DNA from: Deuterostichococcus epilithicus
Lineage: Eukaryota > Chlorophyta > Trebouxiophyceae > Prasiolales > Stichococcaceae
DNA: 64,000 nucleotides
Direction: 5' to 3'
NCBI GenBank assembly: GCA_033439295.1
Contig: JAVTLE010000011.1
Span: 1,488,082-1,552,081, forward strand
Shown: positions 1-64,000 of the stretch, piece after piece
Numbering within the stretch: the first letter of the stretch is position 1
How the letters are laid out: each line of letters opens with the position of its first letter
Program-made: the position numbers and the translations under genes
The notes under the pieces: model-generated
Seen by the model: only the letters and a program-made list of their open reading frames with translations
Databases searched by the model: none
Told to the model about the DNA's origin: nothing

Positions 1-64
1 TGGAGTGCACAGCCATGCTGTGCATCTTCTCTGCCACTGAAAAGACCACTTGGTGGCACTGCAG

Positions 65-511
65 GTGACACAACAGTCCCGGGTGGCAGAGACCACGTCA
101 AAGCGGTCACAGCTCACGCTGCGGGAGCTGCAGAAGCTCGAAGAGTCAGTGAAGTGCTACGAGAGCGTCGGCAGAGCGTGAGCCGCCGCAAGAGGCTCCC
201 TTGTCGCAAGTGCTGTCAACGCACTTGCACCCTTGCTGGTGCATGAAGACGCGCCGCATGCGCCGACGGGTCAAAGATGTGCTGAAAGCACTGCGCTGAT
301 CACCGTCAGTGCCGCTTGCAGGTACTTCCTGAGGCCCAAGTCGGAGCTGTTAGAGGCGCTGCAGGAGACGGACACCGCCGCTGGTCGGCAGCAGGCAGAG
401 CTGGCGAAGAACAAACAGATGATCACGAAGGACGTGAAAGCCGTCGAGAATGAGATCCGGGAGCTCATACGAGCAGAGCCAACGCTTGCGGAACGGTTCC
501 TCGAGGGCTGA
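65..511 (+). CDS. PFDN1: Prefoldin subunit 1, C-terminal part
   Basis: This is the 3' end of a beta-type prefoldin subunit, part of the cytosolic hexamer that hands unfolded actin and tubulin to the TRiC/CCT chaperonin. Two exons are visible, 65-177 and 322-511, joined in phase across a 144-bp intron. The first reads as a helix starting VTQQSRVAETTS and ends in YESVGRA, which matches the family's YxxVGRMF turn. The second is a second coiled-coil helix (KSELLEALQETD onward) ending in AERFLEG. The 5' end lies outside the window. Family assignment rests on the short turn motif and the helix-turn-helix coiled-coil shape. Another beta-prefoldin is the main alternative. Confidence 0.75.
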
Positions 512-1024
512 CCAATATCCTAGGTGCTGCCTTGCATGTTTCCAGCTGTAGGAGGGTTAAAGGGCATCGGGCGAGGTGGGGGTTTGAGAAATCGCGTGCG
601 CATTGGCAGAGTGTGACGGACCAGGACAGTTTTGGTATAAAATATTCGGACGCAGTCATTACAGGAGGGGATGCAATGTGCACACACGAAGCAACCGCAC
701 GAAGCGCGCTACCTAGCATCGCAGTCCTGCTTCCGTCCAATGCATGACAGCGGTCGACAATCAAGAGGGTCCGAAGCTAGGGGGGTGCGCCCCAACGCCT
801 GGCAAGGCGTCCTCCCGGCACGAGCGCAGTGCGGGCGCCACCACATCCTAACGCTGCACATCGGGTGAACGCAGCGCTAAGGCACACCGTCCCAATCTTG
901 TCCCAAGAAAGGCTCTGTCTACGACCAGGCGCAGATGGCGACATCAACTGGCGCAAGGTGGCTGCAGCGGGCTTGGGGGCTCCCGAGCGCTACACCCCGC
1001 CCTTCACAGGATGGGGGCAGCCAC
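512..1024. other. Intergenic region between convergent genes
   Basis: This stretch lies between the stop of prefoldin 1 (+) and the stop of ribosomal protein SA (-). I see no gene in it. It should hold both 3' UTRs. Confidence 0.6.
659..663 (-). terminator. Candidate TGTAA poly(A) signal of RPSA
   Basis: The minus strand reads TGTAA about 360 nt downstream of the RPSA stop. TGTAA is the usual chlorophyte poly(A) signal. The distance is plausible, but a five-base match is weak by itself. Confidence 0.35.
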
Positions 1025-3548
1025 TCAGTAGCCAGCAGCGGGCGCGGGCGCAGTGTACTCGGCGGCCGGCGCCTGTCGCACAGGGACAAGATGATTGTTC
1101 AAGATCTCGCACAGTGTGGCAGGCCTGCTGGGCCACGAGATCATTGGGGCACACACCGTGCACTTTTGGGCAGGCATGCTGCCTTCAAGTGGTGCAACGG
1201 AGGATGCGGTGGCTTGTGCCAGCCGTGCTTTGCAAATGGAGCGCCTTCCAGCGGAATCCCGCTGGAGGATCGAGAAGTTTTGTCCACTCCTGTTCCAGGC
1301 AGAGCGCTGCGCCTGACCTGGTACTGCTGCTGGCCCTCGAAGCCGGCGGCGGGCGCCGGCGCGGCCTCGAAGCCAGCGGCGGCGGGCGCGCCCCACTCGG
1401 CGCCCTCGGCGGCCGGGGCCGGCGCGGCATCAAAGCCGGCGGGAGCCGGGGCACCGTCCCAGTTGCCGGCCGCGGCGTCTGCAAAAGCGTGAACACGTCA
1501 GAGGCTGGCAGCACAACGCCTAGATGTTCAGCCCAAAGGAAGGTCAGCTGCACACCGCTGACTTTGCACACCGGCCACTGTAGCTCGACCAGCGGTCCAT
1601 CAGGTTCAGGCACCTTCCACTTGGCCGAAGGGTACAGCCTGCTGCCTCGCGGCCTTCCACCAACACCCAGAGACCCACCAGCTGCCGCTCCCCGCCCCCC
1701 CTTCCTCCCCCCGCGCGGGGCTGCCGCTGTTCGCCACCTGCAGCTGGCTGTTCTGCACCTGCCGCCACCAGCCGATGCATCTGCTGCAGCTCTGACAGCA
1801 TAAAGTGCTGCATCTGGTGGGGCGGCGCAGCGGACGGCACGCTGGCGCGGGGCGCACCAGGAGCCGGCAGGGCGGCGGCGTTGTAGGCGCCGCTGTCGGT
1901 GGGGTAGGTCACCGCCTCGGGCTCCTCCTCCTCCTTGGCCTCCTCCGGCTCGCGGTAGAAGAACAGGTCCACCATCACGTCCCACGGGTTGGCCGGGCTG
2001 ATCGTGCCGCGCATCTGCGGGAATTGTGCACACAGCGGCTCGCATCAGCAGCGTCTCGGTGATACAGGATGGCTTCGTGGGCACAGCGGACGTCGACGTC
2101 GGAACCGCAGCCACTGACTTCTGAGTTAAGTCACCACATCTTGAACATGATATGAGCGTGTCCCTTCGTCCACTGCAGCAGGCCTGCGCCTGGGAACAAC
2201 CATCCATGAACGAGACAGCAGGGATGGGGAGAGGACTTGAGCGCTTTCAGCACTGAGACCCTGCTCACCTGGAGCACCATGCGCGCCAGCAGGTAGTACA
2301 GCACGCCGATGGAGTGCTTGCCCTTGTTGTTGGCGGGGATGGCGATGTCGACGTGGGGGAGCGGGGAGTCGGTGTCGCAGAAGGCGATGGTGGGGATGTT
2401 GACATAGGCCGACTCGCGGATGGGCTGGTGGTCGGTACGCGGGTCCGTCAGGATGAGCAGCCGCGGCTCCTCGAACGCCTTCTGGATCTGGTTGGTGAAG
2501 GTACCTGCACGAGGGTGTGTTTGTGATATGTGCGTCGGGTTTGGAGACCTTGACGATGGGCACAGCGTCAGAAACCCCAAGGGAGGCTGGGCAGGAAATT
2601 GATAAACGTGTGCACCTCGCAGGCTGCTGGCAACATGCCGCTGCTCAATTTGTGCAGCAGCAGCCGAACTTCAATGGTTTTACGTCGAAATATACCAGCT
2701 GCGGCCCGGCCGACAGGCCGAGAATGCGTCTGAGCTCGCGGGAGAAGGCCGCTGTCAGCCTTGCAGCCAGCACAAGCTTCTGCCTTGGCAGCTTGCATGA
2801 CATTGCCGTGCTGACCGGTGCAGCTGCAGCTGCACCTGCTGTGTGTGCTACATAACCAAACTTGCTGCCGCACTGCTGCCGCTCCTGCGGGCTGCTGCCT
2901 GCTGCCCTTTGCTCTGCCACTCCGCTGCCCCAGCTGAGCGCCAGACGCCGTAGGCTCCTGCATGCTGCTTGGCTGTTCCGCTAACGCAGCCGCAGCTCCG
3001 TCCAGCTGATTCTCTGCGACCCATCTGCTCTGCTGCTCCTTCCTGCTTCCATGCTTCAGCCGCAGCGCTGGTGCAGCAGCCTGCAGCCGACACACAGCAA
3101 GCACATGCAGGGCGCTCATGCTCACCGGGCGTGTGGCGGCCGGACAGGGCCTTGGCGCCGGTGTAGTGCGCGAACTTGAGGATGGCGCGCTGGCCGTAGG
3201 GGCGGGCAGACTGCACCACGATGTCGCCAGCGTTCTCGATGGCCACGATCACGCGGGCCGCGAGCTGCAGCTTCTCCCATGTCTTGCCCAGGTTGATAAT
3301 GTAGATGCCGTCGTTGCGACGCTTGTAGACGTAGCGCTCCATCTGGAAATCGCAGTTCTTGGTGCCGAGGTGGCACTGCGCCGCCAGCAGCAGCTGGATG
3401 TCCTGCACGGGCAAAGGATAACGGTATTGCTGATCTGCAGAGCTTCCGGTCATTTGCCGCGCCGTGTCGGCCAGCGGGGAGCACAGAAGCTCTGGGTGCA
3501 CATCTTCGAGCGAGGAGCCCTCACCGCCTCGCGCTGTGTGAGCGCCAT
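1025..3548 (-). CDS. RPSA: 40S ribosomal protein SA
   Basis: This is the eukaryotic homologue of bacterial uS2, a protein of the small ribosomal subunit. Six exons join in phase: 3525-3548, 3126-3402, 2269-2504, 1858-2014, 1318-1478, 1025-1072. The N-terminus MALTQREA is the family start. It is followed by [19 protein letters not shown], then [20 protein letters not shown], then [20 protein letters not shown]. These are near-universal in the family. The C-terminal tail is rich in Ala, Pro and Glu ([17 protein letters not shown]), as in other eukaryotes, and ends [13 protein letters not shown]. Intron 2 (2505-3125) is the longest. The first exon has only eight codons, and the ATG at 3548 gives the expected N-terminus. 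The identification is secure. Confidence 0.95.
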
Positions 3549-3948
3549 GGTGATCCGCTTGTGCTGCGCCTCCCCACAAACAAAAATAGAACGGCGCTGC
3601 AAGGAGCGGCCCGGAAAGAGGACGAGCCCCAGCGGGCGATCAGCACCTTGGTCTGGCGGCTCCCGAAGCTCTGCGACTGTGCCTAGAGTCTCACTCGGCC
3701 AGAAAGGGCTTTGCCCTTCGACTTTAGCACTTTACCCTTCGAACTTGGTGCTCACAGCACGAGAACATGTGGTGGCAGAGCAGCAGCTGACCGGATTTCA
3801 GTTTGGGTACCAACAGCAGCTCATTTTTTTGCACTGTTGTTGGAAAGGATCGGGGGACATGCGGCATACTCGTAGGTATCGGCCTTACCGCACAGAAAGG
3901 TACATCAAGATACAAAGATACTGCACAGTTGGATTCAATGGCAGTCAC
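3549..3948. other. Intergenic region
   Basis: This lies upstream of RPSA and downstream of the elongin A-like gene, both on the minus strand. It should hold the RPSA promoter. No other feature was seen. Confidence 0.55.
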
Positions 3949-5150
3949 TCAGCGTCGCCGCACAGCGATGCCGGTGTCTCTCCTGTCCGAGTACATGCCA
4001 CCGGGCGTCTTTGAGCCCGGTGCGTGGCTGGCAGCCGGCGCCGGGCGCCTCTGCACTGGCTGCGGTTTGGCAGAGCTGGGCGCCAGGGCAGCAAAGCCGA
4101 GCTTCTTCAATATGGAACGCCTGATTGAAGGCGGCCCGGCGGGCTGGCCTGGTCGTCGGGCGCCTTTGTGCTGCGATGACCTGCAAGCCATTCCGTTGTG
4201 CCTGCCCGCCTGGATGGCGACCTCGATGACCTGCAGCCAGTTGGGGCACATCCAGTTTATAGCAGGTTGGGTAAAACACAGCAGTGCATTTATAAGAAAC
4301 CGCCTGAAGGGCGTACCCGGCTGTTGTACTGATGCATTTGTCACACATGAGCATGCCTCACCTGGGTGCATCGCTGCTGTTTGGCGGCCCGCTCCTCATG
4401 AAACATGCGCTGGCACTTGGCCCGGATGCGCTGCTCCTTCTCAGACCGCTCCTGCACTTTGGCGTCATATGCCGCACGCCATAAGCCGCTGCCGCCGCCG
4501 CCGCTGCCGCTGCTGCCGTCGTGGCTGGCTCTTGCACAGCTTGCTGGCCCAAAGTGCTTCACCAGCAGGCGCCGCCAGTGCAGCTGCAGATCTCCGCTGA
4601 TGTCGCGGCCTCCTTCCCTGTGGTAGCAAGGGTGTTTCACCCAGTAACCACGTCGTCGTGCGCGACATGTGGGTGCTGATGTCCCGGCCTCCTGCTCTTG
4701 GCGTCCATTGGGCAACGGGTGTGGCGCTTTGCATAGGCTGAAGGATTGGTGACTGTTCGAGTTGGAAGGGCAGGTCCCCAACCTGGTTTCATCCTCAATA
4801 CACGCCAGCTGCTGCGCAGTGCACTGGCTAAGCACCGGCTCAAGCAGGTCTGGTGGCACGTCTCCTATGTCACCTGCATGTGGGGCGCACACGATAGTAA
4901 GCCCTGTAACCCCGGTGCTCGACGTCTGCAACTCGTTCGAACGATCGGCGTGTTCGATTTTGTGAACTTGCTTGCATTCCGTGCCATGCCGATGCATCTG
5001 CGACCAACGCCAGGCATGCCCAAGTTGCAGTCACCGACAGACCACACCAGAAAGAGCCTTACCAAGCAAGCTTCTGGCTGTCACCAGCTGACTCAGGCAC
5101 AAGCCCCTCAGTGAGACAACGCCGAGGCGGCATGGCGCAGCATGCGCCAT
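3949..5150 (-). CDS. ELOA: Elongin A-like protein
   Basis: This resembles the conserved core of elongin A, the elongation factor subunit that carries an elongin-BC and F-box-like region. Exons 5063-5150, 4783-4873, 4362-4617 and 3949-4230 join in phase to give about 238 residues. The N-terminus has SLRGLCLSQLVTARSLLGDI, then VPPDLLEPVLSQCT and QQLACIEDE, matching the family pattern SLxxLCL...LGDVGxxPxxLLxPVLxxCTxxQLxxIE. After it comes LHWRRLLVKHFGPA, a charged helix with AAYDAKVQERSEKEQRI, and a basic tail. The long N-terminal TFIIS-like domain of animal elongin A is absent, as in plants. The start at 5150 is the only ATG upstream in frame before the conserved motif. The last 90 residues are low complexity and family-unspecific. 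Confidence 0.75.
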
Positions 5151-6277
5151 CGCCCGTTGCGATGTGTACTGATGTGCCCTGCGGCGTCACAACAAATAGC
5201 CACAATTCAAAGAGATGCAGGGCAGATGAAACTTGCGACAAAGGGTGCAGCTGCTGCAGGGCGCACAATCCTCACCAAGGTCAGCTGTGGCGCATGGTTG
5301 CACAGTTTGAACCAGTACCCTGCCAGAGGGCTTCTGAACACCAACAAGGATAAGGCTGCCTTTCTAAACACCAGGACTCCCGCGAAACCAGATGCGGGCA
5401 CGCTGCCGGAGCAGTTCGCCTAGAAGCAATTCGACTAGATGTAGCCGAAATTCGAGCGTTGTCATGCAATTATCATAGAGACACTACTGGCATGTTGCTA
5501 GGCATGTGATGTGGTAAGTAGTCAGCGCATCATTTTTCGGGCGAAAAGGAGTGTGTGCCCCTGTTTGCCTCGCATCCATGTACGACACAGTGACGCCCTT
5601 CCGGTCAGTTGGCCCCTCAGATCAGGTGCCTTTGCCGTGTGCATGCCTGGCCGACCCCGCTTGAGTACATTCCACTCGCCCCCGCTTTGTTGCTGCCCAG
5701 CGTTGCGGGGACAGATACAACACAGCGGAACTGTGGCGGCAGCGCCTCTGGAAATGCAGACCCCCCTGACTTCTTCGCGCAGTCTTGACAAAAGTGGCAG
5801 CTCACACTAAGTTAACATAAGCCGAGGTCGCATGACAAGCCGTTGGCTGAGATTCAATGGGTGTGGCACCGCTTGCAAATTCCGCCGTGCAGGCTGTGCA
5901 TGCACAGCCTGCGCAATACACAGACTGATGCCAGTCCATCGACACGCATGATAAAATGAACAATAGGTGTTGCGATCAGCATCCCAACGCGGGTCTCGCA
6001 AGATCGCTTCCATTGGCGCGGCAATCCGCATGTCAGTGACAAGCAATGGCGTTTGTGTTGGCGCTCCGTCACCGGCGGCGACGCCTTCTCGGTGCGAGCT
6101 CCTTCAGGGTGCAGACTAGGGTACAGCAGTCCTGGCAGTAGCTATACAGTCAACCTCGTCTCGAACCCAGCATGCTCTCTCACAGATACCTGCAGCAGGA
6201 GGCAGCGGTGCTCAATGACGTCCACATGACCACAGCGCACCGGCATGCCAGCACGAATGCTCGACAGGCGGACAATG
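5151..6277. other. Long intergenic region, nothing recognised
   Basis: About 1.1 kb lies between the start of the elongin A-like gene and the stop of the DUF493 gene, both on the minus strand. Open frames here are short and show no splice-compatible family motif. Confidence 0.45.
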
Positions 6278-7351
6278 TCACCACTTCAGCCGCCGGTCCT
6301 CTCGCATTTCAGAGTAGACCTTGATGACCTGAATCATAACAGCGAAAACAGGTTCCATCAAGGAGTCAAGAAGCTAGTCATTCAGGCGCATGCACGACTT
6401 GGTGGCACATGCAAGCGGCCATGCTTCAGCTCACCTGGTCGCTGTTTTGCATCATGACCGGGCCGATGGTCACACTGATGTACTTCCCTGCGGTCGGATG
6501 GACCAGGAGTGATGCACAGGGCACACATGCTGCATTTGCCGGGCACACGCATGACACTACAACAGGTGTATGCAGCAAGTGACAATGTCTTGCAGGGTCT
6601 ACATGCCTTTGGCAGAGGGTCGCTGCTGCACCCTGCTCGGCTGCACTGTGCTGCCCACAGCGCTCTCCACTGCACCGACCATGCTCTGGACAAAGTCCTC
6701 TCCGCCCATGCCAATCGCCTTGAAGCTGCGCTCCGTTGGATACTGATTGACCTGGTGAAGAAATGCAAGAGTCTGCAAGCTCAAGTACTTTTTCAGAGGC
6801 ACCCTGGCACTGCATGACCTCGGCTGTGAGGCAACCCAAAGATATTGCATAACGTCTGTCAATGATGTAGCAGCCATGCGGCATCGCAGGCGTTCCCACC
6901 TTCTCATCGAGCTCTCGCCATCCCTCCAGAGAATTGTCACCACCCAGCACCATATTTGTGGACTTTGCCACCCGGCCCTCGAGGCTGCTGATGCCTGCGG
7001 CGCAAGCGGGCACCCGAATGAAGGCTCATATCATGCCTGCGACAAATGAGAATGCATGCATGTGCGCACACTACATTAGTCGAAAGATTGGTGGGGCAGT
7101 GCACGTATGATACGCGCAGCAACATTGGCTGCACCTGACAGCGTCTCCGTCAGCGCGTCGGCTGCGTCGTCTGCATTCGAGTGTGCCACATGGCGGCTGC
7201 CTGTCTGAGCATGCAACCTTCCAAACGCAGGCTGTCGAGCTCTGCGTGCAAGTCCAGGTGCACACGCGGAGACAACCCGGTTTGCCAGAACCTTCGGGGT
7301 GCATGTGCCAAATTGCATATGCTGAGCAAACGAGACTGCTGCACTCCGCAT
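6278..7351 (-). CDS. DUF493 (YbeD-like) protein, probably chloroplast
   Basis: This is a small ferredoxin-fold DUF493 protein of unknown biochemical role; plant members are plastid-targeted. Exons are 7114-7351, 6900-6994, 6607-6751, 6435-6487 and 6278-6328, giving about 193 residues. Diagnostic segments are YPTERSFKAIGMGGEDFVQS, then KGKYISVTIGPV, and the end VIKVYSEMREDRRLKW, matching plant members almost position for position. The first exon, ATG at 7351, is Ala/Arg/Ser-rich and looks like a transit peptide; it is the least certain part. Intron 3 (6488-6606) appears to start with GC (AAAG|GCATGT), because the nearest GT breaks the frame of the conserved GKYISV. It is divergent from NDUFB2, with 420 bp between the two starts. 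Confidence 0.85.
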
Positions 7352-7771
7352 CTCCTAAATTTGACGCAAGAGACTCTGCGCGCACGACAGGAGATGCAGC
7401 AAGCTAACTTGAGCGCCACAGAGCACTGCGCGGTACCGCAGATTAAGACTGGTGCAGATCACAATATACGCCACAAAGATGGCAGAGCGTTGGCCGGAAG
7501 CAACGGCAAGGGTGCTAGAGCGATCTGCAAGAGTTCATGCGCCTCAAACTGCAATCTATGTCAAGCGAAACAGCGCACGTGAGGCTCGGGCAAGGGCAAT
7601 GATTTACATTTTGTTGCAGATGAGTCGAATTGTAACTTGCACAGACACACAGTGCGTCTCGCGACCTGCAAGTCGACCGTGCCAACAAACAAAGGATCGG
7701 CTAGTGTCCGTCGCTCCAGCCTGTTCTTTGAACACCCTTGCGTCTCGCGGTTGTGCCTCGTACTCAGGGCC
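7352..7771. promoter_or_regulatory. Divergent intergenic region DUF493 / NDUFB2
   Basis: These 420 bp separate two divergent start codons and should hold both promoters. I could not pick out a core promoter motif. Confidence 0.4.
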
Positions 7772-8480
7772 ATGTCCGGCCTAACTCGGCTGCTGGGTGC
7801 CGGCAGAAGTGGGTGCAGCCGGCTGATTCAGTCACAGCTGTCCGCACAGGCCGTGGCAGAGGCTAGCGCCGGCTCCTCACGCCCGGCACAGCAGCTGCAG
7901 CACCTCAGGGGGTTTGCGTCAGTGGGTGCGCATTAGCCATCCGTTGCATTTGGTCCGTGCATCGATCGACCGCCCCATTCAGCCCCTAGTCCATCAGCTC
8001 GAGGCATGTGCAAGCCCTGTCTTGCCAGTGGCGCAGGTCACCATGGGGATGAGGTGGCGTTTAAGGGTCTGACGCTGCACAAGCCGGCGCGGTGGCACGT
8101 CATGTGGGGCACCGGCATGTGCTCGCTGATGTGGTGAGTTTTGGCGACGAGCTTGTCGCGGCGTCACTGCTCGACGTCATGCTTGGCTCTGCCTCTGGCA
8201 ATGTGTCGACATATAGGAAATGCGTGACAAAACCCCTCATGTGATCGGTGGTGCAGGTTCTGGATCATGTACCGAGCATACTACGACGGCGAGGCGTTCC
8301 TGGTGAGCTCTACAAACTGCTTGTTGCGCACTGCCTAGCGCACCTGCTGGATATGTCTGTGTCTGTGTCCGTGTCTGTCACAAGCGCTTTTTGCTGAGCC
8401 TTCACTGCTTGCCGACGCAGTATGGCCATGGCGTGCACTTCGAGCACGACGAGCACGACCACGAAGAGGGCCACCACTGA
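7772..8480 (+). CDS. NDUFB2: Complex I subunit B2 (NDUFB2-like)
   Basis: This is an accessory membrane subunit of mitochondrial NADH dehydrogenase (complex I). Exons 7772-7925, 8037-8133, 8257-8302 and 8421-8480 join in phase to give about 118 residues. The first exon encodes a presequence-like N-terminus (MSGLTRLLGAGRSGCSRLIQ, later LRGFASVG). The mature part reads GLTLHKPARWHVMWGTGMCS followed by LMWFWIMYRAYYDG. That is the plant subunit pattern of a KGxTxHxPxxWH motif before a single membrane segment ending in FWIxYRA. The tail HFEHDEHDHEEGHH is His- and acid-rich, as in plant homologues. Confidence 0.9.
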
Positions 8481-9071
8481 GACCTTTGCCGAGAACGGCG
8501 AATCAGAGACACCCGTCACAGCATTGCCCGTTTGACGACAGAGGGTAACAGAGCAAGGCTGTGCCTGCCGCTAGAGCCGTCTTGATTGAGCAACATGCTG
8601 CAGCCAAAAGCCGTTGAGCATCAAAGCAGTGATTATGTACTTGACCGGCGAGGGAACTCGTCAACATCCCCCTGTATGGAGCTTTACTGTTCTGAGCCAA
8701 CATAGCGAGGAGGACACGTGCACGGCATTGCATGGTCTGCAGTACCTGGGCACTGCCATGGAGGTGCCTTGCAGTTTGATCAAGTGGTGCGCAGCCAGGC
8801 AGTCGTGAATTGTTACAGGTGCTGTACAGCACGACCGAGCGACAAAATGCGAGGAATGAAACTCTCTTACCCCACGAGCGGCACAGCAAACAGATTCGTA
8901 GATTCAATAATTCGTGGCATGCGGCCGGATGGCCAAAATGCGGGGTGCCATCAGGCTACCAAGCGACACCGATATGCCCGCACAAGCCTGGGCTGCTGAC
9001 GGAGGTGAATCAGCTGGAGCCGGAGGGTGCAAGCGGCTGCCGGTGGGGCACGTCCAACCACGGCCGCGTCT
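8481..9071. other. Intergenic region between convergent genes
   Basis: This stretch lies between the stops of NDUFB2 (+) and the sigma factor (-). No gene is seen. It should contain two 3' UTRs. Confidence 0.5.
8813..8817 (-). terminator. Candidate TGTAA poly(A) signal of sigma factor
   Basis: The minus strand reads TGTAA about 255 nt downstream of the sigma factor stop codon. This is the chlorophyte-type signal. Confidence 0.4.
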
Positions 9072-12000
9072 TCAGCCGCGGGGGCCCATGCCCTTGCGGC
9101 CGGTCAGCGGGATGTCCGCATCGCCACCCTGATAGTCGTGCAGCACACCCTGCCGTGACGGCTGCCGCATCTTCCGCAGCGCCTTCGACTCGATCTGCCG
9201 GATGCGCTCACGCGTGACCTGCATACAATTGGGAATGGATCAGGATGGCGCACGACGTTTGCCCATGAGTCAGCACAAAGGCACAGACAGGAGGCGAGTC
9301 AACAGGTTGTCGAGCAAGGGACACAGCCAGGCCATCGTACATGTTCGAGCCATGGAATGCGGTGTGCGGCGCCACCAGGCCTCAGAAGCACGCTGCCGAC
9401 GGCAACCACTGCGGCATGATCACAGGTCCCATACCTTGTAGCGCAGGCCGATCTCCTCGAGCGTCTTCTCCTCGCCGTCGTCGAGACCGTAGCGCATGCG
9501 CAGCACGCCGCACTCGCGCGGCGACAGCGTGTGCAGCACGTTGTCGATGTCCGCCTGCAGCAGCCGCTTGACCGCCAGGTCGTCCACTGTCTCCGCCATT
9601 TCGTCCTGCAGCAGGGGTGCAATAAGGTTTGACAGGCCAGAGAGAGTGTGTTAGACCCGCCAGCCTCACTCAGGCTGATTCGGCACCACATCACGAATAA
9701 ACTGTCAAATGCCATGCTCGAGCGTGCGGCACGACCAGTCGTGCTGCGCGGCGGATGTGTCACGCCCTGATGCGTTGTATGCGGATGCGCCAGGGTTGTA
9801 GTACACCGCGACGTCAGCGCACCGGCTTCCGGCGTGGCAGCAGCCGTCTTGGCGCGCACTGCTTGCGAGTGTCACACAGCTGCTCAGAGACTGCCCAGCA
9901 CACAAGACCATGTACATACCTCGATGGTGTCCTCCAGGGTGTCCGCCTGGGTGTCGCCGGCCTTGCCCATGGGCGTGCTCATGCTGGTCGGCAGTCGTGC
10001 TGCCTTGTTCAGCAGCACCAGCCGCGCTGGCGTGATGCCCACCACCTGCCACGCGGACGAGAAGGTTCAGACGCTGAGGATTGGTCGAAGCCGAGGTCCA
10101 TGGTGACCCAAGCTTGCCTGACGCTACGTGGGAAGCATGCTGGCGTCACAATTCAAGGCTGGCGCATTGCGGGGGCCTCACAGGTATCCTGGTGCCTTGG
10201 CGCGGTGATGCAAATGCCTTGATGCAGTGTGCTGTTGCCCTACACGCATGGTGATGCGATGTGCCGCCGCCCTTACCTCTGCCACCTCTTCCGGCGTCGG
10301 CCGCCGCTTCAGCTCGTTCAGCAGCTCCATCTCAGTCTTGCGGATGCGTGAGATGACGTCGTGCAGGTGCACCGGCAGCCTGATGCGCAGGGAGGCGGCA
10401 TGGTGAGCACAACTGCGCCGGGTGTCCTGACATGCTGCGCAATGACGCGAGGTGCAATTCGCTGCCTCCAAAGACAACAACGACAGCATGAAGGTTACGA
10501 CCGCCACAGACACACACCGACGTCTATGGGCCGGGCATGCAGTGGCAGGGCCTACTGGCATGCAATCGTCCACAGGGAACCTACATGCACCACATGCGCC
10601 ATGCAGGCCACAGCCCACCGCCGCCTGATGGTGCAGCTCACAGCTGGCCACATGCAGGGAAGCGGGCGCGACGGCGCAAGCGGGTGCAGCGAGCGGGTCA
10701 CGGCCGCACCTGATGACGCGGGCCTGGTCCTGGATGGAGCGCGATACCGCCTGCCGGATCCACCAGTGCGCGTAGGTGGAAAATTTGAAGCCGCGCCCCG
10801 GGTCGAAGCGCTCGGCGCCCTTGGCCAGCCCGGTGACGCCCTCGGCTATGAGGTCCTCCAGCGGCAGGCCCCGGTGCATGTACTTCTTGGCGATGGAGAC
10901 CACCAGCCGCAGGTTGGAGTTGATCATGTGCTGCTTTGACTCCTCGCCGGCGGCGTAGCGCGCCTGGGGAGGGCACACGGGAGGCGACGGGTCGGCAGTC
11001 GCCGGAAGGTGAGGACAGCAGGTGCAAACACACACGGCAGCAATGCACCACGACGGCTCATTGCCCTGCACGTGCGATGGGCACAGACACTGCATCCCAC
11101 TTGGAAACGCTGGCACGGTCCCGCATAGTGGCTGGTTGCTGATCGAACAGCGTTCAGAAGCAGATGCTTGCGGCGAGTGCAGAGTCGCAGACAATATGCA
11201 CCTGGTACTCTGACGGCGAGATGCCGGCCTTGGCGGCCACCTCCAGCGGCGTCGCCTCGGCGCCGCTCGCCTCCTCCAGCTCGACGGCGATGCGCTGCAG
11301 GTCCGCCAGGTGCTGGATCTTAACCGCCAGCTCCTTCTCCTCATCCGCAGTCAGCAGCTTGTACTGCCCCGCACGCTGCGTTGAGGAGACGGTTGAAGGA
11401 TCACTGTCAAGGTCGCTGTGATTGGAGGTACTGCGTGAAAGGGGTTGACCACCAGCGCCTCCTTTCCTTCGCAGTCGGCCGCTCGTACTGCCCCGCGCGC
11501 TGCACTGGAAGAGTTGGAATAAGGGGTGCATGCTCTTAACCATGCAGGCTGGACAGGAAGCAGCAGTACATCCCTTGTTGTTGAGAACTTCCTGCAGGCA
11601 CTGATGTTGCAAGACCGTCGGTTTGAGGGGAGTTGGGTGCATCAGAGGGGTGCGGAAGCACAGAAAAACCCCGTGTCACAACTGCGCCTGGAAAGTCGGC
11701 GCCACACCTTCATGAACATGCGCATGACGTCGTTCGCGCTAGTGATGGACTGCGCGCCGGACGTGCGCACGGCGCTGGCAGCCATGCGGGTCTTGTCCAC
11801 GTGCTGCTTCCCCCACCGCGAGGCCTGCTGCCGCCGCGCGCCGGCGCGGCCACTGCCGGAGGTGCGGGTGCGCGCCGAACCCGCATCCGACCGCGCCGCC
11901 ACTTTGGAGCTGCCCACGGCTGCCTCCGCGACGCCGGGCAGCGACGGTGCCTGCGGCAGGCTGCTAAATGAGGCCTTTGCCGCTGTCGGCGACGCCGCAG

Positions 12001-12995
12001 AAGCGGGCGACGGCAGCTTTGCCGGCGCCGCGAGCGGCGTCGCCGCGGGANCGGCCTGCCGNCNGGTCGCGGCCGCAGCGCGGACCGGCGCTGATCGCCG
12101 GCTGGAAGCTGCCTGCCTCCGCGCGGGGGCGGTGGCTGCTGAGGCTGAGGTGCTGGCCACCGGGGGTGGCTCAGAAGCTGCCAAGCCTGCTGCCGCGAAG
12201 CGGCTGGAGTCTGGGCTGTGGTCCTGTAGTAGCTGGCCCGCCACTGCCGGCAGCTGGTCGATGTCCGGCCGCGACGCGTTGCTGCGCCAGGCCTTTTCGA
12301 GCCGCTCGTAGTCACCGGCCTGCGAGTTGCGACTGGGGACACCTCAGCACCAGAAAGATATTAACCGCGATCACGGCGAGGCGGTCGTCACTTGCGACGC
12401 AGATGTGGTTCTTTACTGTGGATCAAGTCTCACAGCAGGTGGCGCCCGCGGGAGCGGTGCTTGCTGGTCGCAAGGACAGGAGGCATGCGCAGCAAACCCC
12501 GGAACCCGAGCACAACCGCACCGTGGACGCGTCCGGACCAGGGGCTGATGGCTGCAGCTGTGCTGTACCGTAAGCCTCCATGAACTGCTTGAGCTGCTCC
12601 GTGGCTTGCTGCACCTGCAGCAGCGCGGCCGCCGAAAGAGGGGCTGCGTCGTGCTCGCTGTCCGGCCCAAACAGCCGCTGCTCCGCCTCAACGTCTCTTC
12701 GCTCCTCCACGGCCGCTAATGCCGCCACTGGAGCTGTGACGTAGGCGCTGCGCGCCTGGCAGCCCAACAGGCGTCGTGTGCCCGCCAGGCGCAAAACGGC
12801 TGGAGCATGCTGTAGCAGGCCGCAACGGTGCTCCGCAGACGCGCAGCCGCTGGCTGATCGGTTGCTGCATGCTGAAGCTGGCGCTGAGGCGTCTGATCGC
12901 CCCTGCCCGGGCAGCCGGGCCGTCAGGCCTGTGGCGAGCTGGCATTGTGTGGGTGCACTGGCGAAACCGAGCTGCGGACAGTGAGCGGACAGCAT
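9072..12995 (-). CDS. Plastid RNA polymerase sigma-70 factor
   Basis: This is the promoter-recognition subunit for the bacterial-type plastid RNA polymerase. Exons are 12522-12995, 11708-12319, 11202-11375, 10710-10963, 10277-10379, 9920-10045, 9435-9605 and 9072-9218, about 686 residues. The N-terminal 360 residues are Ala/Ser/Arg-rich and plastid-targeting in character. Region 1.2 has [19 protein letters not shown]. Region 2 has [40 protein letters not shown] and [14 protein letters not shown]. Region 3 is [20 protein letters not shown]. Region 4 has [20 protein letters not shown] and [20 protein letters not shown], the helix-turn-helix. The first in-frame ATG is 12995; the longer frame starts only at TTG. 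Exon 2 contains three ambiguous bases. The junction between exons 1 and 2 is the weakest. Confidence 0.9.
11470..11503 (-). repeat. Intronic copy of sigma exon-3 start
   Basis: These 34 bp match 11346-11379 at 30 of 34 positions, shifted by 124 bp. The original spans the acceptor AG and first 30 bases of sigma exon 3. The copy lies in the preceding intron and keeps its own AG, so it is a ready-made decoy 3' splice site. Confidence 0.85.
12051..12064. other. Ambiguous bases in sigma exon 2
   Basis: Bases 12051, 12062 and 12064 are N, in a GC-rich Ala-coding stretch. They are assembly uncertainty and do not shift the frame as written. Confidence 0.95.
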
Positions 12996-13460
12996 GGCAT
13001 CAGCAGCAGCGGTCAGGCCCGCCGAGCACCCGTTTGCTCGCCCGAAACACGTCGCGCGCGCCTGTGCTGAGCGCAAAAAGAGCCAGCAACGTCCTGGTGG
13101 CGGGACCTTGCGTGCTGAAGGGGTTGTTCAGCAGACAAACGGGGGAGCTGTGCTGACAGGTCGAAAGGTGCCACGACAGCATCGGGCTGGGCTTATCGCC
13201 TGCAGCTCGTCCACTTCGAGCCTGGTGCGGGCTTCTGAACCTGCTGTCATGTTTCAGTTGCCCATGTCAGTCAGAAGTGCCATGGTGTGATAAAGTAGTG
13301 TAGAGGACTTGTTGCAAAATTGAATGCTGCGGCTGCAGGTGCACGGATGCCAGCGCAACATGTGCATTGCCTTGTGGAAATCGAACACTTTCTGAACGAT
13401 GATCGCTGAAGAATGCCTTGCTGCTACGTAAACGGTGTCTTGTATCAAAAGCTCCCTCCC
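12996..13460. other. Intergenic region
   Basis: This lies upstream of the sigma factor and downstream of TROL, both on the minus strand. It should hold the sigma factor promoter. No gene is seen. Confidence 0.5.
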
Positions 13461-16400
13461 TCACTGCGGCAGCTGTGCCGCCTCCTTCCCAGCGCCGCCG
13501 CCGTCGCTGCCGCTGTCGCTGCCCGCCGAGCTACCGGCGGTTCCAGCGGTGTCTTCCGGCCGCGCCGCCGGCACCTGCTCCGCGCGGCCGGCCGCCACAT
13601 CCGCCATGGGCTCGGTAGGCTGCACTTCGGCCCGCGCCGCAGGCACCTCCTCCGCGCGGCCGGCCGCCACATCCGCCATGGGCTCGGTAGGCTGCACCGC
13701 CTGCCTGAGCGACACGCTCGGCTCTGCCTCCCCAGAGGTGCTGGCGCTTTCCACCTGCACAGCGATGTGTATCTGTGGGGCCACCGCTTCGGACAGAACG
13801 AGATCTAGGGCATGAACGCACGATCATTGTGCAAGCTGTCTGCGCCCACAAAGGACCACGAGTATATTTGGCGGGACAGAAAAGCGGATGCAAGCGGAAG
13901 CGTTTAGCAGACCATCGATACGGCCAGACTGTGAACGAGCGGTTTGGGGCAGGATGGTCGGAGCTTCGGGCGATGAGAGAGGCTTCGAGGAAACTAGCAG
14001 CAGCGGTGCGGCCGCGCACCTGCGAGGCTACGCCCTGCGCAAACACCTTGGTGGTGCCGGCGAGTGCCGCCAGTGGGGCGCCCACCGTGTTGGTGACTAC
14101 TTGCACATCGTCCAGCAGGTCCTGTTAGGAGGCGGACAGCCATGTCGTCAGGATTCAGTTTGCCAATTATTCAGAAAGATTTCCCACTGTGTTTGACTGG
14201 CACTTGAGCAGCACCGTGCTTCCGCCCCTTAGCGGGCTGACCTTCGGAGCGTAAGCGACAGCAGGAGCCGAGCTGAGGAGCACAACAGCCACGTCGGAGC
14301 GGACAGGTTCATGTGCTGTGGCCACTGCCGGCGCCTGTGTGCCCCCAGCTGCACCTCAGCCATCAGCTGCCCAAATATACCGCCGCACGGAAACCACACA
14401 GCAGCCGCACCATGGGACGTAAGCCTAAAAATTCTCAGGGCCAGCCCGGTCCCGTCAGGGGCGCTGCACCTGCGGCTTGGAGTAGTTTGTGGTCCGCAGC
14501 AGCGCGCTGCACAGAAGGCCGCCGGTGCCGACGTACTGCAGCGTGCGCCGCCAGTCAATCAAGGCGCCCACCGCAAGCGCCAGCGCCGCGCTGCCCAGCA
14601 GGATGGACGTAGGGTTGCTGCGACAGGAACGTGTAAAGGGCCACCTTGAGCCCACGCTGCAGACAAGGTTTTTGGGGCCGTGCAGCGGGGAGGCTGCTGC
14701 CTGCGGAGCGTAAAGCCACCTCTGGACCGGTGGCAGGCTCTGCTGCGGCCGCACAGCTTGACGCCATGATCCCGGCGCCCCACCAGCCCGTGCACTGGTC
14801 CGTGCTCACTGCAGGGGGCATGCAGGGTGGGCATGCGGACAGCCAGCAGCAGCCGGAGGACTGGGTTTGCCCAGGTGAGCCGAAAGCCAGATTGGCACAC
14901 CTCAGACCGGACAGAGTCTCCTCCGCAGCTAGGCTGCTGCGGGTGCCCAGCAGCTGCAGCTGCGACACAGCGTAGCCGTCCCGGTTGCCCTGCACCGCCA
15001 GCCCCTCCCGCACCCACTGCCTGCAGCGGGAACACAGAATAACCTTTTGCAATGTGGAGTGACGTCGTTCGAGTGCTGATTGGCCATGAAGGGGCTGTTG
15101 CCGCCGTGGTCGGCCTGCACCGCCAGCCCCTCCCGCACCCACTGCCTGCAGCAGGAGCGGCCAGACCCCTGAGCGGCGGCGCCACGGCACGGTGCGGCCC
15201 AAAAGTACGGCGCCGCTGGGCTGCACGAGTGCGGCGGCGCGTGTCGGCAGGCATGTCACAGCAACAGCACGCCGGCGGTCCAAGCATGGTGGAGCCTGCG
15301 CAGCTGCTCCTTGCAGGCACGCACCCATTGGCAACGGCCGCAGACAGACAATGGACACCTTCACTACATCGCACAGCTCCGGAGCCAGCACGCAGGGGAG
15401 GCCGCGCCCACCTGAAGCCACCCTGCGCCACGAAGGCGCGCTGCACGCCAAACTTCTGCAGGCGCTTGGCGATGGGCACCGCGCGGCCGTCCCCACGGTC
15501 CAGCAGTATGACCTTTGTGGAGCGCAGCCGCAGCAGCTTCAGCTGCGAGATGGTGAGAGCCACCACGTCCGTTGACACCTGCTTCCCCCCGCGCAGCCTG
15601 CGCCACAGGGCAAGTTGCGACGTGAGAGGGCGGAGTGATTGGAGTTGGGAGTGTGTGCTGCTCCGTCCGTCGACATCTGCGCCTGCGCTGCACGATGTGC
15701 CATGTGGAGGACAAGGGCGAATTTGGCTGGAGTGCGCCGTCCATCGCAATTGCTACTCTGCAATGCAGTCGCTGCCGCCGCATCCAGATTGGCGCTGCAG
15801 CGACTCCACCGCCATGGCTCGGTTTCAGGCACGGTCGTGCGAGGTGTGGAAAGGATTTCACGCATGAGCTGCGGTGCGCAGCATCTGGGCCATTGCAAAG
15901 CGAGCAAGCCCAGCTGCTGCCACCCAGCGGGGGCACTGCCGCTACATGCCAGCGCCGTGAGCATGCGCCACTGTCCGCGCGAGCTGCTTCGGGTGCCTGC
16001 CGTGTGGTGGGGAGCGGGGCAGCGGCGGCGGCGCGGCGCACTTGCTGGCGGGCGCGGTGTTGATGGCATCGAGCGGCACTGTGGCGCCCTTGCCCAGCGC
16101 GCCCCGTTGCAGGTCCGGCACCCCCTGAGCGCGGCGGTCCGCCTCGCTGCGGATGTCCACCAGCAGCGCGTCCTCCTTCTGCGGCAGCAGGGTGTTGCAG
16201 CGGCTGGTGAGGGGGGACTTTGCGGCACACCGACAAGGGTTCATTTGGCTGGTACGGTACAGCCGCCGGTCAGGTACAGCGAGGCGGCTCCCACCTCCTG
16301 CGGACCAGGCCTTTGCAGCTGCTTGTGGAGGCGAGGACTTTCCGACATCCAGTGAGCAGGGCGTCAGGAGTTGCCGCGCATGCCCCCCCTGGCGTGCAAA

Positions 16401-18574
16401 GAAGAGAGAGAAAGAGAGAGAAGAGAGAGAAGAAGGAGAAGAGGGAAGAAGGGTGAAACCTGGAAGCGCATTGCCTGATGGTCATTCAGCACCTCACAAG
16501 CACCGCGCACGCAGCAGGCAGCAACCTGCACAGCCGGCCAGAAGGCCTCGAGGCTGTGCGACTTGCCAAAAGAACCAGCATGCAGGCATTGCCAGACGTA
16601 TGCGGGTTGCCGGGGTGCCGTCCGCTGTCACACCCCTCCAACGGCAGCGGCGAGGCCCATTGAAGAGCCTGGATTTTCACCTGCAGGATGTTAAAGACCT
16701 CGGAAGGCGGCAGGGCGCCCTTGTAGCCGCCAAACCGGGAGACGAGCCACAACAGGGCGGGGACGCCCAGGAGCGGCGCCGCGGCGATGCTTGCGGCATT
16801 CGGATTGGCCGCCGCCTGCGACACCGCCTGGCCCGCGAGCGTCTTCACCTGCAGCAGCGCCTGCTGCACCGGCGGCGGCAGGGAGCCTGTGGCAGGAACA
16901 CATCGGGAAAGCTTTGGTGGCGTCGGTGGGCAGCCACAAGCTCCAAGGCCAACGGCTGGAGCCCATGGACGGATGCGCTTTCTGCAAGCATGCAAGCTAG
17001 GCGGCACAGGCGGGATTGCAAGTTGTTGCGGCGTGGCTAAGGTGGTGGGTGGGGAGACTCCCCCAGCTCACCGACGGCGCTGGCGGCGGCATTAGACGCG
17101 GACGCCGTCAGCTCCGCGGTGCCGGCCTGGATGCTGCTCAGAAGCTGCCCCGCCTGCGCCTGCACGTCCGACGACGCATCGCTCGCGCCGCTGAGCAGCT
17201 GCGATGCCGTGGCCTGCGCCGTCGCCAGGCTGTCGTCCGCCGCGCCGCGCAGCCCGGCCGTGGAGTCCAGCAGCCCCGAGGCCGCACCCTTGACGGAGCC
17301 CAGCAGGTCTAACGCCGCGTCCTGCGCTGCCGCTGCACCGGACTGCGCGCCGTCTGCGCGGGCGGCCCAACAGGAATCTACGAGGCCAGCTGGGTGCGGC
17401 GCCTCTGCAACAAGTGCGGGGCCATGGCAGCGCCTGTGGCGCTTCAGTGCTGCCACGACAAGTGCCGTCGCCGTGGCAGAGACGCGCCATCATGCATCCG
17501 TGCTTCAGGCGGCGTGCACGTGGCAGCAATGCGCCAACGATCGATCGGGCGATGTGGGCATCCACTTTCGTGTTGCAGGCTTTTGAACCGACCTGTCAGC
17601 TGCGCCAGGGCGTCCTGAGCCGAGCCTGCGGCAGTGTCCAGCGACAACGGCCCATCCTGACTCAGTGCTCCGCTGCTGACGCCGCTTGGGGGCGGCGCTG
17701 ACGCGGCGGTGTCATTCAGCGTCCGCGCGGCCTCCGCTGGCGCCTGGGAGGCGCTCTGCACAGCGTCATTCGCTCGCTCTCTCACGCTCTCAGCAGCGGA
17801 GGAGGCCGCCTGCTCGGCAGCCGCCGGCGGAGGCGGCGGCGTCTGGGCAGCGCTGCCGGCTGCCTGCTTGGCGGTATCAGCCGCCTGCTTGGCGCTGTCA
17901 GCTGCCTGCTCGGCAACTGCCGGCGGAGACGGCGGCGGCGGCGGCGGCGGCGTGGTCTGGGCAGCGCTGCCGGCTGCCTGCTTGGCAGTATCGGCCGCCT
18001 GCTTGGCGCTGTCAGCTGCCTGCTGCACATCGCTGACGGCCTGCTTGGCGGCGGACCCCGCTTGCTGGGCCTGCTGCGGAGCCTGCGCGGCTGATCCGGA
18101 AGCACTGGCCGCGCGCTCTGCGGCAGCCGTGGCAGGCGCTTGCTCGATCGCCTTGCTCGCAGCCTGCACAGCGTCGCCTCCTGTGCGCGCAACCCATGCG
18201 TCTCTGATCAACACGTTTTCAACTGGCTGATTGAGTGCCCAGAGATGCGCGTCGTGCATGATCCAATGCGTCCTGCGAGCAGCAGCGCGCTCGAGTCTGA
18301 CAGAGCCGCAATCAAGCAAATGCGCCACACACCTTTGCCTGCGGCGCTGCCACTACCGCCCGAGTCCAGTGCATCTGACAGCAGGGCGAAAAATTCGCTC
18401 GTCTCCGCTGTTTGCGTAGCCGCCGCGACGTGAACCCTCAGCCGGCGTGCCCCGCCTGGTGACACAGAGGCATGCCGCCAGCAGTGAGTCCTCTGCGCTT
18501 GTTCGCTGCCACATGCAAGGTGCAAGAAGTCTTCGAACCTACCTGCTTGCCGGCTGCGTCTTAAGGGAAGGCAT
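13461..18574 (-). CDS. TROL: TROL-like thylakoid rhodanese-domain protein
   Basis: TROL anchors ferredoxin-NADP reductase (FNR) at thylakoid membranes. Eleven exons (18543-18574, 18333-18505, 17593-18180, 17072-17353, 16681-16886, 16042-16178, 15412-15597, 14901-15020, 14470-14617, 14020-14121, 13461-13754) give about 755 residues. A transit peptide is followed by an Ala-rich region (about 70-360) with a 38-residue tandem repeat. Then come a membrane segment (about 390-410), a rhodanese domain with DALLVDIRSEADRRAQGVPD and VQRAFVAQGGFRQWVREGL, a second membrane region with LIDWRRTLQYVGTGGL, and an Ala/Pro/Glu tail. The order and motifs match plant TROL. The active-site cysteine is replaced (ILLDRGDGRA), as in TROL. 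The tail carries QPTEP twice. The chloroplast Ca sensor CAS is the closest alternative, but GIPDL/QGGFxxWV and the tail favour TROL. The last exon may start at 13772. Confidence 0.85.
13562..13704 (-). repeat. 72-bp tandem repeat in TROL last exon
   Basis: Two copies, starting near 13562 and 13634, differ at only a few positions. Each encodes 24 residues beginning VQPTEPMADVAAGRAE. The duplication is in frame and doubles the QPTEP motif. Confidence 0.9.
14989..15027 (-). repeat. Original of 39-bp TROL exon-8 repeat
   Basis: This segment spans the 3' splice site and first bases of TROL exon 8 (encoding QWVREGLAVQ). An identical 39-bp copy lies at 15114-15152. Confidence 0.9.
15114..15152 (-). 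repeat. Intronic decoy copy of TROL exon-8 start
   Basis: This is an exact 39-bp copy of 14989-15027, 125 bp upstream in the gene, inside intron 7. It includes the acceptor CTGCAG and the start of exon 8. Sequence beyond the copied block diverges, so using it would add unrelated codons. Confidence 0.9.
16401..16452. repeat. GA-rich purine tract
   Basis: This is a low-complexity run of GA and GAA units. It lies in TROL intron 5, where the sense strand reads it as a pyrimidine tract. Confidence 0.8.
17845..18060 (-). repeat. 114-bp tandem repeat in TROL exon 3
   Basis: Two in-frame copies of about 114 bp encode the segment AADSAKQAADTAKQAAGSAA followed by a proline run and AEQ. The lysine/alanine heptad-like pattern resembles LEA-type helices. 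Confidence 0.85.
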
Positions 18575-19455
18575 GGCGCCAGGAGCTGTCGAGCATGGTG
18601 GTGCACGCCAGCCTGCAGTGGCGGGACAGGCACGTGATGTTGATGCACGGCGGGTAGACAACTGTGATCCAGCCCATGCGGCAGAACAGGCGGCGACAAC
18701 ACATGCATTTCACCCCATTGCGATGATCACCAGCTAGGTACCTGCTGTGTGATTGATGCGCTCACTCCCAGACGCGAGGAAGCTAAATACATCGCGTGCA
18801 AGGTGCCAATACCCCGCTTACAACTGCCACGGCGGACTGCTGGTCCTTTCCGAGCCAGCAGGCGACAACGGTCTGTTTCGGTCCGTGCAGACGATCATGC
18901 GTCGTGTCAGATCACATGCAAGCATCAATCAACATCAACTGAATGGCCTCTCATCAGCCGGGAAATGAAGGGCAAATCTTTTTATCAGACCATTCCCCTC
19001 CAGTAGATTGACAAAGGAAACTCAGAACTGGCAGCTCGTTCCTCTCCGCGAAGCGACTTCCCGGCGGCGCACGCACCCATTCTGCGGCGTTTCACAGACC
19101 GTCCGAGGTTCGCATGCCGCCATGCTGATCGGCACCATCAATGCAAGCCCTTGCGGACTCCTATGACCAGCCTGGTATCTGACACGGCACCGCCGCTCGC
19201 ATTCAGGGCCCGATCTGAAGATCATTCACTCACCCCTACCGATAGCTCGTTGTGACCCAGCATAGTGCCAACCACGACAATAAAACGGTGTAATGAAACG
19301 ATGTGCCATACCATGCAGTCCACAACATCAAGCTGTTGTTGATCGGACACCTAAACACAAAGGGAAGGAGCAAGCGCGGTAGCAGAACAAGCCAGCAGGA
19401 GGCCATCATGGCAGTATGTGGATTCCCTCGCGAGTGCCCCATGCCGGCAGCTGCT
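18575..19455. other. Intergenic region, nothing recognised
   Basis: About 880 bp lie between the TROL start and the xylulokinase stop, both on the minus strand. It should contain the TROL promoter. No coding exon was supported on either strand. Confidence 0.45.
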
Positions 19456-22260
19456 TCACCGTGCAGGCGGCTGGAAAAGAGTCTGCCCAAGCGCCTGGTG
19501 CCGCTCGAATGCCGCCTGGTACGCCTCAGCCTTGCCAGGCACCGGCTGGACCACCTGCCGCAAGAGCAAAACCAGGCGCTAACAGAGACCGCTTCCTTTA
19601 GAATTGATGTCTGATGTTGGATGTTTGATGTCATGCTGCGTCCTGTGGCAGACATGCTGAGTCGAGGACGTCTCAGTACAACACACGAAGCACCTGCTCT
19701 GATACAGCCGGCGGCGCTGCAGCGATGTACTCTGCGACGGGGACGCCGCAGTGCACGGCTGCCGCCTGCAGCGCCACTCCCAGGGCGGCCGACTCCGGCT
19801 CCACTAGAAGCACCACCGGCAGCTGGAAGACATCTGCTATGATCTGAGTGAGAGCGATGAGATGCGTCACAAACTCTACAGCATCGTGCAATCCCGATCC
19901 CTATCAATCAATCCACACCCTCAATGTGATGCAGTCGGCATACTTCTGGCAACCTGCAACAAAGCTTTTCGTTCAGAGGCAGTGTCGCGATATGCCAGAT
20001 GCGCACCTGGCGCCACAGCAGGTTCTTCGACCCGCCGCCCACGAGGCGCAGCTGCGTGGCTGTCGCCCCGTGCTCCTTCAGCCGCACCATGCCTGTCGAG
20101 TTTGTTTAAGCAATTCAAATTGAACAAAAAAGGTCCGGCAGGCGAGAACCTTGGCAACGGACACGGCTTGTCTGCTGGTGAAGACTCAATCCCCTTGGAC
20201 AGGGTGAAGGAAAGTGGGCGGCAGCGTGCCTGCAAAGAGGGAAAAGGTGGCGCCCTCCAGCGCCGCGCGGTACAGCAGCCCCGGTCGCATGCCCCTGCGG
20301 CGGCGCGGCTTGTCATCAGCATGCGGAACCGCGCTTGCGGGCCAAGTGCCGATAGGCACACACTGCAGACAGGGACAATTGCTGCATTCCGAAGGTGGCC
20401 AGCTGGGAGCTGCAACTGACCCTGGGCCAAAGCCGAGCAGAGCGCCGCGCGCATGCGGCCAGTTTGGTGTGCGCTCCCCGGTGAGGTACGGGATGAAATT
20501 GACTCCCTTGCAGCCCGGCGGCTCCCGTGCCGCCAGTTCCGTCAACTCCTGGTGGCTCATCGAGAATGCTCGACACACCTGCAGCAGGAGCTCGAGCGGG
20601 CTGGTTCCGGAGCACCAGCCTTCGCAAGTGCTTGAGCGATCTCAATGGCAGTCAAGCAGTAGCGGGCAGGGACTGTACAGGGGTACAAGCTTGCACGGAC
20701 GACAGCCTCCAGCTGCGCAGGCGCGTCTGGGTAGGGGCGCTGATCACTGCAACGTGGCTTTTCACAGCTGCGACTGCACACCTCCTGCGCCGCGCCCGTG
20801 CAGTTTTGGAAGCAGCACAGCGGCAGCCACTTGCCAGTGGCATCGCAAAAAGGTGCCACGGTGCCACTGGGGTCCCAAACCGGGGTGTCCGACGCGCCAA
20901 ACAGCGTGCCGCTGGTGCCCAGGGACAAGACCCACGAGCCGGCGCTGACGGCGCCCGAACCCATCGCGCTGGCTGCGTTGTCCCCCGTGCCTGTGCCCAG
21001 CGCATGTCTTGAGTGCAGCTCGCGGTGCAGCCAAGCCCCACTGCGCTGCTCGCCTGGGCAGTGCGTGTCTCGATTCTCCTTTCATGACGGTCCCGCAAGC
21101 GCACCTGGGCCGACGACGACATCGGTGCTCAGGCCAAGGTGCGCTGCCGCTGCCTGGGTCAGCGTGCCCACCACCTGCGCAGCAGGAGAAAATCTGCTGA
21201 AGCATCGATTTCTGCAACATAACGATGCTTCGGCTGGCACATGACTGCGATATCGTTTGTCCTGCTCAAAGCGTCGCAGCAGCGCTGCACCTCGTCTGCG
21301 GCGATGAGCTCCGGGAAGCACTCGTGCAGCCGCTTATCGATGTGCTCCATGAGCTGCCTTGACAATGTGCGGCTGTGCACATCAAACACGCCTGCACGCA
21401 GCAGCGGCGTGAGGCAATCGTCATTGCAGCGCCTTAACGATGCATGTTCGCGGCCAGCCCCTTTGCCGTCTGTAAGGTACCTGTGCCGCTTGCGTCGCCG
21501 CACTCCATGACCAAGCGTCCGGTCAGGTAGAAGTTGATGTAGTCGTGGGGCTGCAACTGTACCGATGCTCCATCAGCTCCTGATAGAAGCACAGCAGCGG
21601 GCCGGCGGCCGAGATGCTGCTGGCAGCAGACAGGCGTCCAGGAGAAGGTGCGGGTGGCTCACCAGAAGGACATGGCGCAGCCGAGCAAAATTCTGTGGCT
21701 CGTGCTGCTTGAGCCACAGGATCTTGGATGCTGTGAACCCTGGCACGAGCTCGTAGCCGAACTTCAGAGAAAGCTCCCGGGCCTCCTCCGCGCTCTCCAC
21801 ATCGCACCACAGCTTGGCCGGTCTGATCACCTGGCGTCGAGGCACGTCCAAGACGTCAGCGCACCGATGGCGCAGGCAGCAGACCGGGCGGAGCTTGAAT
21901 GTGATCGAACGCGCCTCGTGCAGCATGGATGCATGGATTTAGGATATGTATTCGCTGTGCTCATGCGCTCGCCTGCAGCTGATCGTCCAGGGGCACAAGA
22001 CCGTGCTGCTGACCGCTGACCGCGATGCCCCGCACGCATGAGCTGTCGACGGACTGCAGGGCAATGCGGGTGGCCAATTTCACGCCCTCGATCCACTCTG
22101 CAGGATCCTGCTCCGCGCGGCCGGGACAATCTGCATGCACGGTCAGCGGCTGAAACAGGTGCTGGCCGCGCGCTATTATGGTGTTCGAATCTGCATCGAG
22201 CACGATTGCTTTCGCAGCGGAGGTGGATACGTCGAGGCCGATGTACAAGTTCTGGACCAT
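19456..22260 (-). CDS. Xylulokinase (FGGY carbohydrate kinase)
   Basis: The enzyme phosphorylates D-xylulose with ATP to feed the pentose phosphate pathway. Eleven exons (21973-22260, 21663-21830, 21481-21550, 21291-21391, 21105-21174, 20782-20990, 20421-20578, 20230-20294, 20007-20092, 19694-19843, 19456-19554) give about 487 residues, the usual family length. Motifs in order are YIGLDVSTSAAKAIVLD, AVSGQQHGLVPLD, VIRPAKLWCDVESA, HDYINFYLTGRL, VVVGPGTGDNAASA, SLGTSGTLF, NFIPYLTGERTPNWPHARG, and LVGGGSKNLLWRQ. The start at 22260 gives MVQNLYIGLD; the longer frame only adds eleven residues. Introns 1 (donor CAG|GCGAGC) and 8 (GCAG|GCACGC) must begin with GC to keep frame and motif spacing. Other FGGY sugars are possible, but the motif set is xylulokinase-like. 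Confidence 0.9.
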
Positions 22261-22490
22261 CAGGTTTGGATCAGATTTGAAGTTCCAGCACACTGCGACG
22301 ATTGCACTTGAGGATCGGTGTTCTGGGCCCGAAGTCGAATGATTTCGGGTGAAGCTGACAATGCTCGCGACTCAAGGCCGTTTGAAGCTCACAATGAGCA
22401 GAGGTTTCAGAGCGGTTCGTTCCGTCAAGTGCACCATTGCATATGTCCTAGCTTCCTGCCACATGCGCTGCAAAACCCACCTCGCCCGCC
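22261..22490. other. Xylulokinase upstream region
   Basis: A short stretch lies between the xylulokinase start and the foldback element, so the element sits immediately upstream of that gene's promoter. Just before the element is CACCTCGCCCGCC, the reverse complement of bases inside the element's own end, forming a small hairpin with it. Confidence 0.5.
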
Positions 22491-23828
22491 TTTCATTGAG
22501 GCGGGCGAGGTGGTGATCACCCTCTCCACCCTGGCACACTTTCTCCCGTTGTATGCATTTTTCCTTCCGTTCCGCGCGCTCCCTCCCTCCGTCCCTCCCT
22601 CTCTTCTCTTTCCTCCGTTGTATGCGTTTCCTTTATTTTCTCTTCTTTAGCCGCGTCAAGACATGGTTCAACGGAAAAGTCGGACGTGGCGTGCAGTTCT
22701 GGCGGCGCTCATTCCGCGCCCCGAAGAAGACAAAGACATACAACGGAAGAAAGTCCAATCCTGGCTTTCTTCCATTGTATTCAAATTTTTCTTCCGTTGC
22801 AGCGCCAACAGAAGAAAACAAACACACAACGGAAGAAAGTCCAACTCCTGGCTTTCTTCCGTTGCAGAAGAAAACAAAGACATACAACGGAAGAAAGTCC
22901 CAATCCTGGCTTTCTTCCGTTGCAGCGCCAACAGAAGAAAACAAACATACAACGGAAGAAAGCCAGGAAGAAAAGTCCAAATCCTGGCTTTCTTCCGTCG
23001 TATGCATTCTTTTCTTCCGTTGCAGCGCCAACAGAAGAAAACAAACACACAACGGAAGAAAGTCCCAACCCTGGCTTTCTTCCGTTGCAGCGCCAACAGA
23101 AGAAAACAAATATACAACGGAAGAAAGTCCAAATCCTGGCTTTCTTCCGTTGTATGCATTCTTTCCTTCCGTTGCAGCGCCAACAGAAGAAAACAAACAC
23201 ACAACAGAAGAAAAGCAACCGAAGAAAAGATGTATACAACGGAAGAAAGGAATGTTGGCGCTGCAACGGAAGAAAAAATGCATACAACGGAAGAAAGCCA
23301 GGATTTGGACTTTTCTTACGTTGTATGTTTGTTTTTTTTCTGTTGGCGCTGCAACGGAAGAAAGCCAGGATTGGGACTTTTGTTTGTTTCTTCTGGTGGC
23401 GATGCAACGGAAGAATAAGTGCACACAACGGAAGAAAGTCCAATCCTGGCTTTCTTCCGTTGTATGCATTTTTGTCTTCTTCAGTTGTTCTCCGAAAAGA
23501 AAAGAAAACCCGCGTACAAAGGAGGAAAGAGTGAAGAAAGAATAGGGCACACTTTCTTCCGTTGCATGCTCGCATGACTTTCATGACCAAGGCTCTCGAA
23601 TGAGCGCCGCCAGCACTGCACGTCACGTCCGACTTTTCCGTTGAACCATGTCTTGAAGCGGATGAAGAAGAGAACATACAAAAGAAACGCATACAACGGA
23701 GGAAAGAGAAGAGAGGGAGAGGGAGGGAGGGAGCGCGCGGAATGGAAGGAAAAATGCATACAACGGGAGAATGTGTACCAGGGTGGAGATACGGTTTACG
23801 AATCACCACCTCGCCCGCCTCGATGAAA
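22491..23828. mobile_element. Foldback-like element with long inverted ends
   Basis: About 240 bp at 22491-22730 recur inverted at 23583-23828 at roughly 90% identity, judged by eye. The shared parts include GAGGCGGGCGAGGTGGTGAT, TCTCCCGTTGTATGCATTTT and GACATGGTTCAACGGAAAAG. Between them lies an array of short units built on CAACGGAAGAAAG and its inverse CTTTCTTCCGTTG, spaced by sequences such as GCAGCGCCAACAGAAGAAAA. The array can fold on itself at many scales. Base composition is AT-richer than the surroundings. Long open frames cross it in several frames, but they only read the repeats and show no transposase motif, so it is non-autonomous if it is a transposon. A clear target-site duplication was not found. 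Confidence 0.8.
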
Positions 23829-24130
23829 GCAAAGCCAGGGATGGGCCAGGCAGGCCCTCTGCAAGTCAATTGTTCGCAACGCCCTGCCTTCGACTTCCGC
23901 GTCTTCTGTGATCTCGAGATCCATTTCCTGTGCCAGGTGCGCACAGCAAGCGGTCCTCAGCGCCCTCACCGTGCTTGACTTGCACTGCCGAGACGTCGGC
24001 AGATGGCACGCAAGGGCAGCTCCGGTGTAGGGGCAGCGTATCGCACCTGAAGTTGAGATCGTACTCTGCCATGTGCATACAATTCAAACGGTCATGTACT
24101 GCCGCCATGGACGTTGGTCCATGGGCTGCC
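23829..24130. other. Intergenic region
   Basis: This lies between the right end of the foldback element and the FolB stop (-). No gene is seen. Confidence 0.5.
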
Positions 24131-24977
24131 TCATTCGAGATGCTCTCGATTCCGTACCACCTCCACAGCTGCATCAAAAATGAACGCGTCTATGGTTGAA
24201 GGGAAATCTGGGGCTGCATGAACTATTACTGTTTGGTGTCAGCCCACACAGCGTGCATGCATGTGCGCAAATCGCACAGCCTACCGACAGTGCCAAAGTC
24301 GCCATCGATGGGCGCGTGCGGCTTGTCCACGCGGACGATGGCTGTCTGGACCAGGGGATACCTGCGCAGGATTGCTGCCGCCGCTGCCTCTGCCACTGAC
24401 TCAATAAGCTGCTGCGGCTTGCCCTCCACAATTGCTGCAATGTCCCTGCAGCACAGCAGATGCACCGGGTCGTGCTACCCGTGGTGAAGCAGGCTCAACA
24501 GCTTTCCCTGAACAGGCAGTTAAAATTCGGCAGACTATACCTGAAGACCTCTGCATAATTGACGGTCTTTGTCAGGTCATCAGCCTTGCCCGCCGGCCGC
24601 AGATTCAGCAGCAGCGTGGCGTCAACGAAAAAGTGTTGCCCGTCCCGAGTTTCCTGCGCAAATGAATTCACAGGGTCGCTGGACATCCAGACATTGAAAG
24701 CAGGAGCAGCACAGGATGATCTGCGCCGCCTCGACAACCGCTAGCGCAGATGTCTGCGCAGTCCACACAGCCTGACCTCTGGCAATACACCGTGATGGCC
24801 GAAAAATTGCATCCTTTCCAGATACATCCTGTCGAGGGGTCTGGCCGGGCCGGCTGAGGCGGTTGTATCGCCGTTCGGTGCCGCACTGTGTTCTGCACGC
24901 GGCAATGGCGACTGCGACAGTAGGCAGCGAGCGACGCTGTCAAGCTGCACTCGTTTGAATGTCCTCAGAAGGAGCAT
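24131..24977 (-). CDS. folB: Dihydroneopterin aldolase
   Basis: The enzyme converts 7,8-dihydroneopterin to 6-hydroxymethyl-dihydropterin and glycolaldehyde in folate synthesis. Exons 24777-24977, 24541-24653, 24285-24445 and 24131-24168 give about 170 residues. Key segments are ERMQFFGHHGVLPEETRDGQ (active-site glutamate in the family), FFVDATLLLNLRPAGKADDL, TKTVNYAEVFR, and KPHAPIDGDFGTVAVEVVRN, ending REHLE. The order and spacing match bacterial and plant FolB. From the ATG at 24977 there is a 55-residue extension starting MLLLRTFKRVQLDSVARCLL, basic and amphipathic like a mitochondrial presequence. Plant enzymes usually lack this. Confidence 0.9.
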
Positions 24978-25633
24978 CGGATCCAAATCCTTCACGCTTG
25001 TGGCAGGCTCTGCAGCACGTGTTGCGATAGATCAACGGATCGAAGGAGGAGTGGAACACCGGAGGATCGCCCTCCAGACGATGACTGAGACAGTGACGTT
25101 CCTACAAACTTCTTCACGAAGACAAAGGTGCAGTCTTGCAACTGGCGCATGATGGTGACCAAGAAAGCTTGCTGAATCATCGGTGCTGCAGCAGGGGGGT
25201 GATTGAGAAATTTTCAGAGGGAGTTTTCTGAACAGTTGAGTTTTCCTATCATTTGATTGGCAATTTGTCTTGTGCTTTTGCGTCTTGTGTTATGGCTGCT
25301 AATACATAGCTGCCAACCGAAATACTTGCAGACGCACGGAGTACTTTGACCAAGCAGGTTTTGCAGACACGCATGCACAGCCTGAGAGGCTGCCTGCAGC
25401 AGCGCAGTGTCACTGGCCATGTCCCATCCAATATTTACATGTCCGTCAAAGTCATATGAGCGCCAAGTCAAGCGGCAGAAAAAATGGTGCAGAAAACAAA
25501 TGGCGGAAACACGAAGCTGCGCGGCCCAACGCCCCCCCATGCCTGTCCGAGCCATCGACTTCCCAGCGGCAGTGGCAGCCGCATTGCCATGGTGGTGTGC
25601 CGCCGGAGTTTGGCAGCTGGGATTGAACGTCAA
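24978..25633. other. Intergenic region
   Basis: About 650 bp lie between the FolB start and the HIG1-domain gene stop, both on the minus strand. No gene is supported. Confidence 0.5.
25435..25439 (-). terminator. Candidate TGTAA poly(A) signal of HIG1 gene
   Basis: The minus strand reads TGTAA about 195 nt downstream of the HIG1-domain gene stop. Confidence 0.4.
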
Positions 25634-26172
25634 TCAACTGCTGGCAATGCCGGCGTATGCAGAGGATCCCAGCATCAACGCCACCGTGCCCGCCTGACAT
25701 CGCAGGGCGTCGGTCATCTTTTTGTGGGCAGGGACCTCAGACCACCACGCCATGACCCAGCATGTCCGGTCGACAGACAAACAATGGGAATGCTCACCTG
25801 GGCCATGACACGCGCGCGCATCATCTTCTGCGAGAGCTGCGAGTTGCCCTGCGCCAAGCATGAGTCGCAACGTCGACCCTGAATCGACGGCATTTGACGG
25901 CCTCGCATGGCAGAAACCTGTTGCTCGCGTTGGTTGATGGTTCAAACATCTGCCAACAGTTCTGAAATTCCTCCTACCTGTTTGAAGGCTATCAGACCCA
26001 CGATGAGCACGCCAGCAGTGACGCCGCACCCTGCAGAGTTCAAAATCGGAGTGTCGGCGCAAAAATGATGAGCGACCCCGCGCAAATCTGTACAAGTCTT
26101 GTTTCACCACTCACCGACTATCACCAGAGGGTTGCGGCGCTTGGCGATGATGTCATTGTCGTGTGCTGACAT
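25634..26172 (-). CDS. HIG1-domain protein (RCF1-like)
   Basis: This is a small inner-mitochondrial-membrane protein of the hypoxia-induced gene family; Rcf1 members help assemble respiratory supercomplexes with cytochrome oxidase. Exons 26115-26172, 25978-26030, 25798-25848 and 25634-25693 give 73 residues. The sequence has KRRNPLVIVGCGVTAGVLIV (first membrane segment), then the signature GNSQLSQKMMRARVMAQ, then AGTVALMLGSSAYAG (second segment). The motif (Q)xxxxRxxxQ is the family hallmark, and all exon phases agree. The protein is shorter than many members at the N-terminus but complete for the domain. Confidence 0.9.
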
Positions 26173-26646
26173 CGAGGCGGGCCAGCGAGGAGTCCCCTGC
26201 AGCCGGAAGCCCGAGGCAATGTCGTGGCATAAGGCAAAGAGCAAAGATGCATGTGTCTAAAACGAGGCACGGTCTCGAATGCAGGGTTGAGTCACTCAAT
26301 CCAGCACAGGTCACAACAGTCGCCTGACCTGTGGCTCTGCGTCCTACTGGTTTGCTGTGCAAAAACTGCGCGGTGAACGACACACCCAGTTGCCTCGCGT
26401 CTGCACACGACGGCCTGGACAGCTGATAGAGCGTGCTCAATGCTGGCTCACTGTGACACGTTTGGCACAATCGGCGTTGCCAACGGGCAGTGGCGTGCAG
26501 TGCAGTGCCACGATTGATCGGAGAAATCTGTGCCGATGCGGGATCCGAGTGCTGCCAATCCGCCCTTTCGAACGAGTGACAAAGCAGCAGGTTGTTGGTA
26601 CGACCAACTCCTCTGATCCCCCCCCCTCAGCAGCATCATCGACTGG
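26173..26646. other. Intergenic region
   Basis: This lies between the HIG1-domain gene start and the TRM10 stop, both on the minus strand. No gene is seen. Confidence 0.5.
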
Positions 26647-28742
26647 TTATTGCGTCTGTTCTGTTTGCAACGATGCAGTTGGCTGCGCAGCCGCTGCTGC
26701 AGCGGCGCTGGACACCTCATCATGCGCGGCAGTGCCCTGGGCTGGCTGCCCGGGCAGGGGCACCAGGCTCTTCTGCGCAGCGCTGCGGGCCGAAAGCCCA
26801 ACATCCACGCCGTCGCCGTCCCGCGCCGCCGCAGCGCTGGCCCCCGTGGCGGGCAGCCGTTTCCGCATCGGCACCGCCGCATCGATGGCAGCCTGCCAGC
26901 TGGCGCCGCCGTGCACCGCCAGCAGCGCCGACACCACGTCGTTGACGTTCAGGATGAGATTGCTGTCTCGGATCGGCGCGCCGGCCGCAGTCTGCAGCTG
27001 CTGCTCCGCGATGGGCAGCCGCCGCACCTCCAACTTGTGCTCCTCGGCAAACTGTTTCAGGCGTCAGGCGGACGGGTTTCAGCTCGGGAAAGTTCAAGCC
27101 GTGAGGCGTGTCTGATAGCAGGGCAGTCCGCCACAATGGGCTGGCTGTAGGCACCGACATGTGTGCATGTGCACTGCACCAGAGCCATCAACATTGCTGC
27201 AAGGATTTCAATCTGCATCGGATGAGGCTGTTCAGCTCGAGCTAAACCTGCACCCACCATGGCAGTGATGCCCTTTTTCCGTGTGCGGTCCACCAGGCCG
27301 CCGACGCAGTAGGTTTTTGAGGGGTCCAGCGCCTCAAGTGGCTGCCGCGCATCGGGCGTCAGCATCACCAGCGAGGCAGCGGGGTAGCACTCCAGGGTGG
27401 CCTCCTCCACACGGTTGACCGCCCAGCGCTCGCCGCCCATCCGCTCGCAAAATTGCCGCAGCTCGCCTGTTAGCGCCAGACCAAGAGCGTGGCTGGATCC
27501 AACAACTTACCACTCTTTGACAAGGCGCCCTGCTTGATGCAGGTGCCAACCCCGAATGACATCCTGGTAGGAGCGCTGTCTCAGCAGAGCTCATGCGTGA
27601 GGGGTGTGTTTGAGAAGATTCCTCGCAAGTCAACAGGCATCAGAGCACCCGCCTTTGAAGCCTGTGAATGTGAGGCGCACGGGCTGCGTCGCGCGCTTGT
27701 TGGCGCCGACACACTCCTGCAGCTGCTTTGCTAGGCTGCGCATCTGCAGCACAGCACGCCCGCGCAGCCTCAGCACCCATGTGGCAGACGAGTAGATGCT
27801 GCAAGCGCCGGCCCGCGGCAAGAACTGGCACGGGGTCGGGTCGTCCAGCCACGTGCAGCACGGCCAGGCAGAGGGTGACAGGCGGGACGGCCGCCGCCAC
27901 TGTCCCTTGGGGGCCAAAGTGCTCGCCTCGCGCTTGGAGCACTCGAGGATGAAGCTGCAGTCCACAACGATGCGGGTGCCCTCCCGCAGCGCCAGCTCCA
28001 GCCGCGCCTGCTGTGCCAGGTGGGCTTTGACACGCTCGTCCTTTGCGGCGGCCGCCTCCACCACCCGCCGCGCCGCCTCCGCCTCCGTCACCTCTTCCTC
28101 TAGATCCTGCGAGTCCGCTTTCCTGCGGTGCGGATATCGAGACGACTGAGCAAGATACAGCCTGTGCACTGCCTGTTTAAGCTGATGTCTTTGGATTGCC
28201 AGAACACCCACCGTTGCCAGGCGATGCATCTGCGCAGGCTTCGAGTCTGCGCCGTCTGCTGCGCCAGGCGATATTGGTGCAACATGCTGCAGCGCGTGCC
28301 CACCGTGGTCAGAGCCTGTGTCATACCGCTTCCTGGTTTTGTTGGCTTGCTGCCGTTGCGTGCGCTTCTGGTTGCGCATGCGGCGCCGCAGGTCCCAGAA
28401 GTCCTGAGGCAGGTCCTTGTTCTTGGCCTGCGCGTTGGCGCCCAAGCCGGCGCTTCAGCCCCGCGGTGCAGCGCCAGGTATCGTGGCGTAAGCAGGTGTC
28501 AGAGAAAACGGCCATACACATCCGCGACATGCCGTCAGCGATCTCACTGTGCTCCACCACGGGTTGGCTGCCTTCCAGGCCTCCAGCGCGAAGCGCGCAT
28601 CGGTCGCCGCAGCGTCCGACGGCTCATCCGCGCCGTCTGCCGGCGGCGGTGATGAGCTTGCGGCTGTATCTATCGCCTGGTCGGACGTCTGCCCATCTGG
28701 ATGCTCCCTGGGACGCGCCACATTGTCGCACACTTCGGCCAT
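26647..28742 (-). CDS. TRM10: tRNA (guanine-9-N1)-methyltransferase TRM10
   Basis: This SPOUT-family enzyme methylates N1 of purine 9 in tRNAs using S-adenosylmethionine. Exons 28558-28742, 28327-28452, 27927-28122, 27653-27743, 27258-27466 and 26647-27051 give about 403 residues. The N-terminus is acidic, then basic (FWDLRRRMRNQKRTQRQQ). The core has TRIVVDCSFILECSKREMRS, LAKQLQECVGANKRATQPVR, ALDPSKTYCVGGLVDRTRKK (cofactor region), KLEVRRLPI and NLILNVNDVVSALLAVHGG, all in TRM10 order. The Ala-rich tail after PMRKR is not conserved. Introns 3 (GAG|GCGAGC) and 4 (AAAG|GCGGGT) must use GC donors for phase and motif spacing. The ATG at 28742 is the first of the open exon that reaches the core. 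Confidence 0.9.
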
Positions 28743-29439
28743 CTGAAGGAGCGTGGTTGATGTGCTCGGTTCCGGGGAGATAGGGGACGAGATAGGGGAC
28801 AGAAGGTTTCGGAAAGGGATAGCAACGCTTTGCTGACACTCTGCTTCAGCCAAAAGCATGCTCCCACCGCTCCCACCGGTGTGTTGTTCATCCTCTCCCC
28901 TTGTACCACATTGATGACCAATGATGACTCATATATCTAAACTCCGCCAGCCACGGCTAGGTTCCCTGCCCAACGCGAGGCTGACAGAGAGGAGGCTGAG
29001 ATGTGAGCATTCGCGAAAGGCTGGCTGAAAGGCGACAAGACAGGCTGCGAAGCATGTATCGGTGACTGCGGACCGCGGGTGTGGGTGGCGCAGCGGTCCC
29101 GCCTCGGCCGCTGGCCAGCTTGAGCCACCGCCGGCCGATATGGCCGGCTGCGACGCTCGCCTGATATTTAAAGCCGAGTTGGCAGCGGCGACGTGCGCAT
29201 TCGCCAGCCGCATCGCCTCAGCGGGTGGAGGATGCTTGGCACAGGTGCGCGGGGCGCTGCAGGGCTGACGATGTTTCGCCGGCCCTGGTGCCGGGTACAA
29301 CGCAACCAGCAGCGCAGCGGCTCGCGACCTTGACACTCGCGCGGCAAGCGTCTATCAGCTATGCAAAATTGAGACGTGTCGCGCGTGTACGTCGGCCCGT
29401 CCACAGGCAGGCAGTGATCGCAGGCTCTATGCTGAGCGG
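28743..29439. promoter_or_regulatory. Divergent region TRM10 / RWP-RK
   Basis: About 700 bp lie between the two starts. A direct repeat GATAGGGGAC occurs twice near 28780-28800, just upstream of TRM10. Part of a further 5' exon of the RWP-RK gene could lie here. Confidence 0.4.
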
Positions 29440-32400
29440 ATGGATGCGTTCACCCTGGTGGGCAGCAGAGGGCTGACGCACGGCAGGCGGTTGGCCGTGC
29501 AGGTGTGGCTGCCGCAGACGGAGGTGGACGGGAGCATCTCGCTCAGCACGCAGGTATGCCCACGGCCCAGGCGCCGGCATTGCATGTCCTGTGCAGCAGC
29601 TTGCCGCGTGTAACGGCGTACCTGTAACTGGCGACGACACGTCGTTAAGCTCGACCCATTGTCCTGACTGACATGTATGCCAGGGCGCCTGGCAGCGGCT
29701 GCACGTTCGTATGGCCGGCAAAGGCTTTGTCCGACTTATCGCCGTGACAAGTGTTGCAGCTTCTCCCTGGTGCCCGACGGGTCGCGTACACTGGCTCGCA
29801 GGGTCAGCCGTTTTCCGTGTCTGGCATGGGCGACCTGCTGGCACTGTTCCGCTGCGTCTCCTGCCGCTACCGCTTTGCCATCGGCGCTGCGGCGGCGGGC
29901 CTGCAGATGGGCGCCATCGGTCGCGTGTTTGCCTCCGGCGAGCCGGAGATGTCGCACGACGTGCAGCAGTATGACCGCAGCCTGTACATCCGCGTGGGCG
30001 AGGCCAAGAGGTGCCGGGTGCACTCCTCGCTGTTCATGCCGCTGTTCAGCGGCGCGAGCCATGACCACCCGGTCGCGGTCTTCGAGGTCGCGCAGGCGGA
30101 GCGGGATGTGTTCTTCCCCGCCCTGGTGGACTGCCTCGTCAGCTGCCTGCAGGTGCGAGAGCTGCGACTGCTCCTGATCCGGCCTTTTCTGAGCATGTGT
30201 GGACGCGGCCGTCCAGTCTGTGCACGCAGCACACCACATGTGGCACTACAATCCTGCCGCTGACAGCTTGGCTCAGCCCACATGGTACCAGTCTCGTCAT
30301 CCCACCTCAGTTTCACCTCGCTTCGCTTCGCTGTGACTCGCAGTGCTTCTCTTGGTCGCAGGGGACAGGACTGCACACTGTCGACGCCCGGATGCACGCC
30401 ATGGCGGTGGGGCTGCACGGGCCCCCCGGCGCCTCGCCACGGGCTGCCTCCGGCGCCGACCTTCCCGGCGCGGCGCGGCANCTCTCCGGCCAGCAGCGGG
30501 GCCCGCACCCGGCGGCGCTGCCGGCGCTGTCGGAGGTTGGCGCTGCCAACGAGAAGCAGGCGGCCGAGGGAGCGGGCCAGCGTGTGGCGTCCGGCGAGCG
30601 TAGCGAAAACAACAGCAGCGAGTCCATTCAGACGTCAGGTGCAGCTGCTGCATTGTTAGCGCATCTGTTTGCGGAGGCATCTGAAGAAGCCCGCAAGCTT
30701 TCTGCGACCACAACCTCTGGTCAAACCCTCTGAGCGACAATCGGTGTGCAGATTCCCGGGTAGCCCACTGAATTGCAGGCTCACGACCAGGTGCTCAGAA
30801 GAGTTGCGCCCGTTCCGCACAGGCAAGCGGGCGCGGGCGGAGGAGACGAAGCCTGTGGTCGCGTCCCGGGACGTGCCGCAAAGCGGCAATCTCCTGGAGC
30901 CAGACAGTCTGCGCTCACCATCCTACAGGTGCGCCTGTGCAGAGCTCCCCACCTCGCACGGTTGCGTCCTGTTTTACAGCGCTGCGCCGCTCAACACCTC
31001 GAGCGTGGCTCGCCACTCATAAGCGATACAGAGCTTTGGGAGCTGCAGCTGTTTGAGCCTCCCTATGTCCACTGGCTGCAACGCTCCCGGCCAGGCCACA
31101 GCTCGAGCACTGCTTTGCCGGCTCCATCCTGTACCAATGCCACACTGCTGCGCCCGCGCAGGTCGCAGCGGCTGTGCCGCAACAGCGCGGCTGCGTCACT
31201 GCTCAGCGCCGGCAGCAGCGAGGTCACTGGCGCAACAGAGGAGGCGGGCGAGGACCGTGATCGATCCTCCACCGGCGCAGGCAAGCGCCTCACGCTGCAG
31301 CAGCTTCAGGTGCGGCCGCAACCCAAAATATTCATTATATTCATTTCCAAAATATATTAAGGGGCTCAAAGTTTCACGTACGACCTTGACCTTTGCCTGA
31401 TGCTGCTGTCGCTCCGCCTGTGTCAGCCAGCGCCTCACAAGTCTCGCCATGCAGCAGCTGCAGGTGCAGTTCGACACTGTTTGCAGGATCTGCGACCGGT
31501 GCCATCCCAGGTATTAGCCGGCAAACGCAGACCCGGGGTGTGTCATGACACCCCGCGTGCTCGCAGGGCCGGCGCACTCCCACCAGGACTTGGCATGTCG
31601 GTGCAGTTTTTGACGCCATGCCTGCCTGTCCCGCAGGCGCAGTTTGGCTGCGGCCTTAAGGAGGCTGCGTTGAACCTGGGCATCTGTCCCACGAGTGAGG
31701 CCCCGCATTGCCTCATCGCACATTCAGCTGTTGCATCACCGCTCTGCAGTCCTGCCTGGTCCACTGCAGTTCTGCCTTGTTTCAGCTGCTCCAGCCTCGG
31801 GCTCCGAAGAGTGTGTTTCCTGGGCCTCGTGCAGCGCTGAAGCGCGCCTGCAGGCGGCACGGCATCGCGCGCTGGCCCCGCCGCCCGTCGCTGCGGCCGG
31901 CCCTTAGGCAGCATCAGGAGCGCGCCGGCACGTCTGGCGGCAGCCAGGCCACCACTCCCAAGTCGGGGCAGTCTGCCACGCTGCAGTTTGGTGCGAGATC
32001 TGCACCTCCTCCTGCGCCCGCAAGCTGACGAGAACCTGATGTACCACCTGGCAGGACACTTGCGCCTGAATTGAAACCAGAGGCGCACTCGCGATGGTTG
32101 AGGCCACACTCTGTCGTCTTCCGCTGGTTGCGGACGCACGTGGCACGATGAGGCTGCATCCGCTGCTAGTCTGAGTGTTCGGGAACTGGGTGCAGGCTCA
32201 GCGCACATGTCGATGGACCTGCTGCCGCCGGTAACTGCCTTCATGCACAACTCCGTGCCCAGCCTGGCGCCGCAGCATGGCCAGCCGCTCATGGTGTGCT
32301 TCTCTGCCACCTCCACCCCGTGCGATCTGTCACCTGATCATCTGGCTTGATCAAGTACTGACCTGGCATGGTCTCCCGACACGGACGCGCTGCCACACTA

Positions 32401-33230
32401 GCGGACAGTGGGCACGCATGACTGCTGCGGAGGAACGACGCAGTGCATCAATGCCAGCCTGCTGCCACATGACTGAACGGGCGGTCGGCTGCAGGCTGAG
32501 CAGCGCATCATCACGCTGACGCTGCGTTTCACACCGTGGTGCAGCTGCTGCCCGAGCTGTCCGGCTGGCCGGCGATGAGCATCCCCATGGCGGCGCCGGG
32601 CGCGCTGCCGCCGCTGTCGCACCGCCACTGCGCCGGCAGTCTCGACGCCATCGCGCACCTGCTCCCCGGCCCCGACCTGGGCTCCCGCGGCCACGAGGCG
32701 GGGCTCGACTGCCTTCCGCTGGACGCCCTCCCGGCGTGCTGCGCCACTGGGCCGCCCACCTGCGTGCACTCGGCCTTCGAGCCGGGCGCGCTCGCGCCCG
32801 CGGGCTTCACGCCCGCAGGGCGGCTGCCGCAGCTGTGCGGCCCGCCCGCCCAGCTGCTCCCGGCGGCCTCGCAGGCGACGCCGCCGCCGGCCGCCCCTGC
32901 GACGTGCCCGCCGCCTCGCAGCCGCTGCCCTTCGACGAGGTGTGCTTGCCTCACACGAAGGTGTATCGCACAAGACGCAGGCCACTGGATTCAGGCGCCG
33001 CGGCCCGTTGCTTCGAGCCGCATTTGGCCCCAGCATCTCCTGACAGCTGGTGGCAAGTGACACCCTAACCTCTGCTGCCGTGCGCTGATCGCTGCTGTCC
33101 CGCTCCGCAGGGCCTGCTTCAGGATTTTAGCGCCGGGCTGTCGGGCATGCAGCCCCTGCCACACACGGATGGCTTTGCCACACCAGACAACGGGCCTGTG
33201 GTCGACTTCCCACACGACTTGCAGCACTGA
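29440..33230 (+). CDS. RWP-RK transcription factor (NIT2/NLP-like)
   Basis: NIN-like proteins regulate nitrate assimilation genes; NIT2 does so in Chlamydomonas. Exons are 29440-29553, 29802-30152, 30362-30633, 30779-30928, 31162-31309, 31637-31694, 31835-31990, 32196-32230, 32545-32939 and 33111-33230. The N-terminal GAF-like region has GLTHGRRLAVQVWLPQ, SLSTQGQPFSV and GAIGRVFASGEPEMSHDVQQ. A basic stretch RTGKRARAEE precedes the RWP-RK domain, which is split over three exons: KRLTLQQLQ, AQFGCGLKEAALNLGICPT, TLKRACRRHGIARWPRR. The canonical RWPxRK here reads RWPRRP. The tail is Pro/Ala-rich and ends VVDFPHDLQH. Exon 9 does not keep one frame to the last exon (one-base conflict). The true start may lie further 5'. 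One N occurs at 30481. Confidence 0.85.
31446..31472 (+). repeat. Intronic block resembling spliced exon 5-6 junction
   Basis: This 27-bp block in intron 5 matches the fused end of exon 5 and start of exon 6 at about 22 of 27 positions. It would encode QQLQVQF, against the QQLQAQF of the spliced gene. Confidence 0.45.
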
Positions 33231-34534
33231 GAGCGCAGTCGGAGAGACAATTTTGAGCGCGACGTCATGGAGGCGGGCCTCGGGAATTCGCCTTCTAGCA
33301 AAACTATGCGCATTCTATTGCTGTGCTTTGGCCAGCGCGCGGCTCTGCACGAGACACTCGCAGAGCCCTGCTGCAATTCAGGCGGGCCTTGATCAGACAC
33401 AATCCTCAGGCATCGGCATTGGCACATGTCACGCAGTGGTTTTATCGACGTGGAATCTAGTTTGCATGATTGCTGCTTTCGTGTGGTTGCTTTGTGTAGT
33501 CTGGCCTGTCCTTTTTCCTTCTTTTTGCATTATGCATGGTTTCGCCCGCAATTCATGTAAAATCGCTTTTGATTCGTGTTATCTTGGAAACAGAGGCAGT
33601 GGCATCACACCGCTGCATGGCGCATGTTGTTTTTATAATCTATTGCGCTTCTCAGACTTCACGACCCACGGAGCAGCGGCGGTATGATGCCCAACCAACG
33701 GGTTGTTTTTCCAGTACAGGTTGCGAAGCTTGACCTTCTCCAAACAGCATTGCCCTGCTGTTAATGAAGATGGCAATCAACAGCCTGGCGTCAAGGAGGG
33801 CAAGCGCGTTGGTGACGGTGCCAGTATTGATGTGTGGAACCGCCAGCATGCTGATAGAATCTACTTGCTAGGCACGCTTCAGCAGCCGTCCGTGGGCTCA
33901 TGCCCGTCAGGTGCATGTTCATCCTCATGCTGTGCTGGTCTGTCGCGGCGAGGTATGCTGCTGGTAACGGACATCTACAAATGGAGGTCCTGGCGTCGCA
34001 ACTGCAGCATCTTGTATACACGGCCTCTGAGTTGCTGCTGCCGGCGCTGGGACAGTAGCCCAAAAAATGAGTGTCCGCAGGTCCACTCCGGCCGTTTTGC
34101 ATGCCGCTGCGTGTGCGTCTGCGAACGTTCTGGATTTGCAGGCACAGCTGTGAATAAGCCGTCAGGAAAATTCTCATATTGCAGCAGCTTCGATCAACGC
34201 GGGTTGGGTGAGGAGGCCGGCCGCGAGGATGCTGTGGCATTTCCACTCCTCGGGCTAGTCTGAGCCAGATGGGCCGTCCACACCTCGACAGGTACCAATT
34301 GCTCAGGATCTGCAATGGTAGGATGCATTGATGGTAATGGCGAGATGCCGCCAGACAGCGATGCAGCAACTCTGTGCGGGGGAATTTTTCGTGCATCTTC
34401 CGTGAAGATTCTCAGAGACCGATGGCGCAGTCATTCCAAGCGATCACTCCGTTCGTCGTATGCAGTAGCATGAAGAAGTGAGGACCTTCGAGAGGGATCG
34501 TCTGGCCGCGAAATTTTGCAGCGACTCTTCCACC
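33231..34534. other. Intergenic region, nothing recognised
   Basis: About 1.3 kb follow the RWP-RK stop and precede the PAP2 start, both on the plus strand. It holds a 3' UTR and should hold the PAP2 promoter. I found no motif-bearing exon on either strand. Confidence 0.45.
33556..33560 (+). terminator. Candidate TGTAA poly(A) signal of RWP-RK gene
   Basis: TGTAA lies about 325 nt downstream of the RWP-RK stop, in an AT-rich stretch typical of a 3' UTR. Confidence 0.45.
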
Positions 34535-35812
34535 ATGGTACCCCTAGGCCTGCTGCACGGGTGTCCTCAGGGATTGTCACTCGTGTCATGCAGCAGATTA
34601 TGCAGCAGCACCATCTCACAGCTATCGCACAAAGCCGCAGCGCTCAGACGATCGAGCACAGGCAATGCGTCCCAACATGCGTGCACGCCGTGCGCGGCGT
34701 CACGGCCAGGCGCGAAGGATCCCGGCGACATGCTGTCGCGACCGCTGGTCTGCGCCGGCGCCACAGCCGCGTTTGGCCTCATCGTCGCGGACGTGCTGGC
34801 GCCGGGCTCATTCCACCTCCTGGCGCCTCTCGACACTGCCATGCAGCGCCTCGCCACCAGCCGCTGGCCGGGCGACGCCAATGCGAGGAGCATCGCCAAC
34901 GCGGTATCCAACGTGCCCATCATCACGGCTCTGGGCGCGTGCATAATCGCGGGCCTGGCGTCGGGCGTCCATGCCCCGCTGCGGACGCTGCGGCGCGCGG
35001 CATTTGGCGGGGCTCTGTACTTTTTCCCGGGTGCGGTGTCTGACTGCAGCAGGTGCATTGGATCATCGATCACGCTGCAGCCTGCATGTATCACACCTCG
35101 GTCACTCAAGCTCCACGATGGATGCATGCGCACGGTTTCTGGGTTCTTTCCTACCCGCATCTGCGCTGTTGCGGACAGGGTGGGGGCTGACGCACAAGGA
35201 TGTGCCGCTGCTGGATCTACTGAAGCATGTCTTCCGGAGAGCGCGGCCTGGGTTCGGCCTCACACACAGCAGCACCTTCAGCCTGCCGTCAGGGTGAGTG
35301 CTGAACTGCTCCCGAGCCTGGTGACATGCAAGCTGTTGATATGCAAGACGGGCGCCATGATGCCTGCATGCAAGTTGGTGCCGGCTTCTGGCTTCGCAGG
35401 CACACTTTTACTGCATTCTTTTTCGTGGCGTTTGCGATTCTTCTGGCCAGCACCCGTGCGGCGGACGGCTCGTCGTCGCCTGTGTCAGCGTTCATCAGGC
35501 GGAACTCGGCGCCGCTGCTGGCGCTGGGTGGCGTGACCGCTGTGGGGCGGGTGCTCTCGGATGTGCATTGGGCAAGCGACACCATGGCGGGTGCGCGGAC
35601 ATCAACATCCCACAGGAGCTGCATGACTGCCTAGTCAGCATGTGTCCGCTCATGCTTAACCTAACATTCCATGTGCGGATGCAGGTGCAGCGCTGGCCAT
35701 GGCGGTCGGATCGTTTGCATTCTGTGTGCTTGGTGAAGTGGAGGCAGAGGGCAGCGACAGGGCCCCTGTGGCAGACGCTCCAGCAGAGAAAGTGATGGAG
35801 TCCAGTGAATGA
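34535..35812 (+). CDS. PAP2-family membrane phosphatase, probably plastid
   Basis: This is a membrane phosphatase of the type 2 phosphatidic acid phosphatase superfamily, which dephosphorylates lipid phosphates or diphosphates. Exons 34535-35030, 35179-35293, 35400-35590 and 35685-35812 give about 309 residues. The three catalytic motifs are KHVFRRARP, then PSGHT (split by an intron) and SDVHWASDT, in the order KxxxxxxRP / PSGH / SRxxxxxHxxSD. Hydrophobic segments flank them (ALGACIIAGLASGV, TFTAFFFVAFAILLAS, ALAMAVGSFAFCVLG). The N-terminal 65 residues are Ser/Arg-rich with no acid residues until near the end, like a transit peptide. The acidic tail is not conserved. The substrate cannot be read from sequence. 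Confidence 0.88.
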
Positions 35813-35891
35813 GATCGTGACAACTCAAATTGCAAATGCGTTTTGCAAACACCCCAAGTATCACATCAACGAGTGCTCAGCAGATTGGAAC

Positions 35892-35896
35892 TTACA
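35892..35896 (-). terminator. Candidate TGTAA poly(A) signal of rhodanese gene
   Basis: The minus strand reads TGTAA 60 nt downstream of the predicted rhodanese stop at 35956, in the short gap between convergent genes. Confidence 0.45.
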
Positions 35897-35955
35897 GACT
35901 GTCGACAGCTCTAATGACGCCGTTGTGTAGCCTAAAACTATATGGTAGTCGATAT

Positions 35956-38125
35956 CTACTTCTTGTTTCCAGGGTATTCTGCTGGCGCTGCAAGCAGCAG
36001 TTGAAGCCGACTCAGAATTTGTTCAACGATGGCGGTATAAGCATAAAAAGAACTATGATTGATGAGCCACACGTAAGTAAACTGACCTGCTGCATTTGGC
36101 GTGCGGCCGATGTTACCTGCATGCAACACACTGCAGTAAGCAGGGCAACTTGATAAGTCTGCACAAACCCGATGAGATCGCCAGAATTAGGGGGCCAGAC
36201 TAGGTATGAGGGTTTGGGGCGGAGTATGAGGATTGATCCAGCGGTGAGACAGAACCAACCTGTGTCATATTCGCCTGCGAAAGAGCACCACACATAATTC
36301 AGCACCTGGCAGTGCGCTCAATGAGCAGCTAGGTGTAAAACAAGCATGGCAACATGCAGTTTGCGAAGGGGCCCCATCATTGGGCGCCGTGCACCACTTC
36401 TGCCGTACACACCTGTGAAGCCTGAATCGCCGAATTCAGTGTACCAGCCGTAGATGCCGCCCTGCAGGTGGTATACTGGGCTGGCTGCCTTCGCCCTCAG
36501 TACCCTGTCGGTGGTCACACCGGAGAGAAATCACGGGCTGCATTATGCAGCAGCATGTGGCCTTGCCAGCCCTTGCCCTGCCATTAGATGTGGATGGAGA
36601 GGCTGTCGATACAGCGCGGGCAGGGCGCCCTAGGCGTGAGCTCACCTGTAGGCAGCCGTGAGGCTGCGGGACGCTTTTCCCTGCGGCGCCCAAACACAAG
36701 GCTCACGCCAGTGAAAGATGCAGTGGGGGAGCCAGCTACTGCAGATGCCAATGCGTAATGAATTACGAGGTGAACTTTACAACAACAATTCGGAATTTGC
36801 ATCAGCCAGATGATGCCAGCGCCCGGACAGCATCGCATCGACAAGAACCTTGAACAAGGTCAGCTGCGGGGGGGGGGCTCTCACTCACCCACTGGAAGCT
36901 GGGCGTCGGCACGGTGCTGCCGCCGCCCTCGCACGCCAGGATGATGGCTTTCCCGTCCGCTGCGCGCCGCACGTCCTCCAGAAAGTCTGGGTTTGGCTCC
37001 ACGGGCGTGACGCCGTTTGCGAGCAGTGCGCCAGCCCGCAGGACCTGCCCACCGGGAAACTACTGTGAATGGGATATGAGATACACAAGAAGTGCAAGCT
37101 GGCTTGAGTGAAGAACAAGGACCCGCCGCCGAGGAGCTCACTCCACGGGTCAGGGGGTTGCACAGACCGAGACACGAGTGTTTCCGATGGCTGCGACAGC
37201 TGGCCGGGGCACGTACGACCATGCACGCCAGGTGCTACACCCTGGGGCGCAGCTTCATTGCATGCAGGTTTGCTGCCCAGTGCGCCAGACCATTGCACAC
37301 CTTTGTGAACGACGGCTTCGACCAGTCCACCAGCTGAAACAGCGGCGCGCTCTTGGCGCCAATCGGCGTCGCATCCTCGTAAAGGTTGCTGCACCGCATG
37401 AAGTGCAAGCAGCCGCATGGAGTGCAAGGACTCCTGAGGTTTGGCATGTGACTTGGCATTGTGGGTGACGAGCGTTTCAGTTACAGTCCAAATCATGTGG
37501 GGTTTGCGTTGTCACGACATATTGCAGTGGCAGAGGCGCACCGTGGGCGGACGTCGACGATGATGGCCTCGCCGCTGTCAACAAGCTCCTTCGCCTGCCT
37601 CGAACTGAGCGACCGCAGGTCGTTGTCCTCCTTAAGGTACTTGTAGATTAGTTCCCACTTCGGGAGCTGGAGGGGAAACAACAACAACTGTAGATTGTTC
37701 CCCTCCGCAGCATCAGCAGCATAAGTTTGCCTGGGAGGCTGGGTGCAGGGTGCGCCGTGTTGTCATGACGGAAGTCTGAAACCTCAGACCGGCGTACATG
37801 CATTTCGAAGGGTGCTAACACACAATGAGCCACTCAAATAATCCGCATGCTGCTGCTTGCTTGAACGCGAGCATGCTGCCTTCGAGCATGCTGCCTGCTT
37901 GCAGCCCGCGCACCGCACCGCGCATCAGGCACTTATGTTTTTACAACTCACCTTTCCATTTTCAGTGGCCGCGTTCGCTCGCACAATCTGCCGCGAGCCG
38001 CTGCGTCTGCTGTGCTGCCGCGCGACCTGGAACGGCCGCGCTGGCCTTGGCCGGGTCATGCATGCCTGCTGTGTAGGTCGCGACGCTGTGGCAACCATTG
38101 CAGCATGCCTCTGCGCCAGCATCAT
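35956..38125 (-). CDS. Chloroplast-type rhodanese-domain protein
   Basis: This is a sulfurtransferase-type rhodanese protein. Exons are 37952-38125, 37542-37666, 37301-37388, 36889-37059, 36646-36680, 36413-36504, 36260-36274, 36087-36116 and 35956-35987, about 253 residues. The N-terminus is Arg/Ser-rich and ends in SRQIVRANAA, a plausible transit cleavage region. Domain motifs are LVDSGEAIIVDVRPR, EDATPIGAKSAPLF, the active-site loop IILACEGGGST with its cysteine, GKASRSLTAAYRVLRAK, and VYHLQGGIYGWYTE. The C-terminus GEYDTGNIGRTPNAA matches plant chloroplast rhodaneses and is spread over very small exons (15, 30 and 32 nt). Reading through the intron after PNAA is also open, so the last exon is uncertain. 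Confidence 0.88.
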
Positions 38126-38665
38126 CACAATTGGTTCACAACGGTATAGTTGCGTGTAAAATGGATTGCAAAGCAAGACTGGCGGACACGTTGTGGGTAG
38201 ATACGCTGCACACAGTGCACGTGCCGTGGGGACGAAAGTTTGACGGAGCGTAGGGAAAGTCTGGTTGCGCCGCCGTCGCCGCCGCCGCCGGTCACATATA
38301 CCCATGGGTAGTCAAGTGCAATCGTCGCTTCGAAGCAGCGCGATAGTATGTTTGAGAACCCCCGGACACATCCACGACTGAGACTAGGCCGGGCGATTCC
38401 GTTTGCCCGCCTCAGGGATGCAGCGGGGAGCGGTCGCCACCCATGTTGCCCGCTCCCCGCTGCTGGAGCGCGGCTTTGCAGCGAGCCTTGCTGTTTCGCT
38501 GCGGCCATGCCCTCCTGCCTGCTGGTGTGGATGTTGAACTAATGTGATGCATGAGTCACGCCCTTCGGCAGTGCAAGTTCGCAACAGTGCCCTTGCTGGC
38601 TGACCTGATGGACTTCATAAAGACGCTGCCAAGCAGGACAGCAGTAATGGCGCGCAACAGCAACC
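38126..38665. other. Intergenic region
   Basis: This lies between the rhodanese gene start and the dCMP deaminase stop, both on the minus strand. No gene is seen. Confidence 0.5.
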
Positions 38666-40309
38666 TTACTTCACCCTGCTCATATCGACCTTGTTTAGTC
38701 CCATTTGCAGCGACACATGGTGCTGTGGCCGGTACTGCCGCAGCTGCACGCCCGTCATAGCCAGCATACGCTTTGAAGCAATGTATGCCTGGTCCGGCTG
38801 CATGCCGCTGTGGACGGCCAGGTCCTTTGCCGTGGTGTTCTTGGCCTGTCGCGTGTGGCATTCATACAAAAACAAAACCAATCAGTTTGGCACAGCAGCG
38901 GCAACTGAACGTGCGCCTGCCGGCACAATGCAAGTTCCCAAGTTGTCACACCGATGTGCCTTGCGATCCGCCTCCAGAAGCAATTCTGTCAGTTCTTGCA
39001 AACCGATGGCCGCAAACTTGACGTCTTGCAGTGTCCCTCAGAGCCCACCTCAAAATAGATGACCTCCTTGATGCCGGCCTGAATCAGGAGCTTTGCGCAC
39101 TCGTTGCAAGGGAACATAGTCACATAGATCTTCTGCACGCAGGAAAAGGCACCCTGTCAGCTTGCTATCTCCCGTACTGAGGCTGAGGATGGTCGGCCCA
39201 CTCATTCTGACATGGCGTCAGCAGCCATGCCAGCTTAAAAGCGGAGCTGCCGCAGTTACCGCTCCGACGAGCGACGCTGTGTTCTTATTCAGCACCGCGT
39301 TCATCTCTGCATGGCACACATAGGGGTACCTGCAAAAGCATGTTGCATTAAGCCGAGGGTCCATCGATGTATGTAGCACCATCCATCCACAAAATATGTG
39401 GCCAACACACGATCCGTGGGTCCATGTACTCTGCACTGACATGAGCCTGCAGTCCATGCCCAGCGCCTACTGCCCGCACTTTGTGGCCAGGATGTCGCCG
39501 CTGTGGGAGCACTTAGCCCATGGCAGGTCCGCGTCCGGGCAGCCACGCGGGAAGCCGTTGTACCCAATGCCCAGGATAATGTTATCCTGGCTGACCAGCA
39601 CCGCGCCCACCTGCAGGGGCATGCCGGCTTCACAAGCATCATTGTAGGCCATGCACAGGCCCACCTCCAGCTTTGCACCGGCAATGACACCCACAGAGGC
39701 TGTGCAGGCCACTGTGCATCCCAGAATGTCCTCAGAAGGCCCCAGCCACAAAGCAGCACAACCTTCTAGAGCACCCAAGAGCGCCGTTGCACGCCATTTG
39801 AGCCTCTCGTCTCCAGGACTGCTGCAGGCGCTCAGCAGTAAGTTGCTCCCGGCATTTGGCAGGAGCGTGCGGCAATGTCTACCTGCTTGTTGGGGTCTTT
39901 CGACCGCTGCGCGCTGAGAAAGGCCAGTGCGATGAAGTAGTCGTCCCACGAAAGGTACCTGTGCATGCCGCCATAGTGAGTGCCAGGCCCCGCACTTGCG
40001 AGCTGTGCAGCATCTATTCTAGCAACATGCTGTGGCCAAAGCCGATGCCGCTGTTGCATACAGGTGACGAACTCACTCTGCACGCGGCAAGGGATCGTGC
40101 GGATCCCGCTTGGGCTGCTGCCGCTGCTGCGCCGCATCCGCCCGTACGACCGTTACTCCGCAGCTGTAGGTGGTGGTAGGCGCGGCACCATGAGCCTCCA
40201 CAGCTGCGGCCCGGCTGCGAAACCACGAAGCCGTCAGGCCCGCGGCCGCAACGGCCGACAGGCCGGCGGTGACGGCCAGCGTGGCGAGCGATGGATGTCC
40301 CTCGGCCAT
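38666..40309 (-). CDS. DCTD: Deoxycytidylate (dCMP) deaminase
   Basis: The enzyme deaminates dCMP to dUMP, the substrate of thymidylate synthase. Exons 40077-40309, 39883-39958, 39480-39610, 39260-39329, 39049-39132 and 38666-38845 give about 257 residues. The catalytic domain has [40 protein letters not shown], the zinc and proton-shuttle motif [10 protein letters not shown], and the second zinc motif [18 protein letters not shown]. The end is [20 protein letters not shown], as in eukaryotic dCMP deaminases. Before it are about 75 extra residues: [20 protein letters not shown] continues a hydrophobic stretch, followed by basic residues. That is unusual for this soluble enzyme and suggests a membrane anchor or organelle signal. 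Confidence 0.92.
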
Positions 40310-40757
40310 TCTTGCCGCACAATGGCGCCGGCGCCTGGGATGCCCGTACAAACTGCGCTCAAGCTGTCCAACGGAGCGCAATTGTGCTTGCGCTAGCAAA
40401 CCGTGACCACAGTCGTTCGCTGTGCTAAGTAGAGTATATGCAGGAATGCTTTTGGAACAGTATTGATTACTGACAATTCGCCGTTTTGGGGGGTGACTGA
40501 TACTTGCCAAGAAGCGTCAGGAAACAAGCCTGCGCGTCTTACGCGCGTCTTGAATGCTTCGAGAGCACTTTTGCAGCAGCGACTGTGGTGCAAATTCAAT
40601 TGAGGCTCCAGACGCGATTCAAACGATGCTGACGTTGACTTGGCTTGAGAACCTCGCAGGGGATGTGACCTGCAGTACATGTGTTCAGCAGATCGTCGTG
40701 TCGATCTGCAGCTGTCGCAATGCGGACAGGCTCACTTTTCGAAAAGTCTTGTCTGCG
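40310..40757. promoter_or_regulatory. Divergent region dCMP deaminase / M20 peptidase
   Basis: About 450 bp lie between divergent starts and should hold both promoters. No specific element was recognised. Confidence 0.4.
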
Positions 40758-43687
40758 ATGTCGCGCCTCGGCTGGGCCCTGACTGCCCTTTTGGGTGGTA
40801 TTGCTCTCCTTGCCGCACCCAATCCTCAGTCGGACGTGAACGTGCCGTCTGTAAAGGTCGACGTAGCGCACGCCGATGCAGCCAAGCAGCATCTGTCAGA
40901 ATTTTTGAGCTACAAGACGGTCTGCACGCTGGATGCGCCGCAGCATGTCTCGACCGAAAGTCATGAGACATTTACGCAGGCGCATGACGTAGGCCTGCAA
41001 GCATGCACGAGACAGTGCTTCGGCAGGATAACAGCAGCCGGAAACTCGCTGCAATAGACCTTTGGCCTGCTGCTGTCTTCTCTTCAAGCTGGCATGCGCA
41101 TGTTTGACTGGTCTGCGTGCAGCAACTGCGGCGGACCTATCCTGCTATCTGGGCCCAGCTGAAGACTACTACGGTAATTGTCGTTGGTATATCGGACCGA
41201 CAGTATGCTGCAGCCTGACGCAAGAGCCGTGTTGCTGTCTCGTTTTGCACCGCCCCAGTGGAGGGCAAGTGCCGCAGCCTGCGTCGCCTGCCATGACATA
41301 GCCCCATCCTTTTTTGCGACCATCAGGTGCTGACTCGCTTCATTGTGGCTGGCCGCTTCCGACCATCAGGTGTCCAACTACAGCCTGCTGATCCTGTGGG
41401 AGGGCAGTGACCCGGCCCTCAAGCCTGGGGCGCTGCTCAGCCACATCGACGTGGTGCCTGCGGATGAGGACCCAGCGACATCAATGTGGACGCACCCGCC
41501 CTTTGGCGGGGAAACGGAGGCTGGCTACATCTACGGTCGCGGCGCGCTGGACATGAAAAACAACGTGGTGGCCATCCTGGAGGCCGTCAACCAGCTGCTG
41601 CAGGAGGGGTGGGTGTTGTTGGGTATGATCCTATGCCTTGTTGGGTTTCTGTGCATCCTATGGCGTGTAGTGCCCAGCATCCTGGAGACAGCTTGCATCG
41701 TGCCTACGCACCTCATCGAAGTGGGGCTCCCCTCCAGTGGTTGATGTTTGCACAGTGAGTCGCCAGCACAAGGTTGAGACTAGCACGGAACTGTATTGCT
41801 GATCCCCGCAGGTTCCGACCCCTGCGCTCCTTGTATGTGGCATTTGGTCACGACGAGGAGGTGGGCGGCGTCCACGGCGCCGCAAAGATAGTGGAGCTTC
41901 TGAAATTGCAGAGCGTCCAACTGGAGTTCGTCTTGGACGAGGGCGGCTTCGTGATTGAGGATGGGATGCCGCCGCTGGCCCAGAAACCCATTGCGATAGT
42001 GGGCACGGCAGAGAAGGTTTGGCTGCGATGACTCGAAAAACTGTCGGCAGGGGTCTCTAGGCCGCTTTGCTGTAAGCTCTAGGCCAAACTTCGACATGGA
42101 CATATGCGCTGCCGTGCAGGATTACAGCATCGTGCAGGTGAAGGCCTCGACACTCGGCGGCCATTCCTCGATGCCCCCGGTCGATGGCAGTTCGGTGGGT
42201 GCCCCCTTCTTGCTGGATGCTATCGGAACACACCAATTGGGGCGTCTTTGGGACCATAAACTCTCGGCGCACCGCGCAAGATGACAGCAAAGCTAGACTT
42301 ACACGAGCAGATACCAAATCTGCACATGCCTTTCCATGCAGGTGGCAGCAATTCTGGCGCGCATCATGACCGCCATCGACAGAGCGCCTCCTCCCATCCA
42401 CTTGCAGGCATATCCCATTCACGCCCTCGAACGTGGCACGACTGCTGCTGGGATCCGAAGCTTGGACGATGCACCATCAGGCTGTGGTGTTTGAGTTCAG
42501 CTGTCTGTGACTGCAGCACCCTATGACGGACTTTCTGCGGGCATTGGCGGACGCTGCGCCAGTTCGCAGTCTGGCCTGGCTGCTGCGACATGCTGACATC
42601 AGGTGCTACCTTCTGGACATTGATACACGCAGCCTCCTCCACTGCCCCATGCAAGCTGGGCCGCGCACGTTTGGCTCGCGCCATGCTGACGAGATTTGCA
42701 GCGCACCCTGCTGGTAAAGAGACCAGCAGGCAAATCTGCTCGCTCCAGGGTCATCGGCGCCCTGGTTGGACGTCTGCTGGCCTTGCAGCCCGACACCGCT
42801 GCGCTGGTCCGCACAACCGCCGCCATGACGGTGCTCAGCGCCGGCACTGCACGCAACGTGCTTCCGCAGACCGGCAATCTGACCATCAATTTTAGGCACC
42901 TGCCAGGCGAGTCAAAAGGAAACCGCGACCTCATGCTTGTTTCCATGACCGCATACCCCATCAGCATTGTTGGCGCCGGGGCAGCCCAGGGCAACAGGCA
43001 GAATGGACATTGACGGCTGTTGTACATTCATGGACGGCCATCTGCATGCAGGGCAGTCTGCGGAGCAGATAATGGATTATGTGCGGCACAAGATTCCGGC
43101 AAAGGACCGAGGAAGGGTGTCTGTGGATTGTCTCGACGAACAGCCGAAGTCGCATGTCTCGCCTTCCACCGGATCGCACTTCCGGCTGCTGTCTCGCGTC
43201 ATCAAAGAGACGCTGGCAGGGCCCAAGGCGAGGACTGTCGTCCGAACCGCTGCAATGTGAACGAGTCAAGACCGCATGTCCTGACTTGCATGTCAGTCAG
43301 TGACGGTGCTGCTGACTTCAATCAGTACTCGTGTAATGCAGGGCATCGTCGTCGCGCCGTACCTTGTTGTGGGTGAGTCTCTACACACTGGCAATTTGGC
43401 CTCACTGAACAGATGTCAATTTGATCCACCTTGATGCAACACGGGCGGGATCTGGCGCAGCTTCCATGACACTGGACACTGTATACGCAGGCGGCACGGA
43501 CGCCAAGCACTACGCCTCGCTGTCCGATAACATCTTCAGGTTCATGCCGTTGGGCGTCAGCAGAAGCGCCAAGGACCTGACCCGCATCCACGGCACGGAC
43601 GAGCGCATTCACGGAGATGCGTTCCTTGGCCAGATCAGGTTCTTCATACACTTCATCAGGTCGTCGTGCAGCGGGTCGATATCGTAG
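40758..43687 (+). CDS. M20 carboxypeptidase (CPS1/Gly-Xaa type)
   Basis: This is a zinc metallopeptidase resembling yeast vacuolar carboxypeptidase S and animal PM20D1. Exons are 40758-40988, 41123-41173, 41370-41608, 41812-42016, 42120-42194, 42342-42407, 42517-42602, 42749-42906, 43052-43227, 43342-43372 and 43491-43687, about 504 residues. The N-terminus has a signal-anchor, MSRLGWALTALLGGIALLAA. Metal and catalytic motifs are LLSHIDVVPAD, YGRGALDMKNN, AFGHDEEVGG (glutamate pair), LGGHSSMPP, and GGTDAKHY. The end FHFIRSSCS-like segment (positions 43651-43680) lies where the family's last helix falls. Three introns need GC donors: at 42408 (CAG|GCATAT), 42907 (CCAG|GCGAGT) and 43228 (AAG|GCGAGG). 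Each is fixed by phase and by uninterrupted family motifs. Confidence 0.88.
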
Positions 43688-43973
43688 AAATACTGCGGCA
43701 GCTGTGCTTCTGAAGTATCTGTGTGCTTTGATTGACTGTTTCGCAGTACGATGCTCGTATGCCAGAGGAGCCTGGGAGTTGATTTGAGTCTCAACAGCGG
43801 CCAGCTGATGAATGTTCTACTGGGTACAAGTTGCTTTGACTGATTGGGGATTTTTCATCCATGCAAGGGTGCTGTTTTAAACATCAACAGTGACATTGGT
43901 GTTTCAAAGGGAAATTGAATGCAGCCTGCTGACGTTCGCACTGCCACATCTACCCAACCATCAGGAACAGGTG

Positions 43974-45502
43974 TTACTGTGCCGCAATTTGCGCGGCAAG
44001 GTTGCACCGCGCCGTGTCGTTCACCCGGTCCCGCAGCCGCCGGCGCGTCGCTATCTTGCCAGATCTGAGCGCCTCCTCGAATGCGGGCGACACTGCCGGC
44101 CGCTTGGCGCCACACTCCTGCTTCGGCCGCTTGTCCACTGGCGACGCGGTGAATTCTTCGCCTACATTCACCACGGCAACGCACACGCGTTCCAGCCGCC
44201 CCACCGCCTCGCTGAGACGCGCCCTGTGCACAGAGCCACTGCCCTAGCTTCGAAGCAGGACTGGAACGTTGCGCGGACGATGCCGGCAGCAGCCGCTGAA
44301 GCTGGTAGCTGCAACGCAGGCCATGCACAGCCAGCAAGAAAGCCGCGCAGGCTGCGTGCATGACTGCACATTACAGTTGGGAACTCTTCCTGATGACGGC
44401 GGTTTCCAGATCTGTACAAACCAAAATCGGGGCGAGCATCCCCCAGGACCGCACCTGAGCTCTGGCATGTTGGGCAGCGCGCTCGCCAGCTGGGCCTGCA
44501 GGTCTTGCAGTGCTGGTCGCAGTGGTGTGCTGCCGGCCTCGGCAACCTCCCCAGCTGCGGTTTGGCGCACAGTCGAGACTCAGAGCATGTCAGCAGCAAA
44601 CTCAAGGCAGGGTCGGTGAATGGCAGATACACTGCAGTCTGGCTCTCGAGATCAGGAAACGGAGGACATTGGCTGAAGGCTCGGGGGCGCCTGCTGCGCT
44701 GACCTGGCAGAGGCGTCGCCTCAGTGGGCGGCCTGGCACCCTCCAGGAGCTGGTGCATATCGTCACAGATGCTGCCCGGCACTGCCTGCCGCCGCTGCAG
44801 AACCGCGCTGTGCGCTTGCTGCACCTGTGGATCAGCAGGAGACGGCGCTGGCATACCTTGAATATGCGTAGTTCTGCCCTGGAGCACGCATGCTGCAGCA
44901 GCCGTCCCCGACTCCACGATGCTGTCCATGACTGCCCTGTGGTTCATCGCAGCGCCGCACCTGGGTCTGAAGCCGCGCCAGGTCGTCGTCGACGATCAGG
45001 GGCGGCAGCAATGCAGCGGCGGCATCGTCCGCCGCACGGGTGGTCCTGCAACAGTGCTGCAGTCTCAGCCCCCCCTCACGACTCTTTGCAGCGAAGGACA
45101 AGCTGGCGCAACAGGGGAGCGTGAAAAATATAGTGTGCAAGGCCACCATGGGTCACCTGATGAGCTCAGCAGCGTTGCACAGTTGCACCTTTGCCACCAG
45201 GCGGTCCTGCACAGAAAGCTGCGGCGTCAGCAATCAGCAGCAGTAAAGTCAGTCAGGACAGCCAGGCATTCCAAACTCACAAAGGCTTCATCAGAACTCA
45301 CGCAAGCGCTCCGCAGCACAGCGGCGAGCTGCTCCCGGGCAGCTGGCTCCAGCGCCTGCGCAGCAATGGTGATGCCCACAGATAAGACTCCAGCCGGACG
45401 CTGCGTGACGTGGGACTATTATCACCAGAATATACGGCTCACCTTTCCGTGTCTTGCCACCAGCTCCTGCACCGTCTGCTCGGCCCTTTGGGTATCAGCC
45501 AT
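43974..45502 (-). CDS. Unidentified coiled-coil protein
   Basis: I do not recognise this protein. Seven exons join in phase: 45443-45502, 45281-45355, 45157-45218, 44961-45045, 44704-44824, 44455-44554 and 43974-44223, about 250 residues. The start at 45502 gives MADTQRAEQTVQELVARHGK. Most of it is predicted helix with heptad-like leucines: REQLAAVLRSAC, DRLVAKVQLCNAAELI, DDDLARLQTQ, LQDLQAQLASAL, RLSEAVGRLERV. The tail is basic (KRPKQECGAKRP, RRRLRDRVND). There are no membrane segments and no clear signal peptide. Consistent phases and GC-rich third positions support a real gene. A structural subunit of a spindle, kinetochore or similar complex is possible but is not shown. Confidence 0.65.
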
Positions 45503-46252
45503 CGTGGGCAGTGGGCTTCGAAACCAAACTGAAACCTCAAAAGGAGCACACAACGCTTTCGCGCAGCTGGGTTCTTGGAGTCTCGGCGAAGATATCACTG
45601 CACCGTTGGCTGGCTGTCTGCTCAGTGTCGCCTCTTGCTGCTGACGATTGTGAGCACTGAGCAGCATCCAGCTGTGTATCACAATTTCGGGTTGAATTAC
45701 ATGGTACGGATTCCCGGACGACGTCCGAGGTTCCCTTGACGGAATCTGCGGCGGCGATGTTGATCTCAGGCAAATCACTCAGATTTTGGTAGCTTCGGCG
45801 GCCAGCTGCACCTCCTCACTGAAGGACCCGGTGCACCTGCAGCAGGCGCTCGGCACCAGGCGTCGCTTTCGATTCCTCAGTATCTGAGATGACCCACGGA
45901 TGGACTGACAGGCTCTGACGCGGGGCAATCTCATGACAACCATACCTTCATACACAACACTGATAGGTAGTTAGGTACCGAGAATTGCTGGACTTCAAAA
46001 CGTGTCTGCCAAGGAAACCGTTGCGCAGTCCACGCTGCCATTGCTGGTAGTCGCTGGTTGCACGGCGGGTGCCGGTGCTCAGTGGTGGCCAGCCTCTCCA
46101 ACAGGGGCCGGCACTCCCAGAGCTTCCCTCCACTTCTGCTTCGAGACCTCGAGTGCGCTGAAAAAGACGCAGCCACCTGTGTGACAGATGGCACAGTCAC
46201 GTCAGGTCGGAAGCAGGTACAGTGCCGCAATGTAGCTCGTTGCATGGCCACA
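45503..46252. other. Intergenic region
   Basis: About 750 bp lie between the coiled-coil gene start and the SAM carrier stop, both on the minus strand. No gene is supported. Confidence 0.5.
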
Positions 46253-48104
46253 TCAACAGCGAGCATGGGGACCGCGCAGCGCAAAAGCAAAGAGAAGCAG
46301 GAACAGCATCGCACCTATGGATATCCAGAGCACGCGCGGCTCCCAGCCCTGTGGAGGAGCAACGATACTGCTGTAACATGTAAGGCGAAGGCGAGCGCAG
46401 GGACCTCCAGCAAATGTTGCAATCAGCGCCTCCCAGCAGGGCTTACTCCAAACCACGAGCCTGTGGCCCCAGGCACTCAAATCAAAACCCATAACCCATG
46501 CTCACCTTGAAGAAGGTCTTCCAGCCTTCCTCCCGCCAGATCTTGACGGCGCAGTCGCCGACGTGCTTGTAGGTGCCCGAGGACCCCTGGGTCATGAGCC
46601 GCGTCTTCAGCACGTCGAAGGGCGTCGTCAGGATGCCGGTGACAGCGCCAGCTGCCGCACCTGCAAACATCGGCCCACAAAAGATCGCTCCACGATGCTC
46701 AGCATCTCACGCATCAGACTTGTCGATGTGCTACAACCATGCTGTGCTTGATCAACATGCCACATCAAAAAGTGTGCCAGGGCCAGGGTGTAACCTGCAG
46801 CAAGCACAGCGAGCGCCATGCTTGCGGCGCGGCGCGGCCAACAGAGCCTCGGGGTAGCTAATCAGCGCGGCCAGCGGGAGCTCACCCATGGCGGCGGTCT
46901 CGGCGCCATTGACCTCCCGGGAGCCGGCCAGGCTGATCTTGTATGCGCGGCGCAGCTGCTCGTAGGTCACGAACTCGATGGCATCGAAGGGCAGATCGCG
47001 CAGCAAGAAAGAGCCATAGCCCGCGTACATGCCCTTGAAGCCCTCACTGGCGATGATGCTCTTGACTGCCTTGAGCGCGCCTCGGAACTCGCCTGCGGCA
47101 GGTTGGGAGGTGGAAGGGTTTGCAGGAGGCTGATCAGGTTTACACTTGAGAGAAGTGAAGACGCAGGGCCGTCAGGGCCCAGGCCCCCTGCGAATATGCA
47201 AGGAGCGGGGTTGAGCTGAGTAACATGTGCAGCGAGCTGATTCAGCCTCCTAGCGGCCTGGCACAATGAAAATGCCTGCAATGCGGGACCGACTCTCCTG
47301 CCGAGTACGCACAATCCCACAAGCGTCGTTCGCATACCCGACTGCATGCGCTGCTTGACGACCTCCGTCGGCACACGGATGAGCGAGGCGGCCAGGCCAG
47401 AGGCGGCGCCCGCGACCATGGGCCCCAGGAAGTTGCGATCGGCGGGCACCCGCTCCGTGACCGCCTGCTTGATGGGCTCGTAGACCGCCATGAAGACGGC
47501 CGTGGACGGCGCGACGCCCACCAGGTTGCCCAGCAGGCCTGTTGTTGAAAGCAGATGATCAAGCACCTGGTCAGCCACAGAGCGCAGCCCATCAGCACCG
47601 GGTGCAGGCGGCGTGTCGCGGGTGGAGCCACAGCGCCAGTGCTCGCTTGCGCCTGAAGCACATTGGATTTGCTGCTAGCAGTGTCACTGTGTGATGGACG
47701 TGCCGTGATACGATGCGCTGAAAGCTCTGCCACTCAGAGAAGCGCCTCACCAGCATACAGGGCTTTGCCGCCGCCTGACTTGAACAGCGCCCGCACGCCA
47801 CCACCCGTGCGTGCCATCTGCATCCGCGTCTTGATCGTATCGATCGGGTACAGCGCTGCAGGGGACAGATGCCAGCCGTCAGTGCCGCTGTCAGCTGGTG
47901 AACTTGCCTTTTCAATGTTCTGCACATGTCCCTTTCCTCGAGGTAGTTCCTGCCACTCCGGTCCGGTGTCAAGCTGCAGACATCAGGCTCACCGGCTTCG
48001 ACGGCGCAGCCGGCTGTGGCGCCGGCCGCCAGGTTGGCCAGCACATTGCGCCATGCCGGTACGCCTCCGGGCAGCCTTGTGTCGCCAGCCGCAGATGCGA
48101 TCAT
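46253..48104 (-). CDS. SAMC: Mitochondrial/plastid S-adenosylmethionine carrier
   Basis: This SLC25-family carrier exchanges S-adenosylmethionine for S-adenosylhomocysteine across organelle membranes. Exons 47993-48104, 47751-47855, 47338-47538, 46886-47092, 46506-46660 and 46253-46348 give about 291 residues. The three carrier repeats show ALYPIDTIKTRMQ, LIRVPTEVVKQRMQSG and TTPFDVLKTRLMTQG, each with the PxD/ExxK core. Segments typical of the SAM carrier subgroup are GLLGNLVGVAPSTAVFMAVY, YAGYGSFLLRDLPFDAIEFV and GWEPRVLWISIGAM. The ATG at 48104 is the first in frame. The last exon ends soon after the final membrane helix with FALRGPHARC, slightly shorter than plant homologues. Confidence 0.9.
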
Positions 48105-49209
48105 AAATTGCTGCTGCGGACGCCGTGCAGCCGCCTCAGGTGCTGTGTCATCGGCCGAGCCTGGACAACAACAGAACTGACCTTCGATGGCTTCGTTTGA
48201 CGGCTCAGACACGCGGTGGAGTAGTGTTGCTTATGGAGTGTTGCTTCTGTCAGGACTACAGTCTGCACTGGGCAAAGCGGGGTCTCACCGCGTGCGCCTC
48301 CAAAGCCGGCAAGGCTGATCGACGCGAAAGGCGCCCGAGACGCCCCCCTCGTGAGGTGTGAGTCTGACATCCTGCGGCGTCGCTGCACACGAAAGGCGCG
48401 AGGAGCCGGTGTGCTCTGTTTTGGAAGACAGGCCACCAGTGCTGTCTCTGCCTCTGCAGGCTCCAGCCGCCAGTCCTCCGCGCGAGAGTGCACGAGGCGC
48501 CGCCGCGCTGAGATAGCCATCTAACTGCGTCAAATGACCTCCGCTAGCAGGGTCTGCACATGTGTCGCGTTGTATGGACCGAGCTACGCGAGGACGGCAC
48601 TCAGGCGGATGCTGTGCTTTGGGATAGCGTGCAACAAGCGCAAGTCAACGCGGCTGTGTGCGTTCCGGTGTCTACATGGAATGTTTACCAGCAGAAAGCA
48701 GAGCGGAGAGTGATCTTTTTCCTGATCTTCCACGTGATAGGTGCTCGAGACGTGCACTCACTGTGCACGCCGCTACTGCGCTGCAGACTCTCTTTGTCAA
48801 GCCTCCACCATCGGCATCACCACCGAGGGCTGTTGACTGACGCAAAGTGCAATCGCTCCTGCTCCCCCTTGGACAAGTTGTTGAAGATGAATTTGCAGCG
48901 GGCTGTGACCATGAGCACGCCTGCCTGCACCTGCGCCCTCCCACAGCAGCAAAGAGCTTTCAAACAGCACAGGGACCTGCACCCGCTGGTGAGATGACAG
49001 ACCGTGCAACGGTGTCGGCAGTGCTTCCAGCGCCTTGCTGGCGTCGCCAGCAGCGGCTTCTGACCGACTTGAGGCTCCTGTGTGATGCAGCAGGCACGCC
49101 AATCGGGCGAACGTCGGACGGGAGGCAGATGCAGGCAGGTTACAGCGGCACAGCAGGACAGCGAGGTGCGTGGATTTCATGCGCAGCCACATCAGCGGCA
49201 TGAGCTGAA
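48105..49209. promoter_or_regulatory. Divergent region SAMC / LPA2
   Basis: About 1.1 kb lie between divergent starts. Because LPA2 as modelled has only a short N-terminus, a separate transit-peptide exon for it may lie in this stretch. I could not fix one. Confidence 0.4.
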
Positions 49210-49900
49210 ATGCAACCAGCTTACCTTCAGCATTGGCGTGTCCCTGCGCAGACGAGGGCGGCGTCAGAGGACGAGGACGACGACTTCGAGAGCCAGCTAC
49301 TGGTGGGTACCGCCTGCATGCACATGCAATTTCGACAGCAGGCTGTACAACAAGCTATAGGTGCGGCGGGAGATCCTGAGGTGCGGAACATTGTACATCT
49401 CGCAGGAGAGGCGGCGCGCGCGCAAGCGACGGCCAGCGCCGGCAGTCAGCCCCGCGCAGCAGGCAGCAGAAAACGCAAAGTTCGAGCCCAGCTCGCAGGC
49501 AGAGGCGTACGTCCTGCAGTTCCTGGGCGTGTTCTTCGTCCTCATTATCCTCGAGGGCCTGGCACTGGCGGCCTCGGTGCGTTGCGGCCTGTGCACACGT
49601 CGAGCACTTTTTGCACTGACAGAGCGCCTCCGCATCCAACACGATTGGTGTGCGTGCCTGCACTGCTGAGCCTGATGTTCAGTCTTGCGGGTGCCATGGA
49701 TCATGTCACTGTTGCGGCGGCAGAGTGTTGTGGACCGTTCATGGGCGTGCGTGGCTGTCGACCTGCAGGGCTTCCTGCCCGAAGCAGCAGACGCCTTCAT
49801 CGTGGACAGGATTTACCCCACGTTCTCGCCGCAACTGGGCGTCCTGTTTGCATGTTCAACAGTGTACGGCCTGTGGAAGGTGGGCACACTGATCTCATGA
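49210..49900 (+). CDS. LPA2: LPA2-like photosystem II assembly protein
   Basis: LPA2 is an intrinsic thylakoid protein that helps assemble CP43 into photosystem II. Exons 49210-49302, 49406-49576 and 49769-49900 give about 131 residues. The mature start looks like RAASEDEDDDFESQLL, then a very basic stretch ERRRARKRRPAP. Two membrane segments follow: YVLQFLGVFFVLIILEGLAL leading into AASGFLPEAADAF, then VDRIYPTFSPQLGVLFACST and VYGLWK. The pair LAASGFLPE and YPxFxPxVxLF is the family signature. The start is tentative; the transit peptide may be upstream. The 3' end could also be spliced at AAG|GTGGGC (49879) to an exon at 49980, which ends within a few codons. Confidence 0.8.
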
Positions 49901-50344
49901 TGCTCCTGTTGGTGCTGCGCCCACTTGAAGTTAAGTTACTGCAAATTTAACTGAAAGGGATGCAAACCGTCTTGATTGCAGACAACGACAACACAGAAAT
50001 GAGGGGCTGCGGTCGGGCTGGATGTGCTAGATGGAGATCGGACGCCCACACCTTGCGAACCTCTAGAGCAGCCCTCAGGACACTTGTCAGGTCTTCAGCT
50101 TCTTATTTTTGATCGACGGAATGCACGTAGTTGAGGGAACATCTTCTCAAATGATCGAACAACACATCACCAGTTCAGGCGTCACTACAGGGCGACCGCA
50201 ATGTCTTCCACTACAGGGCGACCCGATTGTTTACGTAATCGGGTTTCGTCGTGCTGTTCGAGCGCCAACGCTGCAGGCCTGCAGCAGCCGGCAGACAAGC
50301 CAATTCGGTACTTGCTGGCGGTAGCATCGTGACGCCTCACGGCC
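49901..50344. other. Intergenic region
   Basis: This lies between LPA2 and the inositol phosphate kinase gene, both on the plus strand. A short direct repeat (ACTACAGGGCGACC) occurs twice near 50190-50225. Confidence 0.5.
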
Positions 50345-52877
50345 ATGGCAAAACCTGTCCGGAGCCTGATCTTCCATGCCCCGTCAACCCTGTTGAGTAC
50401 TGAAGGCAAGTGTCCTGACAGACTTTTGAGGTATCAAGTTGATTTGTGTGAACACATTTCTGCTGAAAGCGCTTCCCTACGAGCTACCTTCCAACATCTG
50501 CTTGGCAGGCGCACCCGAAGCATGTGCGCATGCATTGGTGCGGCGCCTGGCATGGGGCGGCGTGCGGACTAGCGTGCTACTGGAGGCGGAAAGCGCTGCG
50601 GAAGCGGCGCAGCAGCAGCTTGCGCTCGAGCTGCTGGATCTTCCCAGCGGTGTGGAATCCGCCGCTGCACAGCCAGGCACGGTGGCGCTGGCCCTGCGGT
50701 GCGCCTTGGAGACAGCACCTGTAATCTCCTAACGTGCTGTGCTCGTGACTGCATCGGGAATACGGTTCTAGAGCGATCTTTACTGCGATGAGTCTGTGAA
50801 ACTTGCAGGATGCTAGTGCAGCAAATGGGGCTGCCAGAAGACGCAACATGCGTCGTGGTCGGCGCGTCGCAGCTGCAGCGGCTCGCGCAGTGGTGCCCGT
50901 CCGGGTGCCAGCTGATCAGCCTGCGAGACGCTGGCCAGCCGCCGCCCTCGCTGCAGCCGCCGCCGGCCTCGAGCCCGGCCCAGAGCCTCGGCAGCATTCA
51001 GGACGTGCTGCGGCACATCGTGGCGTCACACACCGCCGACGGCACCAGCTTCGTCATCTCGTATGCCATGAAGGCGTCGCGGGGGCTGGCACTGGCAGAG
51101 CGCGGCTTCTTTCCACTCATGCCGACTGATGGCCTGTGCTTCCTGCCACTGGATCTGGATCGGGACCTTGAGGCACAGGGCCCCTTCCACGCCATCCTGC
51201 ACAAGGTAGCATGTTCACGGGTAGTCTCTGCGTGGTTCCGACCATGCTGGCAATGGAAATGCTTTGCGTAGGGCAGGGCCAAGCTTGTTTTACTCGAGAT
51301 TTGTGCCGTCGGATGGTGTGTGCGGAAATGGTGCGCAGCAGTGCTGAGTGCCAGTGTGCACAGTCTGACTCTGAGAAGTCCTGCTGGATGCAGGCGTCAG
51401 ACGAGCTCAGGCTGGGGACAGATGGCAGGCCACACCTTTCTGCTGCCTTCGAGAAAGTGGTCGCTTTCCAGGCACGACATCCCAACATAGCGTTCATCGA
51501 CCCGCTGGCGAGCATGCAAAAGGTGCTGGGCTCGTTCATCTTGTGGCTGCTGTGCAAATGTGCAACTGGCAGGCTGCTGAACCTCGTCGCTTGTGATTGT
51601 GTCCTGTCCCTCGTGTAACGTCTGCGATTGCGCCTCACGATCAGGTCCTGGACAGAGCCGCGCTTCTGGCAATGCTTGAGGGCTTGGCAGGGCTCGCAGG
51701 GCCAGGCACCCTCCGCCCGCCAGCGCACGTTATGGTGAGGATCTTGAGGCTTCGCCTCGCAAGCTGCTGCCAGTGTCGGAGCGACAACCACCCTGCTCTG
51801 TGCAATTGCCGGGGTGACGAGCTGCGCACCGTGTAAAAGGGCACCGAGCAATCTGCAGAAACCCTATCAAACCTTGCCAAGCTGCCTGCACAGGTGGAGC
51901 AGGCCTCGCAATGGGCAGACATCGAAGCACGCATGGTCGCGACCGGCATGGGCATGCCCGCCATCGTCAAGCCCTCCATCGCGTGCGGCGTCGCTGAAGC
52001 ACACGACATGACGCTCGTGCTGCGGCCGCCTGGCTTTGCCGACGTGCGCGGCCCGCTGCCGGCATGTGTGCAGGAGTTTGTGGACCATGGCGCGGCGCTC
52101 TACAAAGTGTACGTCATCGGCTCGGAGGTGCAGGGCGCGGGAGTGTTTGCATCGCGCCATGTTCATGGCCGTCGGGTGCCAACCAGACTTGAGCTGGTTA
52201 TGTCAGGCTGGCTGTGTCGACTTCACTCCACCCGGACCTCGCCCAGATTTCAGTAGGCATAGCTGCAACATCTGCTGCCAGGATCGTAGATCGACTCACA
52301 TCTGGTCTGGTCCGCGCGCAGGTCCATGTGGTGCAGAAGCCCTCGCTGCCGGACCTGCGACAGCTGGCCGAGCAGCTGGACGGCATTCCGGCGGCCTTGC
52401 CGTTCGACAGCCTGGCGGGGGCGCTGCCGCCGCCGCTGCAGGCCGTGGCGGCATCAGCGGCGGCAGTCGCCCCGCGAAAGCGCCTGAGCAGAGCCCTCGT
52501 GAACACCGCGGCGGCCTGGCTTCGCGAGCAGCTGGGGCTGCGGCTGTTTGGCTTCGACATCGTCGTGCAGCAGACCACCGGTAGGCGTCTGGTCCCTTTT
52601 GCACACTTCGCCTCATATCCCGCGCTCGATATGCACAAAGTGTGAGACATGGAGCACACATTGTGAGGCATCATGCTCGAAGTGTGAAACATGGTGCCTG
52701 ACTTAGCATCAAGCACCAATTACAAGTCGATTACACGGTGATTGATCTGCAGGCGATCATGTCGTGGTAGATGTAAACTACTTTCCATCGTTCAAAGAGG
52801 TGCCAGCGGGGCCAACGAAAGTGCGGATAGCCATACTCCAAGCGCTAGCAGAGGCTGCTGATGGGGATGCGGCCTGA
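50345..52877 (+). CDS. Inositol-tetrakisphosphate 1-kinase (ITPK)
   Basis: This ATP-grasp kinase phosphorylates inositol polyphosphates (Ins(1,3,4)P3 5/6-kinase activity). Exons are 50345-50405, 50470-50698, 50809-51205, 51394-51522, 51645-51734, 51894-52127, 52322-52580 and 52753-52877, about 507 residues. The core begins GYALxSK-like with VISYAMKASRGLALAE, then QGPFHAILHK, RHPNIAFIDPLASMQK, MPAIVKPSIACGVAEAHDM (ATP-binding lysine), VQEFVDHGAALYKVYVIG, and LFGFDIVVQQ with VVVDVNYFPSFKEVP, which supplies the metal-binding residues DVN. The order is that of the family. The first 160 residues or so are an extension with no recognised domain. The first intron would use a GC donor (GAAG|GCAAGT), a perfect match to the rule for such introns, but its acceptor is weak. 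Confidence 0.88.
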
Positions 52878-53042
52878 GACACTTCAGACATCAGTCTGCT
52901 GCACTGGTACATGGCAAAACCTGTCTGCATCTGAGCCTCCTGAGATGAACTTGAAACAAATGCTGACCCAATTGGAACTGTACAGACCGAGTGACATTGG
53001 CATCCTGCACTCGAAACCTCCTCTTCATGTCCTCCTCGTCGC

Positions 53043-54010
53043 TCAAAAAACCATTGGCTCTGCTGTGCTCCGTGAAAAGCACAGTGGTATCGACAGCTCT
53101 CGGTCCTCGTCGAAGCTGACTCGATAGAAAAACCCCCAGGCTGTCTCAGGGGCAAGTACCCCAATGTCTGTGACGCCGGCCCGCTTCATCTGCATGCAGC
53201 ACACGGAGATGCACATTGAGATTACAATGTGCCTGAGGATGTTGGTGTGACTTCTGATAAGATCGCACACGAGCAGCACACGAATCCCACCTGCGCTGTG
53301 AGCCGCGCTAGCAGGCTCCGACCAATGCCCCTGCGCCGTGCGGCTGGGTGCACGATCACATTGTGTATGGTGGCAGCGAATGCCGTATCGCTGCTGGCGC
53401 GGGCAAATCCCACAAGGATCAGCCCAGACGGGGTCGTGGATGCCACTGGTCCTGCAGTGCAAGGTGGTTCGTTGTACTGCGTGCGGCCACCATCACAAAG
53501 GTGAAATTCAATGCACGACAGCAACGATGAATTGCATCACCCACCAGCTCCTATCTTGGCCAGGTCACCGGCTTTTGCTAACGCGGCAACGACTGCAGAG
53601 CTGTGTTGTACCGCCCTGGCGAGCTTGTCTTTGCCGCTCCATTCCGCGTCGCTGCCGAGGTACTCAGCCTCCAGAAGCCGCGCAAGACTATTGATCGGCA
53701 CGTCCTTCTTGGAGTGACTGCGCAGAAGCATGTTGAAACTCGAGCTTGAGTACTGATGCATGAGGGTGGAAATCCGATGCTGCGGCTGGTCAGAGTTTGC
53801 GGTGGATCCTGGAGCATGCAGACCGAGACCGGCATCACCATGTGGCACGCCATGGCTGTGCGGCAGCTTCAGAAGGATGTCGACCGACCTGTACACGACT
53901 CGAAGGCGTGCCAAGCTGCAGAGAGGCTCGATGCAAGTTGATCTGCCTCTGGAAACCCGTCGAGTAGAGACTGGTCTTGAGCAGCGTGCCGCCAGGGTGG
54001 GCGCGCTCAT
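53043..54010 (-). CDS. Chloroplast-type GNAT acetyltransferase
   Basis: This is a GCN5-related N-acetyltransferase of the plastid GNAT/SNAT group, which acetylates protein N-termini, lysines or arylalkylamines. Exons 53569-54010, 53291-53451 and 53043-53189 give about 249 residues. The region VPINSLARLLEAE precedes the domain as in plant members. The acetyl-CoA loop is in VIVHPAARRRGIGRSLLARL, preceded by LILVGFARASSDTAFAATIH. The last exon ends the fold with AWGFFYRVSFDEDREL. The ATG at 54010 starts a Ser/Arg-rich transit-like stretch (MSAPTLAARCSRPVSTRRVS). The middle of exon 1 is poorly conserved and could hide an intron. It converges on the inositol kinase gene, with 165 bp between the stops. 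Confidence 0.85.
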
Positions 54011-54519
54011 GGCATGCGGTCTGCCCAGATGTGACGACGCAAAGCACTCTTGCGATGAAATTAGATGCACAAACGACGTCTCAAGTTTTTTCTATCGTGC
54101 TTCTTCGCTCTTCATTGCATGTGCCTGGGGTTCAGAGTGCGCCGTCACGATCTGGCAACAAACCTGGCAACAACCCTGGTCGCATTCGTTCGCAAGCCCA
54201 TGAGGAATGCAGGCAAGTCGCTTGAAGCTCTAGCTGTATGTATGTCGGCGTTTGCGTGCGACTGCGCAATCGGTGCTGTTTCCGACATGAGTTCCGACGT
54301 TTTTGCTTGACATTTCCTTGCTCGCCTCGACTCAACGTTTTCGCCATTCATCTCCTTGCGAGTGCGACCTCGTCAACTGATGAACAGGTACATTGCAAGC
54401 TGAACTGCTTCCACGTCTGAATCGCCTGTTGGTGTTCTGCGTGGCGGGGCAAGAGACGCCACTCATGCGATTGTAGCCTCTCACAATCCGGCGGCGGAGC
54501 GAGGCCTCCGCGCAACAGC
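54011..54519. promoter_or_regulatory. Divergent region GNAT / DDX27
   Basis: About 510 AT-richer bases lie between divergent starts and should hold both promoters. No element was identified. Confidence 0.4.
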
Positions 54520-57500
54520 ATGAGCGCCGCGTTGAACCCCGGGTTCAGCTTCGACGTTGCCGCACCTGAGACACAGGCGCCCTGGGAGCTGTCAGGTGTG
54601 CTGCAGTCCCAGCTGATCGACGCTGCACAGCAGCGAGTGCAGGTGCACATCATCACGCAGCGATCAGACATGCATCATCCGCTTTGTTTGGTTTTGCAGG
54701 CCTCGTTTCTGATGCGAAGCGGGATCCAGCCAGTCAGCATGGCTCCTCGGCGGACCGCAAAGTCCAGCGGCGGCTGGCATCCAAAGCCGGAGCAAACAGC
54801 GGTGCAGCGACCACGGGCAGGGCAGCTGCGCCTCCCTCCAGACGCAGCAAACTCGCCGTAACTCCTGTACAGCCAGACGAGGCGTCTGACGATGATGCCG
54901 CCAGCAGCGGAGGTGAGCTGCTTGCTGCTACAAGCGTGCGATGGTAGAGTCTCTTGCGCGGCAATTCAGGAGCCCTGCTGCAGCAGGGCTAGATTTGACT
55001 GCTTTGAATGCATTCCTCGAATGGGTTGCTGTCCATGCAGGTGAATCTGACCTGAGTGATGACGTCGAACTGCCGGCAGAGAGGGAGGATGACAGTGGCG
55101 CCAGTACCTCCGATGATGAGGGAGGCAGCAGTGGGACGTCGACCGACATCAGTGAGTTGGCGTGGGCAACTGCATCCCTGAACTCGCTTCTCACAGAACT
55201 ACACATGAAACTTGTTAACTGCATGATTGCCCTCCCTGTGTCCAAAGTCTCAGCAGCTTCTCTTGCCTGACCGGCAGGCGCCGGCCAGGTGGGCAGGGAG
55301 GATGGCGATGGCATGTCCCCTGCGGAGGACGAAGCAGACGAGGACACAGCAGCACCTCAGGCAAGTGCTTCAGCGCTGTTTTGGCGGCTTGCTGCCGTTC
55401 CCTAGTCAGCAATCAATCATCTGAGGGTGAAATTCGCTCACTGACCTCGTCAGCTGCACTCATCCGTTCGATCGGCTCTTCTACAGGCGGGCACGAACGC
55501 TGGCGCTCCCAAGCGGAAGGGTCAGTTTTTCGAGCAGGCCCCACAGGACACGAAGTTCCAAGCGGCCAGCTTTGCGTCGCTGAACTTGTCGCGACCGCTC
55601 GTGAAGGCGTGCACGGAACTTGGCTACTCGCAGCCGACGCCCATCCAGGTGTGTGCTCGACTGCTTTGCATATATTGCTGTTGCTTCTTGCTTCTTGCCA
55701 CCCTGCGCAGCGGTTGTTGGCGTTGATCCACGTCAACCATATCAGCCAGTAATGCACGACTGTATTCGAGCAGTATCCACATGGGGTTTTTGCCGCAGGC
55801 TGCCTGCGTCCCGCTGGCGCTGCTGGGGCGTGACATCTGCGGCAGTGCACAGACAGGTGTGCAATCAACCCCGTGGCCAAATTCACGAGTCGTCATGCAA
55901 GCTGCACTGCAGATGGCTTCGACATCCCTCGTGATCATGCTTGAGAGAAGTTTCAGTCCTGATGCTCAGACAGACAGCGTGTACACTGCAGGGTCTGGCA
56001 AGACGGCGGCTTTTGCGTTGCCGCTTCTGGAGCGCCTTCTGTTCCGATCGCGACGGGTGCCCGCAATCTATGTCCTGGTGCTCACGCCCACGCGGGAGCT
56101 GGCCGTCCAGGCGAGCAGCGCTTCTCGCGCAGTCTGATTGCAGCCTCCAGCACCCAGTCTTTGGTACCAAGCTGGTATGAACAGCAGCGCGGGGGGGGCT
56201 GGAAGCTGCCCTGAACTGTCTCACGGTTTGCGGCGCGGCTCACCGGCTCACTCGCCTTCAGGAGGAGCAGCCAACTGCGCTGCAAGATCGGCGTCAGTTT
56301 TCCTTCTGGCACCAGGCTGACCAGCAAGATCTACTTGTATGCATCTGTGCAGGTGCACTCGATGATCACGAAGCTGGCTCAGTACACCGATGTGCGCACG
56401 GCGCTGGTTGTGGGCGGCCTGTCGCTGCAGGTGCAGGCCACGACGCTGCGCTCCAGCCCCGAGATCGTCGTCGCCACGCCGGTACGATGTTGCTACCCCA
56501 TCTTCTGCTGGTGCTACCTAATCTTCCCTCGGGTTTTCGTCAGCGCATTCAGTGCCTCTTTATCATCCAAGTCCACAACCAACAGTCAGTCTGCCCTTAA
56601 GAGTCAGTATTATGAAGCATCAAATCAGCACCAGCTTCTGGCACACCACCGTCCCAGGCGCCTCGCGCGTGGCGAGTCGATCTCTGGCGTGCCGCAGGCG
56701 CAGTGCGAGACTGATCCCAACGTGGATAAGCAGTTGGCGGCAGCCTTCCATATGTCGCTGATTTTTGCACCCTCGTTACATGTCAAGAGTTTCTTGCCCG
56801 CCCTCCAGAAAGGGCACACGCATACTGCCCCTGGCCGACTGCTTAGCCATCGCCGTCACCTGGCAAGAGCGGCCACGCTTGCGTGCCGATGAGCATGATG
56901 CCACAGGAGCTCGCGCTGCAGAGGCCGCTGGAGTGGGGGCGTTTGCACTCTGCGTCACTGGCGTGTGGGATTGGGCGCCGCTGCGCGGCCCGGCGCAGTG
57001 CTCCCCGCAGCGTCGCCTGCGCATCCGGAGGCGCAGGCCCGGGCTGGTCCGACGCGCGTGGTGTGTCTGCCAACATGTCCCTCGTGCCCCCTGTGGCGCA
57101 GGGCCGCCTGATAGACCACCTGCGCAACACGCAGCTGGTGGGGCTGGAGGACCTCCAAGCCCTGGTGCTGGACGAGGCCGACCGCCTCCTCTCCATGGGC
57201 TTCACCGACGAGGTGCGCCGCAACGTTCTGGTCCTAGTTGCAACGCTTCCAGCAGCATTGAGCGATGCGCCGGTAGTCCGTATAGCTCGTGAGCACAGCG
57301 TGCAGCGCCGATTGCGGCACCTGGTCTTCTGGCTTGGCTCATGTATGGACGGAGCGGCGCGAGCGACATTGCTGCGGGCTCCTGGACGTTACGCCCCTAG
57401 GCAGCCTGCGCAGTCGCGGCCTGCCACGCTCAAATGTATGCCCTGCCAGGGTATCGCCAGGAGGGCACGCGCCTGACGCCTGTGCCCCACCCACGCACCC

Positions 57501-60172
57501 TGCGCAGGTGCAGCAGATCGTGTCGATGGCGCCGCGCGAGCGGCAGACGATGCTGTTCTCCGCCACCATGACGGAGGACGTGGAGCAGCTGGTCAGCATG
57601 TCGCTGCGGCGCCCGGTGCGGCTCGCAGCCGACGTGCGCGACACCGCGCCCTCGCAGCTAGCGCAGGAGATCGTGCGCCTCAAGGTGGGTGGTGGCCCTG
57701 CCGCCTCGCCTCCCGCTGCCTGCACACCGGCTGGCAGTACACGTGCTCTCCACTACGTGTGCCAGTCAGGCTGGCTGCTTGATGACATCGAGGCTGCTGT
57801 CGGTCGTGGTTGAAGCGGCCAGGAAAGCACCCATTGGGTTTTGAGTACGCTGCCCCTTCCAGTGGGTCCTGCAACAGGCAGGAGCATGCAGGCAGCACAC
57901 AACAGAACCCCCTGGACACACTCACCAGCCGCAGGCCTGCACTCCCTTGCGCACCTGAAGCTGACTCGCTCCCTGGCGACTGCCGCCGCAGGGCGGCGCA
58001 GCGGCGGACAAGGAGGCGACGCTGCTGGCGCTGGCGAGCGCCTCCTACGGCAACGGCCGCACCATCGTGTTCTTCGCCACCAAGGTGGCGGCGCACCGCG
58101 CCAAGCTGCTGTTCGGGCTGGCACGCCTTCCGGCCGCGGCGGAGCTGCACGGCAACATGAGCCAGACAGGGCGGCTCGAGGCGCTGGACTCCTTCCGCAA
58201 GGTGCCCTGCCTGCTCTGCTGCATATGGTCTGCTGCGCTGCTGTCGTAAAGATAGGCTGCAGCTGCCACCAGAAACACAGCACCCATGCTTGCTGCTGTG
58301 AGGCGGTCGTATGGTTCCGTTCCATGAGGGGGTTCCATACCGCTGGCACGGGTCACTGCCGCTTGCTCTCATACTCTCCGGGAGAAAGCAGGACGCTCAC
58401 CTAAATCATTCCTGCCACGGCGCAGGGGGAGGTGGCATTCCTGCTGGCGACAGACGTGGCGGCTCGCGGACTGGACATCTTGGGCGTGCAGAACGTGATC
58501 AACTACGACTCGCCGCGCACGCTGCAGGACTACCTGCACCGCATCGGCCGCACCGCCCGCGCCGGCGCCGCCGGCCGGGCACTGACCTTCGTGGAAGACA
58601 AGGATCGCGCGCTGCTCAAGCAGGTGCGATGTACTGCTTCTGCGCACGCGCGGGCTCAGTCGCCGATGCAGGCTGTGCCATTGCCTGTAAACTGCCGCAC
58701 GCAGGCAGATGCAGAACACGCAAGTCTGGTCTCGGCATCCGTCTGTGCACATGACGCAGGCCTGCACCTGGCAGAAGGCTGCCCTGAGCACCAGCCACGC
58801 ATGCCTGGCTGAACAGTGCTGGGTTGCGTATCTTGACTGCATCCACGCAGGTGGTCAAGCGCGCGGGGGCGGTGCTGCGGGTGCGGGTGCCGGTCGCCAA
58901 GTCGGTGCGGGAGTGGGCGGCGCGCGTGGAGGGCCTGGAGCCCGATGTGGCCGCCATCCAGGCGCAGGAACGGGACGAGATGGAGCTGCGCCGCGCCGAG
59001 ATGCAGGCCAACAAGGTGGGGTCTTTGTGTGCACCGAGCTCCTCGGGATCGCTTGCTTTAAGTTTCGAACCGAACCACGACCGTTCGCAGAGGCGCGTGC
59101 GCCGCATGGGCGCTCTGAGCCGTGTCACCCAGGAGCAAGCTGGTTCTGCCGAATATGGAGTGCATCACACTGCGCAGCGCCACCCTTCTGACGGCAACAC
59201 GGGAGTTTGCCATGACACCGAAGGTCCATCAAGATATTTGCTCTGCTTGCGAAATGGCTGCGAGAAGTGTCTGTGACACTCGCGTGCAATGTGCGCGCAG
59301 GCACAGAACATGATCGACCACGAGGACGACATCATGGCGCGGCCGGCGCGCTCGTGGTTCCAGACGCCGAAGCAGAAGGCGGCGTCCGCGACCGCCGCCA
59401 AGTCCGCCGCCGATGGCGCCGCCGCCGGGGCGCAGCCGAAGAAGGCCGACAGACATGCGGCGGCAAAGAAGGACCGCGGTGGCGGCGACAAGGGCGGCAA
59501 GGAGAAGGGCGGCAAGAAGGGCCGGGATCGCAAGGAAGACGAAAAAAAGGAGCCGGAGGACACGGCGGAGGAGCGGCGGGCGGTGGCGCGCGGCATCCGG
59601 GCGGCCAAGGAACGGGAGGCGGCCATCCGCAGCCAGGGCGTGTCGGGCGGCAAGGCCGGCAAGCTTGCCGTGTCGGCGCTGGCGCCAGGGGAGACGCCCA
59701 AGAAGAAGAAGAAGGACTCCAAAAAGCGGAGCAGGCGCGGCTTTTGTTGTCTCATCTACTCTTGTCTCGCCAAGCAGAAGGCGAAGGACTCGAGATAGCG
59801 CCGCAGGTGCGGCTGTGTCGTCCTGCAGGCCCTGTGCCGAGACAGCTACGGCTCAAAGTGAATTGATGGCATAATTGAAGGTTAAAAGCGAATCAGCTGG
59901 CCTGGCATCTGTCTTGCAGTGCATCTGACGTGGCGGTGAGAGCAGGGCAGTACTCACGACGCTGTGGGCTGTCTGTGCACAGGGAGGAAGGCGAGGCTCC
60001 GGATGCAGATGCGATCGCCCTCAAGAGGCCTTCCAACGTGTACAGCGGCGGCGCGAAGTCGCAGCGCATTGAGGCGCCCACAGCGTCAAAGCGGCAGAAG
60101 AACCAGATCAAGCGCGGCGGCGCTGGCAAGAACTCCTTCAAGAGCAAGGCCAAGCACAAGCGCAGGAAATGA
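54520..60172 (+). CDS. DDX27: DEAD-box RNA helicase DDX27/Drs1
   Basis: This nucleolar ATP-dependent helicase acts in 60S ribosome subunit assembly. Fifteen exons (54520-54595, 54700-54912, 55041-55151, 55278-55360, 55487-55648, 55799-55856, 55992-56110, 56353-56481, 57102-57212, 57508-57684, 57992-58201, 58426-58623, 58851-59015, 59301-59734, 59983-60172) give about 811 residues. An acidic N-terminus precedes the Q motif ([11 protein letters not shown]), motif I ([11 protein letters not shown]), Ia (PTRELAVQ), II ([10 protein letters not shown]), III (SAT), IV (TIVFFATK), V ([10 protein letters not shown]) and VI ([10 protein letters not shown]). After the core come [14 protein letters not shown] and a long Lys-rich tail ending [10 protein letters not shown], as in Drs1. 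Introns at 55361 (CAG|GCAAGT), 56111 (CAG|GCGAGC) and 59735 (GCAG|GCGCGG) use GC donors. Confidence 0.93.
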
Positions 60173-60287
60173 TGCGTCGTGGTCCTCTGTCGCGAAATTG
60201 CGCGGTGTTCTTTTGGCTTGTTTGAGAGAGTATTTTCGAGAGAGTAAGAGCCAGACGTTTGAAGCAGCCCACAGTCACCTTCAGAAA

Positions 60288-60292
60288 TTACA
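60288..60292 (-). terminator. Candidate TGTAA poly(A) signal of lipase gene
   Basis: The minus strand reads TGTAA about 90 nt downstream of the lipase stop at 60380. Confidence 0.45.
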
Positions 60293-60379
60293 AAGGCATC
60301 GTATTACCTAGATAGCACGATTCGACTGCAGTGGCATTGCCGAATCCCATCTGCGAATGGAACCTTCTGCGATGCACAA

Positions 60380-63300
60380 CTACAGCTTTGATACAGATGT
60401 GCCACTCAGCGCCCGAACATGAGCGCTCAATATAGATTCGTACAGCTCACGGCTGAGGCGATCCACGTCCTGCTGCACCATATGGCGCATATCAGGCGAC
60501 TGCAGGTGCAGAATGCGTAGCCGCGATTGCCCAGCTGCGTGCTGCTTCGATGGCAATGGACTCGTCTGAGCGGCAGGCACGGCCGCGATGAGCACCTCGA
60601 TGCCGGCCGCAGCTGCCTCTGCGCATGCGATGCTGACGGATGCCACATCTGACGAACCCCTGGCAACGACACATAGCAGCGCTGCCGGCAGCCGGTCGGC
60701 CTGCAACATGCGCCGGCCTGCAGGCGCCGCCCGCAAGGCCTGCACAGCGCCCGCCAGCCGCTGTCGCCAGATCGCGGCCACGGTGCCGGAGCTATCGAGG
60801 TGGGCCACGCCGCCGCTTCCGCTGCTGCCGTCGCTCCCGGGACCGCCAGGCAGTCGCTGCAGCAGCTGGCGGAGAGCGGCACACTGCTGCGCCAGGCTGC
60901 CTCCGCTAGTGGCGTACTCGGTGTATCGGGCGCCCACCGGCAGCAGCCCCGAGTGCTCCTGCAGCTGCGCCGCCTGCTGCGTCGGCCACAGGCTACCGAA
61001 CCATGCCTGGCCGCGCCACCAGGCGCCGCTTTGGGCGTCGACCGGCTGCTGCTGCTGCGGTAGCCATGCTGCACGGGTGTCTGTGTGGGTTTCTGCCTCT
61101 ATGGCTGTCCCGCTGCCACCGGTGCTGCTGCTTTTGTACCCGCCGTCGAAGCCACCACCGCTGCCGCTGCCGCCGGCATCCCGAGGCACAGCGGGCTGTG
61201 CCAGCTGTGCCAGCAGCGAGGCGACAGCTGCCGCCGAGTCACCCAGCACCCACAGCTGGTGGCGCCGCAGCTGCACCGGCGCCGAAGCCTCCGCGAAGTC
61301 GGACCGCAGCTGCAGCGCCAGGCCGCGTGGAGCCGCCAGAGCCCGCCGCGCCTGCGCCTCAGGCAGCTCCGCCTCTAGGACGGAGCATGACGGCTCGGGC
61401 TGCCGCCGCTGCTGCGCTGACGCGCGGCGAAGCAGGGTGCTTTGCAGCCAGCCCCGCATGCCGGCACCTGGGCCGCCCAGCGGCGCCTCTGCCGCATCTG
61501 CCTCCGCCAGCTGCACGGGCGGCGGTCCGATGTGCCGCAGCCAGCGTGTGGGCACCGGGGGCCCGGACGGCTGATGCAGCCGCGCGCCCGTGACGCTGCG
61601 CAGTGCTTCGGCCTCCAGCGGCGCCTGGAGGTCGATTCGCAGCCGCACGGGGGGGCTGCCGCCGGCGCCGCCTGCAATGCCGATGCCCATCGGCAGCCAC
61701 CGCCTCGCCGGCGGCGCGCCGCCTGGGTACGGCCTCATCTGCGGCGGCAGCGGCGGATGCACTGCGGTGGCGGCCACGTGCGACAGGCTCGGCGCCAGCC
61801 AGTCGCACAGCGCCACCTCTGCGTCCGGTTCGTCGCCGTCTTGCTCGCCTGCACGGCCAGCGAGCGCCAGCATGCGCGCGCGGTATGCCGGCATCCGGTG
61901 GGCCGCCAGCAGCAGGGCCGACCTGCCCATATGTCATGTTGTGCGAGTTACAGATGGCTTCCATGATTCGTGCATTGCGCTGCTTGTCGGCCACAAATAT
62001 GCCGAGTGCATCAGGTGGCCTGCAAACCCATCTGCAGCCACGCCCTTGCTACACTACCGGTGCAGAGTGTGTATCATTTCTGAGTTCAACATCTGTTCAT
62101 GTCTGTTGCATGGACAGCAGCCCACCTGTCAGCGGGCGGCAAAGCAGCTGCGTCGCCCGATGGGGCCAGCGACGCCAGCGACATGGGCAGCGGCAGCGTG
62201 CGGTGGCTGCCAAAGTGCACAAAGCGCGGCTGCGTCGGCAGCCACCGGGCGCCCACCAGCGCAGCATCCCGCAGCGCGTTCCAGCCACGCAGGTAGCCGG
62301 GCAGGCTGGACGCGGCATGGCCGGAGGCCGCCGGCAGGCCGTCACCGTCGGCTGCAGGATCGCCCTCCCGCTGCGCGGCTCCTGCCGCTGCCGACGACTG
62401 GACGCCTGCTGACTGCGCGCCATCGCCTGCCAGCTGCGCCTGGCCGCTGCTGCCGCCAGCGTTGGCAACCTGCGCCTCCACCGCGCTCAGTTGCTTGGCG
62501 GCCGGGGCGCCAGCTGCCAGCATCGTCCGCGGCACGGGGTCCTCTGTGCCGAGGCACGGAGACCAGCCCTCAGTCGAAAGCAGGGGGCCGCTATGAGGGC
62601 GGCAGCAGACTCCCAGAGGCATCAGTCACTGTGCAACGTCCGTCTTTGCAGAAGAGCAGCATGCATGCTGCAGTCCATGCGCCGCGAAATACCGGCAGAC
62701 TCTCAGGTGCAGAGCAGAGGACGCACCTGGCAGAACGAAGCTGCTGAAGCAGCCGTGCCAGCCGCGCAGGCTGACGTGGTCTGCCAGCGCCGCGTTGCCG
62801 ATCGCCGGCATGCCAAAGGTGACGCAGCGGATGCTGCCGCTGCCGTCGAAATCACCCAGCGCCCGCAGCAGACGCAGCGTGCACAGCACTGCTATCGCAC
62901 CTGCACAGGGTGCGCACCCGCAGGGTTGCACGCCCTCTCAGCACAGTGTCGGCCCGCATTACGTCTGGGAACCCTACCTGGTGAAGAGTGACAGGCAAGC
63001 TGTCGTACAGACATCAGCCTGACGGCGTCTGCAATTCGACAACAATCTGCACAGGACCCATGAAGGGGCTCACCTCCGAGGGAGTGCCCGCAGAAGACGA
63101 GGCGCTGGCGGCGCTGCTGCGCCCAGGCGAACAGCGCTTCGGCTGGCACATGTTGCGAGCGGTCCAGGAAGCCCCTGTGCACCGACTGCACGCAGGGAAA
63201 ATGGGAGTCTTCAGGGACGAGTAAATAAATATAAGGAATGAGTAATTAAGATAAGCGATACAGATTGCCGTGGTGCACCACTGCATGGAGGCGGTTAAGA

Positions 63301-63926
63301 GTGTCGAAGGACGAGGGCTTGCAGCAGTATGTCGCCGTGGAGGGCGATCGGAGCCTCGCAGGGCGAGACTGTGCAGCAGTGCTTTGGCGCAGTGCAGTCC
63401 TTCACTGCCACAGCGGACTCATCAAGGGGTGATGCCGTAAGGGCAGGAACCTCTTTGCAACCATATCCAGGATGTCCAATAATCAACAGATGCACGGCGG
63501 TGCCCACCAGCTGCTCCTGAGCCTCCGGCGTGTCCTGGTCCCAGATGGGTCGCAGCCAGAAGTTCAGGTCGGTGACCAGGTCGCGGCCGCCTTTCGTGCC
63601 CTGCAGTGCAACGTACAGCGCGTCGCCGGCGCTCGCCAGTAGGTACCTGCACCGGATGCATGCAGATTGTTGACAGCAGCGGTGGCGGCGGTACTAATGA
63701 AGCAGCAGATGGCGACAGCAATGCAATGGATCCAGGCTGTGCTCATGCGTTCGGCAATATAGGTCCACCTGTGTGCCACGTGCGGCAGTGCGCACTGCAC
63801 ATGCGACAGGGTGCACGCATCGCCAAACTGCCGCTTCCAGGCAGATAGCGCATCCGCAGCGGCCTGCGGCCCGCCGTCGCAGGCCTTGTAGGCGCTCTCG
63901 CACAGCAGCAGCGCGTTCACGACTTC
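60380..63926 (-). CDS. Class 3 lipase-domain protein, 5' end missing
   Basis: This is an alpha/beta-hydrolase of the fungal/plant class 3 lipase family. Exons in the window are 63769-63926, 63508-63646, 63074-63185, 62727-62900, 62126-62543 and 60380-61922, about 847 residues; the start lies beyond the right edge. Motifs are ALYVALQGTKGGRDLVTDLN (oxyanion region), SVHRGFLDRSQHVPAEALFA, LVFCGHSLGGAIAVLCTLRL with the nucleophile serine, CVTFGMPAIGNAALADHV, FVLPEDPVPR, and RFVHFGSH. The order matches plant cytosolic-type class 3 lipases. The final exon is a single 1.54-kb open frame of Ala/Gly/Gln/Leu-rich sequence, containing HRMPAYRARM and later RLPAALLCVVARGSSDVASV. This C-terminal part has no domain I recognise. 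Confidence 0.85.
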
Positions 63927-64000
63927 CTGCAATCACCTTTCAATTGCATTGCTGGTCAATGAAACAATGAGAAGCACAAAACGAGGCACGGACAATGTTG

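Follow-up and report, generated by a model that had tools for sequence, protein, structure and literature searches.

Frequent predicted GC-AG introns with stricter donors and a canonical U1 5′ end in the green alga Deuterostichococcus epilithicus

GC donors in the 64-kb window

The window, i.e., the whole 64-kb stretch of Deuterostichococcus epilithicus DNA analysed here, carries genes for a DUF493 protein, a xylulokinase, a TRM10 protein, an M20 peptidase, an ITPK and a DDX27 helicase, in which an earlier note had placed twelve introns with a GC donor. All twelve coordinate pairs indeed read xAG/GC...AG/ on one strand (slashes mark the cuts). They are listed below with the donor posterior from a self-trained gene-finder model given a generous GC prior (~12%).

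6488–6606, minus strand: GC-AG intron, DUF493 gene; aag/GCATGT; posterior 0.996
20093–20229, minus strand: GC-AG intron, xylulokinase; cag/GCACGC; posterior 0.91
21831–21972, minus strand: GC-AG intron, xylulokinase; cag/GCGAGC; posterior 0.99
27467–27652, minus strand: GC-AG intron, TRM10; aag/GCGGGT; posterior 0.30
27744–27926, minus strand: GC-AG intron, TRM10; gag/GCGAGC; 183 nt; posterior 0.11, missed by the gene-finder
42408–42516, plus strand: GC-AG intron, M20 peptidase; cag/GCATAT; posterior 0.79
42907–43051, plus strand: GC-AG intron, M20 peptidase; cag/GCGAGT; posterior 0.99
43228–43341, plus strand: GC-AG intron, M20 peptidase; aag/GCGAGG; posterior 0.99
50406–50469, plus strand: claimed ITPK GC intron, unsupported; posterior 0.006
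55361–55486, plus strand: probable GC-AG intron, DDX27 N-terminal region; cag/GCAAGT; posterior 0.96
56111–56352, plus strand: GC-AG intron, DDX27 at helicase motif Ia; cag/GCGAGC; posterior 0.997
59735–59982, plus strand: plausible GC-AG intron, DDX27 C-terminal tail; cag/GCGCGG; posterior 0.14

Homology argues for seven of the twelve. With intron 6488–6606 removed, the product scores 75.9 bits against Pfam DUF493, versus 45.5 bits for the best GT-only model. Both xylulokinase junctions align gap-free with the xylulokinase 5vm1 (20093–20229 at residue 376 of the alignment), and FGGY_N reaches 172.2 bits when GC-spliced versus 134.9 bits GT-only; the GT-only model breaks the gene in two. The two TRM10 junctions are likewise gap-free against human TRM10 (4fmw), the Pfam score being 52.3 bits with GC donors and 46.7 bits with GT only; the GT alternative to 27467–27652, at 27493–27648, adds ten residues. 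In the M20 gene, the junction of 42907–43051 is gap-free against 7t1q, and the three introns pooled give M20_dimer 34.9 bits versus 24.2 bits for GT only. Intron 56111–56352 of DDX27 yields 91.7 bits for DEAD versus 79.8 bits, while the low-resolution paralogue test described below speaks against GC at this junction (GT 96, GC 86).

For the other two M20 introns, the gene-finder model is joined by motifs: 43228–43341 joins the M20 motif PYLVVGGTDAKHY, and 42408–42516 is likewise read with an M20 motif. Intron 55361–55486 of DDX27 lies in a non-conserved stretch, and its support is that of the gene-finder model, while for 59735–59982, in a low-complexity, lysine-rich tail, the frame was restored by hand reading. 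The gene-finder's own alternative to the latter also has a GC donor. The ITPK intron is unsupported: the conserved ITPK domain is downstream of it, and in this upstream part a second gene is fused on by the model.

Frequency of GC-AG introns beyond the window

The window was combined with twenty 10-kb stretches from one other chromosome (264 kb in total); the training sample amounts to 0.6% of the genome and comes for the most part from one chromosome. The self-trained gene-finder called 58 of 561 introns GC-AG in these 264 kb (10.3%, raw): 14 of 144 in the window and, for the stretches of chromosome C12, 44 of 417, the high share thus persisting beyond the window. A stricter first model called 35 of 546, and in a held-out set of 14 loci 11 of 96 introns were called GC (raw), three of these 11 being judged artefacts on reading. 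Corrected for decoys, the share is 7–9% (~40–52 of the 561 introns), and about 8% of D. epilithicus introns are estimated to carry GC donors, with a plausible range of 6–11%. This is several-fold above 1–2%, as in the algal genomes known to be rich in GC-AG introns. Frequent GC-AG introns are partly confirmed: the rate is raised, also beyond the window, but the claimed tenfold excess shrinks to roughly sevenfold relative to plants (mean 1.2%) and roughly fourfold relative to Chlamydomonas reinhardtii (2.1%, 532 of 25,585 introns; PMC2846911).

As controls, 14 decoy dinucleotides were tried as donors in the same gene-finder. Admitting GC donors raised the score of the first model by 180.8, versus at most 58.7 for any decoy; with a GC-type weight matrix, the gain was 235.0 against a decoy maximum of 33.9, and on the 14 held-out loci it was 34.7 against 8.3. 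Masking cost at least 4 nats for 20 GC introns, versus 0–3 introns per decoy. Each decoy yields 8–33 calls, two-thirds of which overlap called GC introns (in the training stretches, 12.0 of a mean of 17.9). GA, GG and AT donors are not clearly raised; of the dinucleotides tried, only GC rises clearly. Free EM re-estimation of the donor matrices was kept out of the counts because it inflated some decoys too (CT 148 and CA 131 expected introns); the GC matrix it learned was reused in later gene-finder runs. In an in-silico T-to-C test, 300 of 545 GT introns were recovered as GC at threshold 0 and 95 at threshold 4, a sensitivity left out of the headline rate because the corrected rates were inconsistent. 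Among the first model's 35 GC introns, 13 have A at +3, though its fixed matrix disfavoured A. False GC calls occur at UDPGP in locus L033, which drops 9.5 bits when GC-spliced, and at duplicated segments (window 15021–15076 and locus L023).

In 17 of the 20 comparisons made with Pfam across loci, GC-spliced models scored at least 4.5 bits above GT-only models, whereas five decoy pairs gave −17.2, −12.2, −0.5, no domain and +0.9, the last sitting on a GC site. Solved homologues align gap-free at GC junctions in CCT5 and DHH1/DDX6 as well as in TRM10 and xylulokinase (both junctions); protein families thus stay intact after GC splicing, as befits U2-type GC-AG introns. When DEAD and CCT genes were aligned to paralogues without regard to donor type, GC came top at four of 11 GC-modelled junctions and GT at 46 of 92 GT-modelled ones, a resolution so low that we give the test little weight. 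Restricted to GT versus GC, eight of the 11 agree, two disagree (L004 and window 56111) and one ties; among the 92, 70 agree, 18 disagree and four tie.

The 264-kb sample has a G+C content of 62.0%, while three published GC-AG extremes stand at 65.9% and above by our reading of PMC3033335. No difference in local GC content separates the GC from the GT introns called in the 264 kb, and in Chlamydomonas, whose genome has a similarly high G+C content, the GC-AG share is only 2.1%; the rate is therefore not explained by base composition alone.

Donor context and U1

Donor context was compared between 23 GC and 503 GT introns (p values unadjusted). AG precedes the cut in 23/23 GC versus 280/503 GT introns (p = 3e-6), and GC donors more often have A at +3 (8/23 versus 37/503; p = 3e-4), A at +4 (13/23 versus 156/503; p = 0.02) and G at +5 (22/23 versus 369/503; p = 0.014); for −3C, −1G and +6T this comparison gave no significant difference. 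With T placed at +2, the 23 GC sites would pair with U1 at a mean of −9.5 kcal/mol and the GT sites at −6.8 kcal/mol (p = 2e-6), i.e., complementarity outside +2 is stronger than in GT introns, again as in U2-type GC-AG introns. GC donors are stricter than GT donors, not relaxed. Among AG-flanked called donors, GC accounts for 28 of 54 when +3 is A and for 20 of 241 when it is G; the share among +3A donors is partly built in, because the matrix used for calling had already picked up this preference.

Seven of the eight U1 copies above the Rfam cut-off have the canonical 5′ end (AUACUUACCUG), a trait shared with GC-AG-rich algal genomes. A pattern search allowing G opposite +2 returned eight sites, all eight with A there, and A also faces +2 in two weaker U1-like loci that include a 5′ end. 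The inspection of U1 5′ ends proposed in the earlier note thus found no copy with a non-A base facing +2, nor a copy complementary to the new donor such as a variant-U1 switch (Eurytemora-like) would entail. Both U6 matches have the ACAGAGA box, and the genome has U1C, two LUC7 loci and a METTL16-family gene. One U1 copy has G at position 3, facing +6, together with a conserved upstream element and an Sm-like site.

The GC-AG fraction, the stricter donor context and the canonical U1 are shown by these computations. They do not bear out a relaxed U1 or 5′ splice-site rule, as had been suggested: 7/8 U1 copies have a canonical 5′ end, the U6 box is present, no other dinucleotide rises alike and GC donors match U1 better at their other positions.

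Explanations and relation to known systems

We consider it probable (roughly 0.8), from the sequence evidence, that these are ordinary major-spliceosome GC-donor introns, at ~8%, with a normal U1, compensation in the flanks and an origin by T-to-C change. U1 with the normal 5′ end would probably recognise the GC donors, the lone C-A mismatch at +2 being offset by the AG that precedes the cut and by A at +3, A at +4 and G at +5. The most likely source of the GC sites is replacement of T by C at +2 where the donor is otherwise strong enough to withstand it, against a genomic G+C content of probably ~62%.

Gene models could have invented GC donors so that frames stay open, and there is a published precedent in Heterorhabditis, where 8.9% GC-AG fell to 0.8% after re-annotation; the false calls at UDPGP and in duplicated segments are of this kind. 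We hold such an artefact to be most improbable as a general explanation, since decoy dinucleotides fail to reproduce the GC signal, Pfam scores and solved homologues favour GC, and +3A emerged in 13/35 introns against the preference of the fixed matrix. It is distinctly unlikely that a changed splicing factor (U1C, LUC7, U1/U6 modification or a variant U1) has widened 5′ splice-site choice in this lineage: the rate above that of Chlamydomonas, the presence of U1C, LUC7 and METTL16-family genes and the U1 copy with G at position 3 would fit, but no U1 copy found has G facing +2, the clear rise concerns GC and not GA, GG or AT, and GC sites are stricter rather than looser.

That GC donors mark alternatively spliced genes is very unlikely. 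In C. elegans, isoforms from alternative splicing are noted to have GC donors frequently (PMC5906903), and TRM10 intron 27744–27926, with 183 nt and stop-free, could be retained in frame. The idea, however, rested on the clustering by gene perceived in the earlier note, which does not reach significance: six genes have three or more GC introns versus 3.8 expected (p = 0.11) and 14 have two or more versus 12.9 (p = 0.38), with no significant excess of same-gene pairs (p = 0.28). Moreover, housekeeping genes (CCT5, DHH1/DDX6 and a Sec23-trunk gene) carry GC introns at conserved motifs. Also unlikely is a two-part donor code with co-varying +2 and +3, GT going with +3G (GTG[C/A]G) and GC with +3A (GCA[C/A]G), in which GC sites would form a stable class under selection, recognised by a modified U1 snRNP or LUC7 set, beside a variant U1 whose G at position 3 fits the common +6C donors. 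The first interpretation of the GC-AG introns is, in sum, partly supported.

High GC-AG rates are already known in a few GC-rich algae, and this genome is a further case. According to Iwata and Gotoh 2011 (PMC3033335), the share is 7.7% in Chlorella sp., 22.2% in Micromonas pusilla and 39.6% in Aureococcus anophagefferens, and the same U1 5′ end is reported for Aureococcus and two Micromonas; D. epilithicus resembles these algae in a share well above 1–2%, a probably GC-rich genome and a canonical U1 5′ end. Unlike that transcript-based, genome-wide work, ours reads sequence alone in 0.6% of a genome; relative to that work, it adds the decoy test, the homologue check and the donor-compensation statistics. 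Chlamydomonas reinhardtii, also a green alga with U2-type GC-AG introns, has about a quarter of the rate. Globodera (3.46–3.56% non-canonical sites; genomes of 36.7–38.1% GC) likewise has elevated, RNA-supported GC/AG introns with the consensus CAGG[T/C]AAGT (PMC4901422), whereas in D. epilithicus the two donor types, GC and GT, favour different bases at +3 and +4. Eurytemora affinis and Oikopleura share a genome-wide shift in donor dinucleotide use, with GA-AG introns possibly arising via a U1 variant (PMC7072748); in contrast, GA and GG are not clearly raised here and the U1 search turned up no variant facing +2.

Gene predictors restricted to GT would break or misassemble about one intron in 12 of this genome; in the window, such models split the xylulokinase and M20 genes and shorten DUF493. 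D. epilithicus adds a lineage to the puzzle posed in 2011 of GC-rich algae with many GC-AG introns despite a canonical U1, and the compensation seen elsewhere in the donor allows a simple model of tolerance to be tested.

GC donors and decoy dinucleotides

We put three questions to the genome to which the window belongs (46.8 Mb, 21 contigs): are GC donors demanded, would another dinucleotide serve equally well, and do protein families concur? The gene-finder, a strand-symmetric hidden Markov model that treats donor, acceptor and split codons explicitly, was trained from long ORFs on the window and 20 spaced 10-kb stretches of contig C12, together 264 kb with 62.0% GC; the sample amounts to 0.6% of the genome, the models are self-trained, the homology cases hand-picked, and all the evidence comes from sequence. 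Confined to GT, the gene-finder placed 534-548 introns (median length about 170), learning CAG|GTG[C/A]G as donor and GCAG|G as acceptor.

In the first decoy test, one extra dinucleotide at a time was permitted as donor, under the same matrix throughout and a 3% prior. With GC, 35 GC introns were used beside 511 GT introns for a score gain of 180.8; each of 14 decoys (the other dinucleotides) was used 8-31 times and gained no more than 58.7. The cut follows an AG in 32/35 GC introns versus 73/235 decoys, and when single sites were masked the loss reached 4 nats or more for 20 GC introns versus 0-3 decoys per kind. In the second test the matrix was of GC type and the prior 6%: in the training stretches GC was used 58 times (gain 235.0) and decoys 8-33 times (gain at most 33.9), and in 14 held-out loci GC was used 11 times (gain 34.7) and decoys 0-7 times (gain at most 8.3).

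By gene-finder, raw GC-AG calls make up 58 of 561 introns in the 264 kb, or 10.3% (8.1-13.1% on bootstrapping over 21 stretches), with 14/144 in the window and 44/417 in C12; the stricter first model gives 35/546 (6.4%). Decoy calls average 17.9 in the training stretches, but 12.0 of these overlap called GC introns, which cover just 2% of strand-bases; the 5.9 non-overlapping calls (worst decoy, 14) are the fairer estimate of false positives. Subtraction of 5.9, 14 or 17.9 calls leaves 9.3%, 7.8% or 7.1%, and after correction the rate may be as low as 6% or as high as 11%. The held-out loci yield 11/96, a raw count that includes a few GT introns twice over (L043/L047 and L046/L048 overlap). 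Three of these 11 GC calls (L005 1976-2023, L042 2026-2113 and L045 1153-1240) were judged to be artefacts; among the eight remaining, L002 254-450 and L004 799-1033 were accepted by motif reading alone, and the true donor of the former may be a neighbouring GC.

In the literature, GC-AG introns average 1.2% in plants (PMC6310983) and account for 532/25,585 in Chlamydomonas ESTs (PMC2846911). Iwata and Gotoh give 7.7% for Chlorella sp., 22.2% for Micromonas pusilla, 39.6% for Aureococcus and 2.7% for Micromonas RCC299, tying the extremes to genomic G+C, with a weak correlation elsewhere (PMC3033335). The 8.9% of Heterorhabditis is cited as an example of artefact (PMC5906903), and the roughly 3.5% of Globodera is RNA-supported (PMC4901422). 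The share found here, from sequence alone, lies within the Chlorella range (PMC3033335).

Some splice-site segments (exon end with donor, or acceptor with exon start) have a near-exact duplicate at a distance of 80-230 bases. With a threshold of 30 identical bases in 36, such copies were seen for 10 of 1284 boundary segments and for none in three shifted controls. They occur at window 15021-15076 and 11376-11707 and in loci L001, L003, L023, L044, L045 and L048; among the introns concerned are two doubtful GC calls, 15021-15076 and L023 698-792.

Protein homology at the GC junctions

GC introns were called in 46 genes, of which 23 were picked for their conserved look; one could not be extracted, three were left out and TRM10 was added. 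In each of the resulting 20 comparisons, the GC-spliced peptide was set against the GT-only peptide (for TRM10, the gene-finder's peptide). As the genes were chosen for carrying a GC call, homology verifies sites and does not estimate the rate. GC splicing gained at least 4.5 bits in 17 of the 20.

Pfam score of the GC-spliced peptide relative to its alternative
DUF493: +30.4 bits
Xylulokinase FGGY_N: +37.3 bits
M20_dimer: +10.7 bits
TRM10: +5.6 bits
DDX27: +11.9 bits
Sec23_trunk: +9.8 bits
Cupin_8: +19.5 bits
Rhomboid: 37.7 bits versus no match for GT-only
HATPase_c: +4.5 bits (HisKA of the same query, -1.4)
p450: +9.8 bits
Pkinase: +24.0 bits
DEAD, four loci: +5.7, +14.3, +12.5 and +35.2 bits
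Galactosyl_T: +4.9 bits (weak; a short insertion stays in both models)
Cpn60_TCP1: +14.9 bits

Two comparisons were neutral (PALP, +0.4; EamA, -0.9), and GC splicing was rejected for the UDPGP gene (-9.5 bits). As a control, 10 decoy introns were randomly sampled from the 132 located in conserved genes; the five tested scored -17.2, -0.5, -12.2, no match and +0.9, the last sitting on the p450 GC intron.

Against solved homologues, TRM10 is ungapped at its GC junctions and xylulokinase at both of its own, while CCT5 (259 residues) and DHH1 (342 residues) align entirely ungapped, GC junction included; the latter two proteins were spliced by hand, and in each one artefact of the model was merged. 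A low-resolution paralogue test, scoring all possible donors in the DEAD and CCT families, put GT top at 46/92 GT-modelled junctions and GC top at 4/11 GC-modelled ones; with GT and GC as the only choices, it sided with the model at 70/92 and 8/11. At this resolution it disfavours GC at two junctions, L004 and window 56111-56352. The latter intron and L008:1304-1503 (junction PTRELCEQ|VREE) are phase-0 GC-AG introns that occupy an identical position within motif Ia of different DEAD-box genes; they may represent one old intron, GC donor included, that the two genes share.

The earlier note had listed 12 GC introns in the window. Tool-based homology bears out seven, and two are backed by the model plus a family motif; one has the model alone, one is plausible, and ITPK 50406-50469 is unsupported. 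Eight of the 12 are among the 14 window calls, the other six calls being doubtful. Both TRM10 introns, missed by our own gene-finder, had been read correctly: 27744-27926 is 183 nt without a stop, and the rival GT solution for 27467-27652 adds ten residues. Upstream (5′) of ITPK, at 48911-50216, the model fuses what appears to be another small gene, one containing hydrophobic segments (AEAYVLQFLGVFFVLIILEGLALAASGFLPEAADAFIVDRIYP...), which may explain the unsupported ITPK intron.

U1 and the context of GC donors

The earlier note suggested a relaxed U1/5′ splice-site rule and proposed aligning U1 5′ ends. Among 11 U1-like loci listed, eight lie above the Rfam cut-off; seven of these begin with ATACTTACCTG and one (L015) with ATGCTTACCTG. 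A G opposite intron position +2 was absent: a pattern allowing A or G there, with at most three mismatches, matched at eight sites, each of which has A. The three weaker loci are divergent or truncated, and the two with a 5′ end have A opposite +2. Both U6 matches contain ACAGAGA, and genes for U1C (one), LUC7 (two loci) and a METTL16-family protein are present. Iwata and Gotoh report canonical U1 in Aureococcus and both Micromonas, and term the cause an enigma (PMC3033335).

Two U1-like loci deviate at other positions. L015 (C13:1078200-1078361) has the conserved upstream CCCATAACTG element, an intact Sm-like site and several N bases; as its third base is G, it would pair there with +6C, the top +6 base of GT donors (39%). 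L037 (C10:224680-224930) is divergent and reads ATACGTACCTG; the G that forms its fifth base would be complementary to C at +4, the top +4 base (40%), and the locus may be a pseudogene, since its Sm region looks degraded. The GT donors of the 264-kb sample carry G at +3 in 84% and prefer C over A at +4, which is unusual compared with the textbook GTAAGT, despite the METTL16-family gene; METTL16 is a U6 methyltransferase affecting the +4A preference.

Donor context was compared between 23 homology-read GC donors (42408, 43228 and L004 799 by motif reading) and 503 GT introns, with unadjusted p values. AG precedes the cut in 23/23 versus 280/503, a count partly built in, as an AG-favouring matrix was the initial source of most of the 23. 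GC donors are also richer in +3A (8/23 versus 37/503), +4A (13/23 versus 156/503) and +5G (22/23 versus 369/503); no significant difference between these sets is seen for -3C, -1G or +6T. In the first model +3A occurs in 13/35 GC introns, though its matrix disfavoured that base. As they stand, the 23 donors average -5.6 kcal/mol; with T at +2 they would reach -9.5, versus -6.8 kcal/mol for average GT sites. The donor rule thus looks compensated rather than relaxed, in that a strong donor site would be able to afford C at +2.
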